Shown here one piece after another: positions 1 to 64,000 of a stretch of 64,000 bases of DNA (the stretch's first letter is position 1; each line of letters starts with the position of its first letter). A model generated the notes under the pieces. The model had not been told where the DNA came from and made no database searches. It was given only the letters and a program-made list of their open reading frames with translations. Origin of the DNA: Chrysoperla carnea. Taxonomy: Eukaryota > Arthropoda > Insecta > Neuroptera > Chrysopidae. The stretch spans positions 59,837,501-59,901,500 of the forward strand of contig NC_058341.1 of NCBI RefSeq assembly GCF_905475395.1, given 5' to 3'. The translations under genes were made by a program, and so were the position numbers.

Positions 1-422
1 AGTGAGAATCACCTCTCCAAGATGATTGAGAAGGATAATAAATGACGAAGAATGATTAATAATGCGCATGTCTTAATATACAATATAATATCCTGGCGCG
101 TATTTACAACATAATATTTGCCATTCAAATATTGTTTAATATTTAATCTTTAATAACCTGTGATACATGTCTACTTTACCACATTCTTTGTAAATAAAAC
201 AATATTTAACCATTTATTTAGAACTTTAACTATTTTTTAGAATTTATTAAATAAACATTAATTATTGAAGCAGCTGATACCATACTCTGCTGTTGTGTTT
301 CTCTGTAAGCTGTTTGAATCTTTGAAAATACACTACTGGAATCGTCATCAGAATGAGAACCACATCTCCAAGTAGATTGACAAGGATAATAAATGCGGAA
401 GCATGGTTATTAATGCGCATTA
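1..422. repeat. Direct repeat pair flanking a decayed THAP exon copy
   Basis: Bases 1-70 and about 350-420 are diverged direct copies of each other. Both contain a GAGAA-CC-TCTCCAAG stretch, AAGGATAATAAATG, and end near TTAATGCGCAT. The interval between them carries a second copy of the THAP first exon that is intact at 9547-9602, and the similarity to that locus runs on outside the exon (about 105-225 against 9490-9610). The pair looks like a local duplication around a P-element-type fragment; whether it is a target duplication or an internal repeat of the element cannot be told. Confidence 0.55.
158..213 (-). pseudogene. Second, broken copy of THAP gene exon 1
   Basis: On the minus strand an ATG at 213-211 opens a 56-base exon ending in a GT donor at 157-156. 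Length, frame and sequence match exon 1 of the intact THAP gene at 9602-9547. In the intact copy the two zinc cysteines read CFIC; here the second is changed to tyrosine (CFIY), and the following residues are also altered. A THAP finger without that cysteine should not fold, so this is a dead copy. No matching second exon was found to its left because the window ends there. Confidence 0.7.
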
Positions 423-467
423 ACTAAAATTAAAACAGTATATTTTGAACAAATTACTTCTAATTTT

Positions 468-1460
468 TATACCATGTATATATGAAATATACATAGTATA
501 TTAAGTTTTTATACCATGTATATATAAAAATACATAGTATATTAAGTTTAGTCCCAAGTTTATAACGCTTAAAAATAATGATGCTAGGAAAAAAATTTTG
601 CCATAGGTGTTTACTAAATCACCTTATTAGTCCATTTCCGGTTGTCCGTCCGTCCGTCTGTGGACACAATAACTCAAAAACGAAAAAAGATATCGAGCTG
701 AAATTTTTACAGCGTATTCAGGACCTAAAAAGTGAGGTCAAGTTCGTAAATGAGCATCATAGGTCAATTGGGTCTTGGGTCCGTAGGACCCATCTTGTAA
801 ACCGTTAGAGATATAACAAAAGTTTAAATATAAAAAATGTTCCTTATCAAAAAATAAACAATTTTTGTTTGAAACATTTTTTCGTAAACACCACTGTTTA
901 CCCGTGAAGGAGCAAATTAGGTCAAAACTTTAGTTTTCATATTCTGCAAAACTATTAAAGATAGGGAGTTGAAAATTTGCAGGTAGAATCAACTAGTAGT
1001 TTTGTATAACACTCTCAAAAAAAAAAAAAAAAAAAAAACATTAGAGAATACTATCGAAAATTTCGAAATTTTCATAATTTTTGAAAGTATCTTCTAGGCG
1101 TTTTCACAGGTAAACAGTGATGTTTACAAAAAAATATTTCAAACCAGAGTTGTTTATTTTTTTATTAGAAACATTTTTTACATTGATATTACTGTTCTAT
1201 CTCTAAAGGCTTACAAGATAGGATCTTTTCCATTTGATTGAATGAGAAAAAATTTTTGAAGGTATTTTCTAGATCTGTTCACTGGTAAACGGTGATGTTT
1301 ACGAAAAAATATTTCAAGCAAAAGTTGTTTAAAAATATTTCAAACAATAGTTGTTAATTTTTTTATAAGAAATAACTTTTACAATTAAACTTTTGTTCTA
1401 TCTCCAACGGCTTACAAGATAGATTCTTTTTCATTTGATTGAATGAGCAGTTAATCAATT
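468..1460. repeat. Dispersed repeat family A, copy 1 (folded-back)
   Basis: The left half (468 to about 1000) holds blocks that recur in the same order at 2254, 13938, 56848 and 63125: a TATACC-TGTATATATGAAATATA stretch, a block ending in AAGTTTGTAACG, a pyrimidine-rich CTGTCTGTCTGT stretch, AACTCAAAAACGAAAA, GTAAATGAGCA-CATAGGTCAA, and a block with ACTGTTTACCCGTGA. The right half (about 1085-1440) carries the last blocks in reverse complement, partly twice, so this copy is a head-to-head pair. No open frame of note spans it. The 76-codon frame at 578-808 is repeat sequence. Confidence 0.75.
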
Positions 1461-1727
1461 TGGAAGCTAGAAAGTCGAAAAAAAAATTTACCAAAATCAA
1501 TTAAAAGGCAGGGGCCATAATTGTGTTGGTAATTTAAACATTTCTAATTTTAAACCTTAGGTTAGGTTTATCATTTAAACGTTAGTTCTACTCTTTTTTA
1601 TCATTTCAACCATTTTGCAGGCTCTTTTATTAATCTATCGTTCTTTAGAAATTCCCACCTCTATATTTAGCTATAACATGTGTTCGATTATTTAAATTAT
1701 TAATTCTCAAATGATATTTACGAAATT

Positions 1728-2062
1728 TAAAAAAAAAAAAAAACCGACAAATGTTTTGGGTACGGAACCCTAATCTCACACTTGAAACATAGCTAAGAAC
1801 ACTCCCTTAAATTACATGTTTCCTTATTGTTCTCTCCAAACTGAACCGATTTGGATTATAATCGCCTCTTTTCTAGTTGTTTCAGGTACGTAACCCTAAC
1901 CCACACTTGAAACATAACTAAGAACGCTCTCTGTTAAATTACCTTTCAAACAAAAAAAGAAAAATCAAAATCGGTTCATCCGTTTAGGAGCTACGATGCC
2001 ACAGCTAGGCACCCATAGCGGGGAAACTAATGACACGCCTCTTCGGGGGTTAAAAATCGAGA
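1728..2062 (+). repeat. Dispersed repeat family B, copy 1 (retroelement-tail type)
   Basis: Begins with an A-run and CCGACAAATG, then TACGGAACCCTAA, CACTTGAAACATAGCTAAGAAC, AAAATCGGTTCATCCG, TTTAGGAGCTACGATGCCAC, and ends in CGGGGGTTAAA. The same ordered blocks occur at 27027-27246. This arrangement resembles the 3' tails of insect non-LTR retrotransposons or the SINEs that share them. There is an internal duplication of the GGAACCCTAA and CACTTGAAACATA blocks at about 1750-1930. Confidence 0.7.
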
Positions 2063-2253
2063 GCACAATTTTTTAAGAGGTAAACTTTTTCATATATATT
2101 AGCTAAACATTCCATATTTTTTTTACTTTTTCATTCACTGTCTCGGATTTCCGAGCTTTTCATGTTTTTAACACTCCAGGATCTGCACTAATAATAATAA
2201 GAATTAGGATTAGGGAAAATTCTAAGCGAACGGTTCGAATTCGGAACTACCGT

Positions 2254-2700
2254 ATTTTTATACCCTGTATATATGAAATATATAAAAGGTATATTAAGTT
2301 TAGTCCCAAGTTTGTAACGCTTAAAAATATTGATGCTACAAACAAAATTTTGGTATAGGTGTTTATAAAATCACTTCATTAGCCCATTTCCGTCTGTCTG
2401 TCTGTCTGTCGTCTGTCATCACGATTACTCAAAAACGAAAAGAGATATCAAGCTGAAAATTTTATAGCGTAAATTTTCAGGGGGGTAAAATTTTTTTTTT
2501 AATTTTTTTGGCGGGATAGATTTGATAGGTGAATTTTGAAGGGGTGGGGGGATTTTCACGATTACTCAAAAACGAAAAGAGATATCAAGCTGAAATTTTT
2601 ATAGCGTGCTTAGGATGTAAAGAGAGGTCAAGTTCGTAAATGAGCAACATAGGTCAATAGGGTCTTGGGTCCGTAGGACCTTGTAATAGCGTGCTAAGGG
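2254..2700 (+). repeat. Repeat family A, copy 2
   Basis: Shares the ordered blocks of the copy at 468. It contains an internal partial tandem duplication: the CACGATTACTCAAAAACGAA block occurs at about 2420 and again at about 2552, separated by a G/T-rich stretch. It ends in the GGTCTTGGGTCCGTAGGACC block, itself a short palindrome also seen at 770-790. Confidence 0.75.
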
Positions 2701-2763
2701 CGTAAAAAGTTAGGTCAACATTTAAGTTTCCTTAAAGATTGGATTTGTACAAAGAATTTATAC

Positions 2764-2841
2764 AAGACGGAAATATATAAAGAATTAAGAATAAAAAATT
2801 ATTGATTTTTGAATAATATTAACTTTGTATATTTCCGTCTT
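2764..2841. repeat. Short inverted repeat (hairpin) at end of P-transposase relic
   Basis: AAGACGGAAATATA near 2764-2777 is the reverse complement of TATATTTCCGTCTT near 2827-2841, with an AT-rich loop. It abuts the C-terminal end of the P-transposase relic, which reads leftward to about 2840. It may mark the edge of that element or a separate small insertion. Confidence 0.5.
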
Positions 2842-4131
2842 ATATAATTGTCTGGCTCGCAAGCCGTTTTGTTAGTGTGTAGATTCTTAATTGCAAATAT
2901 TTGTTTATTATCAAATTGACCAATTCTATGCGATGGTTATAAAAAATACCTTGATTAGATATGTACTGAAACACATTTTCGATTACAAAAGCTTTATCGT
3001 TTACCATTTGGAATATTTCGCTTTTGAATGTTCTTAGGTCGACGTTCGCAATTTTCACTTCTACCGATCTGTAATGTTTCTCGACCGTACGACATATTGT
3101 TTTAACATCTTTTGAAGGGATTGCTAGCCCCCTCTATTTTTTACGCTTATCAGTAATGTTTCATCGGTAGAAAAAAGCAAACTTTTGCAAAAATCACAAT
3201 GTGTTTGTTTTGCAACAGTTTTACTTACAAAACTTTCCACACAGTATTTATGTAATCGAAGTCAATATTTTTTTTCTACCCCAGAAACACCTTCTTCACA
3301 TAAAAGAGAGTCGGGCAAAGGCTTTTTTCCACCACTTCCTACATGGAGAATTTCAACCCCTTCAAAATGAATACAATTTCCGCGTATTGAAACTTCGATT
3401 TAATGTCGACCAATAAGTCTTCTATAAACGTTTCTGATAGTAACGTTACTGATAAACGCAGTAGGATTGTTATTAAACCCACCCCTACTGCGCAACGCAC
3501 TAAAAATACTTCCAAATGATCTTGGCTAAGTTTATATGTTAAAATGTAACGAAATGTTTTGTTTTTTTAATTTAAAACTTTAAATAATTCGATTGCATTA
3601 ATCAAGCAGATGATAAATCCCAAAAACCCAACTTTTCTTTCAGAATATATCACAGAGCGCCCACTTTCTAATTTCAATTCAAAGAGATATATTTTACACA
3701 AGAATTTACACGTTCCGTGATATATTCCAAGTTTTCTTCGCCCAATTTCGTGGCTAACAGATTTTTGGAAAATATCGATCTGCTGTTTAGGATATCAAAG
3801 CTGTCGTTTATAACCTCGCAGAATTTGGCCGTAGCTGCCGCTCCTTCGAAACCGTGAATTTTTTTAATGCGCAATATTTTAAAGAATCCGACACACTTTT
3901 ACTTAACAACTGTGCGGCCAGGCGCACATTCATTTTTTCGGCCTCCCACTTAATATGCCTCTTCTTTAACTTATTGCCGCATTTTAGGCCCTCTCGCTCC
4001 TGCAATACATTTAAACTTTCAACGTGGAACCATTTGATTTGTGCTGAGCTACTATTTATCAAATTTTTTTTACTTCCAAATGTATTTCTAATTAACTTTA
4101 GCATGTGGCAGGCATCCCAAAAAACGAAAAC
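2840..4131 (-). pseudogene. Decayed P-element-type transposase (catalytic and C-terminal parts)
   Basis: P-element transposases cut and paste DNA in the nucleus. Reading leftward, 4131-3810 encodes a block with DACHMLKLIRNTFG, which matches the D-x-x-H-x-L-K-L-x-R-N signature of Tnp_P_element proteins, followed by a lysine-rich stretch with LNVLQEREGLKCGNK. The frame then shifts in a T-run near 3858-3870, and 3870-3674 continues with FEGAAATAKFCEVINDSFD. A third piece, about 3260-3135, has THCDFCKSLLF (a CxxC), shifts frame in a G-run near 3128, and 3118-2840 continues with IPSKDVKTICRTVEKHYRS to NKYLQLRI, the usual C-terminal region of THAP9/P transposases. At least three frame breaks and stops make it non-functional. 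The first half of the catalytic domain is not visible between 4140 and 7400. Confidence 0.85.
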
Positions 4132-4139
4132 CTTTCAGA

Positions 4140-6150
4140 ACAATATAAAAATTAGTGAAAATTCCGCCAACTGGGGAAACAAATTCTTATTGCAGTAATC
4201 ATAGATAATAAATATTTATATTATACTATAGATACGCATCTCTATCATCACCCCGGAAACTTGCAGATTTAGTTCTCACTCGATTCACGAGATAGCGCTT
4301 CAATCAATTGACCGCTTTTTTTAAAATACTCAATGCCAAATTCAAAATACAAGTTAAATTTTTGCATTTTTTTTTTTTGTTTTATTGTTTTAGAACATGT
4401 TTTGGTATCACATTTTTTATTTGAAATGCTATCGATATCCTTTTTTCCAAATCATGTACTTACACAGTTTTACAAACAGTAAAACCAAAAAATAATTAAA
4501 CATTTTAAAGAAAAAAAAAAACGCTTTTAAATTATAAAATAAATTTATTGAACAACTGATGTTTTATTTTTATTAATACTTTTTTATCTAATTTTTTAAA
4601 ATATCTAATAAAAATTTTAAATTGTGTTTCTTACAACTAAAATTCAAAAAACAAACTTACTTAAATACATAAGCATAGTCTCGGAGCATTTTGTATATAT
4701 TTTGCGAAAATGTGTGTTTGGCCGCAACAATGATTTTTTTTAAATATGTCCTAATTTCAGTTGACATAAATGTTCATCATCTGAAGCAGCATCTTCTTTT
4801 CATAAATCATTTCTGCAAGCACGACAACACCTAATTATTTTCTAATCTACTGCCATTGCATTATGCTTTTCTTCTACTCGGTCTACTCCATGTAAATGTT
4901 GATTGTCCAAAAGAATAAACTGCTTGAGAGTGTCAAGAGCACCCTCACTATCATGCTGCTTACAGTTTGCTCCCGGGGAATGTGGTGCCATGATTATTCG
5001 CTATCATTGTTTTAAATGAATTAACAAATGAACTGTATAAATGCAATATTTTCAGCATAAATTTTTGCAATTTCCAATCTTTTAAAATAGGTTTCATTTC
5101 TATCTTTCAACTTTCATGCAACTCTTAACATGTCTTTCGCAATTTGGTAATATTGCCTTGCTTCTTTAAATATAATTCTTTTTTCCTTCTCACATTTCTT
5201 TCTTTTACTAAGTACATTTTTTTCTTCAAATCTACCAAAATAAAATATAATTTTTTGATAAAAAAAAAAAAAAAAAAAAACAAGGTTGGGAACAAACCTA
5301 TTTGAAACGCAGGTCAAGTTAAAGAAACTGCAGTTGATTCGCTGATTTGTTCCTCTTCGATATTTAAATCCACAATCGTTCGACTGGTAGACGCAATAGG
5401 TGATCCTAAAAATTGATTTCATTTAAATTTGCCATATCGTTAATAATAAAAATTTATTAAAAAATTTTTTGGTACAATTAAAAAACTTATGTTCTATATA
5501 CATAATAATATGATTTTAGGTATCAAATAGTGAAAAAGTACAAAAGCTCTTAAATTTCAAAAATAATTCCATTTTTTGTGATTTAATAAAGTATAATTAA
5601 ATCCAAACAGATTGTAAATGAACAAAATAAGCCTTCTCATGGAAAATAATTGGATGGTGGTTCGCTATCAAAAGCTCTCCTCTAAAATAAACGCTTATAA
5701 AAGTTAAATTTTCCAAGCGTTTAAGGAAATAAACTTGTGTTTAATTGCGATTTATACAGTAAAAATAACAAGTTAAAAAATTCATTAATGAATATTTAAT
5801 ATCTCTATAGCTTTTATTTTTATTCTCATAACTATATTGTTATATTTACTTTTAGCTTAAATTAAAACTGTTGGTGCATATCAATTAAATTCGGTATACC
5901 TTAAATTGACTCACCAGGTCGTTTTGATGCAGTTTTGTTTCAATTTATGTTCACCGTCTCTGCATGTATAAATTGTGAACCTAAAATAAATAAATATTAC
6001 CTTATAATCAAATCGTGACTACATTCGTGGGTTATCTGTAAGACCTATTTACAATAGTAAATTAAACATATTTATTACATAAGGATTTTAACTTACTACT
6101 TAAGTGGAGGCTAGGAAAAGTATTAGCCTTTAAGTTAGTTTGCAATTTTC
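4140..6150. other. Gap between P-transposase relics, no convincing gene
   Basis: AT-rich sequence with long A/T runs (for example 5262-5280). The 102-codon minus-strand frame at 5114-5422 is low in complexity and spans a poly-A/T tract. A 49-codon minus-strand frame at about 4992-4843, beginning MAPHSPGANCKQHD, has a less biased composition but resembles nothing I recognise. The missing N-terminal part of the P-transposase catalytic domain should lie here but was not seen. Confidence 0.5.
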
Positions 6151-6640
6151 TTCTTGAAGCTTGGAAGTTTATTTCGTCGGCGAAATGCATACACGATAGT
6201 TTTCGCGTTTAGAATAATCGATGTCCGTTCGACCAATCGCTATCGTCAATTTTTTAAATCGCTGCAAAAGAATGGAGACGGTTTAAAATATCTATGTACT
6301 AAATTCGCGAAGCTGTCAGAAGCAAAGTTGAAAGAGGGAGTTTTCACTGGCCCCGGCATAAGAAGGCTTTTAACTGACACCCTAAGGATCCTGACTACAA
6401 AACCATTGCTCAACTAGCAGCATAGGAAGCTCAAGGCTGCAAGATAAGCCTGAAGGTCCATTTTTTACACTCCCACAATATTTTCCTGAAAACCTGGGAG
6501 CTTACAGTGAAGAACAGGGGGAGCGGCTTCACCAGGATGTCCGCGATATCGATAGACGGTACCAAAGAAGATGGGATGTCACTATGCTTGCAGGCTACTG
6601 TAAAATTTTTAATAAACGGGTGCTTTTATCAATTTTTTGT
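6150..6640 (+). pseudogene. Frameshifted relic of an arthropod repeat-borne protein
   Basis: A reading frame from 6154 contains KNGDGLKYLCTKFAKLSEAK followed by LKEGVFTGPGIRRLL, ending in a stop at 6417. In another frame about 6432-6480 gives GCKISLKVHFLHSH, and after one more shift about 6486-6605 gives FPENLGAYSEEQGERLHQDV, then RDIDRRYQRRWDVTMLAGYC. These are the conserved blocks of a multi-copy, uncharacterised protein family that I recognise from many arthropod genomes and that behaves like transposon cargo. Stops and at least two frame changes show this copy is dead. It lies in the gap of the P-element locus on the opposite strand, so it probably inserted there. Confidence 0.65.
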
Positions 6641-7141
6641 ATTTGAATTTGCAAAAAAACCTTACGTGATAGAAAAAAATTGCCATCACTTCTGAAATCA
6701 GCGCATTCTAAAACAAATAATTAAGTAAAAATATCTCATGCAGCTGACAACATTTTTTTTTTTTTGCAGGCCTGTGTTATCGTCCTTTTTTTAATTAGTC
6801 GATTTTCGTATTTATCTTTAATATTATAATAAATATCGGATATTTTCGACCCTGATCTTTATGAATCAAAATTAAACTCTTCATCCTGGTGTTATGTAAA
6901 TAAATAATAACTTTACCTTTTATGTTTTGGGTTCATCAATTGCTGCTCAAGTGATTAATCAGAAATAATATATAAAAAAATAACAACAAATTATGTTTTT
7001 CATTGCTTGCCTTCCATTTTTACACAAAATTTTCATAATACAATCTCAACATTGTATTATAACGCGAAAAATACTTGTTGTATATCAAATAAATTAGGTT
7101 TGAAGGGGTTAAACTCTCAAATTATTCAAAAAATCGACTAC

Positions 7142-7297
7142 AGTAGAACGCCGATTGTCCGAATTGATTGAGACCGGGGTCGATTCGGATAATCAACGAG
7201 TTCCAACTTGTTACAACAGAACATAATAAAATTACATACGTACTTGGTTTTAATTTTTGATATTACGCTGATTCCGATAATTGGCGATTCTGGAGGA
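7142..7297. mobile_element. Pogo/Tigger-like MITE, about 155 bp
   Basis: The left end reads TACAGTAGAACGCCGATTGT followed by CCGAATT, and an internal TCGGATAATC. The right end (about 7270-7297) has TTCCGATAATTGGCG, the approximate reverse complement. CAGT-start ends with a CCGA-AAT-type internal motif are typical of pogo/Tigger MITEs with TA targets. The right end is too diverged to fix the border or the target duplication. Confidence 0.5.
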
Positions 7298-7401
7298 AAT
7301 TGCGAAAAATTATTATTTTTATATTTGCAATCGCGCAACCAGGGGACATTATGTTTCTAATGTAATAATGGGCGATATCTTTGTATATGCGAATGAGCCT
7401 C

Positions 7402-9602
7402 TTAAATCAAGTCCTTGCTCTTCAAATGATTTAGAAACGTTTCTAAATATTTTACTTTGGCTTTTAATGATCGATTCTGTCGATTTAAGGCGATAATTTT
7501 CTCTTTCTGACTACGTATTTTATCAACTGCCAAACTGAAATGTCTTTTGGCGCGTTGAGGTGTATCAAATCCGTGCTCCATATCGACTTGCGAAACATGA
7601 GCAGGGCGCCAGCGTTTTTGGGTTTTAGGTGTTTTCAATACACTACTTCCAGAAGCAACAAAATCCATTTCTGAATTGTCAGATGAAACTAATTCACTTT
7701 TTATAGTGTCGGTAGAAACTAATTCAATATTTGAATTAGCACTTAATAATTCCATGTTTGAATTTGATTCTAAGGCCGTATTAGAAGACTCTCCATCAAA
7801 ATCTGCAACACTGCTTTCAGAAGCAACAAAATCCATTTCTGAATTGTCAGATGAAACTAATTCACTTTTTATAGTGTCGATAGAAACTAATTCCATATTT
7901 GAATTAGCACTTAATAATTCCATGTTTGAATTTGATTCTAAGGCCGTATTAGAAGACTCTCCACCAAAATCTAATTTTCTGTAACAATACAAGAAATTTT
8001 AATTATTAATATGACAAATAAATGACAAGTCTACAAACTGGAAGGTTAGCTTTCCAATGGCTAAACATTATTTCCATTCAAATTGTTAACAAATTCGGTA
8101 ATTTTATTTAAAAAGAAGCCTTGAGTGACACAAACAGAAGCTAAATTTTTTACTGAACTCAAAAATTGAGTAAAACATTGCGACTAATTATGTTAAGCTG
8201 ATGGTTGATCTAGGAATTAAAACTAATAATAATAATAATAATAAATGGATTAACCCGTTTCATGTATATCAATCATAACAAGGGGGTAATTTACCTTTTA
8301 CGTGGTGTTTTCTTGACTTTCTGAACAGCCAGTAATAACGTAGGGATGGAATCCTTTTTCAATACTTTTTTCCCAGTTAAATGATTAGGAATGTAGTAAC
8401 AATGATTTTCAAAATGGTTTGAACACACAAGTGTATTTTTAGAAACATCATCTTCTTTTAATCCAAATTCACCAAGCCATTTTTTACGCATATCAACACC
8501 GACAGGAAACCTAAATAATAATATTTATATTTAGCATTTTTATTACAATTGACATAATAATTTAAACATGTTAAGGTATACCCATGTTAAATTAGGTATC
8601 ACTAAAAATACAACAAATTCAGCCTTGGCATACAAGCTCAGATGACATGAAAATTAATTTCATTCAGTGGAAATTTTATTTGTATTTACTTTTGAAGAAA
8701 AACTACTATAAAAATATATTTTTTACAACGCCCACTCGGGAAGTAGACTTTTCGAGCGCTGTATGTCACCTTCAAAATACACAATAATCGCATACTTAAC
8801 TATATGTGTTTCATAAACGCACATGTTCGGTTATAGGTGTTTCATAAACGCACATGTTCGGTTATAGACTACATAATTGTATGTACTACTGACACGCCAT
8901 CTGTACTAAAAAAAAATAAGTAATCAATCTTAACCCTCATTTATTAAAGTTACCACACTGATTGTGTCAAACGCGAGTGTTACATACAAAAAAACAAAAT
9001 TAAAAATTGAAATTAAAATGAACGAGCAATAAAAATTTGTATGCAATAAAATTTAAATTTAAAATAAGTAAATAAATCATTTCTCAAATTGATAAATTTC
9101 TCTCAAAGTCAACTTCCCGAGCGATTGTTGTAAAAAGTATTGAATGCTACTTGCGGAATAACTAGCAAATATGACAGTCGTGATTACGGCATTCGCTCTA
9201 AGGTTATGAGACATTCTTATGAAGACTCGTGTGGTTGTCGCAACTCGCCTACGGCTCGTAGCGACATCTACCACACTCGTCTTCATAAGAATGTCTCATA
9301 ACCTTACGCTCATGCCGCAACACCACGACTGTCAGATTATTTGCTAGTTATCCCACTTGTAGCATTAATAACTATTAAAATACACTTTTAAAATATATGA
9401 TTTAGATATTTACAAATTAAAATGTGAAAACGCGAAAAAAACAATCAAAAGTAACTTATTATCCTAAACTAAAATTTTAACCTTAAAATTTACAACATAA
9501 TAATTGCCATTTAATAAATATTATGTAATAATTAAACTTTACTTACTTGTGATACATGTCTGCTTTAAAACGTTCCTTGCAAATAAAACAATATTTTCCC
9601 AT
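7402..9602 (-). CDS. THAP-domain protein with C-terminal coiled coil (P-element related)
   Basis: THAP fingers are C2CH zinc modules that bind DNA; they form the N terminus of P-element transposase and THAP9. Three exons join in frame with GT-AG borders: 9602-9547, 8510-8295 and 7978-7402, giving 282 residues. Exon 1 starts MGKYCFICKERF (first two zinc Cys). Exon 2 gives FPVGVDMRKKWLGEFGL and LVCSNHFE, the C-x-x-H half and the family's proline and tryptophan. Residues from about 92 hold two tandem 56-residue acidic, Ser-rich copies rich in SNMELLS. The end (KIRSQKEKIIALNRQNRSLK to KDLI) is a leucine-zipper-like coiled coil, as in P transposase, then a stop. No catalytic domain follows; decayed transposase pieces lie 3 kb further on. 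It could be a truncated element product acting as a repressor, or a domesticated gene. Confidence 0.8.
7651..7986. repeat. 168-bp in-frame tandem duplication in THAP exon 3
   Basis: The block starting AGAAGCAACAAAATCC at 7651 recurs at 7819, exactly 168 bases on, and the copies differ at only a few positions. The period is 56 codons, so the frame is kept. It lengthens the acidic linker between the THAP finger and the coiled coil. The low divergence points to a recent duplication. Confidence 0.9.
8806..8866 (+). repeat. Perfect 31-bp tandem duplication
   Basis: GTGTTTCATAAACGCACATG followed by TTCGGTTATA occurs at 8806-8835 and again identically at 8837-8866, with one G between. It lies in intron 1 of the THAP gene. 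Perfect identity indicates a recent slippage or repair event. Confidence 0.9.
9142..9367. mobile_element. Near-perfect 225-bp palindrome (foldback element)
   Basis: The left arm starts ATGCTACTTGCGGAATAACT at about 9142 and includes AGACATTCTTATGAAGACTCG. The right arm gives the reverse complement, from CGTCTTCATAAGAATGTCTC to AGTTATCCCACTTGTAGCAT at about 9367. Arms of about 95 bp flank a loop of about 35 bp (near 9235-9265) that is itself GC-richer than the surroundings. It sits in intron 1 of the THAP gene and carries no gene. Confidence 0.85.
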
Positions 9603-9888
9603 TTTTTTAAATTTTTTATCATAGAATTAACGAAAAATTATCTAACAATATTACTCCGTTAGGTTATATATTCTATGAAATATTACTCGCAGAGCATATA
9701 TAGATCAGAGCAGAGAATATATCAGTAAAACAGAACCGAAAGTCAATGCTAATTTTTATCGCATGCCATCAGATGCCATCTCTGAATGTACAGGCAAACT
9801 AAATTAGTATAATCGACTATAAGATCTCTTTATTACCTTACCATATAATAAGGTTCACACCTTGAATAATAGGGTTATTGTCTTGCAT

Positions 9889-10096
9889 AAAAATTGTATT
9901 TATCCCATATGCATCACATTAGAAAACTTATAATATTTAAATAACTTTGAAAACGTATTTATAAAATTCAATTATAATAATTAAGTTGTATGTAAATTGT
10001 AAAATTGAATTTTTTAGATAATTTTTCAAAGTTAATTAAAGATTATAAGTTTTCTAATGTCATACAAATAGGATAAATACAATTTTCATACAAGCT
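9889..10096. mobile_element. Palindromic MITE, about 208 bp
   Basis: AAAATTGTATTTATCC at 9889 and ATTAGAAAACTTATAAT at about 9927 pair with ATTATAAGTTTTCTAAT at about 10042 and GGATAAATACAATTTT ending at 10096. The interior is AT-rich and also pairs in part. No coding capacity. Confidence 0.8.
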
Positions 10097-10099
10097 CAT

Positions 10100-13000
10100 A
10101 TATTTTATACATTTTAAATTTTTATCTTTTATTTCGTGTATTCATTTTTTAATAACTCAAATTATATAGTCTTTGGAGTCTCTGTTCAAATTTGGTTTAT
10201 TTTATTCATTAGGAATATAAAATTTATTATCGTGTGAACAGTTTAGTAATGAAATGTGAAAATATTCTGAGCTGTGTTTTGTCATTCACATCAAAAATAA
10301 CATTTAATTGAAATACTATTTTTACGTAAAGAAAAAAATTGCTCTCCAAATAGACAATTAATCAAAAAATAAAAATTAAGATCATGATATACCGATATTG
10401 TAAAATTATTTAGTTAATTTTGGTTGAAAGATACATTTAAAAACATTTCCTTGTTTTATTGAAAAGATTTGAAGTGCAAAATTTTTTTTGTAAAATTGAA
10501 CACACGAATTTTGTCTAATAAATTCAAAAATAGAAAATTTAATTTAATAGATATATAATTAAGTATAAAATGTATTTTAAGAAACAACTTTTCATTTTAT
10601 TTTGTGATGAACCTGAAAATAATAAATTGAAACAAAGAGATTCTTTTTAAATAATTTATTTCTGTATTATGGAATATACTTCGCGGCCGAAGAAAAAATC
10701 GTGGAAACCAATCAAGATTGAATGTTGTTTCTAGAGTATGTAAAAAATATTTAAATTATAAGAAACATAAACAAAAGAAATAATGATTATTCGTGGTTAG
10801 AGGAAAACCACGTAAAAAAACCTCAATCCTTTGGATTAAAATACGTGAAACACAGCACAGCAAAAAGAATGAAAAATATTAAAAATTGATATGTAGAAAA
10901 GAAATATTGATATGAAAATATCAAGATTTTTGAAAATTAATTTTACATATTTTCCTAAATATAAAAATAAAATACAGATATAACAATAATTGGCTTTAAA
11001 CCACTCACTTAAATTGAGCCACTAAAACACTCACTAAAATTGAGAAGCATGAAGACCGACTCCAGGTGGATTTGATGATATTTAAAAACAAACAACAGGG
11101 ATGTATCGCCCGTTGAATAGAATTGATCTTGGTCCAGAGGCAAGCATGTTGATATATCAACCTAAAAAATAATTTAGGTTAGTAATAGACTCTAAAAATA
11201 TAGTCTATATTTAAGCGAAAGATTATATTCGCTATTTAATTTATAATCTTGTTACTTTCTCCAATAGCAAATGCATATTGGTTAAGAAAATTCAAAGAAA
11301 CAAGTTCACGATCTAGAAAATTTTCATCTTTAGAACTGATGGAATACATCTTTTAATAAAGATTTATTAGATGTCTGAATATAAAAATTTCGATTTAAAT
11401 CAAAAGAATTAAATTTATTAATTTTAAAGTCTAACCAACAGCTTTTAAAAAAATTTGCTACTTCGTTGTTCATTATTCTTCAATATTCTTAGTAAAAAAG
11501 ATAATAATTTAAAGTACCTTTAATTTTTTACTGCAAAACGTAACTAAGCCCTGTAGATTATAGTGATCATGTGATTTTTGTTTAACCAAATTGAAAATCG
11601 AAATTGTATCATCAAGGTAAATTGATTTCAATTGCATGATGTTTCTCAACAAACAACAGATTGGTTATTTTGAATGTAGTCCAATGTAGTTCATATTTTG
11701 AATGTAGTTCATACATCAACCTAAAAAATAATTCAGGCTAGTGATAGGTTCTCTAAAAATATTTAACTCAATATGCCGATTTTTAACCGACATATGTATA
11801 GAAAAATATATTCGGTGTTTGATTTATAATCTTGTTAAAAGAAGTATTATTTGAAAGTAATGACATTCAATTGGGTTAGAAATGCAATTTTTTTTTGTTC
11901 TTGCCTGTTTTCGTTTCTTGGAAAATAAAACATACGTACATTTTCCTCCGTAGCGTTACACACTACACAATTATTAAATTGAAAATTCAATATTTCAAGA
12001 AAATATCGAAAACTTATTGATAATGATATAGACTTGATATTGAATAAAAACAAGTTGAAGCATGATTCAAATAACTGAGTATAATAAAAAGAAAAGAAAA
12101 TGTGAATGATCTCGACATCTATGGAGGTTTTTTTGAGTAGTATATTGATTTTTAGTGACACCTGTGGGCGTTTTTTTGATTTTATTCATAATTAAGCCAT
12201 CTATGCTTGTTCAGGTGAAATAAAAGTGGCATAAAAGTTGCCTATTAAAGTGAATGTTCTTGTTGACTGATATAGTCTCTGAAATATATGATCTAAGGTT
12301 TGAATATTGTGTTGTCTTTGTCTGTTGTCCTCTCTGTGAAGGAAAAATGTTCACACTTGGTACAAGATGGGCCTATCTAGTAGTAGATGATCAAAGAGTT
12401 AGTCTCACTGATATATATTAATAAATTGGGGACTCACTAGCGACCTCTGTGCCGATTAGAAGCCATCTTATAAAGGGTATGCAAGGTTGTTTACAAACAG
12501 TGACAACAGTCAAAGTTGTGCGCGCTCCATAAAACAATTTGTTTTAGGCCGCAAAAATGCAAAAAAATTGTTACTTTTGTGGAAATAAAAAGTCACCCGA
12601 CAACGATAGAAATTGTCTCGATGATTACTTTTGATGGTTGTGTATAATGTGGATGACTCATGTGTAAGCCAAAAAAAAGGACGACTCGTGTGGACGCCAC
12701 TCGCCATATTTTCAGAATCGCATTTAGTTTCGTGAAAGTAACTGTTATTGTTTACCAGATTTAAATACTCAGCAATAGCACTATGTAAAATCTGCACACA
12801 CTAAAAGCAATTTAAATATTACGTTCTTCAATTCCTATTCTCATTCATCATACTCCTACATTTTTATCAGCAAGAAATTTTCTCATTTTCAGTCATATCT
12901 CGATTTTTTTCACTTGACATGAAGATTTATTATTATTTACGACAAGGGAAAATTATTTTGAAACCTTCAATTCATTTCAGCGGACGAACCACATTTAAAT

Positions 13001-13100
13001 TTTCGCTCCATTGTTACTTCGGATACCCTGAACAAAATGGCTTCAAACAGGCACATTTCGCTCAAAGCTGAAAGGATAGCAGTCCCCAATCCATTAATAT
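10100..13100. other. Gene-poor region with a duplicated 110-bp block
   Basis: No convincing gene. A block with ATCAACCTAAAAAATAAT, AGGTTAGTAATAG, CTCTAAAAATAT and ATTTATAATCTTGTTA occurs at about 11155-11260 and, diverged, at about 11710-11840 in the same direction. The region 12430-12640 is less AT-rich and includes GCCGCAAAAATG at 12551, opening a 25-codon frame MQKNCYFCGNKKSPDNDRN that has a CxxC; this is too short to call. The 95- and 104-codon minus frames at 12510 and 11847 look random. Confidence 0.5.
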
Positions 13101-13117
13101 AGATTAGTGGTTAATCT

Positions 13118-13640
13118 AGACTTGGCCTCCGTCTTATCAGAGCAAATCTAGCTATAGTGTATATACATGTACCTTAAGAGCAAATTTGCTCCTGCAAGAT
13201 TTGCTTTAATTTGGCAAACTACAGCGAACTATTTTCACTGAGCCTACATTTTTCTCTACCTTGCTCTATCTAGAGCTAGTATAGAGCTCGCCTGACATTT
13301 CGTAGAGCAGTTTCTCTATTCCGTATACTAGCATGTTGAGTCCTCTAGATAGATTTGTTATTCAGTTTAGCTAGATAACGAAAGGTAAAAAAGAAGTTTC
13401 AATTTACATAGAAGTGTTTAGATCCCTAGCTATTGTTAATCCAACTCTATCAGATTAGCAACAGCTAAAGACCTTCGTACTAATATGTAAATTGAAACTT
13501 CTTTTTTACTTTTCGTTCTCTAGTTTAACTAAAAACCGAATCTATCTATAGAGTTCTACATGCTAGAGTTAGTCTAACTAAATTAAAATTTACTCTAATT
13601 AGATCAAATCTAGCTACAGTGTATTTGTACCTTAAGAGTT
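13118..13640. repeat. Complex direct and inverted repeat element
   Basis: An inner inverted repeat pairs AAGAAGTTTCAATTTACATA (about 13396) with TATGTAAATTGAAACTTCTT (about 13487). An outer pair is direct: AGCAAATCTAGCTATAGTGT near 13140 and GATCAAATCTAGCTACAGTG near 13604, each followed by TACCTTAAGAG. A partial third copy, AGCAAATCCAGCTACAGTG, occurs at about 15325. It behaves like a decayed MITE with several rearranged ends. Confidence 0.65.
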
Positions 13641-13937
13641 TTACCCTTTTTTAATATTTTGACAAATACATACTGTCCATTAAAGCCATTAACAATAATG
13701 ATAAATTAAAAAACTTAAATAAGATTCATTCGGATAAAAATAGTTCTCCTTCTGTTACTACTACTATTACGTTAGGATAATGTGATTGGGAAGTCGCTAC
13801 CTAGACCCATCGGAGCTGGCAATCACAAACATAAATATTGGGGGTTACGAATTATTAAACATTAGAGAGAATAGTGTAATGAAATTTTGTATAACCAGCG
13901 CAGTATTATTTCGATACGTTTTTAAGGATTGTTTTTT

Positions 13938-14275
13938 TAGTTCTTGGTATAGGTGTTCATAAAATCACCTAATTAGTCCATTTTCGACTGCCTGTCCGTC
14001 TGTCAAACCGATAGCTCAAAAACGAAAAAAGATATCAAGTTGAAATTATTAGAGCGTGCTCAGGACATAAAAAGTGAGGTCGAGTTCGTAAATGAGCTAC
14101 ATAGATCAAGTGGGTCTTGCAAAGTTGGTAAACCGTGCGTAAACCTTGTATCAAGTGGGTAAACCTTAGAGATAGAACAAAAGTTTAAATGTAAAAAATA
14201 TTCCTTATAAAAAAAAAAAAAACTTTAGTTTCAAAAATTTTTCGTAAACATCATTGTTTACCCGTGAGAGTGCAA
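13938..14275 (+). repeat. Repeat family A, copy 3
   Basis: Contains the family blocks GGTATAGGTGTTCATAAAAT, TGCCTGTCCGTCTGTC, GCTCAAAAACGAAAAAAGAT, GTAAATGAGCTACATAGATC and CATTGTTTACCCGTGAGAG in the usual order. It includes a short internal duplication of the TAAACCTT block near 14130-14160. It lies about 430 bp before the guanine deaminase exon. Confidence 0.75.
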
Positions 14276-14700
14276 ATTATATAGCATACTAGTAGAACCG
14301 ACCACGCGTTGCTGTAGCTAAGATATACTTGAAATTCCACCACATAATCTTCGATTAAAGATTGGTTCATCTATTATTTTTCTGCACAATTTGAATCCAC
14401 CTCGATTATGCATAAGTGCGGATTTAGCAGGAACGTAATGAATACTTTTACCGCTTGCCGAGTGTGTAAAAGACAATCCGTCTGAATTTCGTAAAAAATA
14501 TTTTTTTGCGAATGCGGGATTAATTCTCTCTTTTTCCGCACAATGACAAAAAGCTGATTTCCCCTTGAGTGCAACAAATTAACTTATCGCAAACAAAATA
14601 TTAATTTGGGTTCGCAAGTAAATTTGGTTCACGAACGAGCAATTAGCTTTTTGTCTTACTTTTGAAAAAGAGTTATACTAACATTTCGTTTTAATTTTAG

Positions 14701-14929
14701 CTTAAGAATTGATGATCGTGTTGGGAATTTTAATGTGGGCAAAGAATTTGATACGTTGCTCATCGATTTAAACAGTAAAGACTATCCAATTGATCTTGAT
14801 TTAAAATGTGAAGGCGATTTTACAACGAAAGAATTATTTCAAAAATTTATTTACTTAGGTGATGATCATAATATAGATAAAGTTTTTGTAGTAGGTCGAT
14901 GCGTTGTGGAAGACAACGAAAGACAATAA
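14701..14929 (+). CDS. Guanine deaminase, last exon (partial gene)
   Basis: Guanine deaminase is a zinc-dependent amidohydrolase that converts guanine to xanthine in purine catabolism. A polypyrimidine stretch ending TTTTAG precedes 14701; the exon starts with one base of a split codon and then reads LRIDDRVGNFNVGKEFDTLL. The rest includes DLNSKDYPIDLDL, LFQKFIYLGDDHNIDKVFVV and a stop at 14927-14929, matching the conserved C terminus of animal guanine deaminases (GxVGxFxVGKEFDAxL, then QKFLYLGDDRNI). Only about 76 C-terminal residues are present. The catalytic exons (PGFIDTHxH, HCVHL, GTDVSGG) were not seen in the preceding 14.7 kb on the plus strand, so either the intron is very long, the gene starts outside the window, or this exon is an isolated fragment. 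An AATAAA overlaps the stop codon. Confidence 0.85.
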
Positions 14930-15227
14930 AAGAATGTAATAATAATAATAATTTGTACCTACCTATTTACAATTTTACGCCTTTCTAGAGATATTTTCTT
15001 GTATAGGAATGTTGTTGAGTTACATAAAATCGATGAGTAATACTGAAAAACAACCATTTTCATGTGATATTTGAGATAAAAAATACACTCGCAAACATCG
15101 CATGACAATGATCACTCTCCAATATAAATTCGTGAAGCTGAAACTTGCATGAATTTGGTTCTTCCAAAATTTTGTATTTGAATTGTTTATGAGATTTTTA
15201 TGTAATACATTGAAACTACTTTTTTAC

Positions 15228-15372
15228 TCCATGTTCTCTAGCTAGACTGTAGAGCAAATTTACCTAGAGATCTCTATATACGAAAGTTTCAAGTCTAGAT
15301 TTGATCTCTCTCTTATTAGAGCAAATCCAGCTACAGTGTACATTAAGGGTAAATTTGTTCGAGCAAGATAGC
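15228..15372. repeat. Partial second copy of the 13118 repeat
   Basis: The block TTGAAACTACTTTTTTACTC, then TTCTCTAGCTAGAC, and AGAGCAAATCCAGCTACAGT followed by a ....TTAAGGGTAAATTTG stretch parallels 13490-13640 and 13130-13190. It lies about 300 bp beyond the guanine deaminase stop codon. Confidence 0.6.
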
Positions 15373-16408
15373 AAACTTCCATAATCGAAAACTTCCTGGG
15401 CGTTATGAAAAGTCAATAAGGTGAAAGCATCTTTATCCCATCACATAGATCCGATTACTTTCAAAGTATTCCAATACTCTCTTCTAAGAGAAGAAGGAAG
15501 CTAAGAAAGAAGGAAGCTCTCTTTTAAGATCTTTTTTTTTGCTTCCGATCAAGGATGATTCCGAACAAATTTACAAATTTTGGAATTGGATACTCTAATT
15601 TAAAAATAGGACTGCGGTAGTTTTAGTGGTTGAAATACTTAAGTTCAACCAGAATGTCTTTTAACTTTCCTAAAACATTTATAACGTTGCTACCAGCTCA
15701 ATTTAATGATTTATTTGATAAGTATACGACCATATCGTCAGTAAATTGTATGATGTGTATAAAAGCTGTCTGTAACTCGATGGCCATAGTTTAAGAGCGA
15801 ATTATTTGGAAAATTTTAAGTCGAAAGTACCTGATATACTTTTGTCCAAAACCTAATAGTTATGTTCACTATTAAATGGGGAATATTCATGAAATTTAAA
15901 GGTTAAAATATTTTTTTTCCGTAACTTTATTGGCTGGACATTTCAACTAAACCATTATTTTCGTAATTAATACCTTTTTAATTACTTAAAATTAATTAAT
16001 AAAAGTGCAAATTCGTTGCTTACCTATAACATACTAGTATACTTACTTAAAACATACAAGTTAATTTTTTTATCCGGAGAAGCATCAGTCTAGTTTTAAA
16101 CTTCCCCCTCGATATCTAAATCGACAGGTTATCACTCGAAGTAATAATCATATCAGGTCAAGAGTTATAAAGGGTGGATACATTTAAAATGATCACACTG
16201 TATATAATTATACATAATCATTAATTAGGTATTTGTTTAGAAGAGAACACACCGTATAGTCGATCATAGCACTTCATACGGACATATTTTCGGATGGATA
16301 TACATGACGGATATGAGCGGACACGGATATCCGCCACATAACTAACGAGAAACAATAAAATTGAGTCTGGCATCTTGGAAATTGGTACAATCAATCTGGC
16401 ATTTTGAC

Positions 16409-17713
16409 TGGAAAAAATTTCAATGGTGAATCTGAGGTTATAGATCGTTAGGGGGGCATGTAAATAACTTTAAAAAAAATTAAGAGAATTTTTCGTTCTG
16501 CTGTTTTTGAGAAAATAAAAAAAAAAATTTTCAAATAAAAAATGTAGAAGACATTGTCAGCTACATTTTATGTCATTGGAGCAACGTCATACGAGTTAAA
16601 TTACAAAAAGTAGGTGGCGCTAAAGTATCAAAAAAAGGGTTTTTCACGATTTTCATTAAGAAAAAATGATTTTTTTGTAAAAGTGTAAATGAGAAAGTTG
16701 TTTTACTCAAAATTAGCTTCAACTTTTATTTAAACAATTTTTTTGTAAAACTTACCGTTTTTGAAATACAGCTTGCTGAAGAGTACACATCGAATTTTAT
16801 AAACTTCAAAAATTTATAATTATGTTAACGTTTGTTTTTGTTTTCATAAACATTCATATTTTATAAACTTCAAAAATGCACGTGTATTCTATCTATTACA
16901 TTTATAAATAAATGAGTAAATACCTTGGTGAAAAAATTCTTTTTCGACCATACGCAGTCCTTGAATTACCTCCATCAGCATACGTATCGTGGCACTTGAT
17001 GTGAACAACGATTGTTTTGCTTTCATCCTTGAGTAATTTTTCGATTGTTAAATCATCTCTGATTATGCTAGCTCATATTAATTTTCCCGACTTTTTGAAT
17101 CCACAGTTCTTTTTTCACCCACTTCAACAGTTCTATTACACACGAAACAGATATTCATTTTTGGAGAGAAAAATTTTCAGACCTTTACTCTCCAATACTC
17201 ACATAGGAACTAAAAAATGTACTATTCATAGACAGTTAGGCAGATGTTAGAATCCGGTCCTTTGTTCGTACTATGCCGACTCGCCCGGCGAAAGTGACAA
17301 AAGAACCGTTTACTACGGTGCGTTGCATTTTTGGCCTATAGCTCGGAAACGGAAAGTTTTTCATAAAAATTGTTAGAATAAAGTTGAAGCTTATTTTGAA
17401 TCAAACAACTTTCTCATTTTACAAATTTATCACACTTTTACAAAAAATCATTTTTTCTTAATGAAAATCGTGAAAAACCCTTTTTTTTATACTTTAGCGC
17501 CACCTACTTTTTGTAATTTAACTCGTATGACGTTGCTCCAATGACATAAAATGTAGCTGACAATGTCTTCTACATTTTTTATTTGAAATTTTTTTTTTTT
17601 TTTTCTCAAAAACAGCGGAACGAAAAATTCTCTTAATTTTTTTTTAAAGTTATTTACATGTCCCCCTAACGATCTATAACCTCAGATTCACCATTGAAAT
17701 TATTTCCAGGTCC
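16409..17713. mobile_element. 1.3-kb foldback transposon with about 365-bp arms
   Basis: The left arm begins GGAAAAAATTTCAATGGTGA at about 16409 and the right arm ends TCACCATTGAAATTATTTCC at about 17713. Pairing continues inward through GGTTATAGATCGTTAGGGG, ATGTAGAAGACATTGTCAGC, TTGGAGCAACGTCATACGAG and GTAGGTGGCGCTAAAGTAT, to about 16771 and 17338. About 565 bp of unpaired AT-rich sequence lies between. No transposase is visible; the 77-codon frame at 17017-17250 lies in the centre and is unrecognised. Arm identity is high, so the insertion or an arm-correction event is recent. Confidence 0.85.
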
Positions 17714-18469
17714 GGCCTTTTTTTCGTCTAGATTGACTGAATCAAATGGGCAAATGTGGAAATAATTAAAATAGAACATGGTATCCTAGGCAACTACATA
17801 CATAGAGCTATAATTAAGGACGTGCTATGAAAATAACAATAATAGGGAATATTCATGAAATTTAAATTTGGCACGAAAACATATCATCCATACCGTTTTC
17901 CCATTAGACCAATTTTTATTTATTTATTTAAATAATCGGGCAACCTCCCTTAAAATTCTCAGAATTGAATTGGACTTAATCTAACTTCATATAAAAAAAA
18001 TCAAGCTATTTATTTAAAACACACAGTGACACTTTCTTAAAGTTCCTATGTTTGAGAACCATATTTTATTTAGTCTCCTATCTGTATCCTTACCTATACC
18101 ATCCATATATAAAAGTTAAAAGGTAAAATAAATAAAACAATTCACTAATAATTGTATATAAGTATTCATATTGTAAATAATTAACAAAAAAAAAAACACA
18201 ATTATATTTTTTAGTATATAATAATAGTAGATAATTATTGTAAATACTGTTTTCTCGGATGTGTTATTTCAGTAAACACCATTTTTTTTTAAATATATAC
18301 TTACTAAAATCTACTACTAATAAAATGAAAAATACAAAAAATATAGATATTCTAAATATATTCCTAATAAATTCCTCAAATATTTTATTGTATCAACATT
18401 TAAACTGTTTCAAATGAAAAAAAAATTTATTATTCAATTTTGTGTTATAAAATCATCACTTTTCTGTAT

Positions 18470-18505
18470 TTTTCTATAGGCGAAGCCAACAGACATATTT
18501 TCACA
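18470..18505 (+). repeat. 36-bp direct repeat, copy 1
   Basis: TGTATTTTTCTATAGGCGAA followed by GCCAACAGACATATTT. The same 36 bases are found 902 bases downstream with different sequence on both sides. The pyrimidine-rich half followed by AG looks like a splice acceptor in front of a conserved GCG-AAG-CCA-ACA stretch. Confidence 0.8.
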
Positions 18506-19371
18506 CTTATATTGTAAAATGAGAAATTTGAACAGTCCAAAATTCTTAGATCCGAATTTCGGGCAGAACTTTAATATGGTTGACGCGAACAGTTTCCTAT
18601 ACACTTTTTATATCATGTGTCTCATTTTAAACAATCCAGCTAAAAAAATTTTAAGTCATTTTTTCGTTAACCTTATAATTTCAACGGAAATCCATTACAA
18701 AAAAGATGGATTCTGTTATTTGAAATTTGGTTCTGTTACTATTTCCAAAAAATGAGCGAATTAAACGTACCTTCTTAAGAGTATAGGACAGATTTTTAAT
18801 ATCGTTTTCTATCGTAGTTATTAATATTTCCAACAAAAGTTGTGTGCTATTTTATAAAGAACAACTTTTTAATTTAAAGTTTTCCTTTACCCCTTATTAG
18901 ATCAGAGCATGAATTGATTTTTCAAGAATATTACAAGTCAAGGTTAAATTTACGGCTTCTGTGAGGGGTGTTCACCTCCAAGTAAAACAACTTTTACTCG
19001 ATGAAAAAATTTTCAGTTGGATTGCATAAATTGGGACACCTGGTATTTCTTTTTTTCATCCCTGTGCATTCCATTCTTTATCTTATGGCGTAATACACCT
19101 ACATTATGTCTAGCTATTGACAAAAGTTCATTTAAAACATCGAATACACGATCAATATGTATTGTCAATAAAAGTTTGTCAATAATGATAAATAAATATT
19201 GACAATCTGTTAAGTTATAACTTACTTGTATATCAGTGAAATATATCATCAAAATAAGATTGTCAATCCTGAGACAGACAATCCTTCAATTTTACTCAGA
19301 CAGTTTAATTTTTATCGTCAATATTAAAATATCTTGATTTTCAGCAAATTAATCCATCAATATTGATTGTA

Positions 19372-19454
19372 TTTTTCTATAGGCGAAGCCAACAGACATA
19401 TTTGGTAATATGTCTGTTAAAAGGTAATCAATATCTATCATATTGATTACCTTT
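19372..19454 (+). repeat. 36-bp direct repeat, copy 2, followed by two hairpins
   Basis: The repeat occupies about 19372-19406. Its last bases form the arm of a perfect hairpin (AACAGACATATT with AATATGTCTGTT, 19391-19418), and directly after comes a second perfect 15-bp hairpin (AAAGGTAATCAATAT with ATATTGATTACCTTT, 19420-19454). The hairpins are absent at copy 1. Confidence 0.8.
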
Positions 19455-19499
19455 CACTACTTCTACAACAACTTATATTGATCGTGTAAATGCCACTTT

Positions 19500-22400
19500 A
19501 CAAAAAAAAAAGCGACTTATCAGAAATACTTTTTATTAAAATAAAAACAGCACCGATGTAAGTATGGGTGCAAAATAATTATTTCGAGTGCAATCGCTTA
19601 AAATGTTGGATTACTCCAGCCCTAAAAGGGTAGACATCAATTCTCAGAGAGTTTCTATATCTTAATAAATGTGAAGAATGAATTTTGATAGTTTCAAAAT
19701 ACAGTGTTAAAAATCCTTTGTCGATGTGAGATGTCTATGTTTAGAGGTAATTTGGTAGATGACTGATATCGAATTTTCCACATTATCCATGAAAATGTAA
19801 AAGTAGCCTTGATACCATAAAAAAATTTGAAACATAAATTAAAATTGATTAAAAAACGAAAAAGTTTTAGAATTTTTTATGTAATCTTCATAAAAATGCT
19901 CAATAATGACGTCACTTTTAAAGTATCTTCCTCTTTGTTTAGTTACGAGTTTTAAACGTTCATATTTTCCGTCCTTTTAAAGATTTTTAATCCAACTTCA
20001 CTTTTCTGCCCGTGCAGTGAAAAGTTCTTAACTTTATTTTACCTTCTTATGATTATTGCAGTGTGACTGGAAATCCGTAGCAACATCAATGAGTTAAAAT
20101 GACAGAAAAACTTTTTTTTTATATTTTAAATTGCAATTTGATCCGCTCTGAAAAATTTAATATCTGTTGGCCCTAAGCATTTTGCACCCAAACTTGTTGG
20201 CTCTAAGCATTCTGCGCAAACTCAATTTCAACACAAATTTAAACATTGATGTGATGCATAATTATTATAATTCAATTTTTTTTTAAATTTCAATCAGCCT
20301 TTATTTAAGATGATTCTTTGGTTCCACAAAAATTTTCCCTATGGGGTTGGTTTCATTCGTTGACAAAATCATTTTTAAAGTTACAACACAAAGAATTAAA
20401 TATTATTTTCTCTCTAACATGTTTAATATCCAGTCTTGTTTTTGTTAGATATCTTTTTTTTATGTACATACTTGAGACATTTAAGATGTACTCAAGTCTT
20501 TTGATCGTGTTTGATATGTTATGTACGCATCATAAAAAGATGGCGCATCTTCCATACTCCACTGAATAAAAATTTTTGACCTTTACTTTCGCGTTCATAA
20601 CTATTTTTTGGCACAAGGCTTCCTTAGGCATAAAAACATATCCAGAAAGATGTTACGGTGTAAACCTACGGTGGTTAAAACTTCGTTATAAGGCATATAA
20701 CGATATAGCCGTTAAAATGCCAGTATTTTCTACAAGAAAATCGTTTTGTGTCAATAACAAATCGTTTCTTATTGTACTTCGTTGGAAATTGTTTTATGTT
20801 ACTTAAATAATTTAACGTGGCATATTTTTTGGTTTTATTTAGAAACTCTAGGTAAATGTATCCAGTATCACGTTTTTAAAGTTACATACTTCTTATATTT
20901 CGTCACCGAGAAAACTGATATTCTCTTCGTAATACCCGTTGCTATGTTTGTCTCAATCCGAGACTAAAATAAAGTGCACTAAAGTAATAGAGAAGTTACA
21001 TGTTTTTTAATTTTATTATTTTTCGAAAGTTTACTAAAAATGACTAAGAAAAATTTTTAAAAACTGTTTTTTCAATTGATTTTTCATGCAATTATACAAT
21101 TAATATAGTTTTTCTAAACTGTTCAAACGCCAGTGACGTCAACTTATCACTTGAGTAACACCACCGCACGGAGATAAGATGATAAAATAACGTGCAGAAT
21201 GATGAATGGTTTGTCTTTCAACTTGTTTTCAATATATTAAAACATAATTTTACATAGAAACAAGCCGAAAAATTAGAATTTAACGTGATTCCGATTGGCT
21301 CCCAGCTTAAAAGGATATGAAAACGTCACAACCAATCACAAATGATTTTTTTTATTTAAAAAAAATATTGTTTGAATATAAATTTAGATGAATTCTTTCA
21401 TTTATCTGTTTATTCTTTCAATGCAACTTCTCTATTTTGCTTGGTTTGTTTCAAATCGAACATTGCAAACAAAATTTAATAGCTTCCTGTTCACATTTTT
21501 TTAAGATTTTGTGACAGAATTACCCCCAAAATTTGGTGTTTTTTGTTTCAATCAAAATTTTTTGATACACAATGCTTACGGTTTAAGATTAATTCTTGAT
21601 AAAACGAATGTTTGCCTTTAAAATGAAATAACTCAACATTGACACATTTATAATTGATTTTATTTTATTTAATTTATTTTTTGATCCGTAAATCACATTT
21701 CGAACACGATCATACTAATTTTCTTTCAAAAAATTTTATTATTTTCATGAAAATGAAATACAAAATGGCTGATGATGATGTTGAGCCTTCCCATTTTTTG
21801 ATTCTAAATAGTTTACCCAAATAATATTATAGTTTTTAAGTACTATGTACAATATTATACAATGCTTATAAATTTAAAAAACACTTATTTTCTTTGAATA
21901 TTACCAAAAGAAAAATTGATTAATTAGGCTGTAGTCTTATAAAATATTTTAGTTTTTCATTAATGCAAATGATCGAGCATGAGAGTTTAGGAAAAGTATT
22001 TAAACAAACGTATAAATTCTATTATACAAGGTGATTTTTTTTTTAAATTTCCAATCATATTTTTCGAAAAGGGAATGAAAAAAAAAACAAATTGGAGCGA
22101 TGTTTGACCATAAAGCCACTCCCGTATAAAAACAAAAACTAAATATTTTCATTCTCGATAGTTAAAAAAATTGGGCCCATATATCTTTATGAGTTTCCAT
22201 TTCGTTTTCGAAAACTAAGGGTGGAAATATCTTTAAAAAATTACACTGTAGAAAATGACTCGAGTCAGTAAATACAATATAATCTTGCATAATCAATCTT
22301 TCGAGAAACTTTTTTTAATATTCTTGATAGTATCTATCTAAAATCTTGTTTCCACGGCGCTTCGATCAACAAGTCTAGATTAAGATATATATCGATCATT

Positions 22401-24853
22401 TAATTTGGTGTTTTGATATCAAACCATTTTATTTGGCAAGCAAATCTGAGTTATACTAATTACCATAACAATTCTCCATTTTGTAATAGCACGAGATACG
22501 ACGGTCTTTTAAGCAGAATCATTGAGCAAATAACCTTGCAAACAAGAGGTAAGAAATTGTCGTAGATAATGCTTAAGAAAATTTTTACTAACTCTAGATC
22601 CCAGTAATTAAAAAATCGTCGTGTTTTTTTTTTGGACACGTAATAGGGAGACAGGAAATAAAATTTAGTGATTTCTTAATTGTATATTTTAAAATTACCA
22701 CTGTCTATGTGTTTCGAATATTGGTATCGTACTAGAATTACCCTAAGACGATATTTTTAACATAAGGCAAACTTTTACCTTTGGTGGAATTACTATTTCA
22801 CCTCAATTATAGGAAACGTATGTTTACGAAAACAAATATTACAATATTTGAAATTATATATTTGTTTCTAGAAAACGCTTAATGCTATATAAAAATAATA
22901 TTAATTATTCTCATTCAAATTAAAAATTCGCAAATTCACAAAGATATTGATTACTCGCAATGAAAATGTCTCTGAAAAATGCATAAACTTTTCCACAAAA
23001 AATGGAATTTAATGTGCGTTCAATAATTAAAGCTCGATTATATCGCATATACTGACCGTTTAAAAGATTATAAGTAATTTGTGCGTAAAACAAATTCAGT
23101 ATTTTATCAGATCAAAATTTTGATTTGAATCGATTTAACCCCTATCACTCCTTTCTGTTTTAAGATATAAAAAAAAAACAGAATTCTGATTAAGACTGAG
23201 GACAAAATACAAGCTAAAAAACATAGAAGCTACCACTAGATTTGATCGATTATGAAAATTAGGTCGTTTGAAAATTAGGGGCTCAGACACCTGGTTTTTA
23301 GGTTGTAAACTAATTTGCAACTTGCTACAAACCAATTTTATTTCCCTACCCACATGATTGCAATTTAGTTGATTTCGTTAATTCGGTTTAGTCAGTAAAA
23401 AACCAATTTGCAATTAAAAAGTTCCATTCGTTTCTAAATAAATATTCATGGAAACTAACTGGTTGTAAATTGCTTTTCAAATGGCTTAGCCTATACTAAA
23501 GAAATAGAGAACCATCGTTTTATTGTACTATTTTGGTGAGGTGAAAATATAAACTATAAGTACACCAAGAAAAATTATATTACCAAAAATTTTTTTTTAA
23601 TGTTTCCGTTTTTTTTTTTTTTAACAATGTAAAAAATAATTAAATACACTTAATTATTAAAAAATATTATTATCATAAAAGAAAAATATTCAAGTTGTTT
23701 AAAATAAAATAATGGGCACAAAATAAATATTGGTGTATGTAAATTCAAGTTAATGAACCAAAAAAAATAAATTTGTAAAATAAACATTAACTCTAGGTTT
23801 GACTCTGTGATTTAAAACAAAAATTATTTTTTTAAATAGGCGAGATAAATTAAAGGACCCCGCACATTTTATGATAATTTTCGTCTTAACTTGAAGTGCG
23901 GAACAAATGTTCTTACGGGCACGATTTTTTTCAACGAAAAACGGAAGGAAAATGTTGCTCAAAATCAGACTTTCATGTCGATCTTTACGACATTTGGAGG
24001 TTATACGGCGGCTTTTTTTTTATTTTCCGAACACCAGAAACTACCACATATTCATATTCATATATAGTCGGTACAGATTTTAAATTTTGCAACACATTCA
24101 TGCAGTTGACAATTGTCCACGTGAAGGGGATTCAGGAAACATACGAACGAAGTGAGTATTTTTCCGATCAAGTGGACAATTCGTCTAATTTTTTTATTCT
24201 TTTTGTGCACGGTTTCATTTAACAACAATTAGATAATATCTCATCTATCGATTGGTGCATACCTGTTTTACACAGATAATAGATCATATCAAATTTTTTT
24301 GAAAGAATCCATTCCCTTATTTTCAAACTCTAAAAACTGTTAAACAAACGAGGCTTTAATTGATTTTTTTTCTTGTATTTATATGTACTCTTTATTTTAT
24401 TTCAAAAACAACAACAACAAAAACTGTCTGCAAACAAGGTTGTCAGATTTATTTACACTTGGAATACACAATCAGTTATTTTAAATATTTGCTGCCAATG
24501 AACAGAACCGACACACTTATTGCAAAAAAAATGCAGAACATTCTCAATAATTTAAAACCTTTTTTATTAACTTTGAAATGTGGTGTACATAGTCGTCCAA
24601 TATTTTATGTTTATCATTTTCTTAACTAGGGTTTGATGAATTTTGATTATTTTTGTTATTTTTATTTTATTAAAATTATCAAAAGTTTTGAATTAGTTGT
24701 GAATATAGTTCCTAAATCGTAAATTAAACTTTTTTACTTCATGTTAGTACAAGTCTACATAATCGCAATCATCTACGTGAAAATAGCTTCTTAAGAAAAA
24801 CGCTTGTTAGGGTCGATCGTCGTAGATAATTTTATAAGATTTCCGTCAAAAAT

Positions 24854-24888
<35 letters not shown>

Positions 24889-25400
24889 AGCTTGACAATT
24901 GACAAAATTTTCAAATTAAATCGTGAAGTACTTAAAACATTATGAACTTTGATTTATTCAAAGTAAGTTTTTCTTTTCTTTTATACACCATCGCAGATAT
25001 CATTATTTTTTTTCTCGAAAGTATTTTGGAACAAATTCATACATCGAGAACTTTTTACCTAATTCTTACAATCAGAATTTTTGCAAATTTTTTGAAAGAA
25101 AATAGAGCTCTTATTATTGTCGATTTTCTTTTTTATACGTAAACAAAATATTTCTATTATGAAATCCTAAATATTTCTAATACGAAATCCATACTTTAAT
25201 TTTTTATTTTAGAATACTCCAACTGCAAAATGCTGTTTTTGTAGTTTATGTAGACAAAATGAAATATTACAATAAAATGAAAGCTCATTTTGTTTTAAAT
25301 TAAATATAATAGTTTTTCCTTAAAATATTCCAAAAATCACTTTTTTTCTTTTTTTAGGGATATAATAGAATGTTAGCTTGAGGCAGTCCCTCCAAAAGTA
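19500..25400. other. Gene-poor AT-rich region
   Basis: No gene that I can support. A dispersed block at about 19745-19870 (GATATCGAATTTTCC, TGAAAATGTAAAA, TTGATACCATAA, AAAATTGATTAAAAAACGAA) recurs at about 58805-58925. Long T runs occur at 23612-23623 and 24860-24887. The frames of 60-108 codons at 20318, 20576, 23750, 23896, 24360 and 24942 have skewed Phe/Ile/Lys/Tyr composition, no recognisable domains and no paired splice structure. Confidence 0.5.
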
Positions 25401-25404
25401 AGAA

Positions 25405-25634
25405 CAGTGGATCCCCGGTAATTTGTCGGATTATAGAGTACTACCTAAGACTCCCTATAGTTCGGAATTTTTTACAAAACAGTACCTTGTAATCCGACAA
25501 ATCCAATGATAAGATTCTATATGCTATATTCAATAATAGCTATATTACCATCTTTTAATAAAAAAAAAAAACTAGTTCGGATTACAAGAGGCGTCGGATT
25601 AGCCAGGGGCCGGATTATCAGGGGGTTTACTGTA
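25405..25634. mobile_element. Pogo/Tigger-like MITE, about 230 bp
   Basis: The left end reads ACAGTGGATCCCCGGTAATT followed by TGTCGGATTATAG; the right end reads CCGGATTATCAGGGGGTTTACTGT (in pieces CCGGATTATCAG and GGGGGTTTACTGT). These are approximate inverted repeats with the CAGT start and GGATTAT motif of pogo/Tigger MITEs. An internal pair TTGTAATCCGACAAAT and GATTACAAGAGGCGTCGGAT gives more pairing. Confidence 0.65.
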
Positions 25635-26547
25635 CACATTTGAGAGTACCGTTTTGAACTTTGATGATGTATTTGGTTAACAAACCAAACCAAAATAAAT
25701 ATAGCCAAATATAGCCAACCTTAATTATTTAATCTTAGATAATTATTCCTTCGCAGGATTGTCGAATATATACATTCATGTTTTAAAATCTCGGAACAAA
25801 TTCCCTGGACGAAAACTTTTGAGGTTGGAAAAAGTAATAAATACACCACATTTTTGTGAATAAAAAATTCATATAATCGAATTCCTTATTTTTCGTATAA
25901 TATTTCTTATATTATACTCCTCATCAATTCTTCTGCGACAACACTCAATCTGACAACCATGCTTACAAATTAAAAAAAAAAAAAAAAAGAAAGAAAGAAC
26001 TATCAAAAAACTTAAATGCGTTTGCCAATAATATTATTATTATCATTTAAAATAAAAACGAACACAATAGGAATAATTTGCACCATATTTAGAGCAATAA
26101 ATATAAATCGGTAAGCTAAATTCCATCTTGTGTATGTTGGTTTAGCTTTAATGCTTGCTTGCTGCTGTTGCGTGAAATGGAGTTAGTAGTTTTAAAAAAA
26201 AAAATTGTGACAAAAACAAAACAAAAACAAAAAAACATACGACGAAATTTAACCTACAATGAATTACAGATTAAGAGTTTTAAATGTATTTTTATATGTG
26301 CTTTTAGACAACATAATCTTCGTAGCGGTTTTTTATTTTCGAATAATATAGTGTAGTACCTAAGTAGCACCAGAATAACTTTGTTATTATAATTATAATG
26401 AAACTGCTTTTATTTTGAATTGTGTAATGTAATTAGATTTCATCGTTAACTTGTAAGTGTGTGAGTGTATGGGAGAACGAACATGTGTAATTCACTTTAA
26501 TGTTTTTTTACTGTCTCTATAGAGTTAAGTAGATTTTGGTTTTTTTA

Positions 26548-29500
26548 TTAATCTTCACCAAACATTCCCTTAATGTCATTTTCATATAATGCAATTAATG
26601 TCATTACACCAAGACCAGTCATAAGGCCAAGAAATTGTAGTAGACATTGTAATAATGAACCACCTTCTTTTGAATGACTTGATGTTAATTCCGGTATCTG
26701 AAAAAATTATGATAATTTTGATAATACTTCAAATTATATCAACTGATTGAAGAAGAATACAAGAAATAAAAGTGTAGGTTCATATGAGGAATGCCATCAA
26801 ATTGAGTTATGGAATAGATTACATAACACTAGAACATCGTGTGGATAATTATTTTATTTAAGCTAATGATCGACAAATTAATCATATGGACTCGTCTATT
26901 AATCATATGGAAATTATAAATAATGCAGAGTGCTTTAAAGACTATATAGAAAATATTGTGTCTTCAAATGGGTAAGACTACGCTTTACCACACAGAGTGG
27001 TACAAAGAATACAAGTATTTACAAAATTAAAAAAAAAAAAAACCCGACAAAATTTTCGGCTACGGAACCCTAAACTCGCACTTGAAATATAGCTAAGAAC
27101 ACTCTCAAACATTTTAAATTTAAATTACCTTTCAAACAATACCAAATAAATCAAAATCGGCTTATCCCTTTAGGCGCTACGATGCCACAGACACACACAC
27201 ATACCGGTCAAACTTATAACACCCCTTTTTTTAAGTTCGGGGGTTAAATAAGATAGAAGAGAAGGTCGCGTATACATATTCGCGTATACGAATGCAATCG
27301 GTGTGTGGGTCATGTAAACACCACTGTTTTTACAACAAAATCAGTAAATGTTATTACGCTGTTTATACACAGAGCACAATGGCGCAGTGGAAGTGTGCTA
27401 GGTTCATTATAGAAAGGTCTTTAGATCGAAACTATGCTATGTTAACATAATTTTTTTAAACAAAATTATGGAAGTGAACAGTGTTTATAATCGGAGAGCT
27501 GATGATGCAAATTTCATGAAGTGTTTGAGCATAGTATCTACTTAATAGCTTAGCATTTATGCATGTGTTTGTCTGAACCATCGGTGGACATCAGGTACTG
27601 CGCAGAGTGTAAAAAAATATGGCCCAAAAAAAGTGTTTGAATCATAGGCATAACCATGGAGGTTATAAAGAAGGAGAACGATCGCTATGTACTAAAGCAT
27701 TAGCGCACCTGCCCCTGAAAATTTGTAGAATTTATAGTTCATTTTTCATCCACCAGCCGCGCTGTCGTCGGTAAGTAGTATATTAGCGCACAACAGCTCG
27801 CATTTAATGAGACAACTTAGCGATCCCAGCGCCTCACTTATTTTGTCCATATTTTGGGGACAATATTTTCTATTGCGATCGTTCTCCTTCCTTAAAACCT
27901 TCATGCGCATAACATTAATCGAAAGTTTAGGTTATTTTAAATCAAAAATAAATAAGACATTTTTAAAGGGGGCTAAAATTTAAGAAAGCCACACTAAAGT
28001 TGATTTTTTTAAAAGTACAATATAAAATGCTTGAATCACGCTACCACTTAAACAGCGTGTTAATTATATATAATAAAAAATATTTACAAAAAGGCAGACA
28101 CTTTTGCCGGGCTTTAAGTACCCACGATCTCAAGATCATCACATAATCCGTCAATCATATTTGCAATGTGATAAGGCAGTCCATCGACCTCTACTCTATT
28201 CGAAACCACTGCAGCTACCACCAACACCTTGGCATGGAATGCTGTCTTTTCTTCCTTGTGGTTGCCCTCTAACAGCAAACCGCTACAAAAGTGTCTGCCT
28301 TTTAGTAATTATTTTTTATTAATGTAATTAACACGATGTTTAAAGGGTAGCGTGAATCACCTTATACTGTAGCCTTCTTCTCTATTTTATGCTCTTTGGA
28401 GTGGTAGATAAGTCCATTTACCTTAACTACGAAGGGTAGAGATAAGGAGAACTATTTCTGTACATAAAAAAGGGCCATCGAAAAAGAGCAAATTGGTGAC
28501 GCCACGTTAGCAAGTAATATAATTGCTGCTGTAAGTTTTAAAGAAGTGTTAAAAATAGTAAGAGTAAGATAAAGATCCAAAGAACTTGTTAGAAAAGGAT
28601 AGAGAAGTGCATATCTAACACAAAGTAATAAGAATAAGAAAAAGATCTAAACAAGTTATTGGAGAAGGAAAGAGAAGTTCACATCAAACACAAAGTAATA
28701 AGTAAAATAATGATCTAAGCAAAATGTTAGAGAAGGCTAGAGACATATTCATATCATTCTCGCTTGCTACGCTAGGGCTATTTTGGTGGGTTTTGTAATT
28801 GCGTTGAATGTGATAGAGAGGAGAGTTCAGTTACAAAATCGCTTAAGTTTTTACGTTAATAGAATAAAAAATATCAAGTCTGAAATTTAGATTGAATAAA
28901 CTATTAACTGCAAAAGAGATACTCTTCGACATTTGGACTTCGGCTAGACGCAGAATTTTCTAGAAAAAATTATCTTAAAAAAAACTAATATTTTTTAAAG
29001 ATAATTTAACAACTCAATATAAATTAGTTCAATTATTGTGTTGAAAGTATTCCCATCCAGTAATTAAAATTATAAATTTCAATATCAAGATATTTTACCT
29101 ATGTCAACCGTTTTTCATTAAAAATCACTTGTTCAAAATCTTTTCAGATACTTAAGGTTTTTGATCGGATAACATTAGCTATCAAAAAAATCGCACATTT
29201 TAGAAAAAAATTTAATTTTTCGAAATTTCAAACATCTAAATTTCCGATAAAAATATACTAATTGGGATCACATAAGAACGAGGGATCACATAAATTCGAG
29301 TGGTTTTACTTTCCAGTTATTTAATCAAACGTTGAAAACTTTTATCACCCCTTACAGCTTTGTGTCGAAGATTGGAAGAAGGATGAGTTAAGATATCTCT
29401 AACTTTTCTCACCCTTCCAATCCTCGACACAAGGCGGTGGCGAATGATAAAAAATTTTCCGATTTGACCACTTTTCTCAGAGGTATAGCTATTTATAATT

Positions 29501-32500
29501 TTAAGAAAATTAAAATGTACCATTTTTTTATGCAATCGTATAAATATAAATTATTAATTTTAAAGTTTTTAAAACTGAAATCAACCAAACTATACTAGAT
29601 TAAAAAATAAATAAACTTACCATATCAACTAAGGCAATGTAAATAAACATCCCAGCAGCCGCAGCAAATACCCATTCACTGGCAGTATCACTGTGTCCAA
29701 TAGCAACACCCAATAAACATCCAAAGAAGCACAATACTGAGGATAGTAAATTGTAAAAAATTGCTTGTTTGGCACTCATGCCAGCTTTTAACAGTACAGC
29801 AAAATCACCAATTTCATGTGGTAATTCATGACAAAATACTGCCACCGATGTTGAAAATCCGCCAGCAATTCCAGATGCAAATGCAGCACCAATTGCCATA
29901 CCATCTGTAAAATTGTGTAAACCATCGCCCATAATCACCATCCATGCGACAGATGACAGTGAATCGGGTGCAGAATGGACATGACCATGTGCGTGTGAAT
30001 GACCATGATGTTTACTTTCATGTGCCCTAAAAATTATTAAAAACGTGTATTACAATTTTAAATTAATGCTATTTAAGGATTAGCAAATTGGTAAAATATG
30101 AAGAACAAGAGTTGTAGACTGACTTGCACAATTGAAGGAAGCACTCAGGTGAAAAAATATTTTTTTCCTTACAATTTGATATGTATTTTAAAGGAAATGA
30201 AGCAACGGAACTAACCTTGGATTCATCAATCATGAGAGTATAAATACAGTGAATGAACCGGAAAAAGTGTTGACAGTGGAAAAGTTGAGAAATTAGCACT
30301 TATTTTAATGAAACTTTTTTTAACGTGTTTATAGAACCCCAAGAAATAAGCCAACCTAACCTAGACATAGGAAGGCCTATGTATTCCAAATTTTTTTTGA
30401 AATGCTTATTTTGGCTTAATATCTAGTAAGTATTATTGGTCGCTGAATACAAATCTGATGTCACATTACACTAATATTGTGACGTTTTCCGAAAATCATG
30501 CCATTTTAGGCCAAAAATTTCACTTTTTTGGCACAAAAATTTCATAAAAAAACACACACAACTCTCTTTCACAACTCTCAAGTTTTAGCCTAATTTGCTA
30601 CCTCAAGCTAAAACAATAATATTTAAAAATGTTTCAAACAAAAGTTGTTTATTTTTTATAAGGAATGTTTTTTTTAAACTTTTGTTTTATCTCTTACGGA
30701 ATACAAGATGGCGGACAGACAGACGGACAAACGGAAATGGGCTAATTAAGTGATTTTATGAACAGCTATATCAAAATGTTGTTCATTTCATCAATATTTC
30801 TAAGCGTTACAAAATTGAGGCTAAAATTAGTTTAACTTGATATATATTTAACTAGCTGGGAACTACCCGCTTTGCTGGGCAACATCCCCACTTGCACCCC
30901 TCCCTCCACATTTCCTTGCGTTGGATAACAGTTTTGTAATGTACACGTCATGCTCTTTTATTTGATACCCCACTTAGGTATATTTGTAAATATTCGATAT
31001 TTCCTTCCCACTTTCTCGCTACACCTTTCTACCCTCCGAAGGTTAAAAAAATTTCTAAATGTAATTTAAAACATTCTGAGCAAGTTTTGAACTATTAAAA
31101 GCCATAATTGAAAAATATGAATTTTTTATTCATGAACACCCCCGCAACCCCCCTTGTGGGTGGAATTTCGTAAAATCCGTTCTTAGCTGACCTCTACTTG
31201 GCAAAAGGAATATTCCTGCCAAATTTCAATTCTCTAGGTCTTATAGTTTCAGAGATATCGTGATGAGTGACTATCTATCTATATCTATAGAAAGTCTCCT
31301 ATATATATAAGATATACAGGATGAGCCACTTTAATCTATACACCTAAATATCTCGTTTTTTAGTTAATCAAACAGAAGTTTGATGGGGACATCCTGTTCT
31401 GACATCAGATTGAACCCACTTCATCGGATTTCTTTAATAGCCAATTTAGATCCTAAACGTTAAGAGATAAATAACACTTTAAATTAGAAAGTTGATCCTC
31501 ATAAAAAAACTAACAATTTTTGTATAAAACATTTGTTCGAAAAACGTTAGCTTCCGGAGGAAATGCGACTTAAATGTATGTTATTACTGCGTTTAATCGG
31601 AAGAAAATACGCTTAAAGTTTATCGATAACTGTAAGTCAAAGTCATGGACTTAAGCGAATGTCCTCTATTGCTCTTGACGACTTTTGGCTAAAGCTTTTT
31701 TCCGTAGTGTGTTTCCTTTCGATTAAATGCAATAATGGTATATTTTTAAGTTGCATTTCCTCCGAAATCTAACGTTTGTCGAAAACATGTTTAAACAAAA
31801 ATTGTTAGTTTTTTATAAAAATCAACTTTTAATTTAAAGTGTTATTCTATGTTTAGGAATAAATCACAACCTGAAGTCAGAACACGATGTCCCCGTCAAA
31901 CTTTTGTTTAAGTTATTTTTTGATTGGTTAACTACAAAACGAGATATTTAGGTGTATAGATTAAAATGGCCCACTTTTTATATAGGTTATAATTATAATA
32001 ACTAATCACAAACTGTATGAGCAAGCTCCTTATATCTGGCTGAATAACAATCAACCAAAAATTTAATTTTATTGTCTTAACTGTGACTCTAGCAACTTTA
32101 CAATCTAATAACTTACCTTAATATAACAGTGTAACTCTCTTCTTCGCTAACTGGTAAAACATGTCCGCCATGAGATGGTAAATCACCAACTAAAGAATTA
32201 TGAAAATTATTTTCAAACATAATATTTGTTTCTCTATGTGGTGTAGTACCTGTATTATTTGGTATTTCCAACATTGGTAAATCCGATGATAATAATTCAT
32301 TTTGATTTGTTTCAATTGTTTTATTATTATGATTATTTAAATGTGGTTTTTGTTGGAAATTATTTACATCTAACTCTTCATATTCACCTAATGTTGTAAT
32401 TTTTGTATCGTTATGGCCAGATGATTCATTATGGATTGTGTTACTACTTCCACCACTTTTATGTGCTACATTATTGCCACGATTATGATGATCATCTGAA

Positions 32501-35500
32501 ACAAAAAGGAAAGTATTAATTTAAAATTAGAAGAAAGTTTAGTTTATGAAGAATTCACTAAGAACAAATTGCCAAGCAAACTTATTAGTGTTTATATCTT
32601 AAATATCGAATAAAAAAATGAAATTATGAAAAGAAAATGATACAAACATAGTATCTAGTTCAAATATTATTTTAAACACAAAATGCCAGTAAAACCTTCA
32701 ACAAGGTTTTCTAAGCCCTTATTGCAACTTACAATTTTCCTAAAATTTTGAGAAACTTAATTTGGACTGTATTTAACATATTTGTAAAAAAAATTGCCTA
32801 TATGTATTTAAAAACTTTTTGAATAAAAATATTTTCTGTATATACAAAATTTATAGGCCTTGTTGAGGGTAGAGCAAGCGCTAGATAGAGTTGAGTGTGC
32901 AAAAATCGGGGACAGCATTTTGTCAATTGAATTAGGAACAGGAGGAGTTTACAAAAATTGTACCAATGTGGTTTCTGGCAACATCCAGAATATTATTCTA
33001 TAAGCTTTCCTGAACAATAACAATTGACCAAATTCGTTCCTCGATTTTTGAACAATCAACTCTATCTAGCGCCTGCTCCATGGCGTTTTATGGTTAAAAT
33101 AATACTTGAACTATATATTTATATTATTTTCTTTCCATACTTTCATTTTTGTAATCAATTTTGAAGATATAAACAACATCAAAATCCTAAAAAATCGGCG
33201 AATATACATGTGTATGTCGCAGCCAACTAGCTTTCTTAGCCGTCCAATTAACAGCCTATACTTTTTTATTAAACGGCACCGTTGAACTATCGGCCTACAT
33301 GATATTTATCCGCAGCGTCTAATCCAACATTTAAAGAACAGGTTGGCTGATGCTTAGGCTATTCATACAATAGAATTATCATTTGGCAAAAAAAAAGAAG
33401 AAATTTTTGATATCAGAAAATGTTTATTTTCGTAATTTAAAATATAACATTTTTATGTATTAGGCAAATTGGAATTAAATAAATTTTATTTTCTACAACA
33501 TTGTTTATAAAATTTCAAACGATAATTAACGTAGCTAATGATGGAACATTGGATTATCAAAAACTGTCGAAAATTTCTTTTTTGGAAGAAACTTTTCCGA
33601 ATTGAATTTTGTCAAAATTAAAATATCTTCAGTTTTTTTAACCACCTAAAAACAGTTCCAGAAATAGTAACTTTTTGTGGTCAGAAATGGATCGTTTTTA
33701 AGGATTGCAATGGACATTACAGTCTAAATGTATCCCATTTCGATATCTACTACAACTTAAGCCAACATTCACTACCCCGAAAAAAGTATATAGCAATGTT
33801 TCTTTAGGCTAGTAAAACGATGTGGGAAAATTCTGAAAATATTTAATATATTTTTTAAAGTCAGATTATTTTTAAAATTGAATTATTTAAGGATTAAGAA
33901 AATGAAGATTGAAAACTGATTAAAATTACTAAATTGTGGACTTTTAGCTTCGTTTATTTTATCTTTTGTATTGAAAAAAAAAATGTATTATAATTTTAAA
34001 ATTAAATAAAAATTGATGCCTACAAAAACATTTTTTTCGTTAATTATTAGGATTACTTTACTATTTTGCAATAAGTAAACAATACTGATAAAATAATTTT
34101 AAAAAGTGTTACACGGTTATTTCAAGTATTTGCTATGTGTACACATAAAGTTATCGTAACTACAACATAAAATTGTCCGAAAATCGAATTTATTTTATCA
34201 TTTAAAATTTTTAAGATAAAATTTTAAATAGATTCATATATATGCGAAACGAAAATTTTTACAGTTTTTAACTACTTTTTTATTTTTTATTTACACGTAT
34301 AGCACACTTTATAATAAGTCGACTTTGCTTCACTTATAATACAATGTTGGTCCATTTGGGAACTAGGCAATCTTAAAAGTTCAAATTTTGAATGTTCTTT
34401 TAATATTTGAATCCGGAGCACACGTTTTCTCTAAGTATTTCAAAAAAAACTTTAATAATTTTGAGTTAAGACCCAAATAATGAAAAACTTAAAAATGCGA
34501 TTTGTTATGAAAATCGGTATATGGGTATAAAATATTCTAATCAACTTTTTTAATAGTTTTTTTTTTCGATATTCTAACCATCTATGACCCTATGAATATA
34601 ACCCTAAAAGACTAGTTTTTTTATGAAACCATTTCAGAACGTTTTTAAAGTAGACTAAATTTGCTACAATATGAGACTAAAATGGACTTTGTAGACTCAA
34701 TACTTTCCGAGATAAAGGCTTTCAAAATGTATCGACGTAACTTTATACATCAGAGCTAATGTCAAATACGGTAGTTCTGATTTTTAGCAGGCTTGTTTAT
34801 GATGTTGGTCGATGAACGCAACTTTGTCAAAAATCGAAAAAACCTGTGTAAATTTCAGCTTTTTCCAGTTTTTGTCAATTATAACCCTAAAGTGGTAGTT
34901 TTTGAAGTAGACTAAATTTGCTGTAATATGAGACTAGAATGGTCACTGAAGACCCAATAGTTTCCGAGAAAAAGCTGTTCAAAATTCATCATTTTTAATA
35001 ACTTCTCAATCTTTTGCAATATTTCAGACGTCACTCCAACTACTCTAGCGGGAGGTATTTCCACTTACCTCAGACGGAGTGTGCTGGTGTTGTTCAGGGT
35101 CAAAATTCATTCAAAACGACATAATATATTGCAGAAAATTACGAAGTTTGAAAAAATGATAAATTTTGAATGGATTTATCTAGGAAACTATTGTGTCTAC
35201 AGAGAGGATTTAGTCTCATATTGTAACAAATTTAGTCTACTTTAAAAATATTTTGAAAAGGTACTTCAAAAACTACCCGTTTAGCAGCTCGAGGGCACAA
35301 ACTTGGATTATTTATTAGACCAACATCATAAACAAGTCTGCAAAAAATCGGAACTACCGGTTTTGATGCAGACTGCTCCGTACTTTCAAACGACAAGGTT
35401 ACTGTATTATGCACTGTATTAGTAAGAAAGAATATTTTGCAATTCCACCCCTAAGACAAGCAAATGGGACATATGTTTGATTATCCTAGAAATAGGAGTC

Positions 35501-38500
35501 AAGTTTATGTTTAGCGGGCAGACAAAACGGAGGATGGGCTAGGTGTACCACCATCAAAAAAGAGATAAGCGTATACATTAACTCGGTGCATTAGTTTTAT
35601 TTCAGGGAGTTACCATAGTAACGACACACTATTAATATAATTTTATGGATGAAAATGAAAGTCTACACTCTATGGTTTGTAATTTAAATAATTGTTAAAT
35701 TACATTTAAAAAATATTAATAAGAAAAAATAAGAATTTATGGATATTTAGGTAAATATTTTATAAATGTTTTATTTTCTTTTTTACATACGAGGTTTCAA
35801 TACGAATTGTATTTTTACAAATTATTAAATAATATTATAAAGCTTCCAAGTGACTAAGAACGTTTAAAAAAACAGTTAATTTTTCAAATATTATAGATTA
35901 AATAAATTATCGTAAAAATATTTATACGAATTTTGTCGTTAGAGATAACAACGATTTAAATAAGTATTATTATTAGAAATATACATTTTGTTTTATTTCA
36001 TAAGTGGTTTAAATAATATTAAAAAGAATTTGAAGATAACAGCTTATTCAGTAAAAAGTATTAAGTCACTTATTGTAATTTAATGCTTAAAAAAAATTAA
36101 CAAAATATTCATAGTAAAGGCGCTCATACAAACGTTTGCAAATGATTTTAATTAATTCCGACTTAATTTATATTCAAAAACAAGTGAACATAAAAGGTGG
36201 CCGACTTGATTTTTGAAATACTCTGTATAGACAGTGTTGGTTATCATTTATTAATTTATAAATAAAAAATAATAATTAATAAAATCAAAAAACCTGACTC
36301 CGTAAAATAAATACAGAGAAGAAAAACCAAGTCCTGTAGTTTATATAACGATTTTAACAGCTGGGACCCATTTAAATATAGACTGGCTCAAATCTTTCCA
36401 ATAATGAGACCAGGCCTGACTGTTAAAAAAGTTAGAACTAACAATGAGTATGGTACTAATAAAAACTGATTTTTAATAGTACCAGATGGCCAGGTATTCC
36501 AAAAATGTAATTGTAATAAGTCAAAATAGTCAGTAGTCTGTGAATCAGTGTTGCAAAAATAGATTTACTTGTTTTAAAAACCAGCTTTGTTTGCGGATCC
36601 AAATGCCATGGAAGTATAACTTACGTTAACAAATAATATTTTAATTATTTACATGTGTAATTTATTTTAAAGCTACGTTATTTGATCTCATGATTACCAA
36701 ATAACAATATCTTTTATATTTTTTTTGTCAAATGGTCACCCTATTATATGAATGGCCTAAGCATCAGCCAACCAGTTCATTAGTCCAACGGTGCTGTTTA
36801 GTTAAAAGCCTAGGCTGTTAGCTGAACGGCTAGTTAAGCTAGTTGAAAGCAATACATACACTTTTTCGTTTTTATTTACATGAATAAATAACGGACTTGG
36901 CCACATAATAAAGTAAATAGTTCTTTCGAGAATTTGAAGACATTTAACTTAGTTCGACATTTTCATATCAAAAATTTCTTAAAAATGACCTACATTTAAA
37001 TTATTTTTCATATAAAGTGGATATTTGCGCCATCTAGTAGTGGGAATAAAAACGAAAATGTGTATATATTACAAGAATATGTCATTTTGCAATAGGAATG
37101 GATCACTTTTAACAAATAATTTTGTCAATTTTGAATATTATAAAAAATGATACAAAATATCAAAATGGAATCAGCATTTAAAATTGATAATTATGTGTAT
37201 ATTTCTGTGTCAACCTGTACAGTGGCGCGGTGTTTATCAATACCAAAAAAAAAACAATAAGCATTTTTAGTGTTATCAATAAACAAAATAATTGCTTCTA
37301 ATCGGATAGACTTTTTTATTTTAAAATGACCATTTTTTGTTTCGAGCAGTATGCTAAAAAACTGTTCAAGAAAATACCATAATAGTCTGCAGTACAGAGG
37401 GGGGGGTATGGTTTCGTGACTAACACTCTTAGGAAACTTCGTGAGTGGCTTCATTTCAGTGTAACCTACAACGTTTTCATTTGGAAAACTTTGGAAATTG
37501 AGGCGTTTTCAATGTGGAAAAATGGTCACCAAAGTTTTGTCCTAATTTGCACCCTCACGGGTAAACAGTAATGTTTACGAAAAAATTCAAACAAAAGTTT
37601 ATTGCTGTTCTATTTACGAACTTAGCCACACTTTACGTCCTAAGCAGGCTTTAAATTTCAGCTTGATATCTCTTTTCATTTTTGAGTTATCGTATTTACA
37701 GACAGACAACCTGAAATGAACTAATTACGTGATTTTATAAACATTTTTAGTAATCGGCGGCTAGACTTTTAAATATTTGATCCAAACGATGGCAGTTTAA
37801 ATATCATAGATGTGCGGCCAAGCGTAGTTTTAGTGAGTCATTTCAGGAAGGTTGGAAATTTTTTGTGAGCCAATTCCGCGTTTTCAAAGCAAGGGACTTT
37901 GATTTTAATCGAAAAATGTTCCAAAAAAATATATAGTCGATGTCCGCAGCGCTAAATATGTCAATTCTATCTCATCAGGAAACTAATTTCAGAATGGCTG
38001 AAAATCTGCTCACATTAAGAATTAACTCTAAAAATCACATCGTCCGTAATTGTAAATGGCGGAGAAGCGATTTTTAAACTTAACTATTCATGTGAGCAGA
38101 TTTCAGACATTCTGAAAACAGTTTCCTGATGAGACGGAATCGACATATTTAGCACTGAGGACTAGCTAAACCCTCCTCCCACTCTTATTGCTGGCGATCT
38201 CGCATAGACTATATTTTTTTGGGGTATCTGACGATTAAAATCGGTACTATCTTTTCTGTAATCAGTTCAAACTTGAGACAGACGCTAAATGTTTGGCACT
38301 CTATTGGGGCCAGAATCCCCCGCTTTGAGAACGCAAAACAGGCTTGCGATTGAGAACGCGATGCTGACTAACGCCTATGAAATTTTCAGCTTTTCTGAAA
38401 TGACCAAAAACTATGCTTGGCCGCACATCTATCAGTTTATACAATATAGTGCATTTATTTAAAAAAAGAACTTAAAATAATTAAAAAGAGATTACTAAAA

Positions 38501-41500
38501 ACAATTAAAGCATTCTAAATGAGGTCAATTTTAATGATGTATCTTATCAAACTCTTATTAAATTAGTTTAAAATTACAAGTTTAAATTTAGAAAAAATGT
38601 AATTTGAAATCATTATGAATCTTACCTTGAGTTTCTGTAGCAATTTCATCGTAACAATATGGATAGGAACTATATTTATGTTTACATAATTTCTCACCGA
38701 CAGAATTTTGTCCAATTGACGAATCATTATCTCTCATAACACGTACGCGTGCTGGAAGCTACAACAAATAAATATAGAATTAAAATTTTTAAAAACCTAT
38801 GAATGTTTAATAAGGAATAAAATGGTGTCCAAAATCAGCGCAGAGAACATACATGGCTTCCATTTTTACATATTATTCCTAAATTAGTTAATAATGGTAT
38901 TGGCCACAAAAATCATTGAGATTCCATTAAATATTGAAGTGATTCTAAAAATTTAAATGATGGGGAGGGGGGAGCGTTAGGCAGACAAACTTCACTACAG
39001 TAGGGCCTCGTCAATAATCCGAATAACCCAAAATTTTCCAATAATGAGACCAGGCCTGACTGTTTAGCTGTTCTATATTTTCGTTATTTATAGGATTATC
39101 GATTTGAAATGCACAGTCATACAAAGTGATGAGTCACATTTTTTAGGATGCTTAGCCAAAATCTGAACTTTATAATAAAAAATTTTAAAATGTGAATTTT
39201 GCCATGAAAATCGGTATATGGGTGTAAAAAAATATTCTAAGCACCTTTTTTAAATAATTTTTTTCGATATCTCTAACCATTTCTGACGCTAGGCAATATG
39301 TTAAGAATCGGCCCTATTTGTAAATTTGTAGTAGGCTGAGTTTTAAGTCCAGATTTCGGTTAAGCATCTTAAAAAATGTGACCCATTACCCTGTATGCCT
39401 GTGTAAATTTAAAATCGATATTCCTTTAAATAACGAAAATATGAGGGTGTCCGCGATGTAGTACGCGGAAATTTTAACCACAAATAATAATCAAAGGTCG
39501 GCATGCTATAGTAGTAGATAAAACAAAAAGACAGAGCGACAAACGGCATAAGAAAAATCGACAATAACACTATGTGTATCACTAAAAAATGAATGAAACG
39601 ATACTGCGCGGTATTGCGATCTACAGAAATATGTCTGTTAGCAAGAAACTATCGAGGCCCTACTGCATATAAAAATCGTATTTACTTGCACTAAAAATAA
39701 CTATGGTGAACTCTTTTGAAAACCGTAATTTATTTGACAATTCCGATTAATTATCTTACAATCGTTGTAAGATAAGTAATTAATATATTCCCTTATATTC
39801 GTGACAACAGAGTGCACAATTCAAAATTTATTTGTTGTTTTTTTTTGTTTATATTTTTAACAAGACAGGCAAGACCCGTTTTTTGGTAAAAAAATATTCG
39901 CCATAAATTAATGTTTGAATACGTTGTTTTTGAAAAAAAAATTGTTAAGAACCGTTTTCGAGATATACAGGGTTATTGACGTGAAACGACATGAAAGATT
40001 ATGGCTAAACTGCTTGATTTTAAGAAACTTTTCTCTCTGAAATATATGTCCGAAAAGTAGATGTACAGGATGTCCGAAAAACACGAAAAATGTCAGTTTT
40101 TTTAAGGGAACACTCTGTATATCATTTTATTATCAAGTTCTACGAAGTGAGGGTTTACCTCACTTAAAATTTACGGTTTTGGAAACATTCTTCATTTTCT
40201 GAAAATTTAGCAGCAATTTTAACGTGTAAATACTAAAAGCTTATATTCGTTTTTCATAAAAAATTCAACTTGAAATCGACTTATCAATTGAGTTTTGGTT
40301 CGCAATTGTGAATAATTGAACTACATATACAGGTTGTCCTAAAATTATGACTAAAGAATTACAAGTTTTAAACAGTAATAATTTGTTTAACTTAAATAGA
40401 ACACTCTGTATTTTGTGTCAACAGCAGATGTAACATGTAATACTTTATCAAATGGTTTAAACATTTCTATAGCTAATTATTTACGTTTTCATGTTAATCT
40501 GAAAAAAACCGAAATTTTCACGGTTTTTTTGATGTTTGACAAAGTTGCATTCGGCGCTCGGTTACAAACTTGGATTTTTCATTGGACCAACATCATAAAT
40601 AAGTCTGCAAAAAATCAGAACTACCGGATTTGACGCAAGCTCTGATGTGTAATTACTGGACTAGTACGGTTACATTCCTTACAAAATTATACGACATTTT
40701 TCCTCTGCCATTTTTTTCACAAACGGCAGGAAAAAAGTCTTACGGTCTTTCTATCTTAATTATTACACGGGTATTGGTATAAAAATGAGTGAACTCCAAG
40801 CGCAGCTACTAAATTGGAGCTCTGTACTATCTTTTGTAAAGGCGCATCGGCTCGATATTGACCAAAGGGCTAAAAGAGAGAAACAGGCAAGGTAAAGGGT
40901 GGAAGAGTTTGAGGAGATGTGTTAATTAAAAAATCTGGCGGTCGGTAAAAAAGATGCTAAGCTTCTATCTCCTTTCCACTACCACTCTAGTGCATACTTT
41001 TCGTGAGGCGGGTGTCATATTTTTCAGGGGAAACTTTTATTCTACATAGTCTCCAAGACTATATTTATAAACTTACCTTATGTTTTTTTTGTCGGCGTTT
41101 ACGCCATTCAGCACCAAGTGTTAAAAACTTCTCCACAAAATAAAAGAATATAATGCCTAACATTGCAACAAAACCCTTCCACATATTTTGATTATGTTGA
41201 AATGTTTGTGATGTAGATGCTGCTGATAATGGTGGTATCGCTGATGATGATGCACTATCACTACTACTATATCTATAGGATGATGAATGTGGATGTGGAT
41301 GATAAGTTGGATGATGATGATGTGGTAACATTGCATGTGGTAACAGATGTAACAAAGCATCACCACACAATGTACCAATTGCTAATGCAACTAAAAATTG
41401 TAATAGTTGATGATAAAAATGTTTTTGCATAAATGGTATTATAATAACACCTAATAAACCACATGCACTTATTATTATCACTGATATTGTTGCGTACAGC

Positions 41501-44500
41501 CATACTGGAAAATAAAATAAAAGAAAATCAATTAATTTAAATATTTGATTATCTGTGAACGAGAGCAGTATTTAGTACTTCTCGTAATCTTTAAATTTAA
41601 GGTATTTCGGTACCGAAAAAATGAAAATGATTTGAAATTTTATACATCAATATTATGATTCAGTCAAATTATACATGCAAAGGGGGTGAAACCTTGCATC
41701 AAATCAGGCATTTTTGTTAAATCCAAGTTTTCGACCTCGGCAAACGACCGAAATATGCCGAAAAATAAGAAAAAGAGATGGTATAACTCTAACTTATCTA
41801 AGAGCAAGATATATTCGAAAACTACGCCAACTTGTAAAATCTCAGGCAAATCGACCAATATTATTCCGGGCAAGGCATAATTATTCCTTTTTTCATCTTT
41901 GATGGCGGAACCCTAAAAACTAACCATTGCTGCTGTAAAATGTTCATATTTCAAAAATTAAAATTTTAAACATGAAATTAATCCAATTTAAAATCAATAT
42001 TTTTGTCATCATATGTCATTATGCTGTTAAAGGCATACAGGGTGGACCATTTTAATCTATTATGGCTAATGCCTTTGTTTTTAATTAACCAATCAAAAAA
42101 TTACTTTAAAAAAAGTTGCAAAGTTTGATGAGAGGCATCATGTTCTGACATCAGATTGAACCTAATAGGGTATTATCGTTAATCAAAAATAAATTATGAA
42201 ATTTGAAAAAAGTTAAAATTTATGTAAAAATATACTTAAATATTCTGATTTCGAGTCATAAAAGCATATTTTTTCTTTAAAATATTAAAATTAAAAATCG
42301 TAATTTTTAAAATGTATATCACGTGACCTAGACAAGGCTTGCTGTGATTTCATATCGCTATGAGCCATAGACCATCAATTAGTTTAGTGTAGGCAGCTGG
42401 GTATAATATATCCATAGATAATAAGTATTTATATTTATTATAATCAGATGTCTATGAATATATCTGTCAAACTTATTTGTGTTATTTCGTGTAACGATAC
42501 CGATATTACGTCATGAAATTGGATGCCCGCGTTTTTGACAGTTTAAAAAAATTTTAAAATTTAATTTTAGTTTTTGGCAAGAAAGCGTGTGTATTTTTCC
42601 GAAATAAATTTTTGGTGACTTTTTATTTTCAAAATCAACATTTTAATGTACTTTTTCAAAAATAGTATAATACCCTATTTTTCGGGTTGCTTTAATAGTT
42701 AATTTAGATCATAAAAGGTAAGAGATAGAATAACACTTTAAACTAGAAAGTTAATCCTCATAAAAAAACTAACATTTATTATTTAAAACATTTTTTCGAA
42801 AATCGTTAACTTTGAGAAAAATATGTCGTTATTGCTTTAGCCAAAAGTTGTCAAGGGCAATATAGAACATTCGCCTGTGAATCTTCAATTGATCTTGAAA
42901 ATTTACCTGAGCGTAAAAGTTATTAACACAAACGGATGAACTTTATTGTCCTTGATAACTTTTGCTTAAACCATTTTTCTAAAATCATAGTATTTTCTTC
43001 CTACTAAATGCTAGTTTTTTTTTATGAGGATCAACTTTCTAATTGTAAGTTTTATTGTTTTATTCTATCTCTTACCGTTTAGAATTTAAAATGACTATTA
43101 AAGCAACTCGGAGAACTTGGTTCAATCTGATGTCAAAACATGATGCCCACCATCAAACTCTGCAACTTTCGTTTAAGTTATTTTTTGATTGGTTAACTAC
43201 AAAATGAGCTATTAGTCTTTATATATTAAAATGGCCACCCTGTATACTACAAATAATATTAAAAAAATTTGGGGAATCCCAAATCCAAATAACAATATTA
43301 AATTAATTAATAAAATAAATGCCGCTTCTTTTAAATGGAAATTTCCATTAATTGAAATCGTATACACAGAAATTAAGTATGAACCTTGAGACGTAATGAA
43401 GGTTCCGTAAATTTGTTTAAATTTAATTTAAAATTATTAATTAATATGGGAACATTTAATGAGATCAAATTTTTGTGACGTTATTGAAAAGTCTGTTGTA
43501 TACATCTTTTGTATCGCAATTTGCGTCGCATTTCGAACAAGAGGATAAGAAATATATTTTTTTTTAATTTTAGGCAGAAAGTTTTTATTTATTATAAAAA
43601 GTCCTGTAGTACAAGAGGCGGTATAAATAAGGTCGATCTTCACCCCATTGATAACCAAATGAGACATATTTTTAATAAAATTTTATTTATTTTTAAAAAC
43701 TCCTATCATAGTTTTTCTATCGAAAAGTGTTCATGGCTATTTTGAATTAAATTAATTTTTTCCATGAACGGTTTCTTTTTAGATAAGCCTATACCATTAT
43801 TTTCGTAATTAAACTATCTTTTTTCGATATAAAATTCAATTGATTACTGATTGATTACTATTAATACGGCTTATATTAAACTAACGAAAATACACGAATG
43901 AGCCCGAAAAGTTAATATTTTCTGGCTTACATTTTTACTCTCGTAATGAGAGATATTCTCACAATTTCTGAAGTACTTGAAAAAAAAACATTTTGAAATT
44001 GTAGATAGGTTGAAAAAACTGAAAAATGTTGAAAATAGATAAAATTATATGAAGATAGAAAAAGTTTTAACCATATATACCATTTGAAAAACGTGAGACC
44101 TGAAGGTTTAACTTTACAATCTTTGAAAAGTATGGCATAATGATTTTCGTGAATGACAGAAGAGAAATTCTTTTTTAAAAAGATCAGCTCGATATTGTGT
44201 AAATTTTATCTCAGAAAAATTTGAAAAGTTTAGAAACATATGTCTAAAAAAAGTATTTTTTTCATTGCATTACAAATTTTTGAATGAAAGCACGTTTAAA
44301 AACCCAGAAATATTTGTGTGTTACAGTGTCCGCCCCCCCAGTGCCCAATCGTCTCCTACTGATTTTTTTGAAACATTGTATTAAAGATGATTTATTTTGA
44401 ATTAGCCCTGATATATCAGATTGTAGAATAAACAATGAATTTTGAATAATTATACTTTTAACAAATTCGCTGTTTAAAAATAATTAATATTCTAATAATG

Positions 44501-47500
44501 TTCGACAGTATTTGCACAACTTGAAAATACTTTAAAGAAAAAAAAAAAGTTTCACCCATTGTCTAAACACTTACCGGTCGAATGCATTACATTTGTTATA
44601 TAAAACATAACTTTTCAAAATTACATTATTATTTTTATCAAAAAAAAAATTTTGACATTTACACAAATATATAAAATTTTTGAATTAATTTTTAAATACT
44701 TTTTTTTCTCCATTTATGGGAAATTGAAAATTTGCCTATTCAATTAAAATTTGAGGATTAAATTTTGAGACAAATTACTGCTTTTTAAGTTTGATTTACT
44801 CCTTTTTAAGGTAAGGAAAAATTGATTTTGAAAATTTTAGAAAAAATCAATTCAATAATTAGGGAAATTTGGAAAATGTCCATAATGCATTTTTGTAGAT
44901 TAGCTATCTTATTAATTGTTTAAGAAAATTAAATTGGAAAACTGAGTTTTCTATTAAACTATCGGATTATATGCCTGAAGTAAGAGATAGAGGAAAACTT
45001 GCTTGCTAGTAGGATTGCTCTTCAAGAAAACTAAGTATTCGTAAAAAACAGATTTTAGAGGTTAAACGAAATATGAAAAAAATTGGGGAAGGAAAGTGAA
45101 GCCCCCGAAAAGGTTCTTTAGCCCCCAATAAAAGGTTTTAAGGACTCCAAAAAGATTATTTAGCCTACAGCAATACTTCGGTACGAGGTTGTTAAAAACA
45201 AATAACAACTATGCCAAATTCAAACATGTAGCACTTTTTTTCCTAATAGAATATAGAATTATAGATATTTAATTTTATTGTACTATTATAAATAATTTTA
45301 ATAAATTTTATACTTTAAGTTTAACGGTAATGAATAAATTTTTTATTTTATGATTATTTTTAAATGAAATTTCTAATGAAAAGGTTTCTACCTGATCATA
45401 TCTTCTGAATTACAACTCCCCTCTGACAATCCTCTGATGAATTTGTGTTTACAAATCAAATCTTCTCTCTCTGTATCTTTCGACAATAAAGGAGCTTTAT
45501 CAGACATTCCGATTTTCAATTTTTTTATGTAGAGGTATAGTATAGAAGACATTGTAAATTTTGCTTTTCAAGCCTCTCAGTGGCATAGAATAAAATAAAG
45601 TCCTTATCTTTTATAGTCTTGGAGAAAATGGACACCAAAATTTGGCTTACATTGTGCCTTCGCGGGTAAACAGTGATGTTTACGAAAAAATTAATTTTTT
45701 TATAAGGAACATTTTTTATATTAAAACTTTTGTTCTATCTTTAACGGTTTACGAGATAAAGTTTTGCAAAAAATTGTGTCACTTGAAAAAATAGACAAAC
45801 TTATACTACTATAAAAATCACCTTTATCTCAAATTGATAAAAATTTACCCTTCTTCAAAATACTATTTGATGAAAAACCAGTCCTTCCAAGTCAAAATCG
45901 ACAAAATCTGAAAGTTAAAATTTTCAAAGGTTTTCTTATTTTTCGGAATGATCCGGTGGTTTTCCGAGGTCGAAAACTTAGATTTAACATAGCCTTTACA
46001 ATGCAAACAACATATAAAAAAAATAAAAATGTCTTATTTGATGCAAAGGTCCAATGTTTAATTTGATTGAATTATTATGTTTATCAATCGATTTTAATTT
46101 TGATTTCAGATCTTGTCATTTAGTCTCGAACATTTTCTAATTTTAACGAAAGATACATTGAAATCGACAGCGAACAAAGGCCTATTTGTAAATATAAATA
46201 AAGCAAGATAAAATGTCGGATAAATTTATAGCCTTATAAAAAAATACTATTTATGAAAAATATATTCAAGGCTCTTGTTTATTAACGTGGCGTAATTCCC
46301 AAATACGCTTTCCCGTTAGACATATCGAAAACGTACTTTATAAAGAAATAATAATAATAATTGAATAATTACTTGCTGGTACCGCACTTCCGTAATCATT
46401 TTTCGTGGATGATTCTGTATGATGCCTTGTAATTGTTTTCGCGTCTGCAGCCTCTGGTTCAAGTACACAACCATTTCGTTCTTCTGATGTATCAGCAGCT
46501 AATTGATAAACAAGTAACGGACATACTTGTCGAAAATTTTCTATGGATAAGTCTGTTTTATTTAAATTTTCATCAAATTCTTGATATGTTAATGTCGCTA
46601 GAATGTTTTCCCCTTTCACACACTAGAAGAAATAGAATTTTTTTAATAGTTTGAGAAACTGAGATTTCCGTGGGGTAAAAAAAAACGATAGCTCAAACCA
46701 TAAAATGTAAAAGTGAATTTTTGTACTGAAAGTGAAATTTGCAGCAGAACCTGGCTAATTAAGAGGATATTGGATATAGTATGTGATAAAACTTGTTAAC
46801 CCTGCCACAACTCCCATGGAAAATTTCCTTTTTGGTACATGGTTTGTTACAGATACATTGATGTAAAATTTGCATGGGAATGAAGGGAGAATCAATTTGA
46901 ATGTCTTCCAGCTGATATCTAGGGGAAAACGGGTTAAAAAATAACCCAAAAACTCTTAAATATAATTTACTTTTTGGTAAAAATGTCCAAAATGTTAATG
47001 TTTTTCAATGATATTTACAAAAATATTTATTTTTAAAAAGCGCGCGCAAAATCTGAAACTGCGCTGTGAAAAACTAAACAAGCCGCTACTGTAAGTATTA
47101 AAAACAGGAGTGTATTCTACTTTTATGGATATCTTTTGATTAATAAACATTAAAAAAATTCGCTTGGTAATCGGATTTCGGACACTAGATCTTTGAATAT
47201 AAAATATGATACATATTATAGCAGTATTAAACATAAAAATATGAAACTTACCGTTTTATTATTCGAGTCTGAATTTTGATGAAACATGTTGTATAAATGT
47301 AATCGTTTAATCAAATTTTTAAAATCGTCTAAATGTATAAGATCTCCCGTCTGATTAAATATATGAAAAATTCTTCTTACATAGTAATGTTCATCTAATA
47401 ATTCCGTAGATTTTTTCACCCGTTTATGTCGAATTAATTGTTCGTCACTTTTTACAAAAGTATTCGTAGTTATATTCGTTTTATTATTATTCGAATTCGA

Positions 47501-47782
47501 TGTGATCTGTTCATCACTTAAAACATTTTTAAAACTATTTGGTCGTTTTATCCATACATCATTATCAATTGAATTCGGTGAATCCATATTATTTTTGGAT
47601 AACACAGTTCCATGATCACTTGATTTTATTCGATCCGGTATATTTATTCTATTCGGATCGGCTAAACCATTATTGTAATGTTTAAGAATTTTTTGATCAA
47701 CAATCTCCGTATGTGCTGAGCACGGGGTATGTGTTGCACATATTAGACAAAATACACAAACGGTCATAAAATGTTGAGACAT
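26548..47782 (-). CDS. foi: ZIP zinc transporter, LIV-1 subfamily (foi / ZIP6-ZIP10 type), complete
   Basis: LIV-1 ZIPs move Zn2+ into the cytosol across the plasma membrane or organelles. Seven exons join in frame: 47782-47252, 46622-46373, 41504-41077, 38758-38626, 32495-32117, 30026-29621, 26697-26548; 2277 bases, 758 residues, the usual size. I chose the ATG at 47782 because a hydrophobic signal peptide (FMTVCVFCLICA) follows. Residues about 211-229 carry CPLLVYQL and GC, the CPALLY-type motif. Exon 3 opens the membrane domain (WLYATISVIIIS) and has a His-rich loop (PHHHHPTYHPHPH). Exon 5 is a long Asn/His-rich cytosolic loop. Exon 6 has HNFTDG (about 611) and HELPHEIGDFAVLLKAG (640-656), the metal-binding helix and LIV-1 signature. 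Exon 7 gives the last helix, ending GMFGED. Every junction is GT-AG. Orthology to foi rather than another LIV-1 member is inferred. Confidence 0.95.
27027..27246 (+). repeat. Repeat family B, copy 2
   Basis: A-run, CCCGACAAAATTTTCGGCTA, CGGAACCCTAAACTCGCACT, GGCGCTACGATGCCACAGAC with an ACACACACAC stretch, and CGGGGGTTAAA at the end. It parallels 1728-2062, in the last intron of the ZIP gene and antisense to it. Confidence 0.75.
27373..27444 (+). pseudogene. Degenerate tRNA-Met(CAT)-like sequence
   Basis: A 72-base stretch starts AGCACAATGGCGCAGTGGAA, then GTGTGCTAGGTTCATTATAG and GGTCTTTAGATCGAAACTAT. The D-arm (GGCGCAGTGGAAG), anticodon triplet CAT in place, and T-loop (ATCGAAAC) match animal initiator-type tRNA-Met closely. 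The acceptor and anticodon stems no longer pair, so it should not fold. It is a tRNA pseudogene or the head of an old tRNA-derived SINE. Confidence 0.6.
27655..27905. mobile_element. P-element-type MITE, copy 1 (251 bp)
   Basis: Starts CATGGAGGTTATAAAGAAGG and ends in the inverted form with AAAACCTTCATG; ends pair over about 33 bp (AAGGAGAACGATCGC is shared). Flanks are GGCATAAC (27647-27654) and CGCATAAC (27906-27913), a 7/8 match for an 8-bp target duplication. A CATG start and 8-bp duplication are features of P elements. A second copy is at 61259-61583. It has no coding capacity and lies in ZIP intron 6. Confidence 0.85.
28030..28360. mobile_element. Foldback element, about 330 bp
   Basis: GAATCACGCTACCACTTAAA at about 28034 and AAAAAGGCAGACACTTTTG at about 28087 pair with CAAAAGTGTCTGCCTTTT at about 28286 and TTTAAAGGGTAGCGTGAATC at about 28340. 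The centre (28107-28283) is unpaired and GC-richer. The 72-codon frame inside is not a recognisable protein. Confidence 0.8.
28559..28760 (+). repeat. Three diverged tandem units of about 68 bp
   Basis: Each unit has the order AAGA/TAA, AAGATC-AA, a GTTAG/TTGGA-AAGG stretch, TAGAGAAG, and TCAAACACAAAGTAATAAG. Units start near 28560, 28630 and 28697. It lies in a ZIP intron. Confidence 0.7.
29334..29458. mobile_element. Small palindromic MITE, about 125 bp
   Basis: TTTATCACCCCTTACAGC and TTGTGTCGAAGATTGGAAG pair with CTTCCAATCCTCGACACAA and the following GGCGAATGATAAA. The loop spans about 29378-29412. It lies in ZIP intron 6, about 160 bp from exon 6. Confidence 0.75.
30610..30845 (-). repeat. 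Repeat family A, copy 4
   Basis: Reverse-oriented blocks: TTTCAAACAAAAGTTGTTTA, AACTTTTGTTTTATCTCTTA, GACAGACAGACGGACAAACG and ATTAAGTGATTTTATGAAC. Confidence 0.7.
30850..31310 (+). repeat. Repeat family C, copy 1 (retroelement-tail type)
   Basis: Starts ACTAGCTGGGAACTACCCGC, runs through TTTGCTGGGCAACATCCCC, TTTGATACCCCACTTAGG and GGAATATTCCTGCCAAATTT, and ends in GAGTGACTATCTATCTATAT, a simple-sequence tail. It is nearly identical to 52320-52795. A TATC/TATA tail and the ACTAGCTG-CCCGC head are typical of insect non-LTR-mobilised repeats. The near identity indicates recent activity. Confidence 0.85.
31317..31980. mobile_element. Foldback TA-type element, about 660 bp
   Basis: The left arm has CAGGATGAGCCACTTTAATC, TGATGGGGACATCCTGTTCT, AGAAAGTTGATCCTC and TTAGCTTCCGGAGGAAATGC. 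The right arm carries the inverted forms: GCATTTCCTCCGAAATCTAA, AAATCAACTTTTAATTTAAA, GATGTCCCCGTCAAACTTTT and GATTAAAATGGCCCACTTTT. A TA precedes the left end; the right terminus has decayed. It belongs to the family of the element at 42039-43242. Confidence 0.8.
32590..33180. mobile_element. Foldback element, about 590 bp
   Basis: AGAGCAAGCGCTAGATAGAG at about 32873 pairs with CTCTATCTAGCGCCTGCTCC at about 33060. Outside these, GTTCAAATATTATTTTAAAC at about 32660 pairs with TTAAAATAATACTTGAAC at about 33095, and the flanking TTATATCTTAAA near 32590 with GATATAAACAA near 33166. It lies in ZIP intron 4, about 100 bp from exon 5. Confidence 0.7.
33225..33372. repeat. Long inverted repeat, left arm (partner at 36749-36858)
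   Basis: Contains AACTAGCTTTCTTAGCCGTC, AACAGCCTATAC, CGGCACCGTTGAACTA and GGTTGGCTGATGCTTAGGCT. The reverse complement of these, in order, occurs 3.4 kb away. The left arm has an extra block of about 35 bp after GAACTATCGG. The pair may be the ends of one 3.6-kb element or two inverted MITE copies. Confidence 0.75.
34590..35400. repeat. Complex repeat: two direct and one inverted copy of a block
   Basis: GTAGACTAAATTTGCTACAA followed by TATGAGACTAAAATGG occurs at about 34651, again in the same direction at about 34907, and inverted at about 35212-35246. GGCTTGTTTATGATGTTGGT at about 34790 is inverted as ACCAACATCATAAACAAGTC at about 35319. A related fragment, ACCAACATCATAAATAAGTC, occurs at about 40585. 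Confidence 0.7.
36395..36430 (+). repeat. 33-bp block shared with 39037-39068
   Basis: TTCCAATAATGAGACCAGGC followed by CTGACTGTT is found here and, identical, at about 39037 within the pogo-like MITE. The sequence on either side differs. In the MITE it follows the CCGAATAACCCAAAATT stretch near the left end. Confidence 0.75.
36749..36858. repeat. Long inverted repeat, right arm (partner at 33225-33372)
   Basis: AATGGCCTAAGCATCAGCCA, CCAACGGTGCTGTTTAG, CCTAGGCTGTTAGCTGAACG and TAGTTAAGCTAGTTG are the reverse complement of the left arm. Confidence 0.75.
37536..37750 (-). repeat. Repeat family A, copy 5
   Basis: Reverse-oriented blocks: CCTCACGGGTAAACAGTAAT, TTACGAAAAAATTCAAACAA, TTTCAGCTTGATATCTCTTT and TTTTGAGTTATCG. 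Lies in ZIP intron 4. Confidence 0.7.
37810..38440. mobile_element. Foldback element with GATGTGCGGCC ends, about 630 bp
   Basis: The left end GATGTGCGGCCAAGCGTAGT at about 37809 pairs with ACTATGCTTGGCCGCACATC ending at about 38431. Inner pairs: GATGTCCGCAGCGCTAAATA, TCTCATCAGGAAACTAATTT and ATCTGCTCACATTAA with their inverted forms near 38090-38160. Both ends are followed or preceded by TA, a possible TA target duplication. Confidence 0.8.
38998..39661. mobile_element. Pogo/Tigger-like MITE, about 665 bp
   Basis: Left end ACAGTAGGGCCTCGTCAATA then ATCCGAATAACC; right end ATCGAGGCCCTACTGC. Perfect ends over CAGTAGGGCCTCG. A TA lies just before the left end (ACTA-CAG) but the right flank reads CATA, so the target duplication is imperfect. 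It contains the 33-bp block also seen at 36395. It lies in ZIP intron 3, about 240 bp upstream of exon 4 in the gene's direction. Confidence 0.75.
39960..40690. repeat. Dispersed repeat fragments
   Basis: ATACAGGGTTATTGACGTGA, GATGTACAGGATGTCCGAAA and GAACACTCTGTAT (twice, at about 40107 and 40399) mark terminal-type motifs of small dispersed elements. 40540-40640 is a fragment of the complex repeat at 34590-35400. No gene is seen; the 72-codon frame at 40415-40633 is repeat sequence. Confidence 0.5.
42039..43242. mobile_element. Foldback TA-type element, 1.2 kb, with nested insertion
   Basis: Left end CAGGGTGGACCATTTTAATC at 42039, right end AAAATGGCCACCCTG at 43242, each flanked by TA, as for Tc1/mariner-type MITEs. 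Inner arms pair through TGATGAGAGGCATCATGTTC with GATGCCCACCATCAAACT, and AGAAAGTTAATCCTCAT with ATGAGGATCAACTTTCT. It is the same family as 31317-31980. A second element occupies 42178-42675. Confidence 0.85.
42178..42675. mobile_element. Nested TA-type MITE, 498 bp
   Basis: Starts GGGTATTATCGTTAATCAAA, ends AGTATAATACCC, flanked by TA on both sides (42176-42177 and 42676-42677). It interrupts the left arm of the host foldback; the host sequence resumes with TTTTCGGGTTGCTTTAATAG, which lines up with CATCGGATTTCTTTAATAG in the uninterrupted relative at about 31420. Confidence 0.8.
45615..45765 (-). repeat. Repeat family A, copy 6 (short)
   Basis: TTCGCGGGTAAACAGTGATG, TTTACGAAAAAATTAAT, AACTTTTGTTCTATCTTTAA and CGGTTTACGAGATAA, in reverse orientation. 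Confidence 0.65.
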
Positions 47783-47799
47783 TGTATCAAAATTTTTTA

Positions 47800-50700
47800 A
47801 ATCATTTATAAATATTACAAAACACCACCTAAAATTAATATTTTTATACACTTAATTCATATTCGAGAAAATTTTTTAATTCATTTTAAAAAACGCCAAC
47901 TAAAAATTTATATCAAAACTCTATCATATGCTACTTGTCAAAAAATAATTTAATTAATTAATTAATAATAATTAAAAACACTCACAAAATTGATTAAACT
48001 TCACAAAATTATTTATTAAACTCATCAACTCCTAACTGAACCAGTGCTGTAGAATACAACATTTTTTTTAAAATATGATATTCAAACAACTACTTTTTTT
48101 AATTTTAGAAAACTTGTTAAATTATTTTATTTTGCAATCGACACGTCATTAGCCAACCAAAATCGTTAAAATTATTTATTATTTTTAAGGCATAACACAG
48201 ACCTTCGTAATTAAGGTTAATTATTTCACAAATAAATTCAGTCTCATTCAGACATACGAAGTTTTGTTTGATTTATACTTATTTGTCCATTTAGCAAAAG
48301 CAAGCAAGAGAGAGCGAGCAAAAGAACGCTTCACACATATAACACAAATATAATATATAGATGTCTATAAATATCGATTTTACAGGTATCCAATTTATCT
48401 GTGTAGAAGAAATGCAACGCGGTACCAATTCCATCTATGGACTGAACTCTGTACACCCGACTATACCATTTATATGGAACAGTTACAGGCAAGTATGCAT
48501 TTACGAATTCAACAAAGACTTTGAAGGTTCCGTATACACAGTATTCATAAAAATTGAAAATTAAGTAGGTACATGAAATTGCACAGTCATATTTATACTC
48601 GAGAATCATGTGGTTTTATTTACCCTTACCAAAACTGAAAAATATTACAAATTACTCCGTGTTTGGTTTCCGATCTTAGATCCAAAGGAAATGATTCTGG
48701 TTTTTCCGCATATATATACCGTTTCATTGAAGTTCGGAACGGTTAAACAGGCTCCAGTGAGCTTTCTGTGAGCATAAACAAATTACAAACTTTAAATTCA
48801 ACCATCAGCTTTCTCATTTAAATGTTTAAAGGTGAAACTTGTTCCGTATATGTAATTTGAAACATAGTTCAAGTGATTTTATTTTGTAAGGTCCTTTTCC
48901 CTTCATGCAATTAATTAAAGGTCATTTTCCGTGATTATTTGCATTCATATCATTCTGATTGGCAAATTGATGATAAAAAATTAATTTGCTAGTTTCAAAT
49001 AGATTGTAACCAAAATTTTTTTTCATGTGAGCGGGCCTTAATTAATTCTAATTGAAGATGGGAAGATAAATTTGGGATTTTGAAAATATGGTTTTTCTCA
49101 TTATCTCCACTTTAAACGAAAATATAGTCTTTTATTTTATTTTCTAGTTTAATCGGAAATAAACTTTGATAAAATTTTATAGGTGTTATTTAACAAATAT
49201 TTTGTTTCGAATTTCACTAAAATATTTGTTAAGTAATGCCTTTTGGAGATTCAAACAGGATATTTAAATATACATAATAAATACTAGATACAAAATGCTA
49301 CTTTGCGCAAAACACTGAGCTGAACTCTACTTATTTAAATATGAAATGGAGAGAAAGATGTAAACATTATCTTAGAACATACAATTAAATGATATGAAAA
49401 GAAAATTTCTATTAATTGACTTACGAACTAGAGCTGTGAATGATATAAAATAGATTATATGTTCTATGATTTTTTTTTTGTGTGGAGACAGATGTTTATA
49501 CGTTATACCCTCTGCAACCGCCATTAAACTACCACCTACAGTTTGTTGAAGTCGGGAATAAAGTAAGGAAAAGAAAAAAAAAGTTTTTACCCCTTTTTAA
49601 CCCCGTTAGGCGATGAGTTTCAATAAAATACGAAACACGTCTTCCATCAATTCTGTTAAAGAATGTTTATTCAAAATTTGAGGTAGATTGAACCAAGGAA
49701 TCACATTGTCCCATTCGTATTATAATCTGTCCATATCGCACGCTGTGCACCGTTTATATAGTTACAATCAACAGTCTAGCAAATTCTAGAACTGTCATGT
49801 ATGTTCTATTGCCTATTATATTACATATATATTACATACTTGTATAAGTTTTCTATCTTTGTTTACCTAATATAAAACGATCATGTTTATTTCTTTTTAG
49901 AATTGTCTAGATTACATTTGCTTTTAATATAGCATGTGTGTGAACGGATTATAAACAGTGCAAGTGTTTTCTTTTGTGGATGGCACAGAAAATTAGATAT
50001 AAAATAACGATATATTGTGTTTCAATAGAATTATTTTGTTTATGCATTTAAAAAATAACTTACCTACGTATCAGTTTATCGCATATCATAATTTTGTAAA
50101 TTAAAAAAAAAAAAGAACAAAATATTTTAATTAATAAACAACTATAAATTTATGAAGGAAGTATTTTGAAAAATCAGTTCGGTCCCGTTGTACAGTTTGA
50201 TACCACTCGACACATAAGTATACTTTAGTCGTGGTGGACATAACTTTTAAAGGTCAGACCTATGACTTGCTAATTAAGCAACATACGATGCTATCTAGGA
50301 AATTTATTTTTAATAACTCAGTTAGTAATTTTTTAGTATTACTAACCGAGAAATTCTAAATTTTTAAATCTTAAGTTTAGTTCATAGTCAAGGCACTTTT
50401 TTACTTTTTGATAAAATCAAATTTTACAAGTTTTTTGGATGTCCTCACTTTACATCCTCCAATCCTCACTTGCTTAACCTTTTGCTTATGATAAATATGT
50501 CTATTTCATTATTAAGTGAGAAGCTCCCGATTTGTTATTATAATCAAATTAATTGCAGTCGAGAAATTAAAAGCTTTGTATATTTCTTTCATCCCCTTTT
50601 ATGTCGACGTTTTTATACCACGATTTAGTTGTAAATCTAGCCTGGATCTTTGAAATAATACAAATTGAAGTGTCTATATAATTCCTGAATCGAGTGAGTA

Positions 50701-50940
50701 TCTGTTATCAATTTTTCATCATTTATGTGGAAGTTACCATGCTATATAAATTTCCTACATATAGTTTGATAGACATACACACAAGCATATTTTATTGTAA
50801 ATTGTGTAGGTAACCGTAAGAAAATACAAAATTTTTTTTTTTAATTTTTTGAGGTGAGAATAACAACTTTTTTTTCAGAAAGTTAACGAAGTTTTATTAA
50901 ATACTGATTCTATTTTGTTTGCCAGTTTATATACATTAAA
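47800..50940. other. Upstream of the ZIP gene; no further gene seen
   Basis: This 3.1-kb stretch should include the ZIP promoter and any 5' UTR exon, but no TATA or initiator can be singled out in such AT-rich DNA. The frame starting further upstream at 47851 would add about 23 residues before the signal peptide and is less likely. The 92-codon minus frame at 48331-48609 and 62- to 67-codon frames are unrecognised. Confidence 0.5.
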
Positions 50941-51216
50941 CGCTGCACATAGGACGATTATTAATAATTAGGCGGCCAAAAGTCAATTTTTTAAAAGAAA
51001 AGGTTATCAACCAAAAGTGGCCAAAATAGAAAGAGAAAAACACCAGTAACCAGAATTTACCCCTCCCACCTAAAAAAGATGCACTGTGTGCTTGCACTCG
51101 CAGTTCAAACTTGATCTTCGCTACAACTGTATGACATTGTTCTTAGTTATCTCAATTGACGAAATTAAAGAAAACTAGTTTTTGTATTTTCTATTTGATA
51201 TTTGGCAAGGATTGTG

Positions 51217-51721
51217 ATGGATTCAAGTAATTCAGGTAAGAGTTATTATATTCTAATGTATTTTAAGCGTGTTAACTTCATTTTATGGTATCTGTTCAAT
51301 TTTAAAAGAGGGTATGTTAGAAAAATGTATTTTTTGTTAATTTTCTTGTTCAAACATTATTTAGTTATATTATCGCCTCCTCTCGCCTAATAATTTTTTT
51401 AGTTTTAAATATTTTACATATTTGGGTAGCTAACAACACATTTTTTAGGTGCGGATGGCCGCGGATGGCCGACTTAGAGGATTTTTAAGATTGAAAGTCA
51501 TACGAAAAAAAAATTAATTTTTTCTTTAAAATTTAATAAAGTGCATTTTTTTTACTTTAGGTACCTCTGGCGTAAAAATAGTGACCCGACGTTATCTTTA
51601 CGATAAAATGCAACTGCAAGATTTGCCTAATTTGGATGAAAAACTAAATTATCTAGAAAATTACCTTTTGGACTGTTATGGTGACACATGTGATAATAAA
51701 AACAGTTTGAAACAAAAATAA
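51217..51721 (+). CDS. Small two-exon gene inside the transposon (59 residues)
   Basis: I do not recognise this protein. Exon 1 is 51217-51235 (MDSSNS and one base), then a GTAAGA donor; the intron ends TTTACTTTAG and exon 2 is 51561-51721. They join in frame as ...SGTSGVKIVTRRYLYDKMQL, then DLPNLDEKLNYLENYLLDCY, and a stop. The second half is acidic and predicted helical (heptad-like L/Y spacing). Composition is balanced, unlike random frames around it. The gene is central to the 2-kb CACATAGG element, preceded by about 270 bp of GC-richer leader. It could be the first part of a transposase whose remainder was lost to the insertions right behind it (51787 on), an accessory protein of the element, or a chance frame. 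Both splice sites fitting a 180-base frame argues for a real gene. Confidence 0.5.
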
Positions 51722-51786
51722 GCATATTTAAAAATGTCTATGAAAGAAAAATGGTCGAAAGCTCATTATTTAGTAGTAGCATCCTT

Positions 51787-52174
51787 AAATACGAGTAAGA
51801 CAGAGACTACATCTTCTTATTATTAGAGATACTGAGATAGGTATAAGAGTCATGTACCCGAGCGGACTTGGATAAAGAGACTCACAATAAGTTTTATGAC
51901 ACACAATAAAGCTATAACAATAGTGACTTCGACCTAAAATATCATACTTGCTTTGGCCTATACCTCAGGCACGGATAAGTTGTTTTAGGTCGAAGTCACT
52001 ATTGTTATAACTTTATTATGTGTCATAAGCTTTATTGCGTGTCTTTTTATCCAAGTCCGCATTGCTTATAGAGGAGGAAGTGAGACGGGTATACAACTCT
52101 TCTACCTATTTCAGTTTCTCTAATAGTAATGAGGTAAGTAGAAAAAAATGTTGTCTCTCTGTCTTACTCGTATT
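51787..52174. mobile_element. Palindromic element nested in the 2-kb transposon
   Basis: Left end AATACGAGTAAGACAGAGAC pairs with GTCTCTCTGTCTTACTCGTA near the right end. Inner arms: GACTTGGATAAAGAGAC with its inverted form near 52060, and CAATAGTGACTTCGACCTAA with TTAGGTCGAAGTCACTATTG around 51972-52005. Arms cover nearly the whole element except a centre of about 50 bp. Confidence 0.85.
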
Positions 52175-52319
52175 TTAGGTTGTCGTTGGTTAGGTTATCG
52201 CTGTCCTACCCGTATTTTAAGTAAGGAGGCCGAGTTATACATTATTTTGAAATACATGCAATAAAAATTGATATAATTACTTACATAATAAAAAATATGG
52301 TAATACTAGCTGTTACGCG

Positions 52320-52795
52320 CCAGCTTTGCGTGGCGTAAAATATACCCGCTTTGCTGGGCAACATCCCCACTTGCACCCCTCCCTCCACATTTCCTCGCGT
52401 TGGATAACATTTTTGTAATGTACACGTCATGCTCTTTTATTTGATACCCCACTTAGGTATATTTGTAAATATTCGATATTTCCTTCCCACTTTCTCGCTA
52501 CACCTTTCTACCCTCCGAAGGTTAAAAAAATTTCTAAATGTAATTTAAAACATTCTGACCAAGTTTTGAACTATTAAAAGCCATAATTTAAAAATATGAA
52601 TTTTTTATTCATGAACACCCTCGCAACCCCCCTTGTGGGTGAAATTTTGTAAAATCCGTTCTTAGCTGACCTCTACTTGGCAAAAGGAATATTCCTGCCA
52701 AATTTCAAGTCTCTAGGTCTTATAGTTCCAGAGATATCGTGATGAGTGACTATCTATCTATATAGATCTATAGAAAGTCTCCTATATATTTATAG
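52320..52795 (+). repeat. Repeat family C, copy 2
   Basis: From ACCCGCTTTGCTGGGCAACA (52344) to GACTATCTATCTATATAGAT (52745) this matches 30865-31290 with few differences. The head differs slightly (CTTTGCGTGGCGTAAAATAT). It is inserted in the 2-kb transposon, so it is younger than that element. Confidence 0.85.
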
Positions 52796-52999
52796 ATTCT
52801 TACTTTTTGTTGAATTATTTGCGTTTTTGTTCAGTAAAACATCATAATTATACAAAGAATAATATGAAATGATAAAATAAAGGTAAAAAAAGCAAAATAC
52901 ACTGTAAAATAATTTTGGCCACCTAAATCGTCCAAATCGTCCTATGTGCGCTGATTCCATTTTGCCAGTTTGTGAATGGTAAATAGTGATAAAAATACT

Positions 53000-54255
53000 T
53001 TGTCTTAGTGATAAATAGGTTGATATATTTTCGTACCATCATATACGTAAATTATTAATCCTATTCGATGTCTAATATTCTGGGTGTAATATCCAATAGA
53101 AAAGTGAAAATACAGTTTCCATTTAAGTATTATTTTATCTTTATTGAATTCGCGACCTAGTTCAGACTTTTCTGTTGTTTGAGCTATTTCGAAAACGATT
53201 CTAATGATATTTACAAAAAAAATATATCCTTGTCGTTTTCGACTAATGAAATTGTTTTTTTTTTCGACCGAAAGTATGGTGTTTCTTCAAATATCATTGA
53301 CAAGATGTGTAGCAGTGACAAACAATTAAAAGGAACAGTTTACAAGAACAAAAATGTAAATAACTCAATTGCTAAGGTGTTTTTTTGAAGGTAGGGAATC
53401 CTAAAACCAGAAATACCTGTAAGGTGTCACGAATAAACAAATATATCTCTATGATTAATCGTTTATTTCATCAAACGATTAATCATATAATATAGAAATA
53501 CAAATTCAGATCACGATTCACGATTAATAATTTTTCATAATATTCTTAAAGTTATCTGACTTATCCGTCTTATCTTATTTGTAAATCCATTCCATCTATG
53601 AATATAAAATATAAATACAGAAGCATACGGAAGTAAAATACAATGTTGCCACGTAATTTAAAAAGAAAAAAAATTATACTCGTGAAAGATTTTTACATAA
53701 AAATTGACATAAATCAATTTTTTTGAATAAATAGAGCAAAGTCAAATTTTTTTCTGTTATAAGCTTTTTTCTTAATTTTAAATAACTTATCTAATCGTTG
53801 TGAAGTTTTTTAGTGTTTTGTAAAATTGAGTTTATGATTTGGTAACATTGGATTCAAGTGACAATTAACAAAGAATGCCGTGTATATATTTCGTTAAAAT
53901 GTTAAATTAAGTTTATTTATTTGCTAATATGTTAACTTTATTATATAAATTAATTATAATTATTAAATAGATATAACTAATTTGAAATAATCCTTTTTAC
54001 TGATCCTACATCCTTGCCCTAATTCCCTCCAAGTTAATGTTTGTTTTTGTTTTGTCCTTTTAACCGGTGAAATTATCCTAAAAGCAATTGACAAGATTCA
54101 TATTAATTTATGATAAACTTAAGTTTTAATTTAGCTTTAACTATTGTTTGATGACATTATAAAAATCATACTACTCAAATTTTGATAGCTGAGGTAATAA
54201 TCATTAAAAATTTTAGAAATTAAGTAGAAATCATAATTATTTTTTTTTAGTTTCT
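53000..54255. other. Region between the transposon and the MIF4G gene
   Basis: No separate gene is supported. A palindromic stretch, TATGATTAATCGTTT with AAACGATTAATCATATA, lies at about 53450-53488. A TTTTTTTTTAG acceptor at 54241-54250 followed by TTTCTTATAATGGC shows that the MIF4G gene has at least one 5' UTR exon upstream, which must lie in this stretch or to its left, but I cannot place it. Confidence 0.5.
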
Positions 54256-54259
54256 TATA

Positions 54260-57200
54260 ATGGCTGGTAGAGGCAGAGGCGGTTTTAAACCAAAATTTCA
54301 AAATGATTTATTAACACAATTATCAAATATACAAGGGCCACGATCAGGCTCGAATAATTTTGAAGATGCACCGGAAACATCTGCTCCAGTGCATGCCAAT
54401 GACTCGAAATATGAAAGTTTAATAAATGCAATATTTAAATTAAAAGCTGACGATGATGGTATTTTATTAAATCAAAAATTACAGTATATCACCGAAGTAT
54501 GGCAGAAAGTTTGCGAAACAGAAGAAGCTGTTGAGTAAGTTTGCTTTGATCTTCATTGTCATTTATTTGATGATTTTTAGAGTTCCTTAACAAAAAATTG
54601 TATATAGGAAGAATACTTAGTTTTTCTGTAAATAGTCGCATTGTTTTTTTTTGTTTTTTTTTTTATTACTATATTTCGTTTTCATGATAACAGAGATATT
54701 TAAAAAAACCGCAAAAAATGTTCTAAAACAATATTATGGAGGTGAAGAGCGTTTATGACTGGACCCAATCAATAGAGCCATTATTCGCTTTTCCAAAGAT
54801 TATAGAGTAGAGAAGAAGCAGGGATATAACTTGTAAGTGACATCTGGAGTCTGTGGCGATCAACTATTAAGTTTGTAGGCCTTTGCGGATATGACTATTA
54901 AGTTTAACTACTTTGCAGAGGCGACTATTATCTATTAAGTTTAAAAGCCTTACTTGGTAGATGCGCTGAAACTCGTATACTTCGATTTTACATTAGCTCA
55001 TATGGACTGCTTTTCATGGTACCTCTACCCTATACTCTTTGCTCTTTTCATGGTACAGAGCTTTAATTTGTAGTATTTCATAGTATTAAATATGATATGT
55101 GAATAAATAAATTTAAGCACTTTAATTTTCGCTAAACCACTTTATTTTATTTTATAATGCGACATGTTTCGGATATTACTCTATATTCAACTAAGATTAT
55201 GTATACGACGAATCTTTTGTACATAATCTTAGTTGAATATGGAGTAATATCCGAAACATGTCGCATTATAAAATATAATAAAGTGGTTAAGCAATAATTA
55301 AAGTGTTTAAATTTATTCACATAACATGTTTAATCGTATACTCTTTTTTAATTTTGCCAGTAATGGAGACCTTCTCCTTCTGTCTTATGCTCTTTGGCTA
55401 CCGGTACACAGTAAATTTGCCTATCTTTTGAGTAATGAATATAGTCACAGTGAGAATTTGACCATCTAATATCTATGGTTCTAAAATTAAATATCTAGCT
55501 ATGTTCACGATTTTAGATAATTATACCAGCTCTTTAAAATTTTACTGAACCTTATAAGTGTTGAAATTTGTTCACACAAATTTTTTTATTATTTTTTTTG
55601 AACAATTTAGTATGCTTTGACTGTTATTAATTTTCATTTCATTGTAATCATAGCACGCGACAAGTGAAGGTCTCGTTATGAAATACAGTTCAGAATTTTT
55701 GAAATTAATTTTTCTTAGACAGGCATTGGACGTAATGCATCGTCGTGGATTATATGATGAAGCATTTGCCTCACAACTCGCAAATATGATGTCATCGTTG
55801 TCGTTCAACTCTCTAGAAATAAATAATGTTAAAATTAGGAATCAATTTATTGCAAAACTTCAGCACGATTTTGAGAGTAAGTATAATTTCTTAGAATTAT
55901 GAAAAAAATCACGATTTCTAGGATTATGAAAATAACTTATGATGGAGGGATAACGGTTTTCTGGGTGATAAATTGTGATGAACTGGGCAAGATATATCGA
56001 AAAGTATAAAGGTTTGAGGTATGCCTTATTTTTCGAGCTATTAAAAGCCTTTATGGTCTTTTTTATGTGAATAGTTTCTCCAAGTTAGTTATTTTAAGTC
56101 AAATGTTTTTTCATTCATTTTTTTTTTGGGTTTTCATCCCTCGAAAAAATTACATAAAATGTAAAAAATAAAATTGATAAGTTTTTAAAGGAATATTTAT
56201 AAAAAATTTTACGTCTTAATTTCGTCATACTTCAACAGAATTTAAGGAAATTTCTAGGCTTAATAAATTTTAATCATCTCTATTTTAATTGACTTTAACA
56301 TTGGAATTTGTGGAATTTTTGATTTTGCTGTCCTTGAATCCGATGTCAGATTACACGAATTCTGTCACACAGATATACCGAAAATCGTGCCATTTTTGAT
56401 CAGTAATTCCATTTTTTGGCACTAAAACTTTTATTGTCCAAACTGTGCTCTGAGGAGTCTTCTTGTTGACTGATTACATACCCGATGTCAGATTACACGA
56501 ATTCTATCACGTATACCGAAAATTGTACAGTTTTTGGCACAAAAATGGAAAAATAAAAAAGTATTTATCGTCCAAACTGTGCATTAAAGGGTATCTTTGG
56601 TGACTGATTACGAATCCAATGTCAGATGACACGGATTCTGTCACGCTTTCCGAAAATTGAATAAAAAAATAAAAAAGTTAGTTTTCCGATACTTGAAAAA
56701 ACATGTCCATTATCCGACTTCGAATTTCTTAATTTCAGATTACTGAATATGATTTAAAATTTGCAATTTTTTTCTGGCTTAATTCAATTTGATTATAAAA
56801 CATAATAATAGGGGGCAAATGTGACAATCTGATTCTCTAGGGAAAATTTTTATACCCTGTATAATGAGATATATATCAAGGTATACTAAGTTTAGACCCA
56901 AGTTTGTAACGATTTAAAATATTGAACCTACCGGTTATCTATCCGTCTGTCTGTCACGATAACTCAAAAATGAAAAGAGATACAAGTTGAAATTTTTATA
57001 GCGTATTCAGGACTAAATAAGTGAGTTGAGTTCGTAAATGAGCAACATAGGGCAATTGGACCGTTAGAGATAGAACAAAAGTTTAAATATAAAAGTGTTC
57101 CTAATAGAAAAGTAAACAACTTATGCTTGAATATTTTTTTATAAATATGTACCACTGTTTACCCGTGAGAGCGCAAATTCGATCAAAACTTTGGTGACCA

Positions 57201-60200
57201 TTTTCTCCAAAACTATAAAAGATAGGGAGTTGAAAATTTTCAAGTAGCTTCAATCAACTAGTAGTCTTGTGGGACATTCTCGAAAAATGAAAAAAATTCT
57301 AGAAAATACTTCTTAAATAAAAATGCTTTTTTTAAATTTCAATCGAAAAACAATTAAATGGCGATTGAAAGGCAACCATAATTGTGTTAGTTGTTTTAAA
57401 TTCTTCTAATTTATAAAAAATAATGCAAGAACTGACACTTTCTGTACAGGATATTTCAACAATTAACCCAGTCAATTGTTTTTTTTCTACTTGTTTATAA
57501 TAATTTCAATGGTCCTGACGTAATTTATCTCCCTTTTAATCTTTCTGCAGAAATTAAGTAATTGTATTGAATAAAATTTGAAAAATTTTTTATTCTATCT
57601 TTTGTATGTAAAATTATAAGATATTTTATAGATTTTTTTCTTTGTAATAGATTGCAAAGCGTTGCAGTCAAAAAGTGCACTTGCTTTTCGGAATGCCGTC
57701 AGAATGTTAGGTGAATTTTATCATAAAGCCAGATTCACTTCTGGTAAGCCAATAAAACTTTTTGCTACACCTCTTAAGACTTATTTGGAAATGCTATTAG
57801 AAGCAGCACAAGAAGAAGATTTAGAATTATTTACCACTCAGGTTAGTATTAAAATTACAGGGTGAGAAACCTGAACCTTTTTTAAATTTTTTACTCGTAT
57901 CATCGTATTTTTATTCAAATTTTTTTTTTGCTCCGGGTGGGTGAACAATATTTTTAAACTTTCGATGATCAAAAATACTTTTGATGCAATTTATCTAATA
58001 AGTGTTTCCAAAAACGAATTTTTCATAATAAAATAGTTAACAATTATTGTTCCTTGATCCCGGCTAAAAAATTTTTTAAATATAACTTTTCAGGATCAGG
58101 TGGCTAAGTTTTTTGGGAAAATTGCACATCCTTATTCTCTAAGCGTTAAAAACAGCGTATTCGAACGCCTACATCCCAAAAAATCGTTTCTTTTAAAAAC
58201 ATTCATGCATTTCCTAAATTTCAAACATTTGGATCTCCAAGAAAAATATTCTTATCAGGATCATCTACAATTCATTCGAATGCTTGTAGTTTTTGAATAC
58301 GAAGGCGAAATTTATCACGTTCAACCGTTTTGAGTCAAGGGTTCACTCTCCCATTGAGAATTACCAATGCTCCACAATCGATTCAAAACTTTAAAGATGG
58401 AATTCGTAAAAGTTAGCGAGGACCTACAGCCGCAAATGTGTGAATTGGTCATGGAAAATTTCATGAAAAGGATACGGTGCTGCAATATAGCCGTGGCGGC
58501 CATTTATCTGATATCGTTTTCCATTATTAATGACATATCCCCCTCCTCTTTACAATGAAATACACATGCATTTTCTCTTAAAAATACTCGTTTTTTTAAA
58601 ATCAAAATGAAAAATCTTATTGGAAAACCCGTTATAAGAAATGAAGGAAAATATTTTTTGCAATTTGGTGCGTTTGTTTCGAAACAAAATATACAATAAG
58701 TAAGAGCCTTACTATTTTTTAAAAACCTTAAAGATGGTTCAAAAACGATCTATTTCCGAATCACAAACGATATTGACAATTGTAAACAAATGTCAATAAT
58801 ACGGTAGTTGCCTGATGTCGGATTTGCCATATTACGCATAAAAATGTAAAACTAGACTTGATACCATGACCAAATTCGAAAGGGAAATTAAAATTGATTA
58901 AAAAACGAAGAAGTTATAAGCATTCAAAGATTGTTGTCCATCTCTTTTTAGCAAAACAGAGTTTTATATTTATTTTATTTATTTATATATTTATGTATGT
59001 CATTGTCCGATATCTCCGTGGTGATATCGGACAATGACGTCACTAACTTAAATAGAGATTGATAAATTTAGTCAACATGAAAATTATAATTTCAGTTATA
59101 CATAAATGGAAATGGTTTACGTTCGAATTTGCCACAAGATTTAACTGAAATAATGCTACGAGTTCGTACTCTACTTGCATCAAACGATAAATTATCAAAG
59201 ACATCTAAATGCTGGTTATTGTTAGCGATAGACGTCGACAACCATGATTTTGGATTACTTCCAACGGAATTACAAAAATTTTACGTCACATACTTAGGCG
59301 AAAAAGTAATTAAACAATTTGAACGAATTAATACCGAGTTAACAATTCAAATTCACAAAAATGATTTTCTTGATAAAATCATTAGCAACGTAACTGTACT
59401 AAAAGTGGATAATAGTGGAACACCTACACAAAAATGGGATGGTAACATGTCAAAAGTGGGTGGTGGAGATTCGTATGTAACTATTGATCAATCAAACACA
59501 TTAATCATCAAAAATCAAGAAACGAGTTTCTCAAAAGCAGGATACGAAAATCATGATGGTCCAAAACCAAGTTATGGTCGTGAAAAATATTTAGTAAAAG
59601 CACAAACGTATAAAAAAATATCACCGGATAATGGTTAGTATCATGAAGTCAGGTTTTTACCACGGAACTGGGCTTTAATAGACGGAGTTTGATAATTCAT
59701 TTTTTTTTTTGCATTTATATCTTATAAAATGACCATTTTTTATTAACACTGAAATGTGAGGGGTAAAATATGGCTTACAAATATCTGACATAAAATTTTA
59801 CTTGAATATTCCAAATTAAATTTTCGTTATACGTGATAGAAAAAAGATAATTTGAATCCGAAAGATATTTTTGATATATGGTGGGGATTCCTTGGTGATT
59901 TTAACTTCAAAATTTGGGATGCTTTGGGGAAACGTAGCGTCATCTAGAATTTAAAAAGTAAAGAGGTAAAAGTTATTGTAAATTAGATTTTCTGCCAAAA
60001 GTCTTTATAAAATTTTGCGATTTATCGTTTATTTAAAAATTTATATTTTCGCCTAGAAAATAGGGGATTAAGTTTTTTTCCTCATTTTTTTCCGCTGCTT
60101 TTTTCTAAGAATTTGGTAGAATGTTTTTCATAGCATTTAGATGAGACTTGGTTACTAATCTTTTGTTTAAATATTATGTCTGTTGGACGCATAGTTCTGT

Positions 60201-60844
60201 AATTGGACTTTTTCAAACTTAGTGAAATTGATACATCAGTATTGGCAGGGAGCATAGTAGGTGGAGTTCAAGTATTGTGGAAAACCTTCGTTTAGTTAAT
60301 GACTGAAAAATATGAAACAAATTTTGTTTGTACATGATTGCCAACGTCTACCTCGCATGAAACCTCTCATTTCGATGACAACTAAAAGATAATTTACATA
60401 ATTGTAATAATTTTAAAAACAATTATCCATAATCCGTCTAATACAGCCAAATTATAAAGTTTGGCATTTTTTATTTATAATTTATCTCAATTAGGTGCAA
60501 CTATAAATAATTGGGATGGTGCTTCGCCAAATGGTACTAAACGAGATAATAATGCTCCAAGACCGATATTAGGTGTTGGAGTTCGACTACAAAAATCTGA
60601 AAATAAACGACAAGATGATAATTGGCGAGAACGTACTGGAAATAATGATGCAGGTGCAGGTGGTGATTGGAGAGAGACTAAATCCGATTTAAATCCAGCA
60701 GCTGCTGGATGGGAACACAAATCAAAATCGGGTGGCGGGTCTGGTACATCCGGTTGGGGAAATGATAATCCTAAAGAATCGTCTGGTAAAAAATCTTGGA
60801 GCCAACATGATGATCGAACAGAGACTGATTATACAAACTCCTAA
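54260..60844 (+). CDS. MIF4G-domain translation factor, complete, five coding exons
   Basis: MIF4G domains are HEAT-like helical folds of eIF4G, CTIF, PAIP1 and MIF4GD that bind translation factors on mRNA. Exons: 54260-54534, 55665-55876, 57651-57841, 59096-59633, 60495-60844; 1566 bases, 521 residues. The protein opens MAGRGRGGFKPKF (RGG-like), then residues about 50-270 form the helical domain, with FLRQALDVMHRRGLYDEAFA, SALAFRNAVRMLGEFYHKAR and LPQDLTEIMLRVRTLLASN. The end is low complexity, Gly/Trp/Asn rich, with repeated NWDG, DWRE, GWEH and GWGN. The second exon's acceptor is uncertain: TAG at 55653 would break the frame, AAG at 55664 keeps it. A 5' UTR intron ends at 54250. AATAAA lies near 60936. 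Likely relatives are CTIF/PAIP1-like MIF4G proteins; orthology is not settled. Confidence 0.88.
55095..55325. mobile_element. Palindromic MITE, about 230 bp
   Basis: TATGTGAATAAATAAATTTA near 55095 and AACCACTTTATTTTATTTTA, GCGACATGTTTCGGATATTA pair with TAATATCCGAAACATGTCGC and TAATAAAGTGGTTAAG and the final TTTAAATTTATTCACATA. The loop is about 55195-55225 (GTATACGACGAATC). It sits in intron 1 of the MIF4G gene. Confidence 0.85.
56335..56690 (+). repeat. Tandem array of about 140-bp units, three copies
   Basis: CGATGTCAGATTACACGAAT starts at 56341 and 56483, and CAATGTCAGATGACACGGAT at 56617, periods 142 and 134. Each unit continues with TCTGTCAC/TCTATCAC, ACCGAAAAT-GT and TTTTTGGCACAAAA-type stretches. 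A single related fragment lies at 30440-30545. It lies in intron 2 of the MIF4G gene. Confidence 0.85.
56848..57300 (+). repeat. Repeat family A, copy 7
   Basis: TATACCCTGTATAATGAGAT, AAGTTTAGACCCAAGTTTGT, CTGTCTGTCACGATAACTCA, GTAAATGAGCAACATAGGGC, ACTGTTTACCCGTGAGAGCG and AAAAGATAGGGAGTTGAAAA in the family order. It is one of the more complete copies. Confidence 0.8.
58090..58560 (+). pseudogene. Decayed gypsy-type reverse transcriptase fragment
   Basis: The plus frame 58100-58333 contains FKHLDLQEKYSYQDHLQFIR, then VVFEYEGEIYHVQPF and a stop. This follows the order of the Ty3/gypsy reverse transcriptase core: (F)S-x-LDL-x-x-GY-x-Q, F-x-x-x-G-x-Y-x-x-x-x-PFGL. After the stop, other frames give SEDLQPQMCELVM (as in VHSEDLxxH regions). 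The glycine of the GY motif and the FGL are lost, and stops interrupt, so it is dead. It lies in intron 3 of the MIF4G gene, sense direction. The match is by motif order, not alignment. Confidence 0.55.
58800..59036. repeat. Dispersed block shared with 19745-19870, and a perfect hairpin
   Basis: TAAAAATGTAAAACTAGACT, TTGATACCATGA and AAAATTGATTAAAAAACGAA recur at about 19790-19865. At 59001-59014 CATTGTCCGATATC is the exact reverse complement of 59023-59036, with an 8-base loop TCCGTGGT. Both lie in intron 3 of the MIF4G gene. Confidence 0.75.
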
Positions 60845-61258
60845 AATAATATTGTACTTAAAATTTATTTTTAAATACTCACGAATTATCCGAATTGGAT
60901 TATTACCTTAATTTAACCATTTTTTTTTCTTTCGTAAAATAAAATAGAAATAAATTCAATATACAATGAAGTGTATTTTGTGTATTTATTTTTTTTTAAA
61001 TTAGTGTCTCTAGATTATCATGAGAGTAATATTAACGATAGCGAAATTAAAAAAATTTTTTAAATCATTGTTTTTTATTATTAATTTCTTCAAAAGAAAA
61101 ATTTTTGAACAAGAAGAGTTTGTACAATAAATAAATGGAAAAAATGAACATTTAAGGTAATAATTTTGTAAACTATTGACAAATGTTCTAAATATAAGAA
61201 ACAAAAATTCATTTTAATGAATAATAACAATAAAAATTACGTAGTTTAATTATGTATC

Positions 61259-61583
61259 CATGAAGGTTCTAAAGAAGGAGAACGATCGCTACGTGTTAAA
61301 GCATTAGCGCGTCTGTCCCTGAAAATTTGTAGAATTACTAGTTCATTTTTCAGCCACCAGCCGCGCTGTCATCAAGAAGTAGTATCTGCGAAGTTAGCTG
61401 TTTATGAGTACAAGTAGATGAAGTTAGTTGCATAATGTACAAATTGATATACCATTTCAAATTAGCGCACAACAGCCCGCTTTTATTGATACTACTTAGC
61501 GGTTGCAGCGCCTCACTTATTTTATCCATATATCGGGGACAATATTTTCTATAGCGATCGTTCTCCTTCTTATAACCTTCATG
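61259..61583. mobile_element. P-element-type MITE, copy 2 (325 bp), perfect 8-bp target duplication
   Basis: Starts CATGAAGGTTCTAAAGAAGG and ends with CTTCTTATAACCTTCATG. Flanked by TATGTATC at 61251-61258 and 61584-61591, an exact 8-bp duplication. Relative to 27655-27905 it carries an extra segment of about 74 bp after the CAAGAAGTAGTAT stretch, before ATTAGCGCACAACAGC. It lies between the MIF4G gene and the next gene. Confidence 0.9.
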
Positions 61584-61741
61584 TATGTATCCTTTGTTTA
61601 TCCTTAACAATAAAATATATACATAATTTCAAATTATTAAGAGTACTTTGGAATCTTCTTCCTAACAACAAAACGGTTGAAAACAAATGTTTATATACAT
61701 ATAATTTTAATGAAGAATGAGATGTTTATATTTTGTGTAAA

Positions 61742-62869
61742 ATGGAATTTTTTAATATAACAAAATTTGGTTTCCGAGAAACGTTTAAACCACATCTGTT
61801 AAAAAATTATAAGGAGCCACCCTATTCTGAAACACCTATTTTAACTTGTGTAGATGGTGAGTGGAGAAATTCTTATACCGAATATTTCACGTAAACTTCC
61901 CACATCGTGGCATCGATTCATAAAACTACTGCTCTTAGATTATGAGACAGTCGGTCAGCCAGCCTGTCATTCCCATAGCAAGATGTTCCCTAATTTACCG
62001 AATCAAGGAATGGCTACGACAAGCCAATCTTGATTATTGGGACTTTTTGTAGAGCATGAGACAGGACAAATTGTTTATAACTACAGCGAGCCCATTCGAC
62101 TGTGCTCGTCTGAAACTTACTAGAGCACAGTTGAGAAGGGTGGTAGAATTCTTCACAGGACACTGTCGATTGAATTAACACCTTCATAACATGGGGATTT
62201 TGATGACCCCTCTTGTAGGGTCTGTGTGGAGGACGATGAAACCTTCATAATGTTATTTGCGCCTACAGAAACCTGTAGGGCGTCAGGTTAAAATTTTTGA
62301 ATTCGAAAACTTGGATCCATCAATCTTGGGAAAAAGCTTGACAGAGAAGCTGTGGGGTTTCTGCGTGCCGTTTCGATAGAATCGTATAGACTCATCTGCT
62401 TAAAATAACATCTCTTACCCGGAAACGTCTCGCCTTCGGGTGATTGGTTCTTCTCAGCCCAAATCTTACTCTTCTTGGGTGCTTTAGCGCTCTCTCTTTC
62501 AAATAGAAATCGATGAAATGACAGCGTATATTTACGTAAATTTAAATAAAAATGTAAACAATAATTAGTGGTATTTTAGGCAACTATGATGGATTTGCAT
62601 ATGGTTCGTTCCATAGATTTAATAGAACTCGTGATAGGGGATTGTATAAACCTGTTGGTAAGTTATTAGTACCTAAAATTACTACCCACTACCGCCGTAA
62701 AACAAAATAAAAAATAATGTTTGAATGTATTAGGACCTACAAGTATGTACAAGAGACCAATTACTTGTTCAATGGATTATGGTTTTTGGAAAGATGATTC
62801 GGCATTAAAAAATCAAAATTGGTATGCAAAACTTAAACATTTACCTCGAAAAACTTCTGAAAGAACACG
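61742..62869 (+). CDS. Unrecognised gene, first three exons (runs off the window)
   Basis: I cannot name this protein. Three exons join in frame with GT-AG borders: 61742-61856, 62580-62657 and 62734-62869 (329 bases, 109 residues and two bases). It starts MEFFNITKFGFRETFKPHLL, then PPYSETPILTC, DGNYDGFAYGSFHRFNRTRD, RGLYKPVGPTSMYKRPIT and CSMDYGFWKDDSALKNQNWY. It is soluble, without signal or membrane segment, and rich in short YG/PxxYxxP-type aromatic motifs. That composition resembles small axonemal microtubule-inner proteins, but I cannot match a family, so this is a guess only. A donor (CG-GTAAGA) at 62870 shows that the coding region goes on; no next exon is seen to 64000. The first intron holds a retrotransposon relic. 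Confidence 0.7.
61890..62420 (+). pseudogene. Relic of jockey/I-type non-LTR retrotransposon (3' end of pol)
   Basis: About 62115-62180 reads LTRAQLRRVVEFFTGHCRLN, followed in shifted frames by HNMGI, and about 62230-62290 gives pieces of the C-x-x-C zinc segment that ends such proteins (CVEDDETF, then CACP-like). TGHCRLN-HLHxMG and a following C-x-x-C are the standard C-terminal region after RNase H in insect jockey/I-clade elements. Earlier, 61960-62040 shows PNQGMAT. Multiple frame changes show decay. It lies in intron 1 of the gene at 61742. Confidence 0.65.
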
Positions 62870-63124
62870 GTAAGATTTCTATGGTACTATAATATTTTTT
62901 TGTCAAGGTCCTAAAATTTCGAATACCTATTTGGATTTTATAATAATTTTTTATGTCGCTGAAAGTGAAAGGTCACGAAACATTTTTCAAGAAATCCAAC
63001 ATATGTATTCAGAATTATGCATTTCCCTGTCGAATTTAAAAGTTTATGCAAGCTACACACTGTCGAAGAAATTTGGATACTTTCGAATTGTAACTGTTTT
63101 TAGACATTTTAATAACTTATTATA

Positions 63125-63345
63125 TCATGTATATATGTAATTTATCAAGGTATACCAAGTTTAGTCCCAAGTTTGTAACGTTTAAAAATATTGATGCTAA
63201 GAACAAAATTTTGGTATAGGCGTTCATAAAATTACCTAATTAGTCCATTTTCGCTTGTCTGTCTGTCAACAAGACCACTCAAAAAGGAAAAATATATCGA
63301 GCTGCAATTTTTATAGCGTGCTCAGGACATAAAAAATGATGTAAT
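63125..63345 (+). repeat. Repeat family A, copy 8 (5' part)
   Basis: CATGTATATATGTAATTTAT, TTTAGTCCCAAGTTTGTAAC, TTAAAAATATTGATGCTAAG, TGTCTGTCTGTC and GCGTGCTCAGGACATAAAAA in the family order; truncated where the next palindromic element begins. Confidence 0.75.
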
Positions 63346-63572
63346 TATACTTTTTTTGTTGGTATTACCAACCAGATTACGAATTTTCATGTTTTTCCGG
63401 GATATGCTGTAATTTGCTAGCGGCAAACACCTAAAACCAAGTACTGGACAATACAAAAAAATATTTTTTTGAAAATACCCACGGTGGCGGGGGTACACAC
63501 TGGCCTCCGAGTTGGCCAACACTTAAATTCTTAATCTGGTAGGTAATACCATGTAATACCAATAAAAAAAGG
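63345..63572. mobile_element. Palindromic MITE, about 228 bp
   Basis: TTTTTTTGTTGGTATTACCA then ACCAGATTACGAATTTT pairs with AAATTCTTAATCTGGTAGGT and ATGTAATACCAATAAAAAAA. The central part has GGTGGCGGGGGTACACACTG. It truncates the family A copy to its left. Confidence 0.75.
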
Positions 63573-63611
63573 GTTATAAAATCCCAAGATGGGGGGGGGG
63601 TTCATATTATT

Positions 63612-63941
63612 GGGTGCGTTTAGCAGAAAAAAACGCTAGGAAGCGCTTGTAAGCAAAATGGCGATTGTTAAGCGGTAAGCGCTGTCAAATAGTAAATAGC
63701 TATATACCTCTAGGTCTCTAAGTTATATTTAACCGGGGAACCTAACCTAATTTAAATATATGTTTGTAAATTATTTATATTAAAAAATTACCAATAATGA
63801 ATAATATATTAAATAATGTTGTGAATGGCGGATTGTGTCAGCGCAACTGAAGTTAGCAAACATGTTCTGGCCGAAAACTGTACAGTTTGTTTTGCAGCGC
63901 TAGTAAGCGCTCTCAAGCGCTTTTTTCTGCCAAACGCACCC
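63612..63941. mobile_element. PIF/Harbinger-like MITE, 330 bp
   Basis: Left end GGGTGCGTTTAGCAGAAAAA then AACGCTAGGAAGCGC; right end AAGCGCTTTTTTCTGCCAAA then CGCACCC. Inverted ends match over about 28 bp, and 3-bp ATT copies flank it. A G-run start followed by GTTTGGC and a 3-bp duplication fit PIF/Harbinger MITEs. GCGCT motifs are unusually dense for this AT-rich window. No coding capacity. Confidence 0.75.
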
Positions 63942-64000
63942 ATTGTCTCGTTGTCTAACTCTGTCGCTCAAAACATCAATAGATAGAATAAGTTACACAG

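Follow-up and report, generated by a model that had tools for sequence, protein, structure and literature searches.

A P-type family of miniature elements in Chrysoperla carnea, with a THAP-type P element as its probable parent

Two short elements in a window of Chrysoperla carnea DNA (the whole stretch of 64,000 nucleotides analysed here, positions 59,837,501 to 59,901,500 of contig NC_058341.1) are almost certainly non-autonomous P-superfamily MITEs, which would have arisen by internal deletion of a THAP-type P element of ~5.75 kb and then been amplified by mobilization in trans. A full-size relative with related ends was found elsewhere in the genome, and its two ends account for both window elements from one terminus to the other. 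The features of the window elements are as follows.

27647..27654, plus strand: left target duplication copy of the 27655 element, GGCATAAC
27655..27905, plus strand: P-type MITE copy of 251 bp, subfamily M251, corresponding to parent bases 1-127 and 5628-5750
27655..27687, plus strand: left terminal inverted repeat of the 27655 element
27873..27905, minus strand: right terminal inverted repeat of the 27655 element
27906..27913, plus strand: right target duplication copy of the 27655 element, CGCATAAC, 7 of 8 bases
61251..61258, plus strand: left target duplication copy of the 61259 element, TATGTATC
61259..61583, plus strand: P-type MITE copy of 325 bp, subfamily M325, corresponding to parent bases 1-181 and 5611-5750
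61259..61291, plus strand: left terminal inverted repeat of the 61259 element, 33 bp
61444..61445, no strand: deletion junction of the 61259 element, 2 bases common to the left- and right-derived halves
61552..61583, minus strand: right terminal inverted repeat of the 61259 element, 32 bp
61584..61591, plus strand: right target duplication copy of the 61259 element, TATGTATC, exact

An earlier note on this DNA had described two elements at these positions, with CATG-initiated inverted ends of about 33 bp, related interiors and 8-bp target duplications, and our analysis bears out that description. Both termini of both elements carry CATG, and their left ends, 33 bp in length, match CATGRAGGTTMTAAAGAAGGAGAACGATCGCTA; on the right, the 61259 copy finishes in a repeat of 32 bp, one base less than the 33-bp ends. 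The duplication is exact around the 61259 copy (TATGTATC on either side) and matches at 7 of 8 bases around the 27655 copy (GGCATAAC and CGCATAAC), as had been claimed. The interiors can be aligned with each other, except for 75 alignment columns that are missing from the 27655 copy. When up to 3 mismatches are allowed, a 17-base core of the ends has 4 matches in the window where 0.03 would be expected, a number reached in none of 100 shuffles.

The window copies belong to a large family. Genome searches (559 Mb) returned between 877 and 945 candidate places each, which are unverified counts; 945 came from the query with the 325-bp copy, and the best 40, which were scored, all matched at 97-100% identity over 322 or more of its 325 bases, displaying the short, non-coding, uniformly sized copies with inverted ends that characterize MITEs. 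Exact matches to the two end patterns amount to 507 genome-wide (368 to the 33-bp variant and 139 to the 32-bp variant), and the reversed control pattern gave none for either variant. The 29 M325 copies compared lie on average 0.68% from their consensus, a figure that gives no age for the family because these copies are the ones most like the window copy.

The earlier note had also proposed that the 8-bp duplications be confirmed at scale, and this is what we observe. We fetched 30 M325 loci, 2 of which were left unscored owing to an altered end, while L009 and L023 have the same flanks and represent one site counted twice. Among the 28 two-ended copies, 19 have perfect 8-bp duplications, 6 have duplications matching at 7 of 8 bases, 2 (L014 and L019) have perfect 9-bp duplications and 1 has none; a further M325 copy carrying a nested insert (L065) is flanked by a perfect duplication. 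For the 305-bp subfamily, M305 (L129 scored computationally, L130-L139 judged by eye), perfect 8-bp duplications surround 5 of the 6 copies with flanks read, the exception being C1:54705300, which has none. The 8-bp duplication typical of the P superfamily is thus found in M325, M305 and the long element described below, and the terminal repeats of 33 and 32 bp, with CATG at both ends, agree with the inverted repeats of about 30 bp starting with CATG or CA that mark this superfamily. P-element ends begin with CATG.

The full-length relative with such ends and a THAP/P-type transposase, which the earlier note had suggested looking for, lies at C3:2500904-2506653 on the minus strand. It was found through the locus C3:2503973, by way of a related end with 4 mismatches, and spans 5,750 bp, with ATACAAAC on both flanks forming a perfect 8-bp duplication. 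Its interior, searched piece by piece, contains domains arranged in the order expected of a P transposase, combining THAP, RNase H and the GTP-binding insertion. Two matches exceed the Pfam cut-offs, namely the N-terminal part of RNase H (PF21787, E=2.3e-29) and the second half of THAP (PF05485, E=1.1e-5); below the cut-offs are a partial GTP-binding insertion (PF21788, E=9.8e-4), the C-terminal part of RNase H (PF21789, E=0.0066) and HTH (PF12017, E=0.0096). Inspection by eye alone suggests the first half of THAP, the domain seemingly being split over two frames, perhaps by an intron. More generally, the domains occupy several frames, and the gaps between them could be introns or damage. Among solved structures, P transposase alone is matched up to E=0.1: 6p5a, together with 6pe2, aligns with 60 residues of the RNase H piece at E=7.5e-11.

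This is the only long element recovered with both ends. Parts of it recur elsewhere, the coding stretch at C1:137753902-137755139 (85%) and C1:16221391-16221743 (75%), and the right end, inner part included, over 596 bp at C1:14850989-14851586 (97%); L126, at least 2.7 kb from the latter place, is without similarity to the C3 element.

The tiling of the miniatures on this element directly supports their origin from a P element by internal deletion. The C3 element covers the M325 consensus completely: positions 1-187 fall on its bases 1-181 (87%) and positions 186-325 on its bases 5611-5750 (94%), the two halves overlapping by two bases at the junction. For the window copies, the corresponding segments are 61259-61445 (85.6%) and 61444-61583 (91.4%) in the larger element, and 27655-27781 (87.4%) and 27782-27905 (86.3%) in the smaller one. 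Given that the ends of the C3 element are only 87-94% like the M325 consensus, the M325 copies did not descend directly from this individual copy; the tiling points to derivation from the family to which it belongs.

At least four size classes, of about 440, 325, 305 and 251 bp, can be distinguished. The ~440-bp class (L064:1065-1495) joins approximately the first 182 parent bases, with a gap, to the last 258, and thus holds parent right-end bases 5493-5750, more than M325 holds. When the right end of the parent was searched, 37 of the 40 scored places stopped at base 257-258, one stopped at 286 and two covered all 596 bases, one of these being the C3 element itself. M305 spans exactly 305 bp in all 7 coordinate-paired copies among the matches listed. 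In the one full M305 sequence, the outermost 140 bp of the two sides agree with the C3 element at 98.6% and 97.1% of positions, and the junction, compared by eye, is the same as that of M325.

The same structure could be read in the opposite direction, with the C3 element as an old MITE that has taken up a 5.4-kb piece carrying a P transposase gene, rather than as a parent. There is a precedent for insertion close to this point in L065, a M325 copy with a 422-bp insert at position 190-191; this insert has its own ends, which look pogo/Tigger-like by eye, and we accordingly rejected L065 as a deletion intermediate. For the C3 element, however, only two bases are common at the junction, comparison of the element with itself lists no inverted repeat that would join one breakpoint to the other, and the gene extends from the left end to the right end. 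Moreover, the ~440-bp class contains right-end sequence beyond that present in M325, and the match at C1:14850989-14851586 continues through the inner part of the right end, and both observations speak against insertion. We therefore regard insertion into a MITE as highly improbable, and the C3 element as a member of the parental family.

A second alternative concerns the enzyme. Elements of the hAT superfamily also make 8-bp duplications, such that the miniatures could be hAT MITEs mobilized by a hAT transposase, and their insertion sites would fit this too. Across 40 single ends, the sites favor A at position -2 (24/40), G at 1 (21/40), T at 2 (28/40) and A at 7 (29/40), and the same four preferences emerge from 24 two-ended insertions examined separately (24 of the 30 loci, with L007, L014, L017, L019, L020 and L023 left out). 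C or T is commonest at position 8, T is enriched at position 11 in the two-ended set, and pairing within the target sites is about what the column composition predicts. The target motif of the Drosophila P element resembles this preference, but hAT elements likewise favor GT....AC targets, and the pattern thus does not discriminate between the two superfamilies. Against a hAT origin, the ends start with CATGA, without the typical G of hAT ends at position 5, and the searched pieces of the C3 element, the only long relative with these ends found, contain P-transposase domains and no hAT domain. A hAT origin is, in our estimation, extremely improbable, and the P-type assignment made in the earlier note is supported by the transposase domains and the 8-bp duplication of the C3 element.

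Under the preferred explanation of internal deletion, a P element of ~5.75 kb encoding a THAP-type P transposase would have lost its interior, likely during repair of the gap left by excision, with deletions that may have proceeded from ~440 to 325 and then to 305 and 251 bp. From the ends, the duplications and the parent, we infer that the products were mobilized in trans by P transposase, which would have acted on the CATG ends and multiplied the miniatures by cut-and-paste transposition, making 8-bp duplications. The outer 140 bp of M305 are 97-99% like the parent, compared with 87-94% for M325, and yet the two subfamilies have a common junction, which suggests an exchange of ends. If one deletion founded both, M305 would have received its ends afresh from the parent, template switching during gap repair being one conceivable route. 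We offer it as a tentative idea, somewhat on the doubtful side and resting on one full M305 sequence plus the places and identities of the others, that in this manner the miniatures follow changes in their parent; if true, end renewal would let P-MITEs escape the loss of recognition that follows when parental ends drift.

The mobilizing transposase is unlikely to have come from the window. The earlier note had pointed to a P-transposase relic and a THAP gene there as a possible source, and these are probably one degraded P-type gene (2843-8524, minus strand) with matches to THAP (E=3e-10), the GTP-binding insertion (E=6.6e-29) and, below the cut-off, the C-terminal part of RNase H (E=4.9e-4). 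None of the 65 PF21787 matches in the genome falls inside the window, and the catalytic N-terminal part has therefore apparently been lost or become unrecognizable. The gene is only distantly similar to the C3 element (33% over 39 aa, E=0.002), and the end-core search of the window found none of the MITE ends near it; because of both observations, we rejected it as parent and consider it an unlikely source of mobilization. It is the remnant of a separate P family that lacks such ends.

Other P-type loci were surveyed for the same ends. Profile searches placed PF21787 at 65 and PF21788 at 35 places in the genome, and 30 of the 65 PF21787 places were fetched with 1.5-kb flanks. MITE ends are absent from these 30 loci apart from three short matches (L041, L044 and L051, among L031-L060; 14-16 bases within 3 edits of the core), which we take as chance. 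The 3' side was extended at 15 P-transposase loci (one of them, C6:12857326, outside the 30), 2 of which were also extended on the 5' side, and at 14 of the 15 the stretches read contain none of the ends; the locus C1:35876794, read over 10 kb, likewise has none. A recently multiplied P-like repeat, identical over 3198 bp in L056, L057 and L058, was rejected as parent, the 10 kb around one copy giving only two poor matches to the end core within 4 edits, as was the TAAG-P family, which has different ends. On C1, about 50 exact ends among the matches listed are unpaired (counted by eye). Of 40 that were read for 238 bases, 34 continue as MITEs throughout and 6 diverge; 4 of the latter (L092 and L112 left out), extended by 4.6-7.1 kb, have no facing second end of their own and look truncated. 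Three pairs of ends lying far apart on C1 (L063, L064 and L066), considered as long elements, proved to be clusters of MITEs, and L065 proved to be the single MITE with a nested insert noted above.

P-type MITEs have been a known kind since 2006, and what sets the present family apart is an interior that would derive wholly from the parent. The statement in the earlier note that such elements are far less often described than hAT or mariner ones needs correcting, as the portions of the Anopheles gambiae study drawn on here already report 10 families with 8-bp duplications, among them AgaP2-P12, AgaP4, AgaP8, AgaP12, AgaP13 and AgaP15, with sizes of 205-2450 bp and 5-310 copies per family (PMC1562414). 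In the open-licence literature, we found no further paper with P-type MITEs as its subject. Like the mosquito families as presented in those portions, the elements described here are short and non-coding, with P ends and perfect 8-bp duplications, and share their genome with related P masters that encode THAP (PMC1562414); copy numbers are not directly comparable, our 507 being exact ends, of which an element normally has two. The same portions describe the interiors of the Anopheles gambiae elements as lacking significant similarity to the masters and call their origin controversial, whereas the 325- and 251-bp copies here are accounted for over their whole length by the two ends of the parent (PMC1562414). 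Those portions leave the source of the interiors open (PMC1562414). With a parent and several size classes in one genome, an origin by internal deletion can be read from the sequence for the present family.

Another close system is Har-P of Drosophila, described in the sections of its report considered here as an internally deleted P element of ~630 bp that is mobilized by P transposase and keeps both ends, ~130 bp on the left and ~500 bp on the right (PMC6917496). Internal deletion with retention of both ends is common to the two systems, but in the same sections Har-P forms one size class near 630 bp, in contrast to the multicopy miniatures found here, which fall into at least four classes between about 251 and 440 bp, and unlike in Har-P, the end sequences here have diverged between size classes (PMC6917496). 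With the canonical P element of Drosophila melanogaster, which, in the part of the source used, has 31-bp inverted repeats, 8-bp duplications and a transposase with THAP, HTH, RNase H and GTP-binding domains, the C3 element shares ends of ~30 bp, the 8-bp duplication and the set of transposase domains, at a length of 5.75 kb versus 2.9 kb (PMC7776569). The apparent division of THAP over two frames, judged by eye, is a further departure from the canonical element. Beyond CATG(A), the ends of the C3 element differ from those of the Drosophila melanogaster P element.

The P-transposase profile PF21787 matches a P-type element (E=4.9e-27, profile search) that carries an open frame of 679 aa and whose inverted ends, 155 bp long, begin with TAAG and not with CATG, the first bases of the MITEs and their parent element. 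Perfect 8-bp duplications (GAATGTCC; GTACCAGA) accompany this TAAG-ended element, and the compared stretches of its copies on two sequences of the genome, C3 and C5, show 99.4-99.7% identity. These and the further features are as follows:

C3:8759630-8763927 (loci L121+L045+L119), TAAG-ended P-type element, 4.3 kb
C5 (L122+L046+L120), its second copy
C1:35876794, C5:14279706, C5:74541074 and relatives (L052-L060), P-like transposase repeat
window 2843-8524, remains of a P-type gene on the minus strand
C1:3209810-3210758 (L065), copy of the 325-bp MITE subfamily M325 with an insert
window 16408-17709, foldback-like element, ~1.3 kb

The P-like transposase repeat shares an identical 3198 bp among three places (L056-L058), and no ends were found in the 10 kb around one copy. 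Within the window, the degraded P-type gene retains a THAP part, a coiled-coil-like stretch with a 165-bp tandem duplication (7640-7972, 97%) inside it, a GTP-binding part and the C-terminal part of RNase H.

The M325 copy, flanked by a perfect 8-bp duplication, is interrupted at position 190-191 by 422 bp that begin CAGTGCAACC and, judged by eye, look pogo/Tigger-like. The foldback-like element has inverted arms of ~280 bp that are 97% alike.
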